Part shown: piece after piece, positions 1-64,000 of the stretch
Position numbering within the stretch: the first letter of the stretch is position 1
How the letters are laid out: each line of letters opens with the position of its first letter
From: Xanthostigma xanthostigma
Lineage: Eukaryota; Arthropoda; Insecta; Raphidioptera; Raphidiidae
Reading direction: 5' to 3'
NCBI GenBank assembly: GCA_963575645.1
Contig: OY754466.1
Location: forward strand, 13,122,001-13,186,000
Length of the DNA: 64,000 bases
Notes under the pieces: model-generated
What the model saw: the letters and a program-made list of their open reading frames with translations, nothing else
What the model was told of the DNA's origin: nothing
Database searches by the model: none
Made by a program: the position numbers and the translations under genes

Positions 1-907
1 AACACCTAATTCATTTATTCAATCGCCGCAACATAACCTCAACCTCATGTTTTCGTTTGCGTATTCAGCTAGAGGCATTATTGCCTCCAAACAAACACGG
101 CAATGAAATACCTTTTAACTTACAAAAGCATGAAAAGAAAATAAATAATACATAATATAATGTTGAAAACAATGAACCCTATGCTATAGAAAACATTAAT
201 TAATTAATTACAAATAGACAGTTACAGTTTGATATTACTGTTGTAGAAAACATTTTGTTGTTCAACGTAACGTTAAAACGCAATATTATAAAAAAATATT
301 TTCATTTGACACCTTACGTAAAAATCAGCTCTCGCACGATGTATAGCAGTATAAATAATAAAAACAGTTGAAATATGCTTTAATTATGGAAAAATCGGCT
401 ACCTATGACACGGTAGAGCTTCAGGGTTGAATCTCGACGTTGTTTAAAACATTTTTTTTTCTAATAGGTTGCAACCTATCTACTTTCTATAATATATTTT
501 ATACAGATCTTTCAGGTTAATATCGACATCACCCGGGCGAAGCCGGGGCTGGTACCATAATGATACATAGCCTATAGTCTAAGTCAGGGTGTACAGTATT
601 CATATCCAAAATTTCATTCAAATCCGTTCAGCCGTTTAAGTGTAAAAAAAAGACAACTGAACACACGTCGTTTCACTTCTATATTATAGGTATTATTTAG
701 TAACATATAATGCGGGTTTCCTTTCTAGCCATGTATTGATATCGCTGAAAAGTGTAAAGTCGAAATGCAATGTTGACTAATAAGAAGAAAAGTTTGTTTG
801 TTTGTCGAGGATAATCTCAGAAACTCCTGAACCGATTTCAAAAAAATTTTAGTGTTCCACTCGCGTCTCCCCCGCACCGCCCCCGTCGCGACGCGTCGTC
901 CTCGGAT
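1..907. other. Intergenic or intronic, no gene seen
   Basis: AT-rich sequence with no exon that I can support. Around 520-690 there is an old remnant, best read on the minus strand, with phrases typical of decayed Helitron or RTE-type insect repeats, ending near the GC-rich ACCCGGGCGAAGCCGGGG at 532-549. The rest looks like unique AT-rich DNA. It may be an intron of the cadherin gene whose exons start at 1748. Confidence 0.4.
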
Positions 908-919
908 ATATATATTATA

Positions 920-1514
920 TAATGAGTATTTGGAAAGAATTCCGTGGCATAAGGATCGAAAATGAAGCAATACTGAGACTTTTTTAAACTTGCATTTAAT
1001 ACTAACGTTTCGATACGTTTTGTATCATCTTCAGAGTGTTCAAATGCTGTCACATGTTATCAACACTCTGAAGATGATACAAAACGTATCGAAACGTTAG
1101 TATTAAATGCAAGTTTAAAAAAGTCTCAGTATTGCTTCATTTTCGATCCTTATGCCACGGAATTCTTTCCAAATACTCATCATTAATTGAAGGAGATTTA
1201 TTTGGTTGAGGAACAATTGAAAATAAGCTTTACCAGTGTATCACTTGTGGCCATCGTTTCGAAAAATATATTTTCATCATCAGGGCGTCAATGCAAGTTA
1301 AGATGGTAAATTGTAACTTGCATTGACGCCCTGATGATGAAAATATATTTTTCGAAACGTTAGCCACAAGCGACACACTGGTAAAGCTTATTTTCAATTG
1401 TTCCTCAACCAAATAAATCTCCTTCAATACATATTTTGGAACAAAACTTCTACTAACTCATCATTAACTTCAATGGATCACAGTTACTCTATTTATTGAA
1501 TAGAGTCAATCTTC
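920..1514 (+). mobile_element. Palindromic PLE-like element, family B
   Basis: Inverted arms at 922-1040 and 1062-1180 are near-perfect complements. Each arm holds the core CTGAAGA-T-GATAC-AAAAC-GTATC-GAAACG (1068-1096 on +, 1006-1034 on -). A second element (1187-1455) has inserted at its right end. If that is removed, a tail of about 50 bp follows and the 12-mer ATATATATTATA occurs on both sides (908-919, 1515-1526). The duplication is low complexity, so the outer limits are less certain than the palindrome. Confidence 0.6.
1187..1455 (+). mobile_element. Palindromic PLE-like element, family C
   Basis: Arms 1187-1300 and about 1314-1427 are inverted copies. They are followed by a 28-bp tail (1428-1455). 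ACTCATCATTAA stands on both sides (1175-1186 and 1456-1467) as a 12-bp target-site duplication. The core is CTGATGA-T-GAAAA-TATAT-TTTTC-GAAACG at 1331-1359 (+) and 1255-1283 (-), the closest copy in the window to the canonical hammerhead core CUGAUGA. Confidence 0.7.
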
Positions 1515-1559
1515 ATATATATTATACCTATATAAGCAAATACTATAATAGTGAAACGA

Positions 1560-1645
1560 AAATGTTTAGTGGCTCTTTAAAAAACCGGGAAATATTGTAA
1601 ATTGTAACTTTTGGCTCTTCCGTCTCAAAAGGTTGCCGACCCCTG
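1560..1645. mobile_element. hAT element right end (remnant)
   Basis: The segment ends GGTTGCCGACCCCTG at 1631-1645, the reverse complement of a common hAT terminus (CAGGGGTCGGCAACC), and also found at the right end of the hAT at 62728-63371. No matching left end was found, so it is a fragment. It lies about 100 bp upstream of a cadherin exon. Confidence 0.4.
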
Positions 1646-1747
1646 GCCTATACTGTTCTCCATTTGTGAAGTTGAAAAAGTAAAAAAATAATCGCAGTGG
1701 AAAACCTTGCCAACAAAATAGTGCATTATTTTTCTTTTATTCAATAG

Positions 1748-4700
1748 AACGACTCCGCCATCGTGAATGTAACAGTAGTAAATGTGAACGAGTGGGAACC
1801 GAGATTCAGGTATCCACAATATGAGTTCTTCATCCCGGACGTACATTTGCAAGCCGATCGCAAAGGTTTGTTGGTGGGACGAGTCGAAGCCGCTGACGGG
1901 GACAGAGATGACAGCGTCACGTTGTCCTTAGGAGGACCCTATGCTGGGTGAGTGTTAATTAGGGATTGCTTCCGGGAATTGGGCTTTTGAATGAAATTTT
2001 TTTTGTCATAAATGGAAAGATCGTATATAAGTTTTATAACAAAACTATTTTTCTTTTTTTTATTTTCGTTATAATTCAAAAGTTATATCAAATTAAAAAT
2101 AATTTTTTGTACCCAGTTCCGAGAACGCGCCGACATTTCCCGAACATAATGTGACGTCATAATGTTTTAGTCAATACACAATATGTAGAAGCCATTGATA
2201 GTATACTGCGTATATACATTTTACCATTATGACGTCACAACTGTCAAAAACAATTTTAGTGCGTTTGCAGTCACGTGATTTTGTTTAATATTTTATCAAT
2301 TTTAAATTGCTTATAATTAATTTAAAAAAAGTTTTTTGAAAGTTTTTCGCATCGATTATCAATATTATTTATAATAAAGTTTTAAAATACAATAAAAAAA
2401 TCGATAATTTTTTTTTTCAAAAGCCTAATTCTCGGTACTGAATTTCCCGAGAATTCCCGAGAAATTTCATCGCCTTTAGTACCGAAAAATAAAACTAATT
2501 TCCCGGGAATTCCGGTACTAAATTATACTAATTTAAATATTTTAAGTACCGGGAAATACAGATTCGATTTCAGTATCGATACTGCAAACCCTAGTGATAA
2601 TATAAATAGTTAACTTAATAAATGTTGCAGGCTGCAAATCTTTCTCCATGTCTTCATTGTAAAGGTACTCATTCACATAGGGGTGAACCTACATATTATA
2701 GGGACTAATAGGGATTAGTCCTGGGCCTCCAAGTGTCATTAATCATATTATCGCATGAGTGAATTTTGACAATTTTTTTCATTAATTTTTAAATTTTTTA
2801 TTAAGTGACTTTTAACAATTTTATTGGTGAATTTTGACAATTTTTTTCATGAATTTTTAAATTTTTTAAGTGAATTTTAACAATTTTTTTGGTGAATTTT
2901 GACAATTTTTTTGATGAATTTTTAATTTTTTTGAATGAGTTTAACGATTTTTCGGGCGAATTTTGACAATTTTTTAGGTATATTTTTAATATTATTTGCT
3001 TGTTCAGATTACTAAATTTTTACTGTGATTTTAATGTTATGAAAAATAAATTTTATTTGTTAAATTAATTAATGGGATCCATTGGACTTCAATAAGCCCC
3101 CTATCCCAAAAAACCTAGATCCATCCCTGCTCATTGACGATTATCTGGTAATTGTTTCATCTCACCCTGATTTCATCACAAAGCAATATCCCAGTTCAAT
3201 TACTCCTTCTATACTAAAAACAGAACAAGAAAACCGAACGATGCTTAAAGGTCGCTGCCCGCGAGGCTGGATTTGCCGCTAGATTCCTTGCTAAATTTGA
3301 CTACTAGTTTTCTAGCGCCGGTTTTATGTGCTCGCTTCACAAGAAACGTCTTTTCAAGCTTGTTTTGTGGATAGATGTGGTGCGCGCGCAGTGACAGTTC
3401 AAATATAAACACAGAGAAAAACGTGTCTGCTGCCAGACTCTAAGCAGAATGACGCCGCATGTTGATTTGTTGGCGTTTGTTCAAGTCGTCCACGTGACTA
3501 GATACTGTTTCCTGATTGATTCTTGCTCAGATCATGCAGAGTACCTAGCAAGAAAAATAGCCCCTGTTGTAATTTTAAAATCTATCTTGTGAGCTAAGAG
3601 GCGAGCCCGCAGTGACGTCATTTCCAGCCTCATACCCAGCCTGCCTGCCAGCAGAGGTCCAAGCAGTGTTTCCAGCCTCGTGTGCAGCGGGCTTAATTTA
3701 AATCAAATGTGTTTTAACGTAATTACATTTGATTGTTTTCTGCAGGATGTTCGACATTAACGATAAAGGCGAAATCCAACTTCGAGAGCTGTGGCCACTC
3801 AATACTTCGATAGTGCATCTGGTAGCGATAGCGACAGACGGCGGTGTACCGGCACGTCGAGCCGCCGCCCCAGTGATTGTGCATTTCCCTCCAACGGCCG
3901 TTACCGTTGGCGGTTTAGAAGGACTTAGTGCTCGCGCTTCTTCTACGGGACTTATGATCATCGCAACATTCGCGGCCGTCCTGGCTGTTTTGGCGATCAT
4001 CATTGCTGTACTCGTTACCTACATATGTAAAGTGTAAGCTAAGACATATCAATATTAATTCTTTTTCATCTATACTAATATATAAAGCTGAAGAGTTTGT
4101 TTGTTTGTTTGTTTGAACGCGCTAATCTCAGGAACTACTGATTCAAATTGAAAAAAATGTTTTTTGTTGGATAGCCCATTTATCGAGGAATAGGCTATAT
4201 AATATTACGCTACGACCATTAGGAGCAAAATGTATCTCAAAAATAAGCTTCTATTCATGTGAAATGCACTAACTAGATATACTCATATTAACGTTGTGAG
4301 AACACAACCTCAGGTGGCTCAATCGATTGAGCATGCGACTGTCAATATCAGGGTCGTGGGTTCGAGCCCCACGTTGGGCAATTTTATTTTTTTATTTTCT
4401 ACATTGCTTTCTTCTAAGGCTTACATTTAAATTTATTTAATTAATTTTAAAAAAATTATTAGTTAAAAAAAGTTTAAATACTGCTTTTTATCGACAAAAA
4501 CTTTTGAACGGTAACTCCGATCATCATGAAATTTTGACACAACATTCATCTCGGTAAACTAAGATGAATGTGTGTACTCATGTTCCTCCCTTCCCCAATG
4601 CCATTCGTTCTTTTACACCCGGGTGAAACCGGACAGGACCGCTAGTGGAGGATAAAATTATAAGAAACGCATCTATGTATATTGGACCCCGGTCAAAAAA

Positions 4701-7700
4701 GAAAAAAAAATACGACCAATTAGTCCCCTGCACATAGACGTATAGTGCTGACATCTACATTCGCTTTTAATTACGAATATAGCTTCTATAGCTGAACTTA
4801 TGCCTTTTGGTCTTTTAACCAATAAATATTATTATTATTATTATATACAGTGTAAACTCCATATAGCGACTCTCAAGGAACTGTGCACTTTGTGGCATTA
4901 TGTTATTGGGAGCTGTCGTTAAACGGAGAGAAGAAATAATACATTAAGACGGGACCCTTTATGGGCCCTCAGACTAAAAAATCTATTTTTTCCATTCGAT
5001 AAACAGGAAGAAGTTTTACTAAAAATCATTTGTACATTTTTTGTCCGGCTTACCCGATAAGAAATATTAAGTCGTTCCGGGACTTTTGAAACACCCGGTA
5101 TATAAAAGTATATGCATAAAATATACTGACCATTAATTTTCCCGGTTTTAATGACTAATAAATTATTTTTTATACGCTAATAACATAATATTCTCGACAC
5201 TATAATAATTGATAAAGCACGGTTATTTCATAATGCGATATAAATATGAAAAAATATATTTAGTTTAAAAAAACTAAAAAACACGCTTTATATCGAACTA
5301 AAAAAAAATATTTTTTTAAACTTGTATTTTTTATTCATTATTGTTTTAAGCTTATTTAAAAAAAATATTTTTTACTTTTTATTTCGATATAAAGCGTGTT
5401 TATTAATTTTTTTTAAACTATATTTCTTTTCCACTTTTTAGTTCGATTTATTGTCAAAAATTTGCCGAAAAAAAAACATTTTTTTTTCGGCGTGGAGGGG
5501 ATTAGAACCCACGGCCCGTGACTCCGAGAGTTGACGTCAGACCCGTGCCTTAGACCGCACGGCTAACCAATGTAGTATATTATACTACAGTAATAAACTA
5601 CTTGTTGTAGTCCAAACTAAGGTTACAAACAAACATACATACATACATTCAAACTTACAGGTGAAGTTAATATAAAGCGTGTAAAAAGTATCGATTGTTT
5701 AGACTTTGTTTCGTTTTCCAGGAAACGTCCCAAATCATCCCTGCGCAAAGTGGGAAGCGGCAGCAGTCTTAGCGGCTATGTGCAGCAGGAGAAATTACCA
5801 CCTCCGCACAGTGTACCTGGAGTGGGAGCTGGAGTGTGTGCAGGTCGAGCGCCTACTCCAGGTTTGGCCAAAGTGAATCCCGTATTCGGCGCAAATGGCG
5901 GCGGGGTCGCAAATGACACTGCGACGAACGGTGACGCCGACACAAGCAGTACCAGCACCGAACAGAGATCGGCCATCTCCTCGGCAAGGGGAGGTGTACC
6001 AAACGAAATGTACACTGCTACAGTCAAAAGTAAGTAGTGTAACAATCACACGTAGGATTTCACCCCCTCATCCCCGGGGGAGGGGGTGGTAATGTAGCAA
6101 GCATTTGTTATAACAAATTCGGTGTTTTTAAAATCATTTTTACACGCTTTATATTAACTTCACTTGTAAGTTTGTATGTATGTATGTTTGTTTGTAACAT
6201 TCGTTTGGACTAAGCAAGTGGTTTATTACTGTTAGTATGTTATGCCACTACTGTAAGAGCAATCGTTGAACGAGCGGTCTAAGGCGCGGGTCTTCGCTGA
6301 CATCAACTCTCGGATTCACCGGTCGAGGGTTCTAATCCCGTCCACGCCGAAATAAAATATTTGCTTTTTTTCGGCAAATTTTTGACAATAAATCGAACTA
6401 AAAAGTGGAAAATAAATATAGTTTTAAAAAAACTAAAAAACACGCTTTATATCGAACTAAAAAGTAAAAAATAATATCTTTAAAATAAGCTTAAAACAAT
6501 AATGAATAAAAAATACTAGTATTATTGTAAAAAAAGCGTGGGGCGCTCGATGTACGAAAATGTGGAACAAAGCGCCCCACGCTTTTTTCACAATAATACT
6601 AGTATTTTTTTATTCATTACTGTTTTAAGCTTATTTTAAAAATATTATTTTTTACTTTTTAGTTCGATATAAAGCGTGTTTTTTAGTTTTTTTTAAACTA
6701 TATTTACTTATTGTATGTATCTCCTACACTGCTAAACACTATTTGATAATACAGATTATTGAAAAATATCAATTATTTAGAATTATTAAGGGCTATTCAA
6801 TTATTACGTAAGCGCCAAAGGAGGGGAGGGTCTTTGCTTAGCTTATTTTTGATGATATATGGGACGGGGGGATCTAGATGGTTATTACGTCAGCAATATT
6901 TATTTATAACAATATAGAAACTAGAACAGATTTTAAAAAAATATATACCAATGTTTACATAAGCATATGGGGGAGGGGTAAGAGCTTTGCTTACTTGTGC
7001 TGACAAGGGGGAGGGCGGAGTCAAAAATTATTAAAATTCTGCTTAAGTAATACTTGAATGGCCCCTTATTATCGTCAGCAATGCAATTTTTTGCATACCT
7101 GGCAGACCTCAAACAGAATATTTATCCATTTGAGAAGAGGTCTGCCACGTATGCAGAAAACGTTTCAGATAAAATAAAAATTTAATAGTATTTTGGTTGT
7201 ATCAAGATCAGTGATAATGTTATATGTGTTACGTCACGTGTAGGCATAATTTCACGTACGCCAGTCGGTCGCGGCAACCAAACAGTATCTTCGGGAACAC
7301 GAATACTGAGTCCGAAGATACACCCGGCGCCGAGCCCGCCTGTTCTAACACCTCAAAATGATCTCGGTAGCGGAGGTGGAGCTCCAAATAGCGCATTGTG
7401 GCCTGTCAGCGCCATGTCTAACAGAGTTAAAAAACTCAGCTGGGATGACGATTCACAGAACAAGGTATGATATTATTATAATAATGAAGTACATGATTAT
7501 AATACGCGTCAAAACAAAAATGTTTACATAGGCAATTACCGGCTCAGTTTTTATAAAAAAAGTCCTGTGTGTGCTGGCAGTGCTATTTATATAATAAATT
7601 ACCTGAATCAATCCGGCGCATCAACGACTTTAACAGCTTCAAGCGTATTTTAAAAAAAAATTTAATTGAGCAATGTTTTTATTCCCTAGACGATTTTTAT

Positions 7701-8805
7701 AACTGATAAGTATTTATGGTACGTTTTTATTTCTATTCTATTTCTGCTTTAAATCTTGTATTTTTGTATGTATATTGACTTGTCGTATTCAAACTATGTT
7801 TGACGTTATGATGAATAAACTATCTATCTATCTATCTATAGTACCTGCCACGCCGGACAGGTCTTAGCACTGCTCCAGAGCAGAGGTAACTCTTATTTAA
7901 GCCAATTTTGTTATTGTCTTTCAATACTTTTCTTGCCGTACTAATGGACTTTCAAGCCAGTTTTGTTTTGCCTTCCAATGATATCCTCAGTGGCGTATTT
8001 CCCCAAGGGCCATGGCCCGGAGCAGCAAACTGCGATAGGCGGCCCGCATCAATACACTGCTAGACTTTTTTCCTAATTGAAAGATTTTTGCTTTTTTCTC
8101 GTTCATTTATGGGGCGGCAAACCTTACAGGCCTAGGGCGCCAAATCTTAAAATACACCACTGGATAACCTTGTCTTATTGACTTCAATAAGCGGCTTGGT
8201 TATCATATAACACGCGTGCCACAGGTGGCTAACACTGTAACTTAAGGCCACTGCACACGAGGCTAGAAACGCTGCTAGATATGTCTACTAGTTTTCTAGC
8301 GCTGGTTTTCTTGATTGCTGTTAAGTGCTCGCTTCACACGAGACTATTTTTCAAGTTTGTTTTGTGGATAGATCTGGTGCGCGCGCAGTGACAGAATATA
8401 AACACAGAGCAAAACGTGTCTGTTGTCTGGCAGAATGACGCCACGTGGGCGTTTGTTCAAGTGCCCACGTGAAGATACTGCTTCCTGATTGGTTCTTGCT
8501 CATACCTAGCCGCAAATCTAGCAGGGAAAATAGCCCCTGTTCTAATTTTAAAACCTATCTTCTGAGCTAGCAAGGCAGCCCGCAGTGACGTCATTTCCAG
8601 CTTCGTACCCAACCTACCGGCTAGCAGAACTCTTAGCAGCGTTTCTAGCCTCATGTGCAGCGGCCTTTAGTGTTTAATAACCGTGCTAAAAACTTGAATT
8701 TTTTTACAGACTGAAACAGACAGTATAGAAAATCTGAATACTGCTATAAACCAAGAATCCAGATCAAGAATCAACGAAAATACAAATCTCACTGTTTATT
8801 TTTAA
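1748..8805 (+). CDS. Cadherin, 3' part (last ectodomain, TM, cytoplasmic tail)
   Basis: Five exons join in frame: 1748-1947, 3746-4033, 5722-6029, 7244-7464 and 8710-8805. Exon one ends one cadherin repeat and starts the next (NVTVVNVNEWEPRFRY, then a VEAADGD calcium-site motif). Exon two ends the last repeat (HLVAIATDGGVPA), followed by a stalk and a single transmembrane helix (GLMIIATFAAVLAVLAIIIA), then a basic stop-transfer region. The tail is about 210 residues, rich in Gly, Pro and Ser, with a KKLSWDDD motif near its end and C-terminal LTVYF, which fits a class II PDZ ligand. Each donor is GT and each acceptor AG. It is a classical type-I membrane adhesion protein. There is no beta-catenin-binding motif that I recognise, so it is not a DE- or DN-cadherin. 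The 5' exons lie outside the window. I cannot name the Drosophila counterpart; the Cad74A, Cad86C, Cad87A and Cad96 group are candidates. An AATAAA stands at 9016-9021. Confidence 0.85.
1981..2426. mobile_element. MITE with GGGCTTTTGAA termini, copy 1
   Basis: Starts GGGCTTTTGAA and ends TTCAAAAGCCT, an 11-bp imperfect inverted repeat, with AATT on both sides. It is about 445 bp and nearly identical to a second copy at 18372-18814. It lies in the cadherin intron 34 bp after a splice donor. The superfamily is not recognised. The small open frame it contains has the same sequence in both copies and is low complexity, so it is not called a gene. Confidence 0.6.
3250..3692. repeat. Inverted-terminal repeat element, copy 1
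   Basis: About 440 bp, related along its length to 8246-8665. The left end holds CTGCCCGCGAGGCTGGA and the right end TCCAGCCTCGTGTGCAG. The interior shares TAGTTTTCTAGCG and GTGCGCGCGCAGTGACAG with the second copy. It is a DNA transposon or MITE of unassigned class in a cadherin intron. The flanks give no clear target duplication. Confidence 0.5.
4069..4645 (+). mobile_element. Non-autonomous Helitron with tRNA-Lys-like insert, copy 1
   Basis: Starts TCTATACTAATATATAAAGC and ends with the hairpin-like CCCGGGTGAAACCGG followed by CTAG, inserted between A and T as Helitrons do. At about 4310-4380 it contains a tRNA-like segment with a B box (GGTTCGAGCC). The same ends occur at 26845, 31851 and, reversed, at 60312. 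It encodes no Rep/helicase. It lies just 35 bp after the donor of the transmembrane exon of the cadherin gene. Confidence 0.75.
5150..5686 (-). repeat. tRNA-Leu-like composite repeat, inverted copy A
   Basis: Read on the minus strand it starts CACGCTTTATATTAACTTC, then has a TATG-rich stretch, a tRNA-like block (5489-5572; variable-arm-containing, Leu-type, B box GGTTCTAATCC), then an AT tail with repeated ACACGCTTTATATCGAA units. Copy B at 6141-6715 has the same order on the plus strand. The two face each other across the cadherin exon 5722-6029. It may be a tRNA-derived SINE, but the inverted units in its tail are unusual. Confidence 0.55.
6141..6715 (+). repeat. tRNA-Leu-like composite repeat, inverted copy B
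   Basis: Plus-strand copy of the repeat at 5150-5686. The tRNA-like block is about 6264-6349. The tail carries a nested hairpin of about 75 bp (6525-6600) with AAAAAAGCGTGGGGCGCT and its complement as arms. It lies in the cadherin intron after exon 5722-6029. Confidence 0.55.
7988..8162. mobile_element. Small hAT MITE
   Basis: Starts CAGTGGCGTATTT and ends AAATACACCACTG, with GATATCCT at 7980-7987 and GATAACCT at 8163-8170 as an 8-bp target duplication with one mismatch. It is 175 bp, non-coding, in the last cadherin intron. Confidence 0.7.
8246..8665. repeat. Inverted-terminal repeat element, copy 2
   Basis: Starts GGCCACTGCACACGAGGCT and ends AGCCTCATGTGCAGCGGCC, so the termini are inverted repeats. 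It is the better-preserved partner of 3250-3692. It ends about 45 bp before the last cadherin coding exon. Confidence 0.55.
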
Positions 8806-9100
8806 TGTAATTAATGGACTCAAATGTGATTTTTAAATCATTTTGTATGTATGAATGACTTATAGATATTGTACAATAACACATGTGTAATATTAAATTT
8901 AATTTTTAAACGTAATTTTTAACTGACACCAAATGTTTATTTTTACTTATTTTTTTTATTGAAAGTCAAACTGCACCGGCGAACAAAAAAATCGACTCAA
9001 ACTTCTCGGTTTCAAAATAAAAACCTGCACGACTTGCACGACACAAATCTGCAACCAGCACTTTGTCGCTCACTACTCCAGCACAAACTAGCAAATTTTA
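8806..9100. other. Cadherin 3' UTR and flank
   Basis: AT-rich sequence after the cadherin stop codon. AATAAA at 9016-9021 could serve as polyadenylation signal. Nothing else is seen. Confidence 0.4.
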
Positions 9101-9451
9101 GGGTATGTTCCGAAATATAACCCAGTATACTGGCCAGTGTTAATGACGTCATGAATCCGACGCCGTAATTGTACTGGTGAGACAGATGTGACATAGCATA
9201 AATATTTAATCGGGCGTGTGTGTCTCAGACTTTGTGGAACTCTTTATTTTATTATTTATTTGCAATAATGTCTGCTCATTATTATTATTTCCCTCGTCAA
9301 CAAAAAGTAATTGTTTACTTTGTTTAAAAGTAAACAATTACTTTTTGTTGACGACGGAAATAATAATACGTCAACGAATCAACAGTATGGCGTCGATTCA
9401 TGACGTCATTAGCACTGGCCAGTATACTGGGTTATATTTCGGAACACACCC
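9101..9451. mobile_element. Harbinger-type MITE
   Basis: Ends GGGTATGTTCCG and CGGAACACACCC form a long inverted repeat (at least 55 bp). TTA lies on both sides (9098-9100, 9452-9454), the 3-bp target duplication of PIF/Harbinger elements. A second, inner palindrome (about 9276-9367) makes it strongly foldback. Confidence 0.7.
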
Positions 9452-9606
9452 TTAGTGCATGTTTCATTTAATGTGAGGTAGACATTTTGCAGATGTCAAG
9501 TAGTTTCATTAATATAAATGAATTAATGAAAACGATACATCACTAGCACACTGGATCGGTCCAGCACGGCTAGACAGAAATTGCAGGCGACCGACTGACC
9601 GGCATT

Positions 9607-10505
9607 AGGTACCTTTACACTTACACGCAATCCCGAGTGATTGGAGCGCCCCGTTCCAATCGAGCGCGAAAGAATGCCAGTGTACATAGGAATAATCGCT
9701 CGGTTTTGGAACGAATTAAAACCTGCAGGATAACCTTACAGGCATTTCACGAGCGAATTCGCGTGTAGTTAGAAAGTACAAAATTTATTTCACGCGTTCT
9801 TCCTTGTGCAGTTTAGTAAGTATACGTTTTGACGTTTGATTAATTGTTTATTTTATAATTAGTTAATTTTGACGATACAAACTTCAAATCTTCAAACGAT
9901 CGACCTGTAGCTAAGTATCTTAAAGTCGTTGCCAACCTTTCTTCGACACCTATGCTTTCACGCATTCGTGTATCTTGTTTTGAAATTATTGGACCAACCA
10001 TTTCCACCAAAATACGGAATGATTCCGGATCCATCCGTACATAATTTTTAAAATCCAACGGAAAATTATCACGCAACTCATGTAATAGAAGCATATACCC
10101 ATATTTGTAGCGATTTTCCTTCCATGTTTTTACCCAACACCTCCTTTTCTGTTTGTGAAAAGGCATAAAGGCCACGCACAAAGCAATTTTTAATTTTCTG
10201 CGTTTTGAAATAATTTTATCCATGCTACTAAATGCCACAAATAACCTAAAACCGTCTCAAAACTGTTAGAATTTTTAAAATTCCACGGTTCACGCCAATC
10301 GCGAGGGAAACTTGACGCTTTTTCATTTACACTAACACTTCTATCCCTTCACGTTCCACGATACACACCAAAACCGCGCGATTGGAGTGTTGCAAATTTA
10401 AAGAAACAAATTTTGGAACGCCACGTTCTTGGCCGCGCAAAAATACGCGCGATTGGAACGGGGCGCTCCAATCACTCGGGATTGCGTGTAAGTGTAAAGG
10501 CACCT
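9607..10505 (-). mobile_element. Defective PIF/Harbinger transposon with HARBI1-like fragment
   Basis: Inverted termini of about 55 bp (starting AGGTACCTTTACACTTACAC; the other end reads AGGTGCCTTTACACTTACAC) are flanked by ATT at 9604-9606 and 10506-10508. Inside, on the minus strand, 10238 to 9840 encodes 132 residues resembling the N-terminal part of HARBI1-family nucleases: RRCWVKTW, then YVRMDPESFRILVEMV, then GVEERLATTLRYLATG. The DDE catalytic half and the MADF partner gene are absent, so it is a deletion derivative. The frame ends at a stop shortly after the homologous part. Confidence 0.75.
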
Positions 10506-12313
10506 ATTGTTGACTTCTGGTTGCAGGTGCTGGTTTACACAAGTTTTGCTCCACAGTGCCGTAACAAGCCTTTTATACGCCCGGTGCAAGCTTCTGTAAT
10601 TTTCCTTTGAAAAATGTTTTAATCTTATCCGGATCTGATATTTCTGCGCCCCTTCAAGGTCTGTGCCCTGTACCTGGCACCGCCCTAGCTACGGCACAGT
10701 TGTTCCATGCTGTGCCCGGTTTTGAAACCCAAAAAGAATTTCCTGAATGATTCCTTTCAAGTTGAGTTGATTTTATTGTTCGCCCGATGTAGGTATAGTT
10801 CAGTAAATGTTATTCCATATTTTAAAAGTGTATACAAATTAAAATAAATTATTATAATTAAAATTATTAAGATAATAATACCTGTAGGAAATTGTCTAAG
10901 TAATTAATAAAATATTTATAACCGTTTTATATAATTTTTATTTTAAAAATCTCAAAACTTTCGAGATCTTACTGAAAATCTATCTCGAAAACTGATTCCC
11001 CCTCCAAAACTACAGCAAAATTTCGAATAAACTAGCGGCATTATAACCAGGCCCGGACTGGTACCTGAAACCGGCCCAGGCATTTTAAAGACGGTTGGCC
11101 CTCTACGAGAAAGAAAAACTACAAATAAATAAAATTATCGACCAATTTTTCAGACAAATATATTAACAAAAAATAATAATTAATACATTAACGTTTCGGT
11201 CCGGATTTGGATCTTCTTCAGAACTGATCTAAAAAAAAATTATATTTTTTAGATCAGTTCTGAATATTATACAATTTATTGATAAAACCTTTTGCAGTAG
11301 TAGTACTGAAAAGATCGTAGGTCTGGCGGTTCTGGGATCTTGGTCTATTATCAATTATAGAGACTTTACTGTGAGGAGCTTTTTACTCATGCTATTTTAC
11401 TAAAAAAAAATAAACAAAAATGTTCATAAATATTGTATGCCATAGAAACATGAATGTTTTTACTTTTTAAGCTCAGAATAGCGGCGCCACTGACGGTACG
11501 CAATAGGCCTGAATGGCACTTTTTAGCTGAAACTAAACCCAAATTAGTTTTTCAAAAACTGTTAATTATGTATGTTTAAATTAGTTTTGTGATTTTTCAA
11601 TTCAACATTTCGATGGTGCCTCCAGCAATACTTGTGACTGTAATTTTGTTTTTTATATTTTTTATCTTTGCTGCCATCAAACATTTTCGTAAGTTGACAT
11701 AAATGTTATTTCTTATTTTTGACAGCTGAGCTATAGAATATATTTTTAAGTTATACACAAGAAAAACTCGAATCTTCACGTAATCTTTGTAGATAATCAT
11801 TTAGAATATCTTGCCTTACTTTTGATGAAACAATAATTTAAAGAGTTACATTTACCTGATATAATATGATTTTATTGAACTTTAAATTATGATAAAAAAG
11901 ATACAAAAGAAGATTTATAGTTTCGTTCACTGCTCATCCCCACATTGCCATAGCGTACCTACCAATATAATAGTCTATGTCGATGGGAACGTTTTAAATA
12001 CCGAGAAGTTCTTTTAAAAGGTTCCTCACTCGCCGCAAACAAACAAATATACAAACTTCTTTATAATATTAGGTTCTACCAAACATGAATCAAACCCATT
12101 CGTGCCTGCGTAACAAACATATCAATACATACGGGTTCAACTGGGCAGCGCGTAAGCCATAAATGCGTTAATGTTGACATTTTATGTCATAAGTATACCT
12201 ATTGCTTGACCGAAGGAAGAACGTCTGTTAAAAGAATGTGCATAGGGTCCATTATTTAGTGAAAACGGCATGAAAACAAACAATCTATTTTTACTTAATA
12301 TGTGTTACATATA
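10506..12313. other. Intergenic, decayed repeats
   Basis: No gene is supported. It contains a truncated family-A palindrome at 11123-11260 and an hAT-like left end (CAGGCCCGGACTGGTA) near 11049. The rest is AT-rich and unassigned. Confidence 0.4.
11123..11260 (-). mobile_element. Family-A palindromic element, truncated copy
   Basis: Holds the family-A arm (AAATTATCGACCAATTTTTC) and a minus-strand core at 11192-11221, CTGAAGA-A-GATCC-AAATCC-GGACC-GAAACG, with one mismatch in the hairpin. Only a stub of the opposite arm remains. Confidence 0.55.
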
Positions 12314-13076
12314 CAGGTGTCCCATTAAGAATGGGACATAGAACAACCGCAGATTCTCCAATTCAAAATAAAACGATTAAGCGAAATATACTTAGATAAA
12401 ATGTTACTCGCTCTACCAGTGGCGTACGGCAGGAGTAAGTAATGCGTGTACCCCTTCTAAATGTTACGCCGCTGTCTAAATTTTAATTTTGACTATAATT
12501 TTAATTTTTTTGATATTTTCTAAGTCAATAATGTACACTTGTTAGTTTGTTGTAAAGTCATTGGTTTTCGAGATATTCGCAGTTAAAGATAGATAGACAT
12601 GTACTTTTTACTTGTATTATTATTAATAATATTCATTTTTACAATTTTGTCTTAAAAAAATGCGAATATCTCGAAAACCAATGACTTTACAACAAACTAA
12701 CAAGTGTACATTATTGACTTAGAAAACATCAAAAAAATTAAAATTATAGTCAAAATTAAAATTTAGACAGCAGCGTAACATTTAGAAGGGGTACAAGCAT
12801 TACTTACTCCTGCCGTACGCCACTAGTAGAGCGTACTGAACTAATTTTTTTATTGTTAGGTGCATTTTATGATATTTAACAAGTCTGCCGATTTGAGTAA
12901 AATTATACGGTGTATTAAAAAAATTATGGACATTAATAACTTTTCAGTTTTCAACTTCAACACCCCGTAATTTGGAAACGAGTAACATTTTATCTAAGCA
13001 TATTTCGCTTAATCGTTTTATTTTGAATTGGAGAATCTGCGGTTGTTCTATGTTCCATTCTTAATGGGACACCCTG
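12314..13076. mobile_element. Foldback element with TATA target duplication
   Basis: Starts CAGGTGTCCCATTAAG and ends CTTAATGGGACACCCTG, flanked by TATA at 12310-12313 and 13077-13080. The outer arms are about 100 bp. A second nested pair of arms (about 12416-12583 against 12655-12830, containing TTTTCGAGATATTCGCA and its complement) makes it a double hairpin. The same terminal type and target site occur at 50568-51584. The class is not recognised and it has no coding capacity. Confidence 0.65.
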
Positions 13077-13255
13077 TATACTTTTATTCTATACTGAACA
13101 TAGGAATAAAATCGCAATCGAATCATTAGGGAGCAAACTTATTTTTAAACCATAAGCATTGGCGTGTCCAGGAGGGCAAAACAAGCACGGGGGACCCGGC
13201 ATAAGAAATGTCTAATTTGTTCCCTCCTGATGGGCTAAAAGCTGGGTACGCCCAT

Positions 13256-13496
13256 CAGCCCCGGATCTACGATTTTTTCGAACCGGGGCAGAAACTTGAT
13301 AATGGCTCTCCCTCTCTCCAGCGTTTGAAATAAAATATTTAAAAAAACTCACAAATATATAATGGTTGGCATTTTTCGTGAACGGGAAACCGTCAGAAAC
13401 AAGCAGATTGAGTAAACCGGAAAAAGCACAGACCATATTATATTATTGCCACCCGGGGCAGGTGCCCCGGTTTGTTCCCCTCTTGATCCGGGACTG
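13256..13496. mobile_element. hAT MITE with verified empty site
   Basis: Starts CAGCCCCGGATC and ends GATCCGGGACTG, flanked by the 8-bp duplication ACGCCCAT (13248-13255, 13497-13504). The surrounding repeat also occurs at 21640-21850, where ACGCCCAT is present once and the element is missing. The two sites together define the insertion exactly. Confidence 0.85.
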
Positions 13497-13864
13497 ACGC
13501 CCATGTTAATGTCATAAAAAAGACAAAGTTTTTGAAATCGCGTTTATTGTAGTGGTTGCCACTATGCGATAGACGCTTTGGCAATCATTGCATTGGTGTA
13601 TTGAGCCTGTAATCTGTATGTATTGATATGTTTGTTCCCCGTGTTAAAAATTGACGGATATAGATCTCGACCTGTTTATGAGTATATATTTATACAGTCA
13701 AGTATCTTTTTAATGCAGCGTTGAAGTCATGTGGCTGGGATTTCCCCATGTTGTAAGATATTAACTGCACACAAAATTAGTATACAGTCAACATCGGAAA
13801 GTTCAATCACTCATTAGAGAAAAAAAAACAACATAGAACGATCATTCCGCTTGAGATGAGCTTT

Positions 13865-14449
13865 CAGGTTACCAGACGTCCCGGTTTTCCGGGACATGTC
13901 CTGTTTTCGCCCTCCGGTCCCGGTGTCCCGGAATTTTTTCAAAATCTATGCAAATGTCCCGGTTTTTAATAAAATCCCAATGGAGCGATAAACGCAACCG
14001 ACTGTCAGTCAAAACGATTCGCGACCTTATGATGATCACCTTCAATTTCAATGACATGAATTGTAAACAGTTTTACAAATATCTACTCGAGCCTGAACAT
14101 TCGAAACTATTGCAAAAAATCAGTGACTCGAAAAAATATTGTTAATCGACCCGACTGAAATTTGTGTCTCGAAGTATATTTTACACATGTAATATATTCA
14201 TGATTGGTGTGTTATGAACAAATAAACATACTGACCACTATAATTAAGTCTCTTTTTTCACTATATTTCTATCCTCAAATTATTCAAAATCGTGTTCGTC
14301 TCATATTAAATTACACGATTTCGATAGATATCGATTGTGGATTGATACACACAGAAATTTCAAAAATATTTTTTCATTCTTCAATTATCAATAGGGGGGG
14401 GTGGCTGTAAAATGTCCCGTTTTTTCATTCAGAACATCTGGTAACCCTA
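13865..14449. mobile_element. hAT-like MITE
   Basis: Starts CAGGTTACCAGACGTCCCGG and ends with ACATCTGGTAACCCTA. The flanks TGAGCTTT and GCAGCTTT match at 6 of 8 positions. The interior has repeated TGTCCCGG phrases and a short degenerate open frame without a recognisable domain. Confidence 0.5.
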
Positions 14450-14571
14450 GCAGCTTTCTTTGTAATGATAACGGGCTATTAATAATTCTAATGATGAAAT
14501 TGATTTCACACCAATTCGCAAGTAGCGCCAAATATTGAGAATATATTAAGAATATCACGATGGACACGATA

Positions 14572-14969
14572 TCTTTATATCTTTAAAAATCTCGTGTCAC
14601 GATGTTCGTCCGCGCAAATCTCCGAATCCACTGAACTGATTTTAATGAAATTTTGTAAATATGTCGTGCTTGGTCCAATTTACAATATAGGATATAGTTT
14701 TAGTATATATTTTGTACAAAATTACGGTGTTTTGTGAAAAAAAGAACTGTTTTAGTAACATGTAGCGACATCTCATAGAATTTACTCAAAGCGCTCAGAA
14801 GCAAACAAAAAACTGTTTTAGTACCAAGTAGCGACATCTGCTAGAATTCGCTAAAAGCTATTAGTTCAGAAGCAAATCTGGTAGAATTTGCTCAAAGCCG
14901 GGCTGCAAACGAAATACATTTTGCAGACTTATATCTATCGCACCCGGGTGAACCGGGATGGACCGCTAG
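14572..14969 (+). mobile_element. Non-autonomous Helitron, second family
   Basis: Starts TCTTTATATCTTTAAAAATC after A and ends CCCGGGTGAACCGGG...CTAG before T. The 3' end is like that of the other Helitrons here, but the body is different (CTCGTGTCACGATGTTCGTCC). Confidence 0.65.
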
Positions 14970-17329
14970 TCTAATATAAAAACTCCTCAATTAACGGTAA
15001 AATGATTTATTATCGCCCAATGAAATTAACATAAATAAAATTTGAAGATAAACTTATTCAATTTTTGGTTTCAATGTTCCATTATTCAATATGCGATTTT
15101 GAGATTATCTATTTTTATATACTCATTGGTTTTATGCAGTTTTGGTTTTCTGTGGAACGTATCTACTACATAAAAAGACACTTGACTGTAGATAAAACCT
15201 CTAGCATTTTTTTAAACAATTACCTAATTATTGTTGTGTTGTCATCATAGGTTGCTTGCATAGGGGCCAAGCTGATTAATCGATTTGTTTCCATTTGTGA
15301 GTTCTTTTTTTATTTGACTATTCATAGTCATTTATAAACCACCGAAACTTTTTTTAATTTACAGTCTGTTTTTAGGAAACCGAAATTCTGAAGACAGAGA
15401 GCATGGATATAGAGATTCCCGTCTTTTATATATGCGATGATGGCTGCCGTCACAAAGTTAATGCTTCCAAATTAATATCCATAAATCACAAAATCTTCAG
15501 TTGAGTTCCAGAATGAATAAAATTCTAGTGATGTTGAAAGACTTGTAAATACGATACATTTGCAAGTTGAATAAAATTAATTTAAAGACAAACGAAACAA
15601 TTAATTATTCGATAAATTTGCTGAGTGCTGGAAGACAGGAAAATCCAAATCTTTGATATATTCTTTAAATTGAAAGGACCGTTGTGGAAAAAAATACGGC
15701 TGATTTCAATGAGCACAAACAAAATTTTATATCTCCTTTGATTTAGAAGTTATGGGCATACGAAGATTTTATTGCGAATTTTGAAAAACTTTAAATGGAT
15801 ACCGACTTCTAAACCAGAATAGATATACAGACGTTTGCTTGTGCTCAATTGGAATCAATTTGTCTTTTTGCTCAAGCATGGTGAGTTTGAAAAAAGCTCT
15901 GAGAGATTTCGAATTTTATTAAAAATCGCAAATTTAAAAAAAAAATATGTTTCCGTGCAATTGTTTTTAAGAAAACATTTTTCCTCAAAATCTGTACACT
16001 TTACAGAAAGAAAATTAAAATGTTATTTATATTTTAACATCTAGAATACATTTATAACGTGTTAATTCCTTCATTAGCCCATTGCTATTAATTAAATGCA
16101 TAGGCGTAGCAACGATTTTATCCTAGGGGGGTCCAAATTTTCAACTCTACCTACCACTACCAGCTGCTACTTATACATAATTTGAAAACTGTTCATAGAA
16201 GCGAAACCGATCAACACGACTTTCTGGAGAAATTTCATGACAAAGAAAACGTAGATTATTGTATATTTATATTTGTACGTGAACAATTAATATTGTATAT
16301 AGAGTGGGCCAGGCCCACCTGACCCACCTCTTGCTATGCCAATGATTAAGTGGAAGCTTAAAAATGTAGAAAATAACGGGAAGTGTGGTAAATGGAAAAT
16401 AGTAATGGCGCGAATGGCGTCTGTTATGACAGAAAGTCGAGAAACGGACGGTAAACGCATTATTATTATTATTAAAGACTATTTGGACGTGATATAAAAA
16501 TACGTTCATTTGTTTATTTTTTTATGAATAATTTCGACATGTTGGGTTTTTTATCTTACCGAGGTGTTAGTAATAAAACTTCGACTGTAATTTGTTTCAA
16601 AGTGAAAATATATTATTCCTAGAAATAACTGCATAAGATACCTGTTTATGTACAAATGGTTTTCCCAAAATTCTAATTTTCGAGGTTTGTAGTAATTGAC
16701 AGGACCGGTTTTAGAACTGTTGACGCACTGGGCAGGCTGACTTGACCTTAACTGAAACTGTTTTCTAAAAGAACAGGTACGTAGGTAACTTCGCGAAGGC
16801 GCCGATACCATTGCGAAAATTCCCAACACTCGAGGGAACACTCAGAGAAAATGTCCGAGTTGTACATACTATGAGCCGGTCTAGTATATTAATGAAAGAT
16901 CATTTTAAATAAAATAGGTACAAATACTTCCGTGAAATAATGAGAAATTATGGGGTTCCAATAAATTTTGTCATCTATATTTATTCCATTTATGTTTGAT
17001 TATACCGCGAGATATTTTTATGCAATTGTTCAATTCGGATGCTCTTTTAACAGGTAGTAAGTATCGGCAGATTATTATATGAACCAAATAAAAGAGAAAA
17101 CACTTAAAAAAAACTATACATATATACATGCGGGTGCTCGAGAAAATAATCAATGTTAAAGGGCCCATAGGCAGTCAAGCTTTAATCAGTTACCTGAAAT
17201 ACAATTTATGTGATGTGAATAAAGCGTCGACCTAAGGGCGTCGAATGACAATCTCGCTCTATACCCTGATCAAGGGCTAGGGCCGCCTCCGAGTTATGCT
17301 TCTGGTTCTTATTCTTGTGATTAAAAGTA
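14970..17329. other. Intergenic, no gene seen
   Basis: AT-rich, with only short low-complexity open frames on both strands. A possible decayed inverted-terminal element at about 16100-16345 (TAGGCGTAGCAA and TTGCTATGCCA ends) is too weak to call. Confidence 0.4.
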
Positions 17330-17579
17330 CAGTAAGACCCCGCTTAACGCTGTTTCGTTTAGCGCTGTTTCGGTTTAGCGCTCTTTTATTTCAACCCGTG
17401 GATTCCCCGAAATTGTGTAGTTGTGTTTCTTGTTTGGTGCGATGCTGTACGGACGCATTTTCATCATTTGAAACATTTGTTGAGATTATTGTAAGTATAA
17501 ATTTATATAATACTATAACGATTAATACAGTGACAAATATTATGATCTTTAGTTTTATCATGGGTGATACAGTAAACCC

Positions 17580-18230
17580 TCGTTAACACGAACACGGTTA
17601 ACACGAATTTCGGTTTAACGCGAACAAAAATTTGCTCTCGACAATGGTCACATAAGCTTTAATGTAATTTTATGTTCGGTTAACACGAACCCTCGTTAAT
17701 ACGAACTTCGAACAACTTTTTCGTCCCTTCACGGTTAATTATCGGATAATACGAACTACAAAAATTCTCAAATCATATATTTTGATCATTTTGGTCAATG
17801 CATATACAATACAACTAAAAGAAAAGATTCGCTTAAGGGATTACAAAAGTAATTAACTCACATTCTAAAAATAGACAAAGGACTGAGAGATTAAAAATTC
17901 ACTCGAAATCCTATTAATAGAAACATACCTCAAAATTTTGAATGTGCACAGAAACTCCGACCAACTTATCGTCAAAACAATATTGAAATGTATTTTGTAA
18001 ACAAATAAAATCAAACTTTCAAACTCAGATAATATTTAAGAACATTTAATGTTATTAGATAATTTATAATAAATAATTATTCAATGTTTACTTAAAATAA
18101 ATCATGATTTGACACTTAAAAAATGACTGTATTTTATGCCATACTCGGTTTACACGAACTCCCACATAACACGAACTTTTTGCCTGATTTTTACGAGTTC
18201 GTGTTAACGAGGTTTTACTGTAATGAAAAA
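17580..18230. mobile_element. pogo/Tigger MITE nested in 17330-19055
   Basis: Starts CAGTAAACCCTCGTTAACAC and ends GTGTTAACGAGGTTTTACTG, with TA at 17578-17579 and 18231-18232. The interior repeats the terminal phrase TTAACACGAAC several times. Confidence 0.7.
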
Positions 18231-18371
18231 CAAGAAAAGAAAGCAACCAGAAAAAGCATTTCACTGGAAACTAAAATGCAAGTGATTAGAAGATTAGATT
18301 CTGGTCTATATTGTTTTTATTTTTGTAAGAAATAAATGTTTGGTTTTATTTTTATTAAAGAAAACATAATT

Positions 18372-18814
18372 GGGCTTTTGAATAAAATTTTTTTTGTCAT
18401 AAATGGAAAGATCGTATATAAGTTTTATAACAAAACTATTTTTCTTTTTTTTATTTTCGTTATAATTCAAAAGTTATATCAAATTAAAAATAAATTTTTG
18501 TACCCAGTTCCGATAACGCGCCGACATTTCCCGAACATAATGTGACGTCATAATGTTTTAGTCAATACACATGTAGAAGCCATTGATAGTATACTGCGTA
18601 TATACATTTTACCATTATGACACAACTGTCAAAAACAATTTTAGTGCGTTTGCAGTCACGTGATTTTTTTAATATTTTTTCAATTTTAAATTGCTTATAA
18701 TTAATTTAAAAAAGGTTTTTTTTTTTAATTTTTCGCATCGATTATCAATATTATGTATAATAAAGTTTTAAAATACAATAAAAAAATCGATAATTATTTT
18801 TTTTTCAAAAGCCT
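18372..18814. mobile_element. MITE with GGGCTTTTGAA termini, copy 2
   Basis: Second copy of 1981-2426, flanked by AATT on both sides. It has lost a few bases, including the ACGTC of a TGACGTCA-like phrase kept in copy 1. Confidence 0.6.
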
Positions 18815-18830
18815 AATTATTAAATTTAAT

Positions 18831-18911
18831 CAAATCTTTGATTAACGGCTGATTAGAACTCTTCAATAAATAAAATTATCGACCAATTGGTCGATAATTT
18901 TATTTATTGAA
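18831..18911. mobile_element. Family-A palindrome, minimal 81-bp copy
   Basis: It has the family-A tail (CAAATCTTTGATTAACGGCT...) and the two outermost arm ends joined directly (ATTATCGACCAATTGGTCGATAAT), with the hammerhead-like interior missing. TATTAAATTTAAT flanks it as an exact 13-bp duplication (18818-18830, 18912-18924). Confidence 0.7.
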
Positions 18912-19419
18912 TATTAAATTTAATACCTAACCAATTTTCTATCCATGTTCCCCTAACCCCATTATTTACATGTTAAGATAGCCTCGTTTATCGCAATTTC
19001 GAATTACGCTCTACTTAGCTGGAACGTATCCCCCGCGTTAAATGGGGTATTACTGTACTTTAATAAAATTATTATTATTATTATCGAGTGTCAATAGGAC
19101 ATGTCTATCAAAACGTTTGCACAATCACAATCATTGTCAAGCATGCTTGCATGTCTATGGGCCCCCTTGAAACAAAAGCAGTGAGAGTAATGCAGAGAAG
19201 GGACTGATTAATATTCAGATGTCACGAGCACTTTCTCAATTATTATCCGTAAACAGTGAGTGTAGTTAGCCGTTGACAGAAGTCACGTTTATGCCGCGCT
19301 CTCAGATTCTGGGTCAAAAGTGATAAAACGAGAGCAAGAAATTTGTATACTGGTGCCGCGAAATATAACTTATTTTTACCGATTACGAAAAAAAGGAAGG
19401 ATTGTTTTTAATTGTTAAT

Positions 19420-22400
19420 ATGGAGTACCAGATAATATTATCAATCATATTCCTAATAAATACATCTCAGATATTTGCAATATATGAAATTAATAATAAA
19501 ACTATTGACAATTTTACGGATAAACCGGAAGTGTGGACAGAGCGCGGAATTTTTGGTCCGCTTTTGGAAGAATGGGCCTTAACTGCAAATGGACTCGATC
19601 ATAGGTAAAACGTTTTCACTTTTTTATTTGTTTGGGGATTGGTATATTTCCCCAGAACCCGGATTTTCCAATGGCTCATTGCTTTCAAAATTTAGTTTAT
19701 TTTGGAAGTAAAACTTCTTTACGCACGCTTGACTTGGGGAGTAAGCTGGTGAATGCGTGACGAGAGATATAAGTTAGTGAAGATAAAAAGAGGATGACAA
19801 ATACTTCACTGGCTAGTGGCGCCATCAGGTGGCCGAAAATATAAGCAGTACTAACAATAGAATGACACATACTTTTTCTTGCCAGTGGCGCTATCGGGTG
19901 ACAGAAAAAAGTTTTTTAAACCTACTTTAAATAATATTTCATAAAGATTTACGCTTAACATCCAACGAGAGCTAAGTAATTGCAATGTATTACTTTTGTT
20001 TTCATTGTCTTTATGTTTATATTTCTTTCTTCTTACATTAGACTGTTCATTTCGTTCTTGAATAATTTTATAAATTAATATTTTGTTCAATACATTAAAT
20101 ATTCTACGTTTAAAGTAGCATATTTTGTGAATTATTGGGTGAATAATAACAAATTATGGCTGGAAGAAGTTTTACTTCAGTCGTGTAGTCTAAAGCAGGG
20201 ATGAGCAACACGCGGCCCGTTAAACATGTTTATGCGGCCCGCCAAGCATTTCTAAAATTGAATTTATTTTATCGACTTTCTCCCATCAATATATTGTTAT
20301 AAAATTAATTATAATAAAATTGTAGTACATACTAAACCGAAACAATTTTTTGTGACGGGTTACTCACTTGTCGGCGTCTGTGTTTGTTTGCGAACAATTA
20401 TTTTCAACCATGAAATTAATCAAAAATGACCACTGATCAAGACTGAGTGATGCACGATTAGAATTCCGGCTGATATTGATCAGCTTTTATCGAAAAAACA
20501 TTGCCAAATTTCTCATTAAAAGTTTCAAGTAAATTCGTTACTCTTTTCTTTTCTTGTTTGTTTTTATTTTGCATTAAAATTTGTAGGTATATGAAATCTT
20601 TACTTTTTTTTAATTTTATATTTTTTATTCTAATGTTTATTATAAATAAAGTTTTGTAAATTATTAATAAGTGTTACTTTATGTATATGCGGCTCGCCAA
20701 AAAATCCTAAAATTTAAATTGGCCCGTTGATTAAAAAGGTTGCTCACCCCTGGTCTAAAGCATAAGTACTCGTTTTTTTTTTTTTGTTTTTGTAAACATT
20801 AATTCGACTCGATTAAAAAAATCTTCCCGCGTCCTAATTTTCTGTTCACGGCTCTGCGATTATATTAATATTAAATTCACAAATTTGCGAACAATTTATT
20901 GCAACAAAGTTGCGTCTTAATATTCTATTAAAAAAATAATTATGATTATGAACTAGTTGCTAGATATTTTGTTTCATCATTTTAGACAAAGAAAAGTAAT
21001 GAAATTACCTCCGATAAAAGATGGTTATGTAATATCAAAAGTTGACAATGTGGTGGAAATTAATACTGAGGGATCAACGAAAATAATGGAAACTCGTCCC
21101 CCTGGCAAAATAGTAACCCGACCTCCTCAACCTTCAACACAGAATAAACCACCATCCAACAATGGCGGTTTTTCACCGATGATTCCTTCGGGAGGTCGAG
21201 AAGTTAGTGAAACCGATTTGTATTTGTTGGGTGCAATCGAGAAACTTGTTTTCCGTGTTGATTATATGGAGAAACGACTACGTAAAGTTGAAGAAAAGTT
21301 GCTTTATATGACGGCTGGAAATCGAGTTGATGACGGTTTGTACCTACATCTTTCTAATTTAATTTTTAATTACCTATATACTTATCAAATTTCAGAAGTA
21401 CAGGTCCTTTCAGAATTAAGACGATTTCGCAAAGGTTCAAAATATATTAATTCCTATTGGGCAAATAGTTTGTCGACAGTTTTTCAACATTTGAACGTAA
21501 TTTTTAATATTTTCCGCAGGCCAACCGTAGTACGAACGAGTCCGAGAGCTACCTACTTAATTTAAATATAATTCGTAAAAATGAGAAAATAAAAAAGCTG
21601 TGAAATTGAAATTTAGCGTTTAGTAAATCCATATACTTTTTATACTATATTGAGCATAGGAATAAAATCGCAATCGAACTATTAGGGTGCAAACATATAC
21701 TTCTGTCTTTTTTTACGCCGTAAGCACTGGCGTATCCAGGAGGGCAAAACAAGCACGGGGGACCCGGCTTAAGAAATTTCTAATTTGCCCCCTCCTGGGC
21801 CAAAAGCTGGGTACGCCCATGTTAACGTCATAGAAAAAGACAAAGTTTTTGAAACAGAGATACTTTATTCAAATTGAATGCAAGTACATCAACCAATCCT
21901 ATCATCGGAGAAAATATCAGGGAATTACATCGAAGAAAGAGATGCAGATATATTTTCGATACGCTTTGTTGCGTTCATTCACCGCACATTGAGTAGATAG
22001 GCAATGATTTATATATAGTTACCTAATTAATAGATATATGAGTAAATCGATTGAGAGTTGTGTCCATATATTAATTTGCATATTTGTATTTTCAGAACCG
22101 TGCCCAGAAAATTTTACACGAGCAGGCGAAGGCTGTTATCACTTTGGAGAGCGTAAATTGGATTGGCAAACGGCTAGCCAATTCTGCCGGCGATTTAAAG
22201 CTACTTTGGTAGAATTGGAGACTCCAGCCGAAAACCGACAACTGATAGCGCACATTCACACAAATTTAAATCTTCAAAGTTAGTGCAATCATTTCATACT
22301 AACACTAACTCTGAATTCACGTAAACAATAGATGAAAAGAATAATTTCGATAATACACTGAGCGCTATGAAACTTTTTGTATTTGTTATTTGGTGACAGT

Positions 22401-23710
22401 CAATTTTTTCGGTATCTAGCATATTTTTAATTACTAGCGTGACCTGTGCGAATTATTCGCACTAAATAAGTATAATAATTATCACTTTACAAAATTATTT
22501 TTTAAATATGATTGCAGGTATTCAATTCGTTTCTAATTTTGCACACTGCTTATAACGTTCTTCTTTTTGTTGTAAAAGAAATATTTTACTAAAATTGTCA
22601 TATAGAGGCGCAAGTAGCAAAAGCGTTGTTCAGCGTTGCCCGTCAGATGGCAGTATGCAGTATTTACAATATGAAGATCAGATGACAGATCGAAGTATTA
22701 CGTTACGCCGTCAGATGGCAGACGTTGTTCAGAGTTTAATTAATTTAATTAATTTACAAAAACAATAATAAATTTTTTAGTTGTCGATGTCAGTAGAGCA
22801 AGAAATTATCTGTAAAATGATATATAATTTATGTGGAGAAATTGTGTGGTTTTTTTCTAAAAAGGGAGGCAAACATCTTAAACCTTAGCGTATTAATATA
22901 TATGATTTCGATTTTGCACCTCAATCAATGCCGTGCCCACAATAATCTGTTGCGTGCCATAGGTTCGAAGCCATCCCTGCACTATTCTATTTTAGCCAAA
23001 TATAATACGCGCCACGAATCTAAAAGGCTCTGAAGTTAGATGCGAATGCGGACTTGCGCTTGTACAGACTGTTGAAAAACTACAAACTCACAATTCAACA
23101 AAACTAACATAACAATAACAACTTGACAATAGCGTACTCGACTGTACTTTAAAGCAGGAAAGCGACAAGTGACAAAGGCAACGAGCGATCACGGCCAATC
23201 ACCGACGAGCGCATGATCCGTTCAGGTAGCTGGGAGGTGGTGGGAGCCTCAACGGCTCTAAAATGTGCCTTTGCGACGCTGTTTGTGACTAGCTTCCGAA
23301 CCTTTTAGATCCGTGGCGCGTATGTCTCATTGGTAACTTTTACTCGGTCGAGTATGAACACTAAAAAAATTGTCGATCGATAAACGAGTACTAGGCGCCT
23401 CCTGAAATTATTGTTCGCATAGAAAGAAAATTAACAAAACCTATTTTTTGTTGAAATAGCTAAAGATTACTGGACTGGAGGACTGAATCCTGGTTTGCTC
23501 TGGATCTGGTCTAACAGCGCTCGGCCAGTTGTTACGAACAGATCAACAAAAGCAAACGACATTCGTGGTTCGGGGCGGTGCCTTGGACTGGTATTCGACT
23601 CATCTGTTCGGACGTATGTGTACTGGGGACAGGACTGCGCCCGAAAACAGTTTTACATATGCGAACACGAGGAAAAGCGTCCTTCTAACGAAATATCTCG
23701 TGAAGAGTAA
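19420..23710 (+). CDS. Secreted C-type lectin-domain protein
   Basis: Four exons join in frame: 19420-19604, 20986-21335, 22096-22278 and 23460-23710, giving 322 residues. The start is the first ATG and gives a hydrophobic signal peptide (MEYQIILSIIFLINTSQIFA). A Pro-rich linker (TRPPGKIVTRPPQPSTQNKP) is followed by a short coiled coil (VDYMEKRLRKVEEKL) and one long-form C-type lectin domain. The six cysteines are at CPENFT, GCYHF, FCRRF, GRCLGL and DCARKQFYIC. The calcium/sugar motifs EPN or QPD and the usual WND are not seen; the strand before the fifth cysteine reads YVYWGQDC. So it may bind without calcium or bind protein. A 39-bp segment at 21396-21434 has an AG before it, a GT after it and the right phase to be a cassette exon adding 13 residues, but its donor is weak. 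Likely extracellular, in immunity or cuticle; the function is not determined. Confidence 0.85.
20196..20752. mobile_element. hAT MITE in lectin intron 1
   Basis: Starts CAGGGATGAGCAACACGCGG and ends AGGTTGCTCACCCCTG with exact 8-bp duplication GTCTAAAG (20188-20195, 20753-20760). Non-coding, with the GCGGCCCG phrases typical of this hAT group near both ends. Confidence 0.85.
21640..21850. repeat. Dispersed repeat, empty-site paralogue of 13078-13560
   Basis: Shares CATAGGAATAAAATCGCAAT, the CCAGGAGGGCAAAACAAGCA core and ACGCCCATGTTAACGTCATA with the region around 13.1-13.5 kb, but lacks the 241-bp hAT found there. It lies in lectin intron 2. Confidence 0.65.
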
Positions 23711-24013
23711 ACTGCTCAGTCGATTGTTAATAGTAATCTTTTGAAACTTGCGACCGTAACGAGAAACAACGACACAGTATATCAAGCGTACGTGTGAGAC
23801 AATGTTACTTTTTACCCGACTACCCAGAATGTTTTTAAGATCTGTAAATTCCAAAAAAATTACCGCTAGAACCTCTAGAGGCCTAGAGCTCAACACACAC
23901 ACTCAATGCAAAAGAGACCTTTAAGATCTAAAAAGCTTTGATTCTTTTTCAATACAAAACTCATTATCAGACCGCTTGTAAATAACTGTTGTCCAGTGTC
24001 TATAATTTAGTAC
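23711..24013. other. Lectin 3' flank
   Basis: Contains the 3' UTR of the lectin gene. No clear AATAAA precedes the family-A element that follows. Nothing else is seen. Confidence 0.35.
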
Positions 24014-24024
24014 AACATCTATTT

Positions 24025-24320
24025 AATAAATAAAATTATCGACCAATTTTTCAGACAATATATTAACAAAAAAAATATAATTAATACATTAACGTTTCAA
24101 TCCGGATTTGGATCTTCTTCAGAACGGATCTAAAAATATAAAAAAATAATTAATATTTAGTTTCTATTTATTTTTAATGAAATTCGTGAAAGATTTTTTT
24201 AATATTGAAATATTGAAAAAATAATGTATTAATTATATTTTCTGTTAATATATTGTCTGAAAAATTGGTCGATAATTTTATTTATTCAAGAGTTCTACTC
24301 AGACGTTAATCAAAGATTTG
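24025..24320 (-). mobile_element. Family-A palindromic PLE-like element
   Basis: Arms begin and end with AATTATCGACCAATTTTTCAG and its complement. The one-sided tail CAAAGATTTG closes the right end. AACATCTATTT (24014-24024) and AACATATATTT (24321-24331) form an 11-bp duplication with one mismatch. The minus-strand core is at 24093-24122. Confidence 0.7.
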
Positions 24321-24571
24321 AACATATATTTAAAACTTTAATATAATAAAATAAAGCAAACAGTATTGCTTAATCAATTCTACAATGTGTTATTATATAT
24401 TATCATTAGGTCAGCTTGTAAAGTATTTGAGTAAAAGTATTTCAAAATGCAAATACTTTTCTAGTATTTGTATTTTAAATACTTTTAAAAAGTATTTTTT
24501 ACAAGTCTATGCGGCAAAAGTATTTATTTTTCTATTTAAATACTGTAGCAAGAGTATTTGCATTTTAAATA

Positions 24572-25029
24572 CACCCATCCCCCGATTTACACGGTACTTG
24601 TTTTACACGTTTTCGCTTTTACACGGTTTTCCAAATAAGTTTTTTTTTTTGTTTTTATCGCACTCTACTAAATGATACTGTGATTGAACACGTGCGCTGT
24701 GTACACATCTCACGGGGAATCCCGGAGCTTATGTGCTGACTTGCTGCACACGCACACTATGTCTGTATTTCTTCGCATAAAATTAAAGTTTTATCTACGG
24801 AAAATTGTATTTGAGTGAAAGTTTCACAGTTTCAGAACCTGTCAATGGATTTTATTTTTATTTCTGTCTACACCTAAAAATATTGAAAAAAATCACAACT
24901 GTTAAATAGCAAAATTATGCATTTTCTGCAAGCTTTTCGATTTACACGGTTTTGACTTGAAAATTTTTAATTTTCGATTTACACGTTTTTCTCAGGAACG
25001 TATCTACCGTGTAAATCGGGGGATAGGTG
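24572..25029. mobile_element. pogo/Tigger MITE
   Basis: Starts CACCCATCCCCCGATTTACAC after TA and ends GTGTAAATCGGGGGATAGGTG before TA. The phrase GATTTACACG recurs inside. Non-coding. Confidence 0.7.
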
Positions 25030-26572
25030 TACTTTTAAAAAGTACTTTTAACAAGTCTGATGTAGATGTTTAAAGTTTATAAGTAATTGTATATTATTTA
25101 ATATTTGTTATAATTAATTTATTTATAATAAATTATTTTTATTTTTATTTATTTAAATATTCATTTGTCGTTTATTACATATTATGGGGTTTTCGGCCTG
25201 ACCTGTCCCGGGGCAGTTTTCGATGCCGAAAACGTCAATAGATGGTTCGTTTCGGGAATAGAGCCTTCCAAAAAAAAATTGAAATTTAACTCTTTAGTAT
25301 TGGAAGCCGCCCGAAAGCGCAAATTGTTTTATTGACTGTAGGAGACTCGTGTCTTCAAAAAACATTTTTAACGCTTTGACGACCACAACCGAAAGACATA
25401 CGAACGTGGCGTAATATTTTTGTAAAGTTATATTTTCAAGTACCTGCTAAGAATCGAAAGTCGAAACTTTACAGTCGGTAAACGAGGTAACTTGGCCGAT
25501 TTTAAAAAAAGAAATACTCTAACGCCCGGGTGCTAAAAATCCACGTTTATGAGGCCAATTGATAAAGGGTTAAAGAAACCTCAAATGGTCATAAATCTAA
25601 AATTTGAGTATATTTTTGGATTTAGTTAGTCATCTTTTGCTAGTCGCCGTGAGGACACGAAAAGTGAGTTTTTGTTAAATCGACCATTTCCGTTATTTTT
25701 TTGGGCAATTTGAAAATTTTCTTCGATCCTCAAACTCGGTAGGTATGCATATGAACACACTTAAATTTATAAAAAGCACTCGACTAATTTTTAAATTGTA
25801 AAAATTCGTTTTATAGTAACAACAGAACATTTCAAAATTGAGTAAAATTTTTTTAACCTAAAACATATTTTGCATTAAAATTTCTTACCTTTGATATTAC
25901 TGGTAACGGTCCAACTTCGAGAGAGAGAGATTTATAAACGTTAAACACTTTAACTCTTCAGCGAGGTCCAAATACTCAAATTAAGCACATCATGGAAAAA
26001 TTGCAATTGGCGATTTTTGTTCAATATCACACACAACGTCGTTAAAAACACTTAATATTAAGCATCTCTAAAGAATACAAACGAAGTGGTCATTTGAAAG
26101 AACCCAGAATTTAACACGTGAAATAGAGTACACAAACAAATTAAAACTACTGGCCCTATCTGTACGAAATTTTGCATACGCACTAATTGCTAAAGAATCT
26201 ATATTAAAAATTTTGGAATCAAGAATCGCAAAATGCTACATTATACTGATTACGTTGTATTTCAATGTCAAAAACATAATATAAAATGGAAATCATGTAC
26301 AGGCAAGCATAATAGGTACAGATAATTATGTAATAGACCAAGTGTTGTTCAGTAGCGTACTCTAATAAATGTTATAAAACACATAAATAGAAATTAGATC
26401 TTTTTTCGAAAATGTAAAAAAATCTGTTGCCATTTGAAAAAAAAAATTAATATACACTTCCGGTTGAGTTTGAAGTACAAAAAAATATACCTCGGTAGTT
26501 TCCGATAGTAAATCTCGAATTGAACAAAAAACTAAGTGTTACTTTAGAGACTAGCGTGTAATGGGTCACTTT
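25030..26572. other. Intergenic, no gene seen
   Basis: AT-rich, with no open frame of note and no repeat termini that I could pair. Confidence 0.4.
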
Positions 26573-26844
26573 AAAGCAGCAATTTTAAAAGAGGGTACTG
26601 CAAAAATGGCCTTGGCAAACGGCGGCCCGCAGCACAATTTTATCTGGCCCGCGAAGCATTTTATAAATTTTAGAAAAATACTAAAGAAATAGCAAGGGCC
26701 AGAACAAATAAAAAAGCTTTCTTTTTTTTTTGCTCCCCAAATGCGGAATATGAGGACCTTTTTTTTTCGCTCCGCAAATTTTTGGCCCGCGGTCAAATTT
26801 TCATCAGCTATGTGGCCCGGCGATCAAGATTTACCCGCCCCTGG
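26573..26844. mobile_element. hAT remnant
   Basis: Contains GCGGCCCG and TGGCCCGCG phrases at both ends and closes with CCGCCCCTG, as other hATs in this window do. The left end is decayed and no target duplication is visible. A Helitron follows directly. Confidence 0.4.
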
Positions 26845-27121
26845 TCTATACTAATATATAAATCTGAAGAGTTTGTTTGGTTGAACGCGCTAATCTTAGA
26901 AACCAGTTGAGTTGAATTTTTTTTTGTTGGATAGCCCATTTATCGAGGAAGACTGTAGGCTATATATCACGGGGCATCAATGAAAAATGTAACTTAAAAT
27001 TTGTCCGTCCAACAAAATTTTGAACAGTCACTCCGATCATCATGAAATTTGGACTGCGCACTCAGGTACCTCCCCCCCATTTGTTCTTTTGCGCCCGAGT
27101 GAAACCGGGCGGGACCACTAG
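26845..27121 (+). mobile_element. Non-autonomous Helitron, short copy
   Basis: Starts TCTATACTAATATATAAATC and ends CCCGAGTGAAACCGGG...CTAG before T. It lacks the tRNA-Lys-like block of the longer copies. Confidence 0.65.
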
Positions 27122-27492
27122 TTATTAATATTTTTATGAACCAAAAAACAACTTCCATTATTTTTGCTTACAGAAAACGAAATTCTAAATTTTATCACAC
27201 TTACCTTTATTTTCTTGGTTATTTTTATCCAGAACTTGGCGTAAATATTATCATAAAAAGATAGTATTAAGAAAATATATTGGTAAATATTAAATTTTTG
27301 ATCTTAAAAGTACAAATCCCTAGTATTTTGATTTAAAAAATATACACATCTTTTGTTGTTCTTTAAACATCTCGAATTTTCAATAATTCGAAATAACGAC
27401 TGTATTCACTTCACCGTCAATTTCGAGTTATCGAAGTTCAACTATAAATGGGGTTAAAAAAAGTCGTGTTTTTGTATGGATTACATATTTTA

Positions 27493-27498
27493 TTTATT
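27493..27498 (-). terminator. RpS8: RpS8 polyadenylation signal
   Basis: AATAAA on the minus strand, 25 bases after the RpS8 stop codon. Confidence 0.6.
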
Positions 27499-27522
27499 GT
27501 ACCATAACTTTTCTTTACAATT

Positions 27523-30500
27523 TTACTTTGCTTTCTTCGATTTGATTTTACGCATGTAAAATTCCAATTCTTTGCCTTCTAGAATGTACCCATCTGCTCG
27601 ACCGCACTGGCCCGGTCTCGACGATAAGCAAGCTGTGAAACAAAGAACGATCAAATTAAAGAACTAATAAATAAAAAAAAAAAAATGTGAAAATGGCTTG
27701 CGGAAAATCATCAAATACACTCAGAGTAACTATGACGGTCTTATCATTGCTCATGCGAGGCACAAATTCAAAACAAACCGTGCCTCAAAAATATGAACTC
27801 ACCAAATATATCATCATAGTGTTGAAAAAAACAAACATCATTAATATAGCAGCTCAAATCTTTGATTAACGTCTGAATAGAACTCTTCAAGTAAATAAAA
27901 TTGTCGACCAATTTTTCTCAGACCATACGATATACTGACAAAAAATATTAAAAATACAAATCAATATAACACAAGATGACATTTCGATCCGGATTTGGAT
28001 CTTCTTCAGAAATATCTAATCCGGATCAAAACGTCATCTTGTGTTATATTGATTTGTATTTTTATTATTTTTTGTCAATATATCGTATGGTCTGAGAAAA
28101 ATTGGTCGACAATTTTATTTACTTGAAGAATATAGCAGCTCCCTTTTTTTATTCCCCATCTACGTTAATTGACGCGAGTGTTCCAACCCCGCGTAAGAAG
28201 TTACGTTAATTGAAAAAAAAATCCCCACTTTAATTAATATATTCACGGTAAAACATTCATTCAAAATTCATTTAAAACACACCTAGCATACGTCCAGTTG
28301 TGAACTGCTCTTCGAGTGCCTGTTCAACTTTCGCTATTCTTTGTCTTGCGGCGTATTTCTTTGAAACTTTTTTACTATGTTTCTTGTTTAACATAGCTTC
28401 CTCAGCTTCCGTCTGAAAAAAAAAGTTTCATTTATGTACGGTTCATTTGGAGTTGGGTATTGTGCTCCAGTATAATAAGTATAAGTAATTGACACTATAG
28501 CGTTTGTTGTACTAAAGTGTAAGCTACACCGACCTGATTGCTATTTCAGTGAAAGTGTCGTACTCAAAACGTACTAGCAGGGCCCGATCGGGGGGGGGGG
28601 GGGGGGGGCAAACCGGGCAATTTCTCGGGGCGGCAAAATTGAGGGCGGCGCGGCGTCGGCGGCGAAAATTTGAAAGATGGTTAAACAAAATTATATTATG
28701 TAAGAATTATTAAGTACTTCTACTTACGAACTGTTTTTCAATTTATTTTTGAATAAATATCTTAAAACGAAACTTATTTTGTTTCATTAATATCGGCAGG
28801 GAAAACTTGTCTTTTTTAAAGGCTAAAATTACACCATCGCATGGGTAAAAGGAGGCAAATATGATTTTGCCCGGAGCGACGAAATAGTTGGATCGGGCTC
28901 CGTTGCTAAGAATCGCTAGCTCGTTAGATATTTTTGGTAAAAATAATGTACACTTTTCAGTGTAAATTTCACTGAGTTGTCTACACTACACTAATATATA
29001 TATATATACGAAAAAAAAATAAATAAAAAAAACAAACAATTAGAGTTGACTTGGAGCAGCAAAAATAGAAATTATAACAGACAGATGGACATCAGAGCTA
29101 TAGCTCAGGGTCTACCAAGTACAAAGCATTAAAAGCGTGTGAGGTATCCGTCATCCATCTACTCTAGGAGTGTCATATGTAGTTATCAACAGGCCCGGAT
29201 TTAAGAATTTGGCGCCTCTAAGCAATTTAAAAAATTGCCACCCCCCAACTCCTGTCCTTCAGTGTGCTACGATTCATAAAAAAAACATGAACTGTCATTT
29301 TAGGAAAACTGTCGATTCCGCGTCGATTTTTTAATATGGAAAATCAAATAAAAAATAGAGAATAGTTACTTCTTACCACAACAAGTTTATTAGTGGATGT
29401 ACATTTCGAGAGCTATGCTCTCATCTTCAGCAATACACTAAACTCAGTTTAGTGTATTGCTGAAGATGAGAGCATAGCTCTCGAAATGTACATCCACTAA
29501 TAAACTTGTTGTGGTAAGAAGTAACTATTCTCTATTTTTTATTAGATTCAAACCACAGTGCTCTTAATATTTTTGTTATGGAAAATCAAACTGATATTTT
29601 CACCAGTTCTCGAATTTAAACCTGGGGACTTCAATACAGGAATCACGAAAACACCATACAAACAACGGCACCGTTACACGTTCAACTATTAGAAATTAGC
29701 CCCTTTGTCTGCGTGTTTGGTTGGAAACGTAAAACTTAGATTTCACTTAAAAAAAAAACTTACCAGTTTGGCTCCACGTTTGCGTCCAAGAGGAAGAACG
29801 TAATGCGACTCATACCACTGCCGGAATGGAGTTGCGTCAATAACAACGATAGCGTTCTTGACCAAAGTCTTGGTACGGACCAATTCGTTGTTGCTGGCAT
29901 TGTACACTACATCGATGACACGCGTCTTACGGGTGCAGCATTCTGAGCCCCAGGCGAAATTACCTTGGTCTAATCTAAGCGCGCGATATTTAGTATTTCC
30001 TCCACGCGTTCTGACACGATGGATACGTTTGGCGCCGAGCTGTAACAAAGATAATTTCAAAAATTCAGTAAATAAATGCACGTGTCACGTTTTCTAAAAA
30101 TTGACACTTCAGAATGTCAATTTTCAACATAAAATTTCTTTCAGAGTAGGTAAGGAAATCATCATTGAAATAAAATCCTTTTTTTTTAAAAAAAAAACAG
30201 GCGTAATTAAAAACAAATGACTATTTACCTTTGTATTTGCGGCTGGACGACCTAATTCGAATTTCCTCTTTTTACGAAGGGGTTTTCTCTTACCTCCTGT
30301 GGCACGTCTTTTGTGCCAATGATCCCGGCTGATACCTAAAAAGTAACAGGAATTTATAGTTTGGTTTGTGCTTAATTAATTGATGAATTATTTATCTAGT
30401 GTGGATTACGAATAGCATCAGTTCGCTGTGAGATTAAAAGTCAACAGAACATTCTGAAAAATAGTTATCATCATTGCTAATTCGCTCGCACAAAATAGAA

Positions 30501-30747
30501 CTTAAAACAAAACACACAAGCATTTATTAAGTCATAAAAATATTCAAGATTATTTCACCCAAAAGTACACATGCGGCACTCTACATTACTTATGATGAAT
30601 TTAAATATTATGAAAAAATGTATCTTGTGTGTAAATACGTACAGACATGTAATTAACAGATTCCAATAAAAGAAAACGTATTGAAAAAATACCGGTATAA
30701 CCAATGATTGACTAAATTTAGAGTGATTTTTATTCGTACTTACCCAT
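27523..30747 (-). CDS. RpS8: 40S ribosomal protein S8
   Basis: Five exons on the minus strand, 30744-30747, 30229-30335, 29764-30039, 28283-28412 and 27523-27632, give 208 residues, the length of human and fly S8. All junctions have GT/AG and keep frame. The protein starts [19 protein letters not shown] and continues with the family signatures [20 protein letters not shown] and [15 protein letters not shown], ending in a basic tail. It is a structural component of the small ribosomal subunit. The first coding exon holds only ATGG, so nearly the whole protein lies behind intron 1. Introns 1, 2 and 4 each hold a candidate box C/D snoRNA, consistent with RP genes as snoRNA hosts. Introns 3 and 4 also carry palindromic PLE-like elements. 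Confidence 0.98.
27717..27822 (-). ncRNA. Box C/D snoRNA candidate, U15/snR13-like, RpS8 intron 4
   Basis: On the minus strand, flanking ACAC, then C box ATGATGA (27811-27817), ending with D box CTGA (27721-27724) and GTGT, so the termini pair. The 12 nt directly upstream of the D box, GTCATAGTTACT, are the complement of AGTAACTATGAC, a segment of 28S rRNA that I know to be conserved in all eukaryotes. By the D+5 rule this points to the A that yeast snR13 and human U15 guide. An internal stem GAGGCAC/GTGCCTC separates a possible C' box (ATGATA), and U15 is also longer than usual. The 3' end lies 84 nt from the intron's 3' splice site, a typical spacing. Confidence 0.8.
27856..28128 (-). mobile_element. 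Family-A palindromic PLE-like element in RpS8 intron 4
   Basis: AATATAGCAGCTC stands on both sides (27843-27855, 28129-28141), an exact 13-bp duplication. The left end has the family-A tail (AAATCTTTGATTAACGTCTG), followed by arms with AATTGTCGACCAATTTTTCTC and complement. The minus-strand core at 27980-28009 is CTGAAGA-A-GATCC-AAATCC-GGATC-GAAATG, with a fully paired hairpin. The opposite arm has lost this part. Confidence 0.8.
28590..28608 (+). repeat. Run of 19 G
   Basis: Nineteen consecutive G in RpS8 intron 3 (C-rich in the transcript). It lies inside a decayed hAT-like stretch (about 28579-28913) with GGGCCCGATCG and GATCGGGCTCCG ends. Confidence 0.8.
29349..29576 (+). mobile_element. 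Palindromic PLE-like element, family D, RpS8 intron 3
   Basis: Two complementary arms (about 29355-29445 and 29447-29540), a tail of about 37 bp, and TATGGAAAATCAAA on both sides (29335-29348, 29577-29590), a 14-bp duplication. The core CTGAAGA-T-GAGAGC-ATA-GCTCTC-GAAATG is at 29460-29488 (+) and 29402-29430 (-). Confidence 0.8.
30105..30171 (-). ncRNA. Box C/D snoRNA candidate, RpS8 intron 2
   Basis: On the minus strand: C box ATGATGA (30159-30165), internal CTGA (D') and ATGTTGA (C'-like), D box CTGA (30109-30112), 69 nt from the 3' splice site. The terminal stem is weak. The guide before D, TTGACATT, matches only about 8 nt of a conserved 28S segment, so the target is unresolved. Confidence 0.45.
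30413..30479 (-). ncRNA. Box C/D snoRNA candidate, RpS8 intron 1
   Basis: On the minus strand TAGCA-ATGATGA opens and CTGA-TGCTA closes a 67-nt unit, so a perfect 5-bp terminal stem brings C and D boxes together. The 3' end is 77 nt from the intron 1 acceptor. A CTGT/TGTTGA pair in the middle may serve as D'/C'. I do not recognise an rRNA target for the region before the D box (TCTCACAGCGAA). Confidence 0.65.
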
Positions 30748-31034
30748 ATTGATGGACACTAAAAAAGACTAAAACAGTCGACACGGATGTTCCAACAGGC
30801 TGCTGGGTAATATTCAGAGCTACCAACACAAACTAAAAATCACTTCAGCAAACATTTCAAACAAAAATATTTCTAAGCACTCGTGTTATGTTGTGCTGAC
30901 ATCTGTCAGACTTCTTTAATAGTTTAAAATACACGTCACTGCACCTGTCTGAAAATGACGTACTTTGACAGTTCAAATAATTTGACAGATGGGTGTTTGA
31001 ATGTTCTAGTTTTATTTAATAATTAGGTAGAAAC
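30748..31034. promoter_or_regulatory. Divergent RpS8/Membrin promoter
   Basis: Only 287 bp separate the start codons of RpS8 (minus) and Membrin (plus). On the minus strand GTCTTTTTTAG at 30760-30769 fits the polypyrimidine TCT initiator of ribosomal protein genes. Starting at C 30767 the leader would be 20 nt and begin with a 5' TOP tract. There is no TATA box at the expected distance. TTTGACAG occurs twice (about 30964 and 30980), with TCTGTCAGA nearby, as possible activator sites. Confidence 0.6.
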
Positions 31035-34000
31035 ATGGAACCGCTTTATCACGAAACCAATAGACTAATAATAGAAACGCAACAATTATTCCAGAACTTG
31101 GATAGTAATAAGAAAAATGCTGAACAGACTCAAAATGAAATTGAAAATAAAATCGATCAAGTTTACAAGTTAGTACGCTTTACATCTTCTCTGACTTAAA
31201 TCCGAACAATTAATCGAAAAGGAACAATCTTTTAAATAGAACTTTTAATATTTTAGAAACTGTTCCCGGCTCGATACCTATTTGTACAAAATTCCGTTGG
31301 CGCAGCGTCAACGAGCAAAAATGCGTTGTGACCAGTTGAAATATGATAATAGACACTTGCAAGCCGCTTTGAAAGCATGGCAACAAAAACGACAAAGGCA
31401 GGCAATAGAGGAAAATGAGCGAGAACAGCTTTTAAGTAGACGATTCGATGCAAACCCAGACAACACAACAATCAACATAGATTATTCTTTACAACATAAT
31501 AATTCTCTTCATAATGCAAATCAGGGACTCGATGAAATGTTACAAACAGGTTTGTATTCAGAAACAGTAGACTCATATTAGTGTAAACGCTCGTAATTGA
31601 TAACATTCAACTACTCTGTAGTGTAAACAATTAACAAGTTCACAGGATAGCGATAGACGATCTACTAAAAAGCCTTTTATATTATACACGATATTATATT
31701 ATACCAATAAGATAAAAATGATATCCTTTAAAATATTTAAATTGTAAACTTGAACTTCGCGAATGCAGCAAAAATAACTGATATCAACTTTTGATAGCGT
31801 AATAAGAATGAAATTAATAAAATAAACTCATTGATCGACGATAAAATAAATCTATACTAATATATACAGCTGAAGAGTTTGTTTGTTTGGTTGAACGCGC
31901 TAATCTCAGAAACTACTGGTTTGAAATGAAAAAATTTTTTTTTTGTTGGATAGCCCATTTATCGAGGAAGGCTATAGGTTATATAATATCACGCTACGAT
32001 CAATTGGAGCGGAACATAATTGAAAAATGTTGCAAGGTGTATCTCAAAATTAGGTGGTCCGACAAATATTATCAGGTGAAATGCCTTAACTAAATATTGC
32101 AAAATTAGCGCGTCACGTTTACAAGCCCGGATAGCTCAGTCGGTAGAGCGTAAGACTTAATACCAGGGTCTTGGGTTCAAGCCCCACGTCGGCGAATATA
32201 TTTTTATTTTTTTTATTTTTATAAATTACTTTCTTCTAAGGCTTACATTTCAATTTTTTAAAATTTTATTACAACTAATTAAAATTAAATAAATCCAATT
32301 AATTAATAGCTCATTTGAAAACTGTTACAACTATAGATATAAAAATAATTTTCCTACAGTGTTTTCAAAAAGTATAAATACTGCTTTTTAACGACAAAAA
32401 CTTTTGAACAGTAACTCCGATCATTATGAAGTTTGGACACAACATTCATCTCGGTAAACTAAGATGAATGTGCGTACTCATGTCCCTTCCTTCCCTATTC
32501 GTTCTTTTGCACCCGGGTGAAACCGGGCGGGACCGCTAGTACTTTATAAAGCAGTGATATTATTTGTCGTCGTCAATGTGTTCGTTCTATAACTTCTCAC
32601 TGCGCTCTCGAAACTCGTTAGTTATTTGTGTCGCCAGGGCCCTCGCGCCCTATAGTGCGATGTGTGCGATGCACGCGGGTGGCACATTCAAGGGGCGGCA
32701 AATGGCCTAGTTGTGATATGTTTTTGTGCTGTATAGAAAAAATATATAACTGATTTTATTTCAATTTTATTTGCATACTCAAGCCTGCGTGACAAACTCT
32801 TACGAGTAGGTGTTTATTTTTTAATGAAATTCGAATTCGAAATATTTCGCGCGCAGTTTTCGATTCGATAGTTAGTTCGCATCAGCGCGTAGACAGGGCG
32901 CCCCTATCGGGAGACTCCTGCGTATGTTTATATCTTGAATTTTTCTGTCGATTCCTGCAAGAGTGCGAGTGAAGTAAAGTATTTTTCAATAAACAATTAA
33001 TACTTTTTACTAATTGATAAACTAATGATTATTTTGACTTAATGAATTCTCTCAGCTCAGCGGTGAAACTAAATTTTTCTCTTATTCATAAGTACGACAG
33101 GAGAAGAACGCCGTGAAAAATCGCACGGAGTAAACCGTTTTTGTAGAGAACAGTTTACTCCGCGGAGTGATTTTTTTAACGTGAAGAGAGAAGTTTTGAA
33201 GTTCACTTTGTACGGAGTGAATTTTCAAAATTCACTGTTTAATGTGTTTCATTTTAATTGAATATATTTCAGAATCAAATTTTGTGTTGATAAAAAATTT
33301 GACTCGTTTTTACTTTTAGCCTATCATTTGTAAAGTATCTTTCACTGTTACATTTTTCACATTTTTATTTGTTTTAAAAAATTAATTATCTTATTAGTAT
33401 TTTTACCTTCCAAATCGTTTTGTAATGACGATGTGAAGTGAAGCATTGTTGCATTTCAGGAAAGTAATGAAAGAAAAAACCTTCGGGTGCACAATTTCAG
33501 CAACTTAAGAAAATTAGCCAAGAAGAAAAAAACAAAATGTCTGATTCTATGAAGAAGTATTTGCAAAAAGACAAGGAAACAAAGTTTCTATTAATTGCAC
33601 TTACAGTATTAGTTATTTAGGATTTTTAACGTTTTTCAATTTGACATATTATCGTCTAGTGAGTTTATCCCCAATAAGGGGCGTCAATTATGAATCCGCA
33701 CGCGGGCGGCGTGAGGTCTTACGAGGGCCCTGTGTGTCGCACTCGCGAAATTCAAGTTAGAATTAGAATTTATTTATCCAAAGACATACAATTATGTATA
33801 GGATTCGTCGAACGAAGATAAATCTTATTTACAACTCATTAACCATAAAATCGTCTACCTTATATAGACATTGTTTAAAAAGAGTAGTCTTCAATACTCT
33901 TTTGAATTTAGTTTACATTGTAAATGTTTTTTCGAGAACTCCTTTGTGTGAACAGGTTTACACTAACACGAGTCTACTGTAATTAACCCTAGAATACTAT

Positions 34001-35222
34001 CGCTCAATACTATCGACACGTAAAATTTACGTATAATCAAAAATAAGCAATGATATTTATAATAGTATTTATTAATAATAATTTTTATCATAAAAAACTA
34101 AAAGAAATTCAAAAATAATTAAAATTAACAATAACTCTTAGTAAAAATAGCAGCTACAAAGTTGTTTAAATAACAGCTAGGGCATATTTTAACTTGGTGC
34201 TCGCCACATATGTATTGGTTTTTTGCATTTTGAACAGTATGTTGTAGTCATTCTCTTTTTAGCGGTAGGGCATTTATGACAATATTTTCTAGGACCTTTT
34301 TTATTATTATTGTTGTCTTCTTCTCGAGCTTCTTCTATCTCACTTGTTTTTTCCAGAATATTCTCAATAATTTTAAAAAATACACATAGGCCACCTTTCT
34401 GAGTGTGATGTAGATGCAACTGGATCTTCAGAAACAGGAAGTGCAATGGAGGTTTACTGAACTTTTTCGGTTCCCAAACATTTCTCAAACATATTTCTAA
34501 GGTTTCTTCTGAGTTGTCTTCTTCGGGCAAACAATCTGGGTCGCATAAACTATCGTCAGATTCACTGTCTGTAGTTTTGTTCTATCTCAACATTATCTTC
34601 TACTTCACTATCACCACTTTCATATAAAAGTTGTTCAATTTCAGCATCTGTTAGTCCTTTTCTACTCATTTTCATACTATAAAATTCCCGCACAATACTA
34701 TCGAAACGTCAGACTTACGTATTAAAAATTATCTCTTAATACTATCGACACGGAAATTTTGACTTACAGTTTTAAATGATGGTACAACATGAACACTTCC
34801 ACTTGTAACACTGTACTAAACTGTGCAGAACGTCTATAATATATCTTAAGGAGGGCACTGCTAGAGGGTGGAAAGGGAATTTTAAAAGATGGGGTTGCTG
34901 CAGGGGAGTTTTTGAAAAAATACGTAATTTTTACGTATGATAGTATTCTAGGGTTAACAAGAAAATATACGAACATGGAGCCAGCCACTAATTACATAAA
35001 ATATACTTCGTAGGTAGTTCAGTGTTAGACTCGTTACGATCGCAGCGAGACACGTTCAAAGGCGTACACCGTCGATTGTTAAATATGGCCAACACTTTAG
35101 GACTCAGCAATACTACTATGCGTCTTATTGAAAAACGGGTATCACAAGACAAACTTATACTAATCGGCGGGATGCTAATAACTTGTGTAATAATAATATT
35201 GATTATAATTTATGTAGCCTAA
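31035..35222 (+). CDS. Membrin: Membrin (Golgi SNAP receptor complex member 2)
   Basis: Three exons (31035-31168, 31257-31549, 35014-35222) give 211 residues. The start MEPLYHETN matches the family's N-terminus. The middle has [20 protein letters not shown] and [10 protein letters not shown]. The C-terminal Qb-SNARE helix includes [15 protein letters not shown], followed by a tail-anchor membrane helix ([20 protein letters not shown]) and one last residue. Membrin acts in ER-to-Golgi vesicle fusion with syntaxin 5, Bet1 and Sec22/Ykt6. Length and domain order fit a full-length protein. Intron 2 (3.46 kb) has collected a Helitron, an hAT and a piggyBac element. AATAAA at 35247-35252 is the likely polyadenylation signal. 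Confidence 0.95.
31851..32539 (+). mobile_element. Non-autonomous Helitron with tRNA-Lys-like insert, copy 2
   Basis: Starts TCTATACTAATATATACAGC after A and ends CCCGGGTGAAACCGGG...CTAG before T. The tRNA-like block is 32125-32194 (GCCCGGATAGCTCAGTCGG ... GGTTCAAGCCCC). It resembles tRNA-Lys but has lost bases in the anticodon arm. In Membrin intron 2. Confidence 0.75.
32635..33732 (+). mobile_element. hAT transposon remnant with transposase N-terminal fragment
   Basis: Starts CAGGGCCCTCGCGCCC and ends CGAGGGCCCTG, with exact 8-bp duplication TGTGTCGC (32627-32634, 33733-33740). About 33480-33600 (+) encodes [18 protein letters not shown] and [12 protein letters not shown], the N-terminus typical of ZMYM/TTF-type hAT transposases. 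The catalytic part is gone. Confidence 0.75.
33987..34953 (-). mobile_element. piggyBac transposon, internally deleted
   Basis: TTAA flanks both ends (33983-33986, 34954-34957). Termini are CCCTAGAATACTATC and GATAGTATTCTAGGG, close to the classical piggyBac end CCCTAGAAAGATA. On the minus strand the transposase's acidic N-terminus is present near 34670-34510 with a frameshift. The catalytic DDD domain is missing. The C-terminal Cys-rich finger is kept (about 34290-34195; CHKC, then [10 protein letters not shown]). It is not functional by itself but could be mobilised. Confidence 0.85.
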
Positions 35223-36247
35223 TGTTTTTTTTATATCAAAGATACTAATAAAAAGTGTTCAGAATGTCGATAAAGATGCGCTAAAACAAACAATATGGTT
35301 AATAAAACTATTTTTAAACTTACTGTGTTTTGGGAAATTATTGTCTACAAAATGTGCTGCTTTTTGCTATGAAAATTAAAATACGTTCACCATTTTATAT
35401 CGGTAAACAATGTTTAATATTAAACATAAAAAAATCTATTACTTTTGTACTTGTTGACCAATACAAAAACGAATGTGCATGGAGTCTTGTACTGTCATGG
35501 AGTGGTGAATTATTGCGGTTTTTGTACGGTTCATATTTTACGGTATTTGTGTTAGGCACCATTTTAATTATACTTGCACACTGCGGTTCAAATTTTCTTT
35601 AACGTTTTATTACCTATACATTATCCGTTTTTCGCACTGATACATATCTATCGATAGCTGATGAAACAAAAAGGAGAGAACATTTGAACGTCTGACATTT
35701 TGTAAGAACTTTTCTGGGGCATGCGCATATGTACGCGTTTAATTATGTGGGTATGGATGGTAGAGGGTAAGGAGAACAATATCTGTTTATGAAAAGTGTC
35801 CGTCAAAAAGAGCGAAATTAAGATGGCGTCACCGTAGGAAGAGTGTCAATTTCTCTTTATAGGTTATATTTACCAAATAATGTTTGACGACGTAAGTGAT
35901 CGAGGTTTTATTTACTGTGAATATATTAACTACTCTAGTCGCCAAAAATGTTAAATATTTTCTTTCAGAACACTTCACTTCGTCTACAACTGCTAAGTTT
36001 ACATTAAACACTTTTTCTACACTAGTGCCATTCTGGTCACTTTTTGAACTGTTATTTGACGCTTTCAGACGGACACTTTTTCAGTTTTACTCCCATATAA
36101 GATGATTCTCCTTACCTCTACCCTCCATACCCGTGGGTCAAAAATAATTACTAAGCGTCCTGTAAAAATGCAAGTTCGAACACGTCTACGATGCGTGTTT
36201 GAGAAATAATCCTAAATGGCCGTGGAGTATGGACTAAAGCGTCGATT
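35223..36247. other. Intergenic, no gene seen
   Basis: Membrin 3' UTR and flank, then unique-looking DNA. About 35740-36130 contains the imperfect inverted repeat GTATGGATGGTAGAGGTAAGGAG / CTCCTTACCTC...CATACC, probably a small MITE. Open frames of 60-90 codons here have no recognisable domain. Confidence 0.35.
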
Positions 36248-36261
36248 ATCCATATTTATGT

Positions 36262-37217
36262 AAATAAAATAGAATAGTCCTAATCCAAAAAAAAAAAAAA
36301 ATTAATGCAATTTATAACAATCGTTTCGACCAAGATCAAGTATAGACGCTGATGACCTCAGCTGTTGAGCGTCTATAATTCACAATCTCTCTCCCTAGAT
36401 CAAGTCATCTTCAGATACGAATGTGTTATTGAATAAGGATTAAGTTTTATCCGTCGATATATGACTTTGATAAACACAAAATGTAGTTTTTGACGTGATA
36501 ACGTCTTATAAATTGATGTATCACCAATCTTATAAATTGATAAAACACCGGCTGCATGCACGAAAAAGTGTAACGTTCCGCCTGACCCTGTGCGTGCTTT
36601 TCTCGAAAACGGCCCTAACGATTTGGATGAAATTTACTGAAAAGGGATTTTGGGGGGCAAAAAATCGTTTTAGCTAGGTCTCATCTCTCGAAAAAATCGT
36701 TTTCATACAAATTTTATCATTATAAAAATCAATTTTTTGACGTATGAAAATACTTAAATATTGTAAATAGGTTTTGGAATTTTATATAAACAGTGAAACA
36801 ATTGTTTTCAAAATAATATGACAGTTAATCTTTGAGACTTAAAATAAATACGAAAGAAAGAAAGTTAAAAAAAAACAATTATATTTTAGGTGGTGAGTAA
36901 TTTTAATAAATAAAATTAACCTAAATTTGAAGCGAAAGATGCAATATCATAGATTCGAATTATTATAATTATTATATAAATTTAGGTTATGTATTACGGA
37001 ATACGTTATCACGTAAAACTATCGTCCGTAAACCGACTTTACAGACAACCAATTTTTTAATTACACATTGACTTTTAATTTACATTCATATCTGAAGATG
37101 ACCTGATCTAGGTCGAAACGATCGTTATAAATTAAATTAAAAATTTTTTTGGATTCGGTCTATTCTATTTTATTTTATTTACAAAAATGCTTAATCCAAA
37201 CTATGAACTCACAATTG
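36262..37217 (+). mobile_element. Palindromic PLE-like element, family E
   Basis: ATCCATATTTATGT occurs at 36248-36261 and 37218-37231 (14-bp duplication). Arms share AAATAAAATAGAATAGTCC/GGTCTATTCTATTTTATTT ends, and a tail of about 35 bp follows the right arm. The right-arm core at 37092-37120 is CTGAAGA-T-GACCT-GATCT-AGGTC-GAAACG. The left arm is rearranged by a small internal duplication. Another element (36492-37052) is nested in it. Confidence 0.75.
36492..37052. mobile_element. GACGTGATAACG element, copy 1
   Basis: Starts GACGTGATAACGTC and near its right end has ACGTTATCACGTAAAAC followed by ACAGACAACCAA, so part of the termini are inverted repeats. Other copies are 39661-40073 and 50637-51202, all inserted next to T-runs. 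The class is unknown to me and there is no transposase. Confidence 0.6.
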
Positions 37218-37464
37218 ATCCATATTTATGTTGGTGGCTTTTACGACAATGGACTATTCCATAATAATTCACTTCATGCCGAAAAGTATACTTTTTAATA
37301 TTAAAACAATAAATAATTCAGCCAAGCCAATAATAAATAAACCACTCTAAAATGAATGAGTTAATTTTGATAAAATATGTACATAAATACAGAATGTAAA
37401 ATATTGTGATGTTAGAACCAAGATTAAAGAAATAAAATTAAAACTTTTTAAAATACCTTTTTTG

Positions 37465-37470
37465 TTTATT
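37465..37470 (-). terminator. EFHC-like gene polyadenylation signal
   Basis: AATAAA on the minus strand about 30 bases after the stop codon at 37501-37503. Confidence 0.5.
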
Positions 37471-37500
37471 TGTGAATACAAATTTAAAAAAAAAAAAAAC

Positions 37501-40500
37501 CTATTCAAAATGCGTACATTGGTACGGTTCTTTTTTAATTTTCAGTTGGCACTGATCATTTCTATCGAGTGCGCATTTATCCGAAGGATCGTCTGAAAAT
37601 CGAACAGTTTTCTGTGCACTTTCTTTTTTTGCTGCACGACAGGAATCTTGATAGTCGTGTTTCTCCGGAGGGCATTCTTTATTATAGAAATTTTCCGTTT
37701 TGCTACAAAGATCCTGATGTTTAGCCAAAACATTTTCGTAATATAACGACTCTCTTTCTTTAGGATTTTCCACAATTTCATTTTTGCGAGGCATCAAGCA
37801 GCACGGAGGCTCCGGTTTAGGTCTGACCTCTTTACATTCAGTTTTTGGACGATCGCCTAAGTTCGGTTCGTAACGACATTCCATATCGGGCTGTGTTATG
37901 CCAAATTCGGGCGTGGCCTGTTTCGAAGCCTCGGTACGTTCGAAAGTAGGTTTGTCTTCTTTATACGGATCGTAAGGTTCATCCAGTTTGCCGATAGAAT
38001 AGTGACGATCGTGAACTTCAATGTTCGCTAAACATTTCTCCAACGGATCTACAATTTGCTCCAGTTTCGCGCCGATCGCATCTCGGGCTTCTTTCGCATC
38101 GCTTATACGATTTCGTTCCATTTGATCCTATTGAAAAAAATAGAAAAATATACCTAATATTTGCTTAAATTAATAAGAAAAAATTCGCAGGTTTGTGGAC
38201 AAAAGTTATATTTATAAATGTACGACTTTTCGTCTATAAATTTAAATAAATAATTTTCAATTTGTACTTGAAAAAGTCTAAATTTATAGACGAAACGTCG
38301 TACATTTATAAATATAACTTTTGTCCACAAACCTGCGAATTTTTTCTTATTAATTATTATCGATGGACACGATATCTAATATACATTTGCTTAAATATTA
38401 CAACTTTTATGCTTTATCAATGTCGATACTGAATTCTTACCTCAATATCATTCTCCAAAAGACCTTGTTTATAAAGACTGTTCCGTATGTTATCGATGAC
38501 GTGTTGAGGAAATTTATCCGGATTGTCTTGCATATACCGATAAACTTTCAAATCGGCACCCGTTATTATGAATCTATGTTCATTTACTACAATAACATGC
38601 CCCACTTGAAAATCTGCCGGCGTGTAGTAGTCAGGATCATTGAGATCAGTTCCGGGTTTTGGAATAAGTGAACTACGAATAAATTTGCCACCCTGAAAAC
38701 GCCAACAGCTACCGATTTATTTGTTTTTCAATATGAATAAATTAAGAAAATATGTTATTTTTTTATAATAAATGTTAATATAAAACCGCTTCCACAATTG
38801 GGATGTGACATAAAATGATACGATATCTGGTGATAAAAATTTAAACTATAAACACATTACATTTTACACAGTGCTAGTATTACTATATATATTAAAAATG
38901 GTGGATTCGACATTACATTTGACCTAAACTCCGCCCTTATGTCAAATCCCAATGGAAATGCAACTATAATGGCATTAATATTGCAAAGTTGTACGCCGGG
39001 ACACATAAAAGTTTTCGATATCCTTACCGAAAACTTTAAATAAAAAATCACAAACTTTAGATTTGCATTGCAACATCATATTTTATAGTGTAGAGCAGTG
39101 GTTCCCAAATAACAGGTAATCGTGGACCCCTAAGTGAACTAGCTAAGTAGTCGGGGACCCCCGAATACCGGGAAAATTTGCAAAATTACACTTAAATTGG
39201 CACGTTTTTAGCGTATCTGAGCATGTTTTTTGAAATTTTTTAATTTTTTTATTTTTTACCGGCTAGCCGCGGACCCCTTGCAAACTATCCGCGGACCCCT
39301 GGGGTTCCGCGGACCACCTTTTGGGAACCACTGGTGTAGAGTGCAAACAAAAAACTTACAATAATGCCAGAATTACGAATGGGCGGTTCATTTATTTTAA
39401 TCGTTCCGTCAGCCAACGAATAAAAAATAATAAACTTTCTGATTTCATCTTCGGGATGTGAAGACTCCAGTTTAGCCGTGTAACGTAAATACTGACATGC
39501 ATTGATGAGTAGTCGTACTTCGTCTTTCTTCGGACGCTTCGGTAAGCAGGTAATACAAGACTGAAGCGAATCTTCAATTGTGCCGAGACCAGAGGTGTGA
39601 GGTGGAAAGGCCTGACGGGAAAAATAATGTTTTTATTGTTTCGTAAATATATCTATTTTTGACGTGATAACGTCTTATAAATAGATGAAACACCGGCTGC
39701 ACGCACGAAAAAGAGTAACGTTCCGCAAGCGAGAGCGCGATATAAGCGATAGTCTCTCTCTTCTCGCGTGACGTCAGAGAGTAATGTGCGTTCAACATTT
39801 TTTTCGGCTGTTCCAGCGAAAGCTACATCTGACAGATGGCCAGATAAATTATACGGTTTGTTAACAAATATATAATATATATACATTCTTTTAAATGTCT
39901 TTTATAATTGCTTAAAAATATGTATTTTGCTTTGGTTGATCAAATTATTAGTCGGTAAAAATATAGTTTGACAGCTACTAAAATTTAGGTTATGTATTAT
40001 TAAATATGATATTCGAGCGGAATACGTTATCACGTAAAACTATCGTCCGTAAACCGACTTTACAGACAACCAATTTTTTTTTATATCTATACTTTTAAAT
40101 TAAATATAATACAGTTACAACCTCTATAAGTCTAAATTCAAGGGAAACGCTTTTATATGTAACATTTTTCGAGTAAAACATCACTGAAATTAAAATTTGA
40201 ATCTCCTTAAATCTTAGTTCATACTTTCTAGCTGCAATAGTGACAGTGGTTTCTACATAAACTATAATGAGACTTGAGAGCAGTATATCTTGGACACTGC
40301 TGAACCGATTCCCATCAAACATGGCTAAAAACTATGTCGCAAATACCAACTTTCAATGAAATAGAGATGGGCACATGAGAAACGTAATATAGATGGCAGC
40401 AGGTATATAGCTACTTAAGTTATGATTGGTTTTTATAGGAAAACGCGCTTTTTCCCTTCTGATAGCATGCAACCATTTCTTTTTCAGTTCCAAATCTTTT

Positions 40501-43500
40501 GGAAACACAAAACCTTTATAATTTGAACATTGATAAACACAACATATCGGCATTATTATTTTAAATAAACTTATTTTGTACACAGTACAATGAATGGTCC
40601 ACAAATCGAGGTGGTTATATAGCTGGCGCCTCTAGCGGTCAAGTTTGGCAGTGCCCATCCTCATTGATTTACCCGATTTAGTTGCCTATGGCGTCACAGA
40701 CAGACAAACAAAGATTTCAAGCCTATAAAGCCCCTCTTTCTGCATCGGGAGTTAAAAATTCTACTGAAAATGTCACCTAAGGATGCCATAATTAAATTCA
40801 AATGAGAGAAAGTTTGTATTCCGAGATAAGCTTTGGGGGCTTGATTCTTGAAAAGAAGGGAACGGTAATTTTCTTCGACTTATCGAGGTTGACCTGTAGT
40901 AAGCCGATTTTTTTAAAATTAAGATTCAATAAATGTTTAACATTACCCTCGGCACAGGTGGTTTCTTCGCTTCACCAACTTCAAGTGCTGGTTTCTGGTC
41001 GATGTTCAGCATTTTTTTGAAGTAATTACGAGTGAACGGATCGCAGTCGTAAATAAAAAAGCGACGGCCAAGAATAAATATTGTTTCACCGACGAGCAAA
41101 TCTTTCGGCTGATAATATTCGCTTACTTCAGCGTCAGACAGTTCCAAAACAGACGACGGATAGTTAACCGGTCTGTCTTTCCAATTCTTCGGCAGTTTCA
41201 TCTTTTTTAACATTAAAGGAAACGGATCGCGACCACCGTTTCTTTCGTGCATTTCTTTGACGGACATGCAATCATCGGCCAAAAAATAATAAACAGTATA
41301 GCGCCGAAGTTCCCCATGTTCAGTATCTCTATCATCCCATACTGCGTTAAACCTACAACCGATATTATATGACCTACATTGTCGAGCGTCTATAATCTAC
41401 AATCATTATACTGTTACATGTAGGAACAATCTATTCTCATTGTCAAACTCGCTGTCATGTAGGACATTAGATTGTACTCACACAAAAACAAATGATCGTT
41501 CAACATAGAAAAAGGTAGATTTTCAAGCTAAATTTTGATCAATATGCGTAGGAAAACGTTTCCAAGTGGAAATTCGTACAAACAACTACGTTAAATAGAT
41601 GTTGATGCAATTAAAAAAAATCGTTTCAATCGATCAATCTAACAGTTACATTATGGACAAATATGCGTGGCCACAATCTAAAGGTGGCACTTCACATGGC
41701 TATTTGTGTTCGCTATTGGGTGTTTGTTGTATTTGGCAAAATATATGACGTTCAAGGCAAACATGCAAATAGAGGCAAATACGACCATCCACACATGGCA
41801 GTCAAATAACAAACACACAAACATTTGGCAGCAGAACGCAAGGTTCAAAATTCCAGGAATTTTAGCACTGTTTCATTGTCCCAATTCATTTTCAATAGTA
41901 ATTGTTCCAGTTCTCGCTCACAGCACAGACACAAAAATACTGCACGTCCGTACAGGTTCACGGCGCGTGCGCTTCTGAATATGGCCATTGTGTGGACGGT
42001 TTATTTGCGTATTTGCCTATTTTGCTCCTTTGATGTGCCTCGAAAAACCGACAAATGCACGGTAACGTGTATTTGGTATTGGCCTTATTTGTCAAATAGG
42101 CAAATAAGGCCAACACTTTGTCAAATAGACTGTCCACACTTGGTAATTGTTTGCCAAATACACAAATACAAATAGCCATGTGAAGTGCCGGCATAAGGTC
42201 ACTGTCAAATTAGATTTTCTGACGCTTTTTGCGACACAGCGATAATGAATTTAGTAAGTATCAGACTTTAGTAGAGTAATTTATAAACCTAAGAATCTTT
42301 CCGTCGAACTCGAGAAATCTACGCAATTTATCGTCGACTAGAGGCGTCTTCCTAGTGGTTGGTCGAATGGATAAGTATCGGTTCAGAGTATACGGATCAG
42401 GTGGCATGTTTTCTGGTGAATTCAGCACAATTCCTTGACTTAACATGTATTCCTTCACATGAAAATAATTTTCGTCTTATACGTGAATTGTCTATTATAA
42501 AGCATATTGTATTTCTACATGAGTGTGTTCATTAGTTTCTTTTTGAAGATTTCGATAAAAAATGGCGACGGCGCACGCGCAGTCTACAAATAGACTGCGC
42601 TTGCGCACCCCGTATTTTGATCGAAATCCTCTAATAGAAGAAACCAATGAACACACAAAATGCAAGTACATAAGATAATGTTTAATTCGAAAAAAAAAGT
42701 TTGCCTCGATGAAATTAAGATTTTTAAATACCTTGGTGAAGAGATCACAGTCAGTAATGTGGAATACAATACCGTTAAACGGCACATCTATGCCTATATT
42801 AAAATCCTTCCAATGCCAAAAATCTCCCATATCATTTTTCGGTATTTTACCTCTCTTAATCAATCTTCCTTGTTTAAATCCACAATTCTAAAAATAATTG
42901 TACAGATGGCATAATTTTGTCAAGTTAGGTTTCGAAAAATCAGTTACTGGCTTCCAAAGAAATTGCTGTTAATACAGTGTAACCTCTTTATAACGCCCTT
43001 CGTTATAACGAAACACTCCCTATAACGTAGAAAATTTTACAGTTTGGTCGGTTTACCTTAAAACCCATACATTAATACCCTCTTTATAGCGTAACAACCA
43101 TTCTCTATTACGATGAAATATGTTCATATTTAGGCGTATTTAACAGTGTAATTGTTTTTATACAACAAAATGAAGATGATAAAGAGGACGATTTTTAACC
43201 ATCATCAACTATTCAACAAGCACTTGATGCCGCTAAACTTATCGAAACATTCCTATTGTTTAATGAAGGTGATTCCACCACATCCCAAGAGTCAAGACAT
43301 GCATAATACTTAATAAAATACAAAACAAATATTGGCATAGCAAAAACGCCAAGCAAAGTTAACAGACTACATGGAATAAATTAATTAGGTGAAATTTGGT
43401 TATTTTTCTTTCTTCCCTCCATATAACGAAAACTCTTTATAACGAAAAAAAATGCTCGGTCCCTTGAGATTCGTTATAAAGAGGTTACACTGTATATTTA

Positions 43501-45838
43501 CATGGAGAAAAAGACCTCTCTTCTGCAGTAACTTCCGATCCACACTTTACCGCGTTTTTTTTTTTTTTTGTTCTAATAAAACTACTAAGTAGCAGAGAAG
43601 CTGATGTTACTTTGCCAGTAAATAAAACTACTGTTCGTCTCGCTAGAGGAGCACCAAATCAAGTCAACAAGTACGACCGTGACGATTTTACACCCCATGG
43701 GATCAGGGGCTTAAAAAAATAAAATCTATACAACTGACAATAATCAATTGCCCTCACCCGATGTACTTACCGGAACTGTTGGCTCCATAACGGTAATTGT
43801 ATCGTTTTCAAGAAAGTAAATAATATTAACTTGACGCACTCTGTAGTGTTCATCGGGAGATTCTACAATTGTTTGTTTGAAAAACGCATTGAAAGTTAAG
43901 CACTTTGCATCGTACAAAGCAAAATGAGGCATGTACTGTGGCAGCGGCGTGCTTCGAACGCGACCGTACGTTAGCGATGGGTCATATCTAAAAATGATAA
44001 TAAAATCACGATTTACTGCACTCTTACAGTAGAACTTGTGTATTTTCAACTTCTCCTTTGTCCTCACTTCACGGCAATCATAGATCAGCCAGAAAAAACC
44101 TTTATGAATTTGAGGTTAAACATTGTCAAACGTATTTTTTCCATTAGGAGACACGTTGTGTGAGAAGTAGTGAGTTCTAGTGTCATGAAATTTACAATTT
44201 TTTGTACTTCACAAATCCAGATTAGTGGTAGAAGTATCGATTCGAATCGATTCCTTGTGGAAATCGACTGAAACGCAGTGGCATTAAACAATCTTTTAGA
44301 GAACACTGAGGATTCATTGATATTTTGGAACAATAGTGCTCACTAGTGATGTGCCGGATCGTTAAAAATGTATATCCGCGGATACGATATTTGGTTTCAA
44401 GTTCCGCGGATACGGATCTTAACTTTCTTAGAGTACGCGGCGGTAAATATTGCACACCGACCTTTGGAAAGAGACTATCTGTTATGGGAAAAAGTTATTG
44501 ACCTCTTTAAGAGTTAACTCTCATAACAGATTGTCTCTTTCCAAAGATCGATGTGCAATATCTCATTATAAAGATAGTTTTTTAGTACCTTTGAGTTATG
44601 TACCATTGGTATGGTACTCACTACAATAAATGTTTGCAATATAAAGGTGCCAAATACGATTTTAAAAAATAAAAAATAATCTGAATGGAATTTAAGTTTT
44701 TCATTATTACCTAATCACCTATATAAAATTTCATCTATGAATTGAAAATTAATAAGGTAAAAGATTCGCTAAAAACTAACGGATACGGATCTTTCTTTTC
44801 CCTCGGATATCCGGCACATCACTAGTGCTCACCTATCGTCACACAGTACGCTCGCTGAGAAATATTTATGTGTGCCGGCTACGCCTGTGCCACCAGAAAG
44901 AGTTTTTTCAAGTACAGGGTACGTAATTTCTGTTACACGTAGCCAATTATAAAGTCAAAAAGTAGATTACCTGACTTTTTACACCAGATTAAACATTTTT
45001 TTGATATCTGAATTTTCAGACATTGTAAGAAACATTTTTATTTTTTATACCAATTAGTTATCTAATAATAATTATTAGATAATTCATTGACTTTAGTTTC
45101 GTTACTCAATCTGATTATTTAATATGTGAAATATTTAACTGTTTTCTTTCGTTTTATAAATAACAAAAGCTATTTTTAAAATTGCATTAAAAAATTAATT
45201 TTTTTGATGAAATTTTAATTCGCAAATTTTTGAGTAACTTCCAAATCGATTATTTTTCCCAATAATCAATTCTTTCTATCACTAATCCAAATTAATACGA
45301 GTATTTTATGCTCGCTGTGTTATCCCCTTTTCGATTTATGTTTGAGTAGTAAGCTCGAATAACTAGACTAATGGTTCTATTCTGTATGGTCAATGTTACA
45401 ATTAACAGCGCTGTTATCCGCATCACTTTAGCTTACACGATGTCAAATTTAATAGAAAACGACTAAAACATTAACAGAACTGTAAAATCTTAGATTGACC
45501 TTACAGAACAGCATCATATATTTACCACATCTACTATTTAGATATGCTTTAAAATACCTGCATGAATCCTTCGACTCAGTAAATCCGACAGAATTAATGT
45601 CCAATTCCTTCTTGCCAATTCCAAAATCATTATATTTCGGCACTCTATATCCATTAATAAATTCAAATTTATGATTTACATGAAATTTTGTTTGCTTAAA
45701 AAGAAAAAGCCATCGCTCAGTTAAAACTAGAGGGTTTTATATTAATAAATGTTTTGCCATGCAAATAAAAATGTATTAGGTCCTTACAGAGGGATCGGCA
45801 AATGTATATCCTGGAAGTTTTGGCAATCCTTCAGCCAT
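37501..45838 (-). CDS. EFHC1/EFHC2-like DM10-domain protein
   Basis: Nine exons on the minus strand: 45788-45838, 45558-45694, 43771-43987, 42732-42887, 42289-42452, 40947-41352, 39360-39611, 38441-38692 and 37501-38127. They give 753 residues in one frame. The protein starts MAEGLPKLPGYTFADPS like EFHC2. Three DM10 repeats follow, marked by YRVRQVNIIYFLENDTITV, then RRYTVYYFLADD with EMHERNGGRDPFPLML and RRFFIYDCDPFTRNYF, then KFIIFYSLADGTIKINEPP with NEHRFIITGADLKVYRYM. EFHC proteins are microtubule inner proteins of ciliary doublets, so expression in sperm or sensory cilia is expected. The last exon (209 codons) is Cys-, Glu- and Lys-rich, and I see no EF-hand in it, unlike vertebrate EFHC1. 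The donor of exon five (GTTTAT) is weak but frame and homology support it. Five or more transposons sit in its introns. Confidence 0.93.
38171..38384 (+). mobile_element. Palindromic PLE-like element, family F
   Basis: ATTTGCTTAAAT on both sides (38159-38170, 38385-38396) is a 12-bp duplication. Arms about 38171-38250 and 38270-38352 are complementary, and a 32-bp tail follows. The hairpin GTCTA-AATTTA-TAGAC precedes GAAACG at 38267-38297, but the 5' part of the core reads TTGAAAA instead of CTGANGA. It lies in the last intron of the EFHC-like gene, 43 bp upstream of the final exon. Confidence 0.75.
39096..39333. mobile_element. hAT MITE at a splice donor
   Basis: Starts CAGTGGTTCCCAAATAAC and ends TTTTGGGAACCACTG, with exact duplication GTGTAGAG (39088-39095, 39334-39341). 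The element's nearest end is only 26 bp from the end of coding exon 39360-39611. Confidence 0.9.
39661..40073. mobile_element. GACGTGATAACG element, copy 2
   Basis: Same termini as 36492-37052 (GACGTGATAACGTC at the left, ACGTTATCACGTAAAAC and ACAGACAACCAA at the right) but a different central part. In an intron of the EFHC-like gene. Confidence 0.55.
40363..40660 (-). mobile_element. Small element with THAP-like fragment
   Basis: Bounded by AGATGGGCAC and GTGCCCATC, an inverted repeat. On the minus strand about 40550-40400 encodes MPICCVYQCSNYKG-FVFPKDLELKKKWLHAIRR, the first half of a THAP zinc finger (C..C, FPKD, W), but the later C and H ligands are missing. It could be an exon fragment of a P-element-like transposase or of a THAP gene. 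In an intron of the EFHC-like gene, same strand. Confidence 0.5.
41687..42188. mobile_element. MITE with GGCACTTCACATGGC termini
   Basis: Starts GGCACTTCACATGGCTATTT and ends AAATAGCCATGTGAAGTGCC, about 24 bp inverted. The interior repeats ATTTGGCAAA and CAAATAGGCAAATA. No target duplication is clear. In an EFHC-like gene intron. Confidence 0.55.
42975..43492 (+). mobile_element. pogo/Tigger remnant with C-terminal transposase piece
   Basis: Starts CAGTGTAACCTCTTTATAACG after TA and ends CGTTATAAAGAGGTTACACTG before TA. Around 43170-43310 (+) a decayed frame reads IQQALDAAKLIETFLLFNEG, like the C-terminus of Tigger transposases. In an EFHC-like gene intron. Confidence 0.7.
44344..44824. mobile_element. 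hAT MITE (TAGTGATGTGCCGGAT), copy 1
   Basis: Termini TAGTGATGTGCCGGAT and ATCCGGCACATCACTA, with exact 8-bp duplication GTGCTCAC (44336-44343, 44825-44832). An inner palindrome is built from CTATCTGTTATGGGAAAAAG and CATAACAGATTGTCTC. The second copy is at 56608-57096. In an intron of the EFHC-like gene. Confidence 0.85.
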
Positions 45839-48472
45839 ATTGACAGAATTAAGAACAACAAAATGACTGATGATAAAATAGATTATAAAAACAAAAATGA
45901 AGAATTAAAAGCGTTGTTTTAATTTAGTTGGATCTATGACAACAAATATGGCGGCACGAGTTTGTTTAGTTTTAAAATCAATACTGTCATAGAGATACAA
46001 ATACTTCGCGTGCGTAAATGCAGCTATGTGACAAGTTGTGACATTACGGAAAAACGAGCTTCGGAGAGTTTTAACAGTCTCACGAGCCACAACAGCGCTA
46101 CGTTCCACATACAAACATTATTTGTACGTACCTCCTATGAAATAGCTGATTTTCACATCATGATACGTATATCTTTTAATATTTTTGACAGCTATGCCTG
46201 TATTTGTAATCATTTGGGTTGTTTACAGAAACTACGCCCGCTTTGCTTTCTCTGTTCCTCTTATAGTGTTAACCAGTAACTGACAAATCGCTTTGGAAAA
46301 TTACTGTTGAATTGATATTTGTTTTAATTCAGGGCATTCAAGGAATAATTGGATTGGAAGTATGTTTCATTTTCTTATTAAGAAACAAGTTTGAAATTAT
46401 CGGATTAGAAAGTCTGGAAACTAGGGCTTGTATTAGAGGAGTCATAGAAAGGTGATATCGCTGCACGCTCGGCTAATCTCAACCATCATCAATAATGTAC
46501 ACGCCATATTCTGTCTACGAAAATGCACAAAAATCTTCCGTTAAGAGTCAAAAATAAACAGTGTTATGAAAACGGCGTTAAATTTTAAATTGTTATTATT
46601 TATCCAAGTTGAATCGGCTTCTACATAAATTCGGAAGGATATATTGTCTACGTTTTATAAACTTACATAATATTTACAATGATTTTATTCATTTTTTTCA
46701 GCAATTAAAAAAAGAACAAAAATTGTCTAAATATTTTAATTTTCACTTTTCTTTGTATCAACAATCAAGCCTAAAACTATACTATAACTGTAATATAAAT
46801 AAAAAATAAATTTTAAATATCAAATTACGACTGTTAATTATAGATATTTTATCAGTACACAACTTTTAATGAATAAATATATTTATATAAAAAATTAATA
46901 TGTGCACTGATCAATTAAATTTTCAGAATAAATATAATAATCATATATATTAAGTAAAATATTATTTAAAATTGCTTTATTACGCTGTATTGTTTTATTT
47001 TTCATCAAATAAGCCAATCTGAGATAAAAAATTAATACATTGCAAAGGTTTTATGATTTTTTACATTTAATTATTATAATACACTGTTGAACAATACAGC
47101 CACTAGCTAAAATTATTTTTAAATAAAAGTAGATAATTTATACATAATAATAAAACTAAAGTTTTACACCTAACTGAGAAAATCAACGTTTGGAACACAA
47201 ATCACTTATACTTGGCAGTCAATTGTTCACGTCAAACTGTCTTCAATCAAGTCGCAATTTCATTAAAATTGTATTTAGGCTGTTTGACACGACACAAATT
47301 ATTTCAATCTTTAAAAAAGCATCGTCATTGGCATACACTTCTTGTAGATTATAGACGCTCGATAACTGGCATCATTAGCGTCGAAACATTTCTTAAATGG
47401 ATCTCTTTCCTGATTAACTGTAAGAGGCAGCACTATGTACCTATCATAACTGCTGTCTCTCCAGTAAAATAATTTTAAACTAAATCGTAACCACTGAGTA
47501 AATTAAAGAGGTCTAGGCTTTGTTGTTTAGAACGTGACGCGTTCAATCAACAAAAAACCGATCGCCTAAGACATGCACAACTCTCAAGAGCTTTATTTAC
47601 GAATAGTGTATCCCTATTTGAGCGGCCAAAAGATGATTGGCGTCTGGCCGTGAGAGGCGTAGGTACAGTGCTGCCTCTCACGGCCACACGCCGGTTATCT
47701 TTGTATAAACGTCAGTTACAACTTATTTTAAAATTGGAAAAAGGTTCGTTCGATGAGCGGTCGTTTTTTATTCAATACATAATATCATGTAATTATAAAA
47801 CATAAGAATCTTATTGCATAACAAAAAGTTGCAGGTTCATAAAAAAGGTGAAAAAGAAAGTTTAGTGCGAAAAAATAATGAAACATATTTTTCAGCAAAA
47901 AGAGGACTCTTTAGCAACCCAACCACTACGGGCGTTGTCCATATACCGCACTCCATGGCCCCCCACAATGGTGGGGCTGGTGCAACTCTGGTAACAGGGC
48001 CCGGACTCAGAGGGGGCCCGGGTTTTTTTATTCAAGAAGTATTTGCAGTGGATCATAGCTTTATTATCAAAATAAATGAAAATATTTAAATATAAAAACA
48101 GTTTAGAGTAAAATAGATATTACTTTGTATACAACAGCACGCACGGGCCCCACCTACTCCCTCTACTCTCCCCCACTCTAACTCTGCGAAGATTCTTGTC
48201 CGAAGACAAAGAAAAATAGGCATATGTTGGGGGGGAGGCCCGACCCAGATCCTGGTTACAGGGCCCACAATCGAATGTGGGGGCCATGCCGCACTCACAA
48301 CGTATTCAAAAGAGATAAAATATTAACAGCAGGTCGAATTTTAAAGGCAGTGCCATCTATCGGATGGGTTAATTACTACATTAATTTTTACAGGTCATTC
48401 TAAGTATCTGTCGTTAATGTTTAGTCATATGGTTTCAGTAATGCCAAAATTATATGAGGTAATCTATTTTAA
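45839..48472. other. Intergenic between EFHC-like gene and TTAA element
   Basis: No gene is supported. Two imperfect palindromes are visible: 47640-47700 (TCTGGCCGTGAGAGGC and its complement) and 47950-48300 (ATGGCCCCCACA-type ends), probably MITEs. The rest is AT-rich. Confidence 0.4.
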
Positions 48473-49165
48473 GGAGGTTGAGCCGTTTTACGAAGATAAT
48501 GAAAAAAATCTGAAATGAAGTTTTTTTAATACATTTTTTTATGACAAAATTTTCTGTAAAAAATCCAAAACCATTAGGAGATTTATAAAGTTAAAAATTA
48601 AAAAAAAACTTTTACATGTAGTCTTATGGAAAATATCTCAACCTAGCATGGAAACTGTTCATTTTAATTTTTTGCAAATAATCAAATAATGTCAGCAGTT
48701 CCGAAAACTATCTATGTAAAGCATCGATGTCTTGCGCATATTTTAATATTTTTTCCAATTTAATTAGGAGACTTTTAATCAATAAAAAAATTATTTAACC
48801 TTAGCACTTTTCGATTATGGAGTTTTATTCTTGACAGATTTAACAATTTTAACTGAATTTTCAACTTTTTAATGATTTAATTTTAATTTTCATTACTTCT
48901 AATTTCTTTTTTAATTATTTACTGCAAAAAATATGTAAAATACAGATATTTACATAAATTTATTTTTTTAACCTAACTTTGTACAAAAAACTCAAAAGTT
49001 AGTCTATTAAGTATAAAGTACTGAAATAATTAATTAATATTAAAAAAAAATATTTATTTATGCCTTTATGACAATAATTTATTGGTATCATCGACTTATA
49101 AGCTAATAAAGTTCCCATTTAGAATTCGACTTACTTTTGATTGAGACTGTAACGGATCAACCTCC
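48473..49165. mobile_element. TTAA-flanked element with GGAGGTTGA termini
   Basis: TTAA at 48469-48472 and 49166-49169. Ends GGAGGTTGAGCCGTT and AACGGATCAACCTCC are inverted repeats with one mismatch. The TTAA target fits Kolobok or piggyBac; the ends are not piggyBac-like. Interior AT-rich, non-coding. Confidence 0.6.
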
Positions 49166-49169
49166 TTAA

Positions 49170-50016
49170 ATATCTTTTTGTCAAGTTATTGTTTATATAT
49201 TATACTTTATAAAAATTTAGACAAGAGGTTAATATGTCGACTAATATGTAATGACAAAGTGAGAGCGCTTTTGATTATCTTATATTTGTTATATTGCAAG
49301 TTTTGTTGATGAAATTTATGCAGTTCGCGTCGCGATTACAAGTAATATTTATCAAACGGCGTATAGTTCGGGTCAAACTATATATTTCGTCTATGCGTTC
49401 CGATTTCGTCGTCTGTCTAATTCAGACAGTAACACTCTTCTAGCGGGGGAATTGTGAATTAACACACAGTTATTGTGTCAAACGGCCATTAAAGATTTTC
49501 GTTATTTCAATAAAAATTGCAATGTCACAACATTGTGATTTTCGTACTGAAATATAACAATTTGTAATCCACACATTGCTTAAGAGATTAGACATATTGT
49601 GATAGTACAGTAATTTACAACATATTTAGTACTTCTCCTTTTCTTTTAATTATTAGATTATGCTAGCACAAATTTGTCTTATAAAAAATACAAGTTTATA
49701 TTTACGATGCAAAGAACACGATTATTAAGTATGAACCGCATTTTGAAAAATCTGTAAAGAACAAATATCGCAGGATTATTAAAAGTTCTACGGCATCATA
49801 AAACGTAGAGTACAACCGAATAATCGGATTCAGCAGAAGAAATGAATAAGAGATAAAAATAATGATAGAAAAGTACAAATGTTTCATTTAACACCGTTTC
49901 ATTTTCGTTCCTATTCAAAAATCCATCGAATGAATAGGACTTCTATTTGCCGTACGACACAAATAAAAGGTTTGAAAATTATCGGGAAAAATGTCAGAAT
50001 CAATAATATTAATATA
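49170..50016. other. Intergenic, no gene seen
   Basis: AT-rich without recognisable genes or paired repeat ends. Confidence 0.4.
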
Positions 50017-50567
50017 CAGTGTAAACTCCATTTAACGTCACTCAATATAACGACAAACTCCTTAAAACGTCGAAATTACTTAACTCTAGTTGGTTTATTT
50101 CGTTGCTCATACAATGATACACTCTAAATAACGACACACCAACTCTTAATAACGACAACAATTATACGTCAATCATTAAGCAATAAACAGTACTTGTTTG
50201 TTATTTTGTTGCTTTGTTGTCGGCTTCGTGCGTACGGAAGATTCTAAGAAATTCGTTCTCTTGTTTGTTGGGATTTATATGTTTAGCTCAGCTGCTTATC
50301 GATAAGTTATCATATTCTTAGTTGCCCACAAACTTGCAAACTGTGAACATGGCGAGTAAAAGAAAATTTTTGTGTATTGACGAAAAAATTTTATTGATAC
50401 GCGCAACAGAGGCGGATAGTATGAATGTTTGTTAGTCAGTTGTAAATTTTATATATTGAGTAAATACATATTATAGTAAAAAAATATTAATGAATTATTT
50501 CTTCTGTCCGTTTAACGACAACTCTCAATAACGCCACAAAGTGCACAGTCCCTTGAGTGTCGCTATA

Positions 50568-51584
50568 CAGGGTGTTCTACAAGCTCTATGACAAACTTTG
50601 ACAGATGGTAGGTCACTTGATTTTAAACATATTTTTGACGTGATAACGTCTTATAAATTGATGAATCACCAATCTTATAAATTGATGAAACACCGGCTGC
50701 ATGCACGAAAAAGTGTAACGTTCCTAACGTTCGCCTGACCCTGTGCGTGCTTTTCTCGAAAACGGCCCTAACGATTTGGATGAAATTTACTGAAAAGGGA
50801 TTTTGGGGGGCAAAAAATCGTTTTAGCTAGGTCTCATCTCTAGAAAAAATCGTTTTCATACAAATTTTATCATTATAAAAATCAATTTTTTGACGTATGA
50901 AAATACTTAAATATTGTAAGTAGGTTTTGGAATTTTATATAAACAGTGAAACAATTGTTTTCAAAATATTATGACAATCTTTGAGACTTAAAATAAATAC
51001 GAAAGAAAGAAAGTTAAAAAAAAAACAATTATTATTATAGGTGGTGAGTATTTTAATACATAAAATTAACCTTTTGAAGCGAAAGATCCAATATCATAGA
51101 TTCGAATTATTATAATTATTATATGTAGAATTTAGGTTATGTATTACGGAATACGTTATCACGTAAAAATATTGTCCGTAAACCGACTTTACAGACAACC
51201 AATTTTTTTTTAATAAACATGGGTCCGATTCGTTTTTGTTTATAAGTTACAAGCATTTAAAGAATCAAAAACGTAGGCTGATAAATAGAAATATCGGTTG
51301 TTATGACAATAATAATTAATTGTTAGTGTCATTTTAATTATTTATTAGATATTTCGTGTGAAAGTTCTAAATAAAAAATAAAAGCTGAGGGTGGACATTT
51401 CAAACAATTTTTATGGTCTTAAGTTTTGTGATTATCATTTAAATAAAATTTTTATTGTTAATTGTTAATAAAGGTTAAATGCTTGTAACTTCTAAACAAA
51501 AACGAATCGGACACATGTTTATTAAAAAAAAATATGTTTAAAATCAAGCAGCCTACCATCTGTCAAAGTTTGTCATAGAGCCTG
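50568..51584. mobile_element. Foldback element with TATA target duplication, nested
   Basis: Starts CAGGGTGTTCTACAAGCTC and ends with the complement of CAGGCTCTATGACAAAC; TATA at 50564-50567 and 51585-51588. Long arms resume around GTCCGATTCGTTTTTGTTTA and its complement. Same terminal style as 12314-13076. Confidence 0.65.
50637..51202. mobile_element. GACGTGATAACG element, copy 3
   Basis: About 560 bp, nearly identical to 36492-37052, inserted in the left arm of the foldback element 50568-51584. The opposite, uninterrupted arm shows the site before insertion, within a T-run. Confidence 0.7.
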
Positions 51585-51703
51585 TATAGAGTTTACACTG
51601 TATTTTTTATTGTAAAAGTTGAGACGTTCAGTAAAAAAAATCGGAATGCTCAAAATTCTGCAATAAAAAACGATGTCTGTAACAATTAAAAACAGTCTTA
51701 CCT

Positions 51704-54700
51704 TTAAGGTCTTGACCCACGAGCTGCTTCTTCTAAAGCCCTAACTTTCAATTCCCTCTCACGTTGTTGTCTAAAAGATATCAATCTACAGTGTTAATCA
51801 GTTTCCATAATATCGCAGCGACAACGCATGTAAAAATCGTAATTACCTTAAATATTCCTCGTGATGTACCACCATCGACGGATGAGGAAACCGTTCTCTA
51901 TCGAGTAGCATTTGTCTTTGTAACTGCTCATGCGCCGCCGCCTGTAATTCAACATGAATGCGTTTTGTTATAATAAACAGATGAAAAGCAGTGACAAGAG
52001 TACTTTAAAGAAAAAAAAAATTACAAAAGTGGATAGTCTTTTTCGTTAAGATAAAAAATTGTTCATTGGCAGCGTTAGTGATAGATTTGTACCTAATATA
52101 CCACCAGCGCCATATTTCTGAAAAGCTGCCCCATGGAGACTATAACAAAGAGCACAAACTCCGGGTATATAAAAAGCTTCCTAAAATAAGAGGTCACTGT
52201 TGTTCTGTACGTGCCGAAACGATGGTGGGCTATGGTACTAAAATCATGGAGAATTCTTCGAAAATTAAATCAAATTTGGTTTCAATCTGCTCATCCGTTT
52301 AACCTGTACCGTGCTCACAGACAAACAGACGCACAAAATTTTTCCAAAAATACATTTTTTGGATTCTGAAGACCTCAAAACGAAAAGATATTGTAAAATT
52401 TTGACCTAAACTAGTACCATTCCCCACTTGTGGGTTGGAATAGTAATATATACCTATTGTTGTGATTTTGAATTGGCATTCCTGTCTGGGAGATACAAAT
52501 GTCAGTTAAAATATTTCTTATCTTGATAGCATATTAACGAGCTTTAAAATTTACGTGTACGATTTACGAAATAATAATGAATAGAGTAAAATAACTTTTA
52601 AAAAGTTGTGCCATTATGCAGTAATGACTGACATCTAGCTGTGAGAGGCAGCACATGTGGTAGGTACAAATTAAAAGTGTTACTTCTTTAACAGCTAACG
52701 AATGTATTAATCTCTGGAAAAAATCTCATTCGGTGTTCATTTAATGAATACAGGTATGCAAACACGTAAGGTACACATAGGGAAATTAACATTGGGAAAA
52801 AATGACTGGATCACAGTGAGCCTTGAAATCTTGTTTTTCAATTTGACAGATAATATTCTTTTGCAAAATTAATGTGTATACTACCGAAGAAAATATTCAA
52901 ATGATTACAACATAATCAGACTTTTTTTATTAATGGGACATTAAATTCCCAAAAATACTTAAATATGGTGCGAGATCAAATATCTTCGCTTATTCATGTT
53001 GAACCTAAAGACATTGGGTCACTGAATTACCAACGCGCATATGTCATACCAGTCAGACAATTTTTGAATGAAATGTTTCCAAACAGATGGAGTTGTTTTT
53101 TTGTTTTATTTTAGTACAAAAAAAGTAAAATAATGATTTATAAGAGCTTTTTATTATTAAAAAAACCAAGTAAAATAAAAATAAATCAAAATATAATAGA
53201 AATCCTCAAGATTACCACGATAATTTAATACAAATAACAATTAATGCAGTCATGGCTAAATCTGATCCAAGTATTTTTTCCCAATGCTAATTTCCCTATC
53301 TGCACCTTACGCGTTTACATACTGTATATGCAACCAGTAATAGTTGTTCTGACCTCATGGTGTTATTTTTTTTATTAAAGAATTTATTGGCTTTTGTTTT
53401 CAAAAACAGTCAGGACAATGTGGTGTTGTTATTAAAAAAAAGAAAGTAATAAAGAAAAAACTCACTAATATTACCTGATGTGCCAGTTGATCAGCATACG
53501 GTCTTCCCAGTAGGTCTTGATGATGCAACGCCAGCGCGTCTCTGCCGGGCATTAAACTAGGTCTCGGATATCCCGGAGCACCCGACGCTAAAATCAATAT
53601 TATGAATGTGTGACTCATTTAACTCAGTTTATTTATACAGTTTATGAGGCATCGTGTCGGGGTCCTTAGCAAAAACAAGTTTGAATCACACTTCAAAAAG
53701 TTAGTTGATACATTAAACAATTAAGAAATTTCCACTCGACGAAAATAGTGCCACGTCATAATAATAATAACCTTAAAAATGCTGAAAGAATTATTTCGAT
53801 ATCTTTAAATTCAACAGAGATAGTCAATATTTTCTATGTGGATCCGCAAACGAGACTGATCGACGTCTGGTCGACCATTATGACTTCCCGCGGCACAATG
53901 CGCTACATTAGTAGTTATAGTAACTAATAAGTAATAATATAGTAAATCATGAATCCAAGATATATTCAGAATATGTAAAACATCGTAACTGGCTAAGTCC
54001 ATAGTTTCTCAACCTTTTTATATCCATGGACCACCGAAAAATCACAAATGTTTTGTGGACCATCAACATTGGAATAAAATAATAAATATTTATATAATTG
54101 ATTTTTTATTAAAAACAATAAATTTTGCAACACCATATGCTGACATAACAATATTTAAGTATTCAATAAATAAAATTATCGACCAATTTTTCGGACAATA
54201 TATTAATTGGATTATTTTTTATATTTTTTAGATCAGTTCTGAAGAAGATCCAAATCCGGATTGAAACGTTAATGTATTAATTATATATTTTTTTGTTAAT
54301 ATATTGTCTGAAAAATTGGTCGATAGTTTTATTTATTAAAAAGTTCTAATCAGACGTTAATCAAAGATTTGAATATTTAAGTATATTAAAACAGACAGTA
54401 ACAAAAAAATATAGTTTAAAAATCCGTAAAATACAACATCCCAAAAATCTCCGCGGACCACCGGTTGAGAAACTATGTATTAAACTGTTCATTCACTGTT
54501 GCCTTCATGACTTGCGTCAGATCGACCATGTCGTCCCGCGGCACAATGTGTCATACTAGTAATCATAGTAACTCATAATTAATAATAATAAATTAAGTCA
54601 TGAATTTAAAATATATTCAGATAATATGTCAAACATCGTAACTGGCATTTTTCATATCTATTAAAATATTCATTCACTGTTGCCTTCATGATTTGCGTCG

Positions 54701-57700
54701 AGTCGACCATTACGACAGCCCGCGGCAAATGCGTTATATTAGTAGTTATAAGTAGTTTATAAGTAATAATATAGTAAGTCATGAATTTAAGATATATTCA
54801 GATATTTCCTTGCTGTTTCCATGATTTGCTATATTGTTAGTTACTATAAATATGACACCTGTGCCGCGTGACGTCACTCGCACTGAGTAACGACACAGCG
54901 CAGAGAATTGTCAAATTCAAATTTTGAACTGGCATACGTTTATTGTTTTTAAAGATACTACAAAAATTCATTCACCATTAATATTACAGTTTTTAGAAAT
55001 ACGGTTATGAGTAAAAAAAATAAATAATGGGAAACTTCCAAATTGTACAAAATGGCCCGAGAGAAAAAAAAGGTTGGCCAAGCCTGTTCTAGTGACTCAA
55101 ATAAACTGTCCATTGCTATCACTCACCGGGTAATGGGAATCCAGCGGGTTCGGGCGGCTGCTGCGACTGCTGTTGGTTTGGATGCAGGTGCAGGTGGGTA
55201 TGTGAATGGGCGTGGGTGTGCGCGTGATACTCGGGCGATATGCCTGCCATCTGCAAACGCACCTAACAAATAGTTTACACCAGGTTATTCTTTACAAGAG
55301 ACAGTATCACGATTACAACAATACAGGATTATTGCAGAGTGCGATCAAAGACCGATTGACAATTTGCCCGTTATCAGTTAGTGGGAACGGTTAAAAGAAA
55401 TTAATTCGATGGTCGGCGGAAAGTAAGTTACTTGAAATTTGCGCGAAAAAAAATATCGACTTTCGGAAAAATTGTGCTCAATAAAAGACTCGACTGATGA
55501 AATTCTATAAAAATATTTTAAGCAATTGGTATGTTTGAAAGGTTAACAGAAAGTTACGTTACATGGAGAAATTACGCGAACTACATTTAAGAATGTATTC
55601 ATTACAGATTCTATTACGCGATCCTTTTCGAATATTGTCAAGAAAAAGCAGTATTTCATTTATTTAAATGTGAAACCTTACCATTGGATCGGTAGCCAAA
55701 GCTAATCTTTCAGCCTCCAAAGCAGCCACAGCCGAAGGATGCGTTCCAGGATGTGAACCCGAAGGTCCGCCAGGATTTGCGCTCGATCCAACAGGCGCAC
55801 CTGGTGGTGGAGCTCCAACAGATGCTACCGAGTGCGGAGGAGGCGGAACACCTTAAGGATGAAATGTGTTTATTAATGGACAGTTATTGACCGAAAAACT
55901 AATCATGAATTTAAGTAGGATTTTAAAAATGTTAGGTGTTTATTTTTTTTTTTTTTGGACTACTAGAACCGTCTGATCCGAATTTGTACAGAAATTACCG
56001 TTTTGCGTTGACAGTTCAAAACAACTCACCAACTGTGGGCATCCCGTGCATAGCACTCATAGCGCCTGGTGGAGGAGGTATGCCGAGTCTTTCCAAGCGT
56101 TCGGCCAGCGCAGCCGACTGGCTGGCGGCAGCTAGGCTCGAAGCGGCGGCGGCAGCGTGTGCCGGGTGATGTGGTGAATACAGTGCACTGGGGAAGTGAT
56201 GTGGAAGGGGGATAGCGCCAGGCGGAGCCGCTAACGATGCTGCTGCTGCGTACCTTAACACACAAAAACACGTTCATTTTTAAAATCATCTACATTTTTT
56301 TAAAATTTATTTCATGCAAGGTGACTACAAATATTTTAAAATGAAAATTCCGGGCTGTTCCAGTACCTAAAGGCTAAAACGCCATTTTTTCACAATTTTT
56401 GATTCGCTTGAATTATCAAACGGTTTTTCTCTTACGTCACAGTGAGTAAGGCTATGAAGATAATATTATGGGGAAAAAGTACAGTACTCAACCGCCAGAG
56501 CTCACAGGAAACTCACTGCAAAGTACTTATTTTGAAATTTCTTGCTTGCTTTGAATAATATTCCCTACATTTCTATGATTTCTCTGATTTACCAGGTCTA
56601 CGGCAACTAGTGATGTGCTGGATATCCGTATCCGTATCCGCGGATATCCGAGGGAGAAGAAAGATCCGTATCCGTTAGTTTTTGGCGGATCTTTTACCTT
56701 ATTAATTTGCAATTCATAGATGAAATTTTATATATATAGGTGATTAGGTAATTATGAAAACCTGTTAAATTCTATTCAGATTATTTTTTATTTTTTTAAA
56801 TTGTATTTGGCACCTTTATATTGCAAACATTTATCGTAGTGAGTACCATACTAATAGTACATAACTCAAAGGTATTAAATCAACTATCTTTATAATGAGA
56901 ATTTGCACATCGATCTTTGGAAAAAGACAATCTGTTATGAGAGTTAACTCTTGAAGAGGTCAATAACTTTTTCCCATAACAGATAGTCTCTAAGAAAGTT
57001 AAAATCCGTATCCGTATCCGCAGATCTTGAAACCAAAAATCCGTATTCTGATCCGTATCCGCAGATATACATTTTTAACGATCCGGCACATCACTGACGG
57101 CAACCCTATTTTACACATTTCTAATAATATTTTTCGACCCCTTAAAAATAATACAGTGGGACTTCTGTACTTTCAATTTCATACTACGTAGTAGTGACAT
57201 ATAACTACCTTCTCTGCATCTCAATCCAGTGAGAAGTGGCAGCATGAGCATGAGGATCGAGTCCGACAGGCGTCGGTCCGCCAGATCCCGGCGTTCCAGG
57301 TGTACCAGGTCCTCCGTTCGGACCGGAATGCGGTCCATTAGAGCCAGGAGGAGGCGGACCCCTACCCGTAGCTGCAGCGACGGCTGCACTCTTCATAATT
57401 TCTTCTTTAAGCCTGTCGTTCAATTCTCTCTCGCGCAGTTCACGTATCTCCCTCTCCCGTTTTTCCCGCTCGAGCTGTTCCAGTTCGAGTCGGTCTCTCG
57501 CTACACCGGCAGCGTACATGTTGCCGAGCTGATAGTGATGCAACATCGGATCCATACAGTGAGGCGGAGGGCCCAAGCCAGGAGGTCCTCGCGCATACGC
57601 AGCTGTATGGTGCGGTCTGGCATATTCACTCAATTGTCTGAAAATGGCAAGTCTTTGAGGCCAATACACAAAATACACACATAAGCAACATTCAATTTAG

Positions 57701-60700
57701 ATTTATATCTCATATTGCAATACACCAAACAGTTTACCACATATCGTTGGCAGAAAAGAGATACTATATAGAAGTTCAATCCTGTGTTATATTTGGCGAT
57801 CACCCCAAATCGCAATTCCCACCCCAATTGCATTTTTCATAATTTTTTATTAATTAAAAAAAGAAAAATACACAGAAATTGATGAATTTCTTATATTTAT
57901 TTTCTACGGTGTTTAGATAAACGCTCAAATTTACTTCTGAAGATGAGAGATGGAAATATACATCCCCCACCTCTGTACACCGACACTAAGCCTCGATCGT
58001 TCTGTCATCTAACAGAAACAAGACAAACTAAAATTTCCGGCCACACTGTTACATTCTATACAGTATCTCTTCTGTCATTGGCTTGGACTATAAACCAACC
58101 TAGCTTCAGTTTTAGCCACATTTTAGATATTGACGACGTCTGTTAAAAAATAAACCTATCCATGCTTTAGCAAAACAAAATCTCCAAAAGATTTTCCTTC
58201 AATCGTGCCACACGTAAACCAAGCAATATGCTTTCTTTACAGTAGAACCTCGTTGAAAAATTGACGTTATCGAGTTTTTTACTTAAAGCGATTTAGTGAA
58301 AAACTGAAGTGAAAATTAATAAAGTTGTTGGAAAAACCTTTTGTTTGTATACTTATTCACGATAACTCACTGATAATTCTTTAAGTTTGGAGGTCACCAA
58401 AATATTATTTTAAGTTATCGGGGGAAAACGCTCAAAATATTTGTTTAAGTTACTGAGGTTTTGTGCTTTAAGAAATGGAGGTTTTAGGCTTTGAAGGGAA
58501 GGGAATTCAAAAAATTTTTAAGTTACAGAAGTTTTTAACTTATCGAGGTTCTACTGTATATTGAAGATATTCTGTTTATACTGTTTCCTGTAAAATTGGT
58601 AGTTCTGTTGTTATCGGATTTAGAGTCTAAGCTAACAATGTTAATTTCACAGAAACAAGATACTACTCACCTTAAAGCAGGAGTATCGGCATATGCACCT
58701 CCTCTCGAAAATCTGTCATACGGCGATGTGATTGTCTCGATCGGACCTCTCGATGGCGGCTTAACGTCCGGTTTATCTGGCGTTTGGATTTTACGCTAAA
58801 AGCAAGTGAAAAGCGTCAAGTCTCTCCACATTTTCCAGCGGAATCTCACTAATCTGGCGCCTTCAGTTTCAAGGAAGAACACACGGAAAATCCGTCGAAT
58901 GACAACAAAATGTAGTTTAGATTACAGAGTAGCTATTTAGTATTTGGATAAAAAACGCAGGACTACTGGCAATGTCGGACAAAAATAAAATATGATGAAG
59001 TTAACGGGATACAAGGCAAAATTTTAAAACAAAATTTATTTAATAACACTTCATTTAATAGTCAACGTTTCGGCAAACAATTATTGCCTTCTTCAGGACT
59101 TTAAAAATGTCTATTAACAGTCACAAGTTAAAAACATAAATTAATTTAAAAACATGATTGTCCATCATTTAAAAATTTTTAAAAAACTAAACTTCATAAA
59201 AATAAAAAAAACTTTAAATTTTTTTTTTTTTTTAAATATATCCTTGGCACTTTGTAAAATTTTAATATTTTTTAATCAGAATATTAAAATTTTACAAAGT
59301 GCCAAGGATAGATTTAAAAAAAAAAAATTTTAAAGTTTTTTTTATTTTTATGAAGTTTAGTTTTTTAAAAATTTTTAAATGATGGACAATTATGTTTTTA
59401 AATTAATTTATGTTTTTAACTTGTGACTGTTAATAGACATTTTTAAAGTCCTGAAGAAGGCAATAATTGTTTGCCGAAACGTTGACTATTAAATGAAGTG
59501 CTATTAAATAAATTTTGTTTTAAAATTTTGCCTTGTATCCCGTTAACTTCATCATACCATAATACCAAGGTGTCTTATTTTATTTTATAAAAACAAAATA
59601 GTAAATCAACATAGCCAACCTGTTGGGCATGCGCGTGCGCACTAGCTTGTTTTTCTCTCTCCTCTCTCTCCCGTTCGGCTTGTTTGCGCAATCTCTCTTC
59701 GCGTTTACGCGCCAACTTCGAGTCGGGAACAGGTTTGAAAGTGAGATCCGTTCGCGTACACGAATTGTAATCGCCTCTGTTCCAGTGTCGCAAAAATATT
59801 GCCGACTGACTCCTGTGACATTCCGTGTCTTCTATCTTTGGTTCCGGACTGGGTCCTCGCGGTATGATATGAGTCGGCGAAGGTATTTCTTCTTCGACAG
59901 GAGATTCTGAAATATTGGACTGGCCGCTTGACGCGTGACTAGCAGAGTGACTTTCGCTGTCGGAAGTGTTTAATAACGGTAACGGTGTTCTCGGTTCCTG
60001 TTTTATTTCATCCGAATGTGCAGAATGTCTACCGTGATGACCTGTTGGTATATAAAACAGACGTTTATGTCACTATCTTACCAAACACTAACAGCCCATA
60101 GAGATCACAAGGAAGGGTGGAAATATCGATAATACTGATATATCGATAAAACTATATTGGGTGTCTGTTTTACAGCGGATTCATGAGACAATACAAGGTG
60201 AATATCTAGTGACTTTCTTTTGAAGGCGGTCCAATTTTTTTTAATTTTTATTTTTAGTGGTTTTGTAATGTTGTTTGAACGTTATTAACCGATTTCTTTT
60301 TTATTTAATAACTAGCGGTCCCGTCCAGTTTCACCCGGGTGCAAAAGAACGAATGGGGAAGGGAGGGACATGAGTAAGCACATTCATCTTAGTTTACGGA
60401 GATGAATGTTGGGTCCAAATTTTTTGCAGTTTTCGGCAGTTCTCTGCTTTATTACTTATTTTAAACTCAAACCTCCATTTTTGATGAAAATATTTTTTTA
60501 AGTAATAATTATTTCTTTTAAATCAATAATTACTGTATAATTAATAAAATATAATAAATATTTAATTGAAAACACTGTAGGAAAATTATTTTTATATAGG
60601 TATAGGTACTGTAATAGTTTTCAAATGAGCTATTATTTAGATTTATTTAATTTTAATTAGTCGTAAATAAAACTAAAATAAATTTAAATGATATCCTTAG

Positions 60701-63700
60701 AAGAAAGCAATGTAGAAAATAAAAAAAACATTAAAAACATATTCGTCCAAGGTGGGGCTCGAACCCACGACCCTGAGATTAAGAGTCGAGCGCTCTACCG
60801 ACTGAGCTAACCGAGCTCTGTACGTGTGCAGCTAACATTGGGATATTCAGTTAGGGCATTTCACCTGAATATAAGTATGTTGTGAAAAATTTTGACTGAC
60901 ATTCTGCAACATTTTTCATTGATTTTCCGCTCTTATTAGTCGTAGCGTGATATTATATAGCCTATAGCCTTCCTCGATAAATGGGCTATCCAACAAAAAA
61001 AAATTTCAATTCGAACCAGTAGTTCCTGAGATTAGCGCGTTCAAACAAACAAACAAACTCTTCTGCTTTATATATTAGTATAGATATTTGAATACTAAAC
61101 TAGAAATACTGAGCAGACTTTAATAAAAATTATATGGAGCCACCACGACATTTTTCTAAACACGAATCAAGATCATTCAAATCGGTTTACTCCTCCAAAA
61201 GTTAAGACTAAACGTACAAAAAAATCACTTGATATTAGGAAAAAAAAAAAAAAAAACTTCCGAACCGATAAAATTAAAATTTATATTGGGACTGTTCTGT
61301 CATTTTCCTGAACACAACGGCATCAAAATTTTTTAAATCGGTCAACCCCTCGACAAATCGACATAAAAGTTTTTTTTTTTTTTGTAATTAATGCGTCAAT
61401 CCTCAAGGTGAAATGGTATGAACACGTTTCGAACAACGAACTTTGGAAACGTGCATGGCTTGAACAAATCTGTGTAACTATAAAACGTAGGAAATGCAAT
61501 TGGATAGGACACACGCTACGAAAGACAGATGACGACATAGCAAAGAGAGCCTTGGATTGGAACCCACAGGGATACCGAAAAAGAGGCAGACCAAAAATAT
61601 CCTGGAGAAGAACTGTTCGTGAAGAAGTTATGGAACAAGGAACTACCTGGCTTCAAGTCAAACATATGGCAAAAGATAGGACTAGATTTAAAAACTTCAT
61701 AGAGGCCCTATGCTCCACTTAGGAGTTAAAGGAATTTATTATTATTATTAATGCGTCAAAGTGGCAACCGTCTTTTTTCGAAAACGGTTAAAAAGTTATT
61801 TTTTCAAGTGATTCGAACATACTTTGCATCTGCATGGGAGAGCTGGTAGGCGGCAGCATTTGTCCGGCGGCTTGCGCTTGCTGCAGGCTGGCGGCCTGAG
61901 CGTGAGCCCTAAGCGCCTCTAGCGAACTGCTCGCCATCGCGGCCGAACCCAAATTCATTCCGCCGAGTGCCGGATGATGTACCGGGGGCTGTATCATGAG
62001 GGGATGAGGAACGACGCCCGGCGCCGTCGGCACGGGTTTATGCTGCTGCTGCTGCTGCCGCATAGCCGCGTGCTGAGCTGCCATTATGTGCGACGAGGCC
62101 GGCGACAGTCGCTCGTGGTGATGCGAATGATGATGCGTGTGTTGATGCGTCGATGTCGACTGGGAACTCGACGCCGACAAAGTTTGAGAAATCGAGGCGT
62201 GTGGAGAACTCGTCCTCACCTGTTGATAGTCATATGCGTTTTTGCTTGAATCCTTATCAAGAATACGATCGACTTTTTTAAACGATTTTGAACAGAAACA
62301 ATTTTGCTACAGAACTTGTGACAAAAATACATGTTTTATTAAAGTAGTTAACAAGAAATATTTTTAATTTTTGCAATTACGCCTGTAAAAATATATAATA
62401 CGTGTTTGTTGGTCATTCTATAGAACGGTTCTAGAGCTCTTCGGAAATGAACTATTAGAACCAAACCAGAATCGTTAGTTGTAGTTAAAATCAAATACCA
62501 AATGTATCCACAGGTTTGCTTTTGAGTATCAATGTGGGTCGGGTTAGTTTTCGAATTGTACGGTCTTTTTTTATTGCAAATTAATATAATTATATATTTG
62601 AAGTATCTTAATATTATCAAGATATTTCAAATCTTTTCTTAACGTCTGAATAGAACTCTTCAAATAAATAAAATTATCGACTAATTTTTTCAGACTATAT
62701 ATTGACAGAAATTATAATTCAATAGATCAGCAAGGGCCACTAAATTATGAACAAGTGCGGCCCGCACTTGTTCATAATTTTAAAAATAGGTATGTATTTG
62801 TGATATTAAAAATTCGAAAACATTTCATTTGAATTTTATTAAAAATTTAACTGAGAACTTCAAAATAGAACTGCTTTTACAAAAATTAGTGTGACGTTTG
62901 AGATTGTATTTGAGTGGCTATTTGTGGTATGTTAGCTTCCAGGTTTGTAGTTGCAATTCATAGAATAGCTCTCAAATGGCTCATCTGTGAGACAAGAAGC
63001 ATATTTATTTTTTCTGTAATTGAGAATCGAAAAGGTTTGTTCGTATAAGTAAGTACTACCAAAAATTGTAATTAATTGCAGAGCAAACCTTTTCAATTCG
63101 TCAAAATTAGATGACAAGCTGACATAAAATTTAACAAGATCTTTGATTTCAAAGAAAGAGTTCTTGAGAGTATCATTAGATTGGAGATCAATCACGTTCA
63201 TTTGTAAATGACTAAGTACATCCTCAATATGATAAGAAAAAGGATTTGCGAAAATTAATTTAATTATTTGTTTATGTAGGTAGGTATAGAAGACTTTTAT
63301 TTATAAAACAGTCACGGGCCGCAAGGTATAGGTTCGCGGGCCGCATGCGGCCCGCGGGTTGCCGACCCCTGCAATAGATGAAGAAGGTCCAAATCTGGAC
63401 CGAAACGTCATCGATTGAATCACAATTTTATAATTTTTGTCAATATATAGTCTGAAAAAATTGGTCGATAATTTTATTTATATCACGATACATCATTTTA
63501 TGTTAAAATGTAAAACTCGTTGTTTAAATTTCCCGCTTTTTGGAACCTCGCGCCTGGTTGAAGCTGGAAGATGTTGGCTTCAATAGTTTTATATTGCGGT
63601 AGTAAATCCTGGGATTATTAATTTTAGACTTGAAACCGAGTTCTAACAGTACGAGAATTTTACAAACCAATAAGCAGTTCTAAAAACTCGAATAGTCTTG

Positions 63701-64000
63701 TACTGGCAACAAACACTATAAAACTAATCAGATCTTTAAATAGAATTAAAATAAAATAAAATTTGATCTAATCAAGGCAAGGTTTAAATTACGTCTTATC
63801 ACTAACCTTTTGCGTCGTGTTCACTTTGTGCTGTAGACTCGCGGAAGAGCTTTGGCTAGTGCTGTGCGATATCGTTAAACTGCTTCCGGCACCGCCCGGT
63901 CCATAACCTTGTTTATCGCTCGAGCTGTGTATCGAACTGTGATGACTGGTCGAGTGATGGTTTGTAAGGACTGTTTCGGACGTGTGTTGTCTATCGACTT
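51704..64000 (-). CDS. Gug: Atrophin / Grunge, C-terminal part (partial at right edge)
   Basis: Eleven minus-strand exons keep one frame: 63807-64000 (runs off the edge), 61823-62219, 59620-60041, 58671-58795, 57209-57637, 56030-56253, 55682-55851, 55127-55262, 53475-53587, 51847-51941 and 51704-51770. Early exons are Ser/His/Gln/Ala-rich. Then come conserved atrophin blocks: [113 protein letters not shown] and the C-terminus [11 protein letters not shown]. These match human RERE/ATN1 and fly Grunge, nuclear co-repressors acting with histone deacetylases and Tailless-type receptors. The N-terminal BAH, ELM2, SANT and GATA domains of RERE-type proteins lie outside the window. A donor-like AG|GTAAGA follows the stop, so a 3' UTR intron is possible. 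Introns hold hAT, Helitron, LINE and PLE-like insertions. Confidence 0.96.
54000..54475. mobile_element. hAT-like MITE hosting a PLE-like palindrome
   Basis: Ends ATAGTTTCTCAACC and GGTTGAGAAACTAT, with TGGACCACCG and CGGACCACCGG just inside, as in Charlie-type hAT termini. The target duplication is not clear. Contains 54163-54371. Confidence 0.55.
54163..54371 (+). mobile_element. Family-A palindromic PLE-like element
   Basis: AATATTTAAGTAT stands on both sides (54150-54162, 54372-54384), an exact 13-bp duplication. Arms have AATTATCGACCAATTTTTC and complement; the tail ends CAAAGATTTG. The core is at 54239-54268 (+): CTGAAGA-A-GATCC-AAATCC-GGATT-GAAACG. Confidence 0.8.
56608..57096. mobile_element. 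hAT MITE (TAGTGATGTGCCGGAT), copy 2
   Basis: Second copy of 44344-44824, in reverse orientation in its interior, with exact duplication ACGGCAAC (56600-56607, 57097-57104). In a Gug intron, about 110 bp from exon 57209-57637. Confidence 0.85.
58993..59588 (+). mobile_element. Palindromic PLE-like element, family G
   Basis: Arms of about 270 bp each (58993-59265 and about 59280-59552), a tail of about 36 bp, and AAAAATAAAATA / AAAAACAAAATA flanks (58981-58992, 59589-59600; one mismatch). The core CTGAAGA-A-GGCAA-TAATTGT-TTGCC-GAAACG is at 59451-59481 (+) and 59066-59096 (-). Its flank ends 19 bp from a Gug splice donor. Confidence 0.75.
60312..61084 (-). mobile_element. Non-autonomous Helitron with tRNA-Lys-like insert, copy 3
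   Basis: Minus-strand element: starts TCTATACTAATATATAAAGC at 61084 and ends CTAG at 60312-60315 before T. The tRNA-like block 60744-60816 has A and B boxes and a CTT anticodon position, but the acceptor stem is mispaired. In a Gug intron, sense to Gug. Confidence 0.75.
61385..61755 (+). mobile_element. 5'-truncated LINE, 3' end (RTE/CFDP2-like)
   Basis: 61408-61722 encodes 104 residues matching the extreme C-terminus of endonuclease/RT proteins of RTE-like LINEs: [49 protein letters not shown]. The stop is followed by an ATT-repeat tail, as in RTE elements. Everything upstream (endonuclease, reverse transcriptase) is missing. Antisense to Gug, in its intron. Confidence 0.75.
62628..63480 (+). 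mobile_element. Family-A palindromic element split by hAT
   Basis: Left tail CAAATCTTTTCTTAACGTCT, arms AATTATCGACTAATTTTTTC and complement, and core TGAAGA-A-GGTCC-AAATCT-GGACC-GAAACG at 63379-63407 (+). Flanks TATCAAGATATTT and TATCACGATACAT agree at 10 of 13 positions. An hAT (62728-63371) has inserted just before the core. Confidence 0.65.
62728..63371 (-). mobile_element. hAT transposon remnant with C-terminal transposase fragment
   Basis: Exact duplication CAATAGAT (62720-62727, 63372-63379). The right end is GGTTGCCGACCCCTG and the left end is decayed (CAGCAAGG). On the minus strand 63201-62932 encodes 89 residues with [20 protein letters not shown], the hAT C-terminal dimerisation signature seen in GTF2IRD2/EPM2AIP1-type proteins. 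The rest is lost. Confidence 0.75.

Follow-up and report, generated by a model that had tools for sequence, protein, structure and literature searches.

Minimal type I hammerheads that lack helix III are carried in the pLTRs of Penelope-like retroelements (PLEs) and, according to the available text of three reports, occur in thousands of copies per animal genome (PMC7761336, PMC6155905, PMC7229834). These texts name Cervera and de la Pena 2014 and Lunse et al. 2017 as primary sources, and one of them calls the role of PLE hammerheads unknown (PMC7761336). In the Poseidon element of Anolis carolinensis (PAc), the accessible portion of PMC11167929 describes a hammerhead that cleaves with protein and does not cleave without it, insertion in vitro that needs no ribozyme cleavage, RNA-seq with no ends at the cleavage site, and a protein-binding motif assigned, as a hypothesis, to the ORF's first 172 nt. 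The Penelope of Adineta vaga, in the available part of PMC3846280, encodes a reverse transcriptase (RT) with a GIY-YIG domain, has pLTRs in direct or inverted order, target duplications and a one-sided 31-bp tail, and includes head-to-head inverted copies.

We analyzed a 64-kb stretch of the Xanthostigma genome (the window), for which the original prediction had described unrelated palindromic families sharing a hammerhead-like core, CTGANGA then a hairpin then GAAAYG, in each arm. The palindromic arms and the quoted hairpin stems, varied in sequence but still pairing, are present at the positions given. The window has 13 exact matches to CTGANGA-N{8,30}-GAAAYG, whereas 100 dinucleotide shuffles average 0.22 and never exceed 2. 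The recurrence of the core thus holds, though not its presence in every arm: among 20 arms in 10 inverted-repeat elements, 12 have the strict core, one has a variant in which positions 3 and 8 are U and A (U3-A8; 38268–38297), and seven have none. The thirteenth strict match is a solo core outside these elements (11192–11221, minus strand). The features are as follows, with strand given where one was assigned.

919–1183: E1, head-to-head element; arms 919–1040 and 1062–1183, 99% complementary, with a core in each
1006–1034, minus strand: hammerhead core, left arm of E1; stem II GATAC/GTATC
1068–1096, plus strand: hammerhead core, right arm of E1; predicted cleavage between 1098 and 1099
1186–1455: E2, head-to-head element; right tail 1429–1455; target duplication ACTCATCATTAA at 1175–1186 and 1456–1467
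1255–1283, minus strand: hammerhead core, left arm of E2, a motif match
1331–1359, plus strand: hammerhead core, right arm of E2, a motif match
11192–11221, minus strand: solo hammerhead core of the 24025 family, a motif match absent from the original prediction
24019–24292: E24, putative PLE remnant; core in the left arm only; 93–96% identical to the L104 and L106 frame flanks
24093–24122, minus strand: hammerhead core of E24, a motif match
27856–28129: E27, putative head-to-head PLE remnant; left tail 27856–27883; target duplication AATATAGCAGCTC at 27843–27855 and 28129–28141
27980–28009, minus strand: hammerhead core of E27; the right arm is truncated within the hairpin
29342–29576: E29, putative head-to-head PLE remnant; right tail 29549–29576; target duplication TATGGAAAATCAAA at 29335–29348 and 29577–29590
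29402–29430, minus strand: hammerhead core, left arm of E29, a motif match
29460–29488, plus strand: hammerhead core, right arm of E29; predicted cleavage between 29490 and 29491
36254–37217: E36, two inverted arms 759 nt apart that are 77% complementary to each other; right tail 37189–37217
36248–36261 and 37218–37231: target duplication ATCCATATTTATGT of E36
37092–37120, plus strand: hammerhead core of E36, followed by self-complementary ACGATCGT (putative stem III); predicted cleavage between 37126 and 37127
38168–38384: E38, putative head-to-head PLE remnant; right tail 38356–38384; target duplication ATTTGCTTAAAT at 38159–38170 and 38385–38396
38268–38297, plus strand: core of E38, U3-A8 type; stem I GTAC/GTAC; predicted cleavage between 38299 and 38300
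54157–54371: E54, putative PLE remnant of the 24025 family; right tail 54346–54371; target duplication AATATTTAAGTAT at 54150–54162 and 54372–54384
54239–54268, plus strand: hammerhead core of E54, a motif match
58991–59556: E58, head-to-head element; arms of 241 nt, 99% complementary
59066–59096, minus strand: hammerhead core, left arm of E58, a motif match
59451–59481, plus strand: hammerhead core, right arm of E58; predicted cleavage between 59483 and 59484
62657–63488: E62, putative decayed PLE remnant of the 24025/27856 group, without a full core

The same core is dispersed across the genome (623 Mb in 28 contigs searched). The motif with one A or T, then stem II, then CGAAACG, a pattern that forces G and C at the stem II foot, has 16,719 matches (8,350 + 8,369), compared with 7 (2 + 5) for the reversed-pattern control. 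The hammerhead signature of CUGANGA plus GAA is present throughout, with UUGANAA in its place in one group of families. A minimal PLE hammerhead fold is almost certainly what this core is, an identification that concerns the fold and not cleavage in the cell. As far as the available texts describe minimal type I PLE hammerheads, the Xanthostigma cores are the same in their pLTR core, missing helix III and dispersal in thousands; we find no defining difference, apart from the presence here of the U3-A8 group and of a few apparent stem IIIs. The palindrome hammerheads of Xanthostigma are therefore of a kind already known from PLEs, and the U3-A8 group is their most interesting part.

The base between CUGANGA and stem II, which the original prediction took as a departure from the canonical form, fits this identification. 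With A or T at this place there are 16,719 matches and with G or C 315 (both patterns again forcing G and C at the stem II foot); a pattern lacking the base gives 80 (control 31). Among the matches listed, two families seem to carry G there. Insertions of one or two bases at this place are known in PLE hammerheads. In our own reading, the template printed in the accessible text of PMC11167929 runs CUGAGGA-U-stem II (G...C)-GAAACGUC with a 3-bp stem I, CCU/AGG, so that PAc shares both the extra base and the absence of stem III with the Xanthostigma cores. PAc cleavage has been measured (PMC11167929), whereas cleavage of the Xanthostigma cores is predicted from sequence.

Stem pairing was scored over 39 family representatives, obtained by clustering 74 distinct copies (of 92 matches) at a flank identity of 60%. 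All 39 were kept, including the chance-like L010:2870 and L030:3730; under single linkage the 24025 and 27856 groups share a single representative (L001). Stem II pairs 2–4 are formed in 99/117 cells, a count that may be favored by the choice of the 40 source places, picked by eye for differing stem II with flanks unseen; shuffles gave a mean of 47.6 and a maximum of 66/117 in 5,000. An unpicked check used the first 100 listed matches, which contain 45 unique cores; here 116/135 cells are formed (shuffles: mean 48%, maximum 61.5% in 2,000). A 25-row alignment (A1), with rows picked after viewing, has 89.2% of cells paired versus 50.1% when shuffled and serves as illustration only. Stem I, which the original prediction did not describe, covaries as well: with the 3′ strand beginning two bases past GAAAYG, pairs 1–3 are formed in 89/117 cells of the 39 representatives. 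Eight other offsets give 35–53 such cells, and shuffles have a mean of 50.2 and a maximum of 67 in 5,000. This register places the predicted hammerhead cleavage site at GAAAYG-U16.1-H17; U is found at 16.1 in 36/39 and H at 17 in 37/39 representatives, and A15.1 was forced by the search pattern. The stem is short, with pairing falling to 18/39 at pair 4 and 10/39 at pair 5. At least three contiguous pairs at the expected register are found in 21/39 representatives, while L001, from the abundant ATCC-stem group, has one pair and the E29-group representative two. In L046 stem I is 6 bp long.

A stable stem III, as in the canonical three-stem hammerhead, was not found across these families. A self-complementary stretch, read by eye, lies at its place in 3/39 families (window 37092, L054 and L057), and in these the best stem I lies just beyond the putative stem III. 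Because the same free search of offsets also yields 3–5 pairs in L041, L010:2870 and L030 where the offsets are odd ones, these families have weaker support than the register test provides. We also considered that every family might have a stem III of two pairs (such as AC[GTTA]GT in E1) and dropped this as a general rule, given the register with cleavage two bases past GAAAYG. Covariation of stems II and I above the shuffled background, the absence of which would have counted against the original prediction, supports selection on a hammerhead-type RNA fold as it had proposed. The proposed search with Rfam hammerhead models turned out differently: there was no hammerhead match over the window at gathering thresholds, nor at E up to 5 on positions 700–1600 or on 12 loci. 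Rfam microRNA matches were taken as hairpins matched by hairpins and set aside.

The core of E38 (38268–38297), which the original prediction called degraded, reads TTGAAAA, with C3 changed to U and G8 to A; its stem II has five pairs. The same core letters recur in the relative in L108, 246 nt past an RT-endonuclease match. Across the genome, positions 3 and 8 read C-G in 16,719 matches, U-A in 5,014, C-A in 499 and U-G in 807, with G-C (7; control 12) and A-U (32; control 23) at background level. Two independent hits on C-G copies would be expected to yield about 24 U-A copies, and the 5,014 U-A matches against 499 and 807 single changes indicate that the two positions are coupled. Single-change cores among the matches listed (100 places each) look like scattered copies of known families. 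U-A cores form families of their own (seven among 15 places examined), with stem I paired in 16/21 cells. Two U-A families adjoin PLE RT-endonuclease-like frames. In an 8-row tree, the RT pieces of the two U-A families sampled group as sisters (57% identity, support 100/98), so the U3-A8 change may be one old switch rather than many. Judged by its letters, the E38 core is compensated, the tertiary pair C3-G8 having been swapped as a pair, and does not represent random decay. Natural U3-A8 hammerhead variants were reported in 2011; the accessible text of PMC3088659 describes the same C3-G8 to U3-A8 change, in several examples compared with 5,014 matches in one genome here. In an in vitro survey of a different hammerhead, as far as its available text goes, the G-C swap alone restored activity (PMC9901934).

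These data bear on the function of the fold. What maintains it at present might be its use by the PLE protein (RT/endonuclease) as a binding or priming signal, and not ribozyme activity, a reading that agrees with ours on what the core is and differs on what it does. We judge it unlikely, although it would suit the short stem I, the failure of Rfam to recognize the fold, and the accessible PAc results, in which insertion proceeds in vitro without ribozyme activity and cleavage occurs only with protein (PMC11167929). A binding site need not, however, keep U16.1 and H17 in nearly all families, nor change positions 3 and 8 as a pair, and the hypothetical binding motif of the PAc authors, in the text available, lies within the first 172 nt of the ORF (PMC11167929).

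The parents of several window elements point to PLEs, in which, as the original prediction noted, hammerhead cores are known. L029 contains an 804-codon frame with a reverse transcriptase (PF00078, 3.1e-11) followed by GIY-YIG (PF01541, 1.2e-5). Both sides of the frame carry same-direction cores that match those of the window element at 29342–29548 exactly, and the E29 arm shows 100% identity to these repeats along 103 nt. The L029 core is outside the frame, unlike that of PAc, whose frame starts at stem II. In L034, an RT and GIY-YIG frame lies between two outward-facing cores, so that L029 and L034 show the direct and inverted pLTR orders of PLEs. A genome search with the RT-endonuclease segment, in which 94 of 1,547 first-look candidates were scored, gave at least 95 matches at E up to 1e-5 (31–100% identity). 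Within 700 nt past the match end, three of ten such matches have a strict core (L103, L104 and L106) and six more have a core that differs at one or two bases, some of them chance-like; L109 adjoins an RT-endonuclease match and has no core within 700 nt.

Four window families are tied at 91–100% identity to the flanks of PLE RT-endonuclease frames. Besides E29, these are E24 and E54 (93–96% to the flanks of L104/L106), E27 (91% to that of L103) and E38 (98.8% over 83 nt to that of L108); RT and GIY-YIG were identified by domain search in the E29 family, and the frames of the other three were called by similarity to the E29-family frame. E1, E2, E36 and E58 are left unlinked. E2 is 84% alike to part of L037 and E58 76% alike to part of L032. 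The window families are thus probably different PLE families, not unrelated ones as first described. The grouping of the copies at 24025, 27856, 54163 and 62628 into one family stands for E24 and E54. E27 shares stem II with the 24025 family, but its flanking repeat is only about 73–76% alike and it is best read as a sister family; the 62628 copy (E62) falls in the 24025/27856 group and has no full core.

Insertion marks agree with a PLE origin. Exact target duplications of 12–14 bp flank 6/10 window elements, whereas 4/400 random flank pairs share at least 12 bp, and in 6/6 elements with a duplication a stretch of 26–29 nt separates one arm only from the repeat. E1, E24, E58 and E62 have no exact direct repeat of at least 8 at their ends. 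In a larger set of 24 head-to-head pairs (20 fetched and 4 from the window, chosen as compact, which limits spacer length), 15 have a repeat of at least 10 and 12 of those 15 have a one-sided stretch of 25–36 nt; spacers differ between copies. E2 and E29 are among the 12/24 pairs with both repeat and tail. Among the first 100 listed matches, 22 neighboring core pairs lie less than 1,500 bp apart, with 20 head to head, 2 direct and 0 tail to tail. Tails and duplications of this kind are described in the available texts of PMC3846280 and PMC11167929, and the Adineta vaga Penelope shares its domains, pLTRs, tail, duplications and head-to-head form with the Xanthostigma PLEs; it is low-copy (PMC3846280), whereas 40 of the first 100 listed Xanthostigma cores are in head-to-head pairs.

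Short, near-perfect inverted arms with target duplications also look like MITEs, and the palindromes could be DNA transposons whose hairpins serve as terminal-repeat or transposase sites, with the RNA-like core incidental. This is very improbable given the one-sided tail (6/6 window elements with a duplication, 12/15 of the larger set), the spacers that vary between copies, the arms that match the flanks of RT and GIY-YIG elements, and stem changes that are largely compensatory. Least probable of all, with hardly any weight, is that the core is part of a protein-coding signal: CTGAAGATG contains ATG and the PAc frame, in the accessible text, starts at stem II (PMC11167929), but the stem pairs covary across 39 families, and frames read from that ATG run into a stop codon within nine codons (E1) or four codons (E29).

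In the PLE hammerhead reading, the palindromes would be insertions of several PLE families, shortened at the 5′ end and joined head to head, with 3′ repeat, hammerhead and tail facing outward on both sides. The minimal core would comprise a 3-bp stem I, CUGANGA, an extra A or U, stem II, GAA, A-YG-U-H and little or no stem III, with cleavage predicted after H17. Tandem PLE copies would be transcribed and cut once per unit, freeing the units, since L029 has the same core on both sides of its frame. For lack of stem III the core would be weak alone, and might cut when dimeric or when bound by the RT-endonuclease protein; such help is suggested by analogy, from reviews and the available text of PMC11167929. 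We infer RNA cleavage, its use in processing multimeric transcripts, and the status of the window copies as passive remnants. Reverse transcription starting in RNA beyond the core would leave an outward repeat and tail (PMC11167929, in the part available). For the head-to-head form, the accessible texts propose self-priming (PMC3846280) and show cleavage with extension of both strands (PMC11167929); the centers of the 24 compact pairs do not discriminate between cDNA self-priming and extension starting at both DNA ends. If a palindrome is transcribed in full, its two arms could pair with each other, in competition with the ribozyme.

About 21,700 exact-pattern cores in one genome, spread over dozens of families that mostly lack stem III and include a U3-A8 group, make the Xanthostigma core set a natural mutagenesis set for which parts of a hammerhead selection keeps. 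Cores that have been scored as degraded may turn out to be compensated. We lean toward the view that a whole PLE clade runs on a U3-A8 hammerhead, kept in thousands of copies while its RT diverged to 57% identity. If so, selection in the living element would be holding the minimal PLE hammerhead to its tertiary fold and, through it, probably to cleavage.

Three further features were annotated in the window:

9840-10238, minus strand: reading frame of 132 aa
12316-13073: nested inverted repeat with outer arms of 95 nt, beginning GGTGTCCCATT, and inner arms of 176 nt
60744-60816, minus strand: tRNA (Rfam, 32.9 bits)

The core scan found no hammerhead core in the nested inverted repeat, which looks like an insert of DNA-transposon type. 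The reading frame presumably resembles the beginning of a Harbinger-type transposase, and the tRNA is the sole match in the window that reaches the Rfam gathering score. A 24-bp tandem unit also occurs in nearly identical form at two far-apart sites in the window (36504-36549 and 50649-50694).

Elsewhere in the genome, two loci (L102 and L110) share one core starting CCGAAGA (U4 to C), in each case downstream of a match to the reverse transcriptase and endonuclease of Penelope-like elements (PLEs). Stem I of this core has three pairs, and its sequence possibly represents another core variant. Among the genome matches listed, the extra base between CTGANGA and stem II is apparently G instead of A or T in two core families (CTGAAGAGGTCGACACACCAGTCGAC and CTGAAGAGGGCCATGG...GGCC). 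Finally, one head-to-head pair, L089, contains an additional core at its centre, changed in the last base (GAAACA), and this arrangement may reflect nested or repeated priming.
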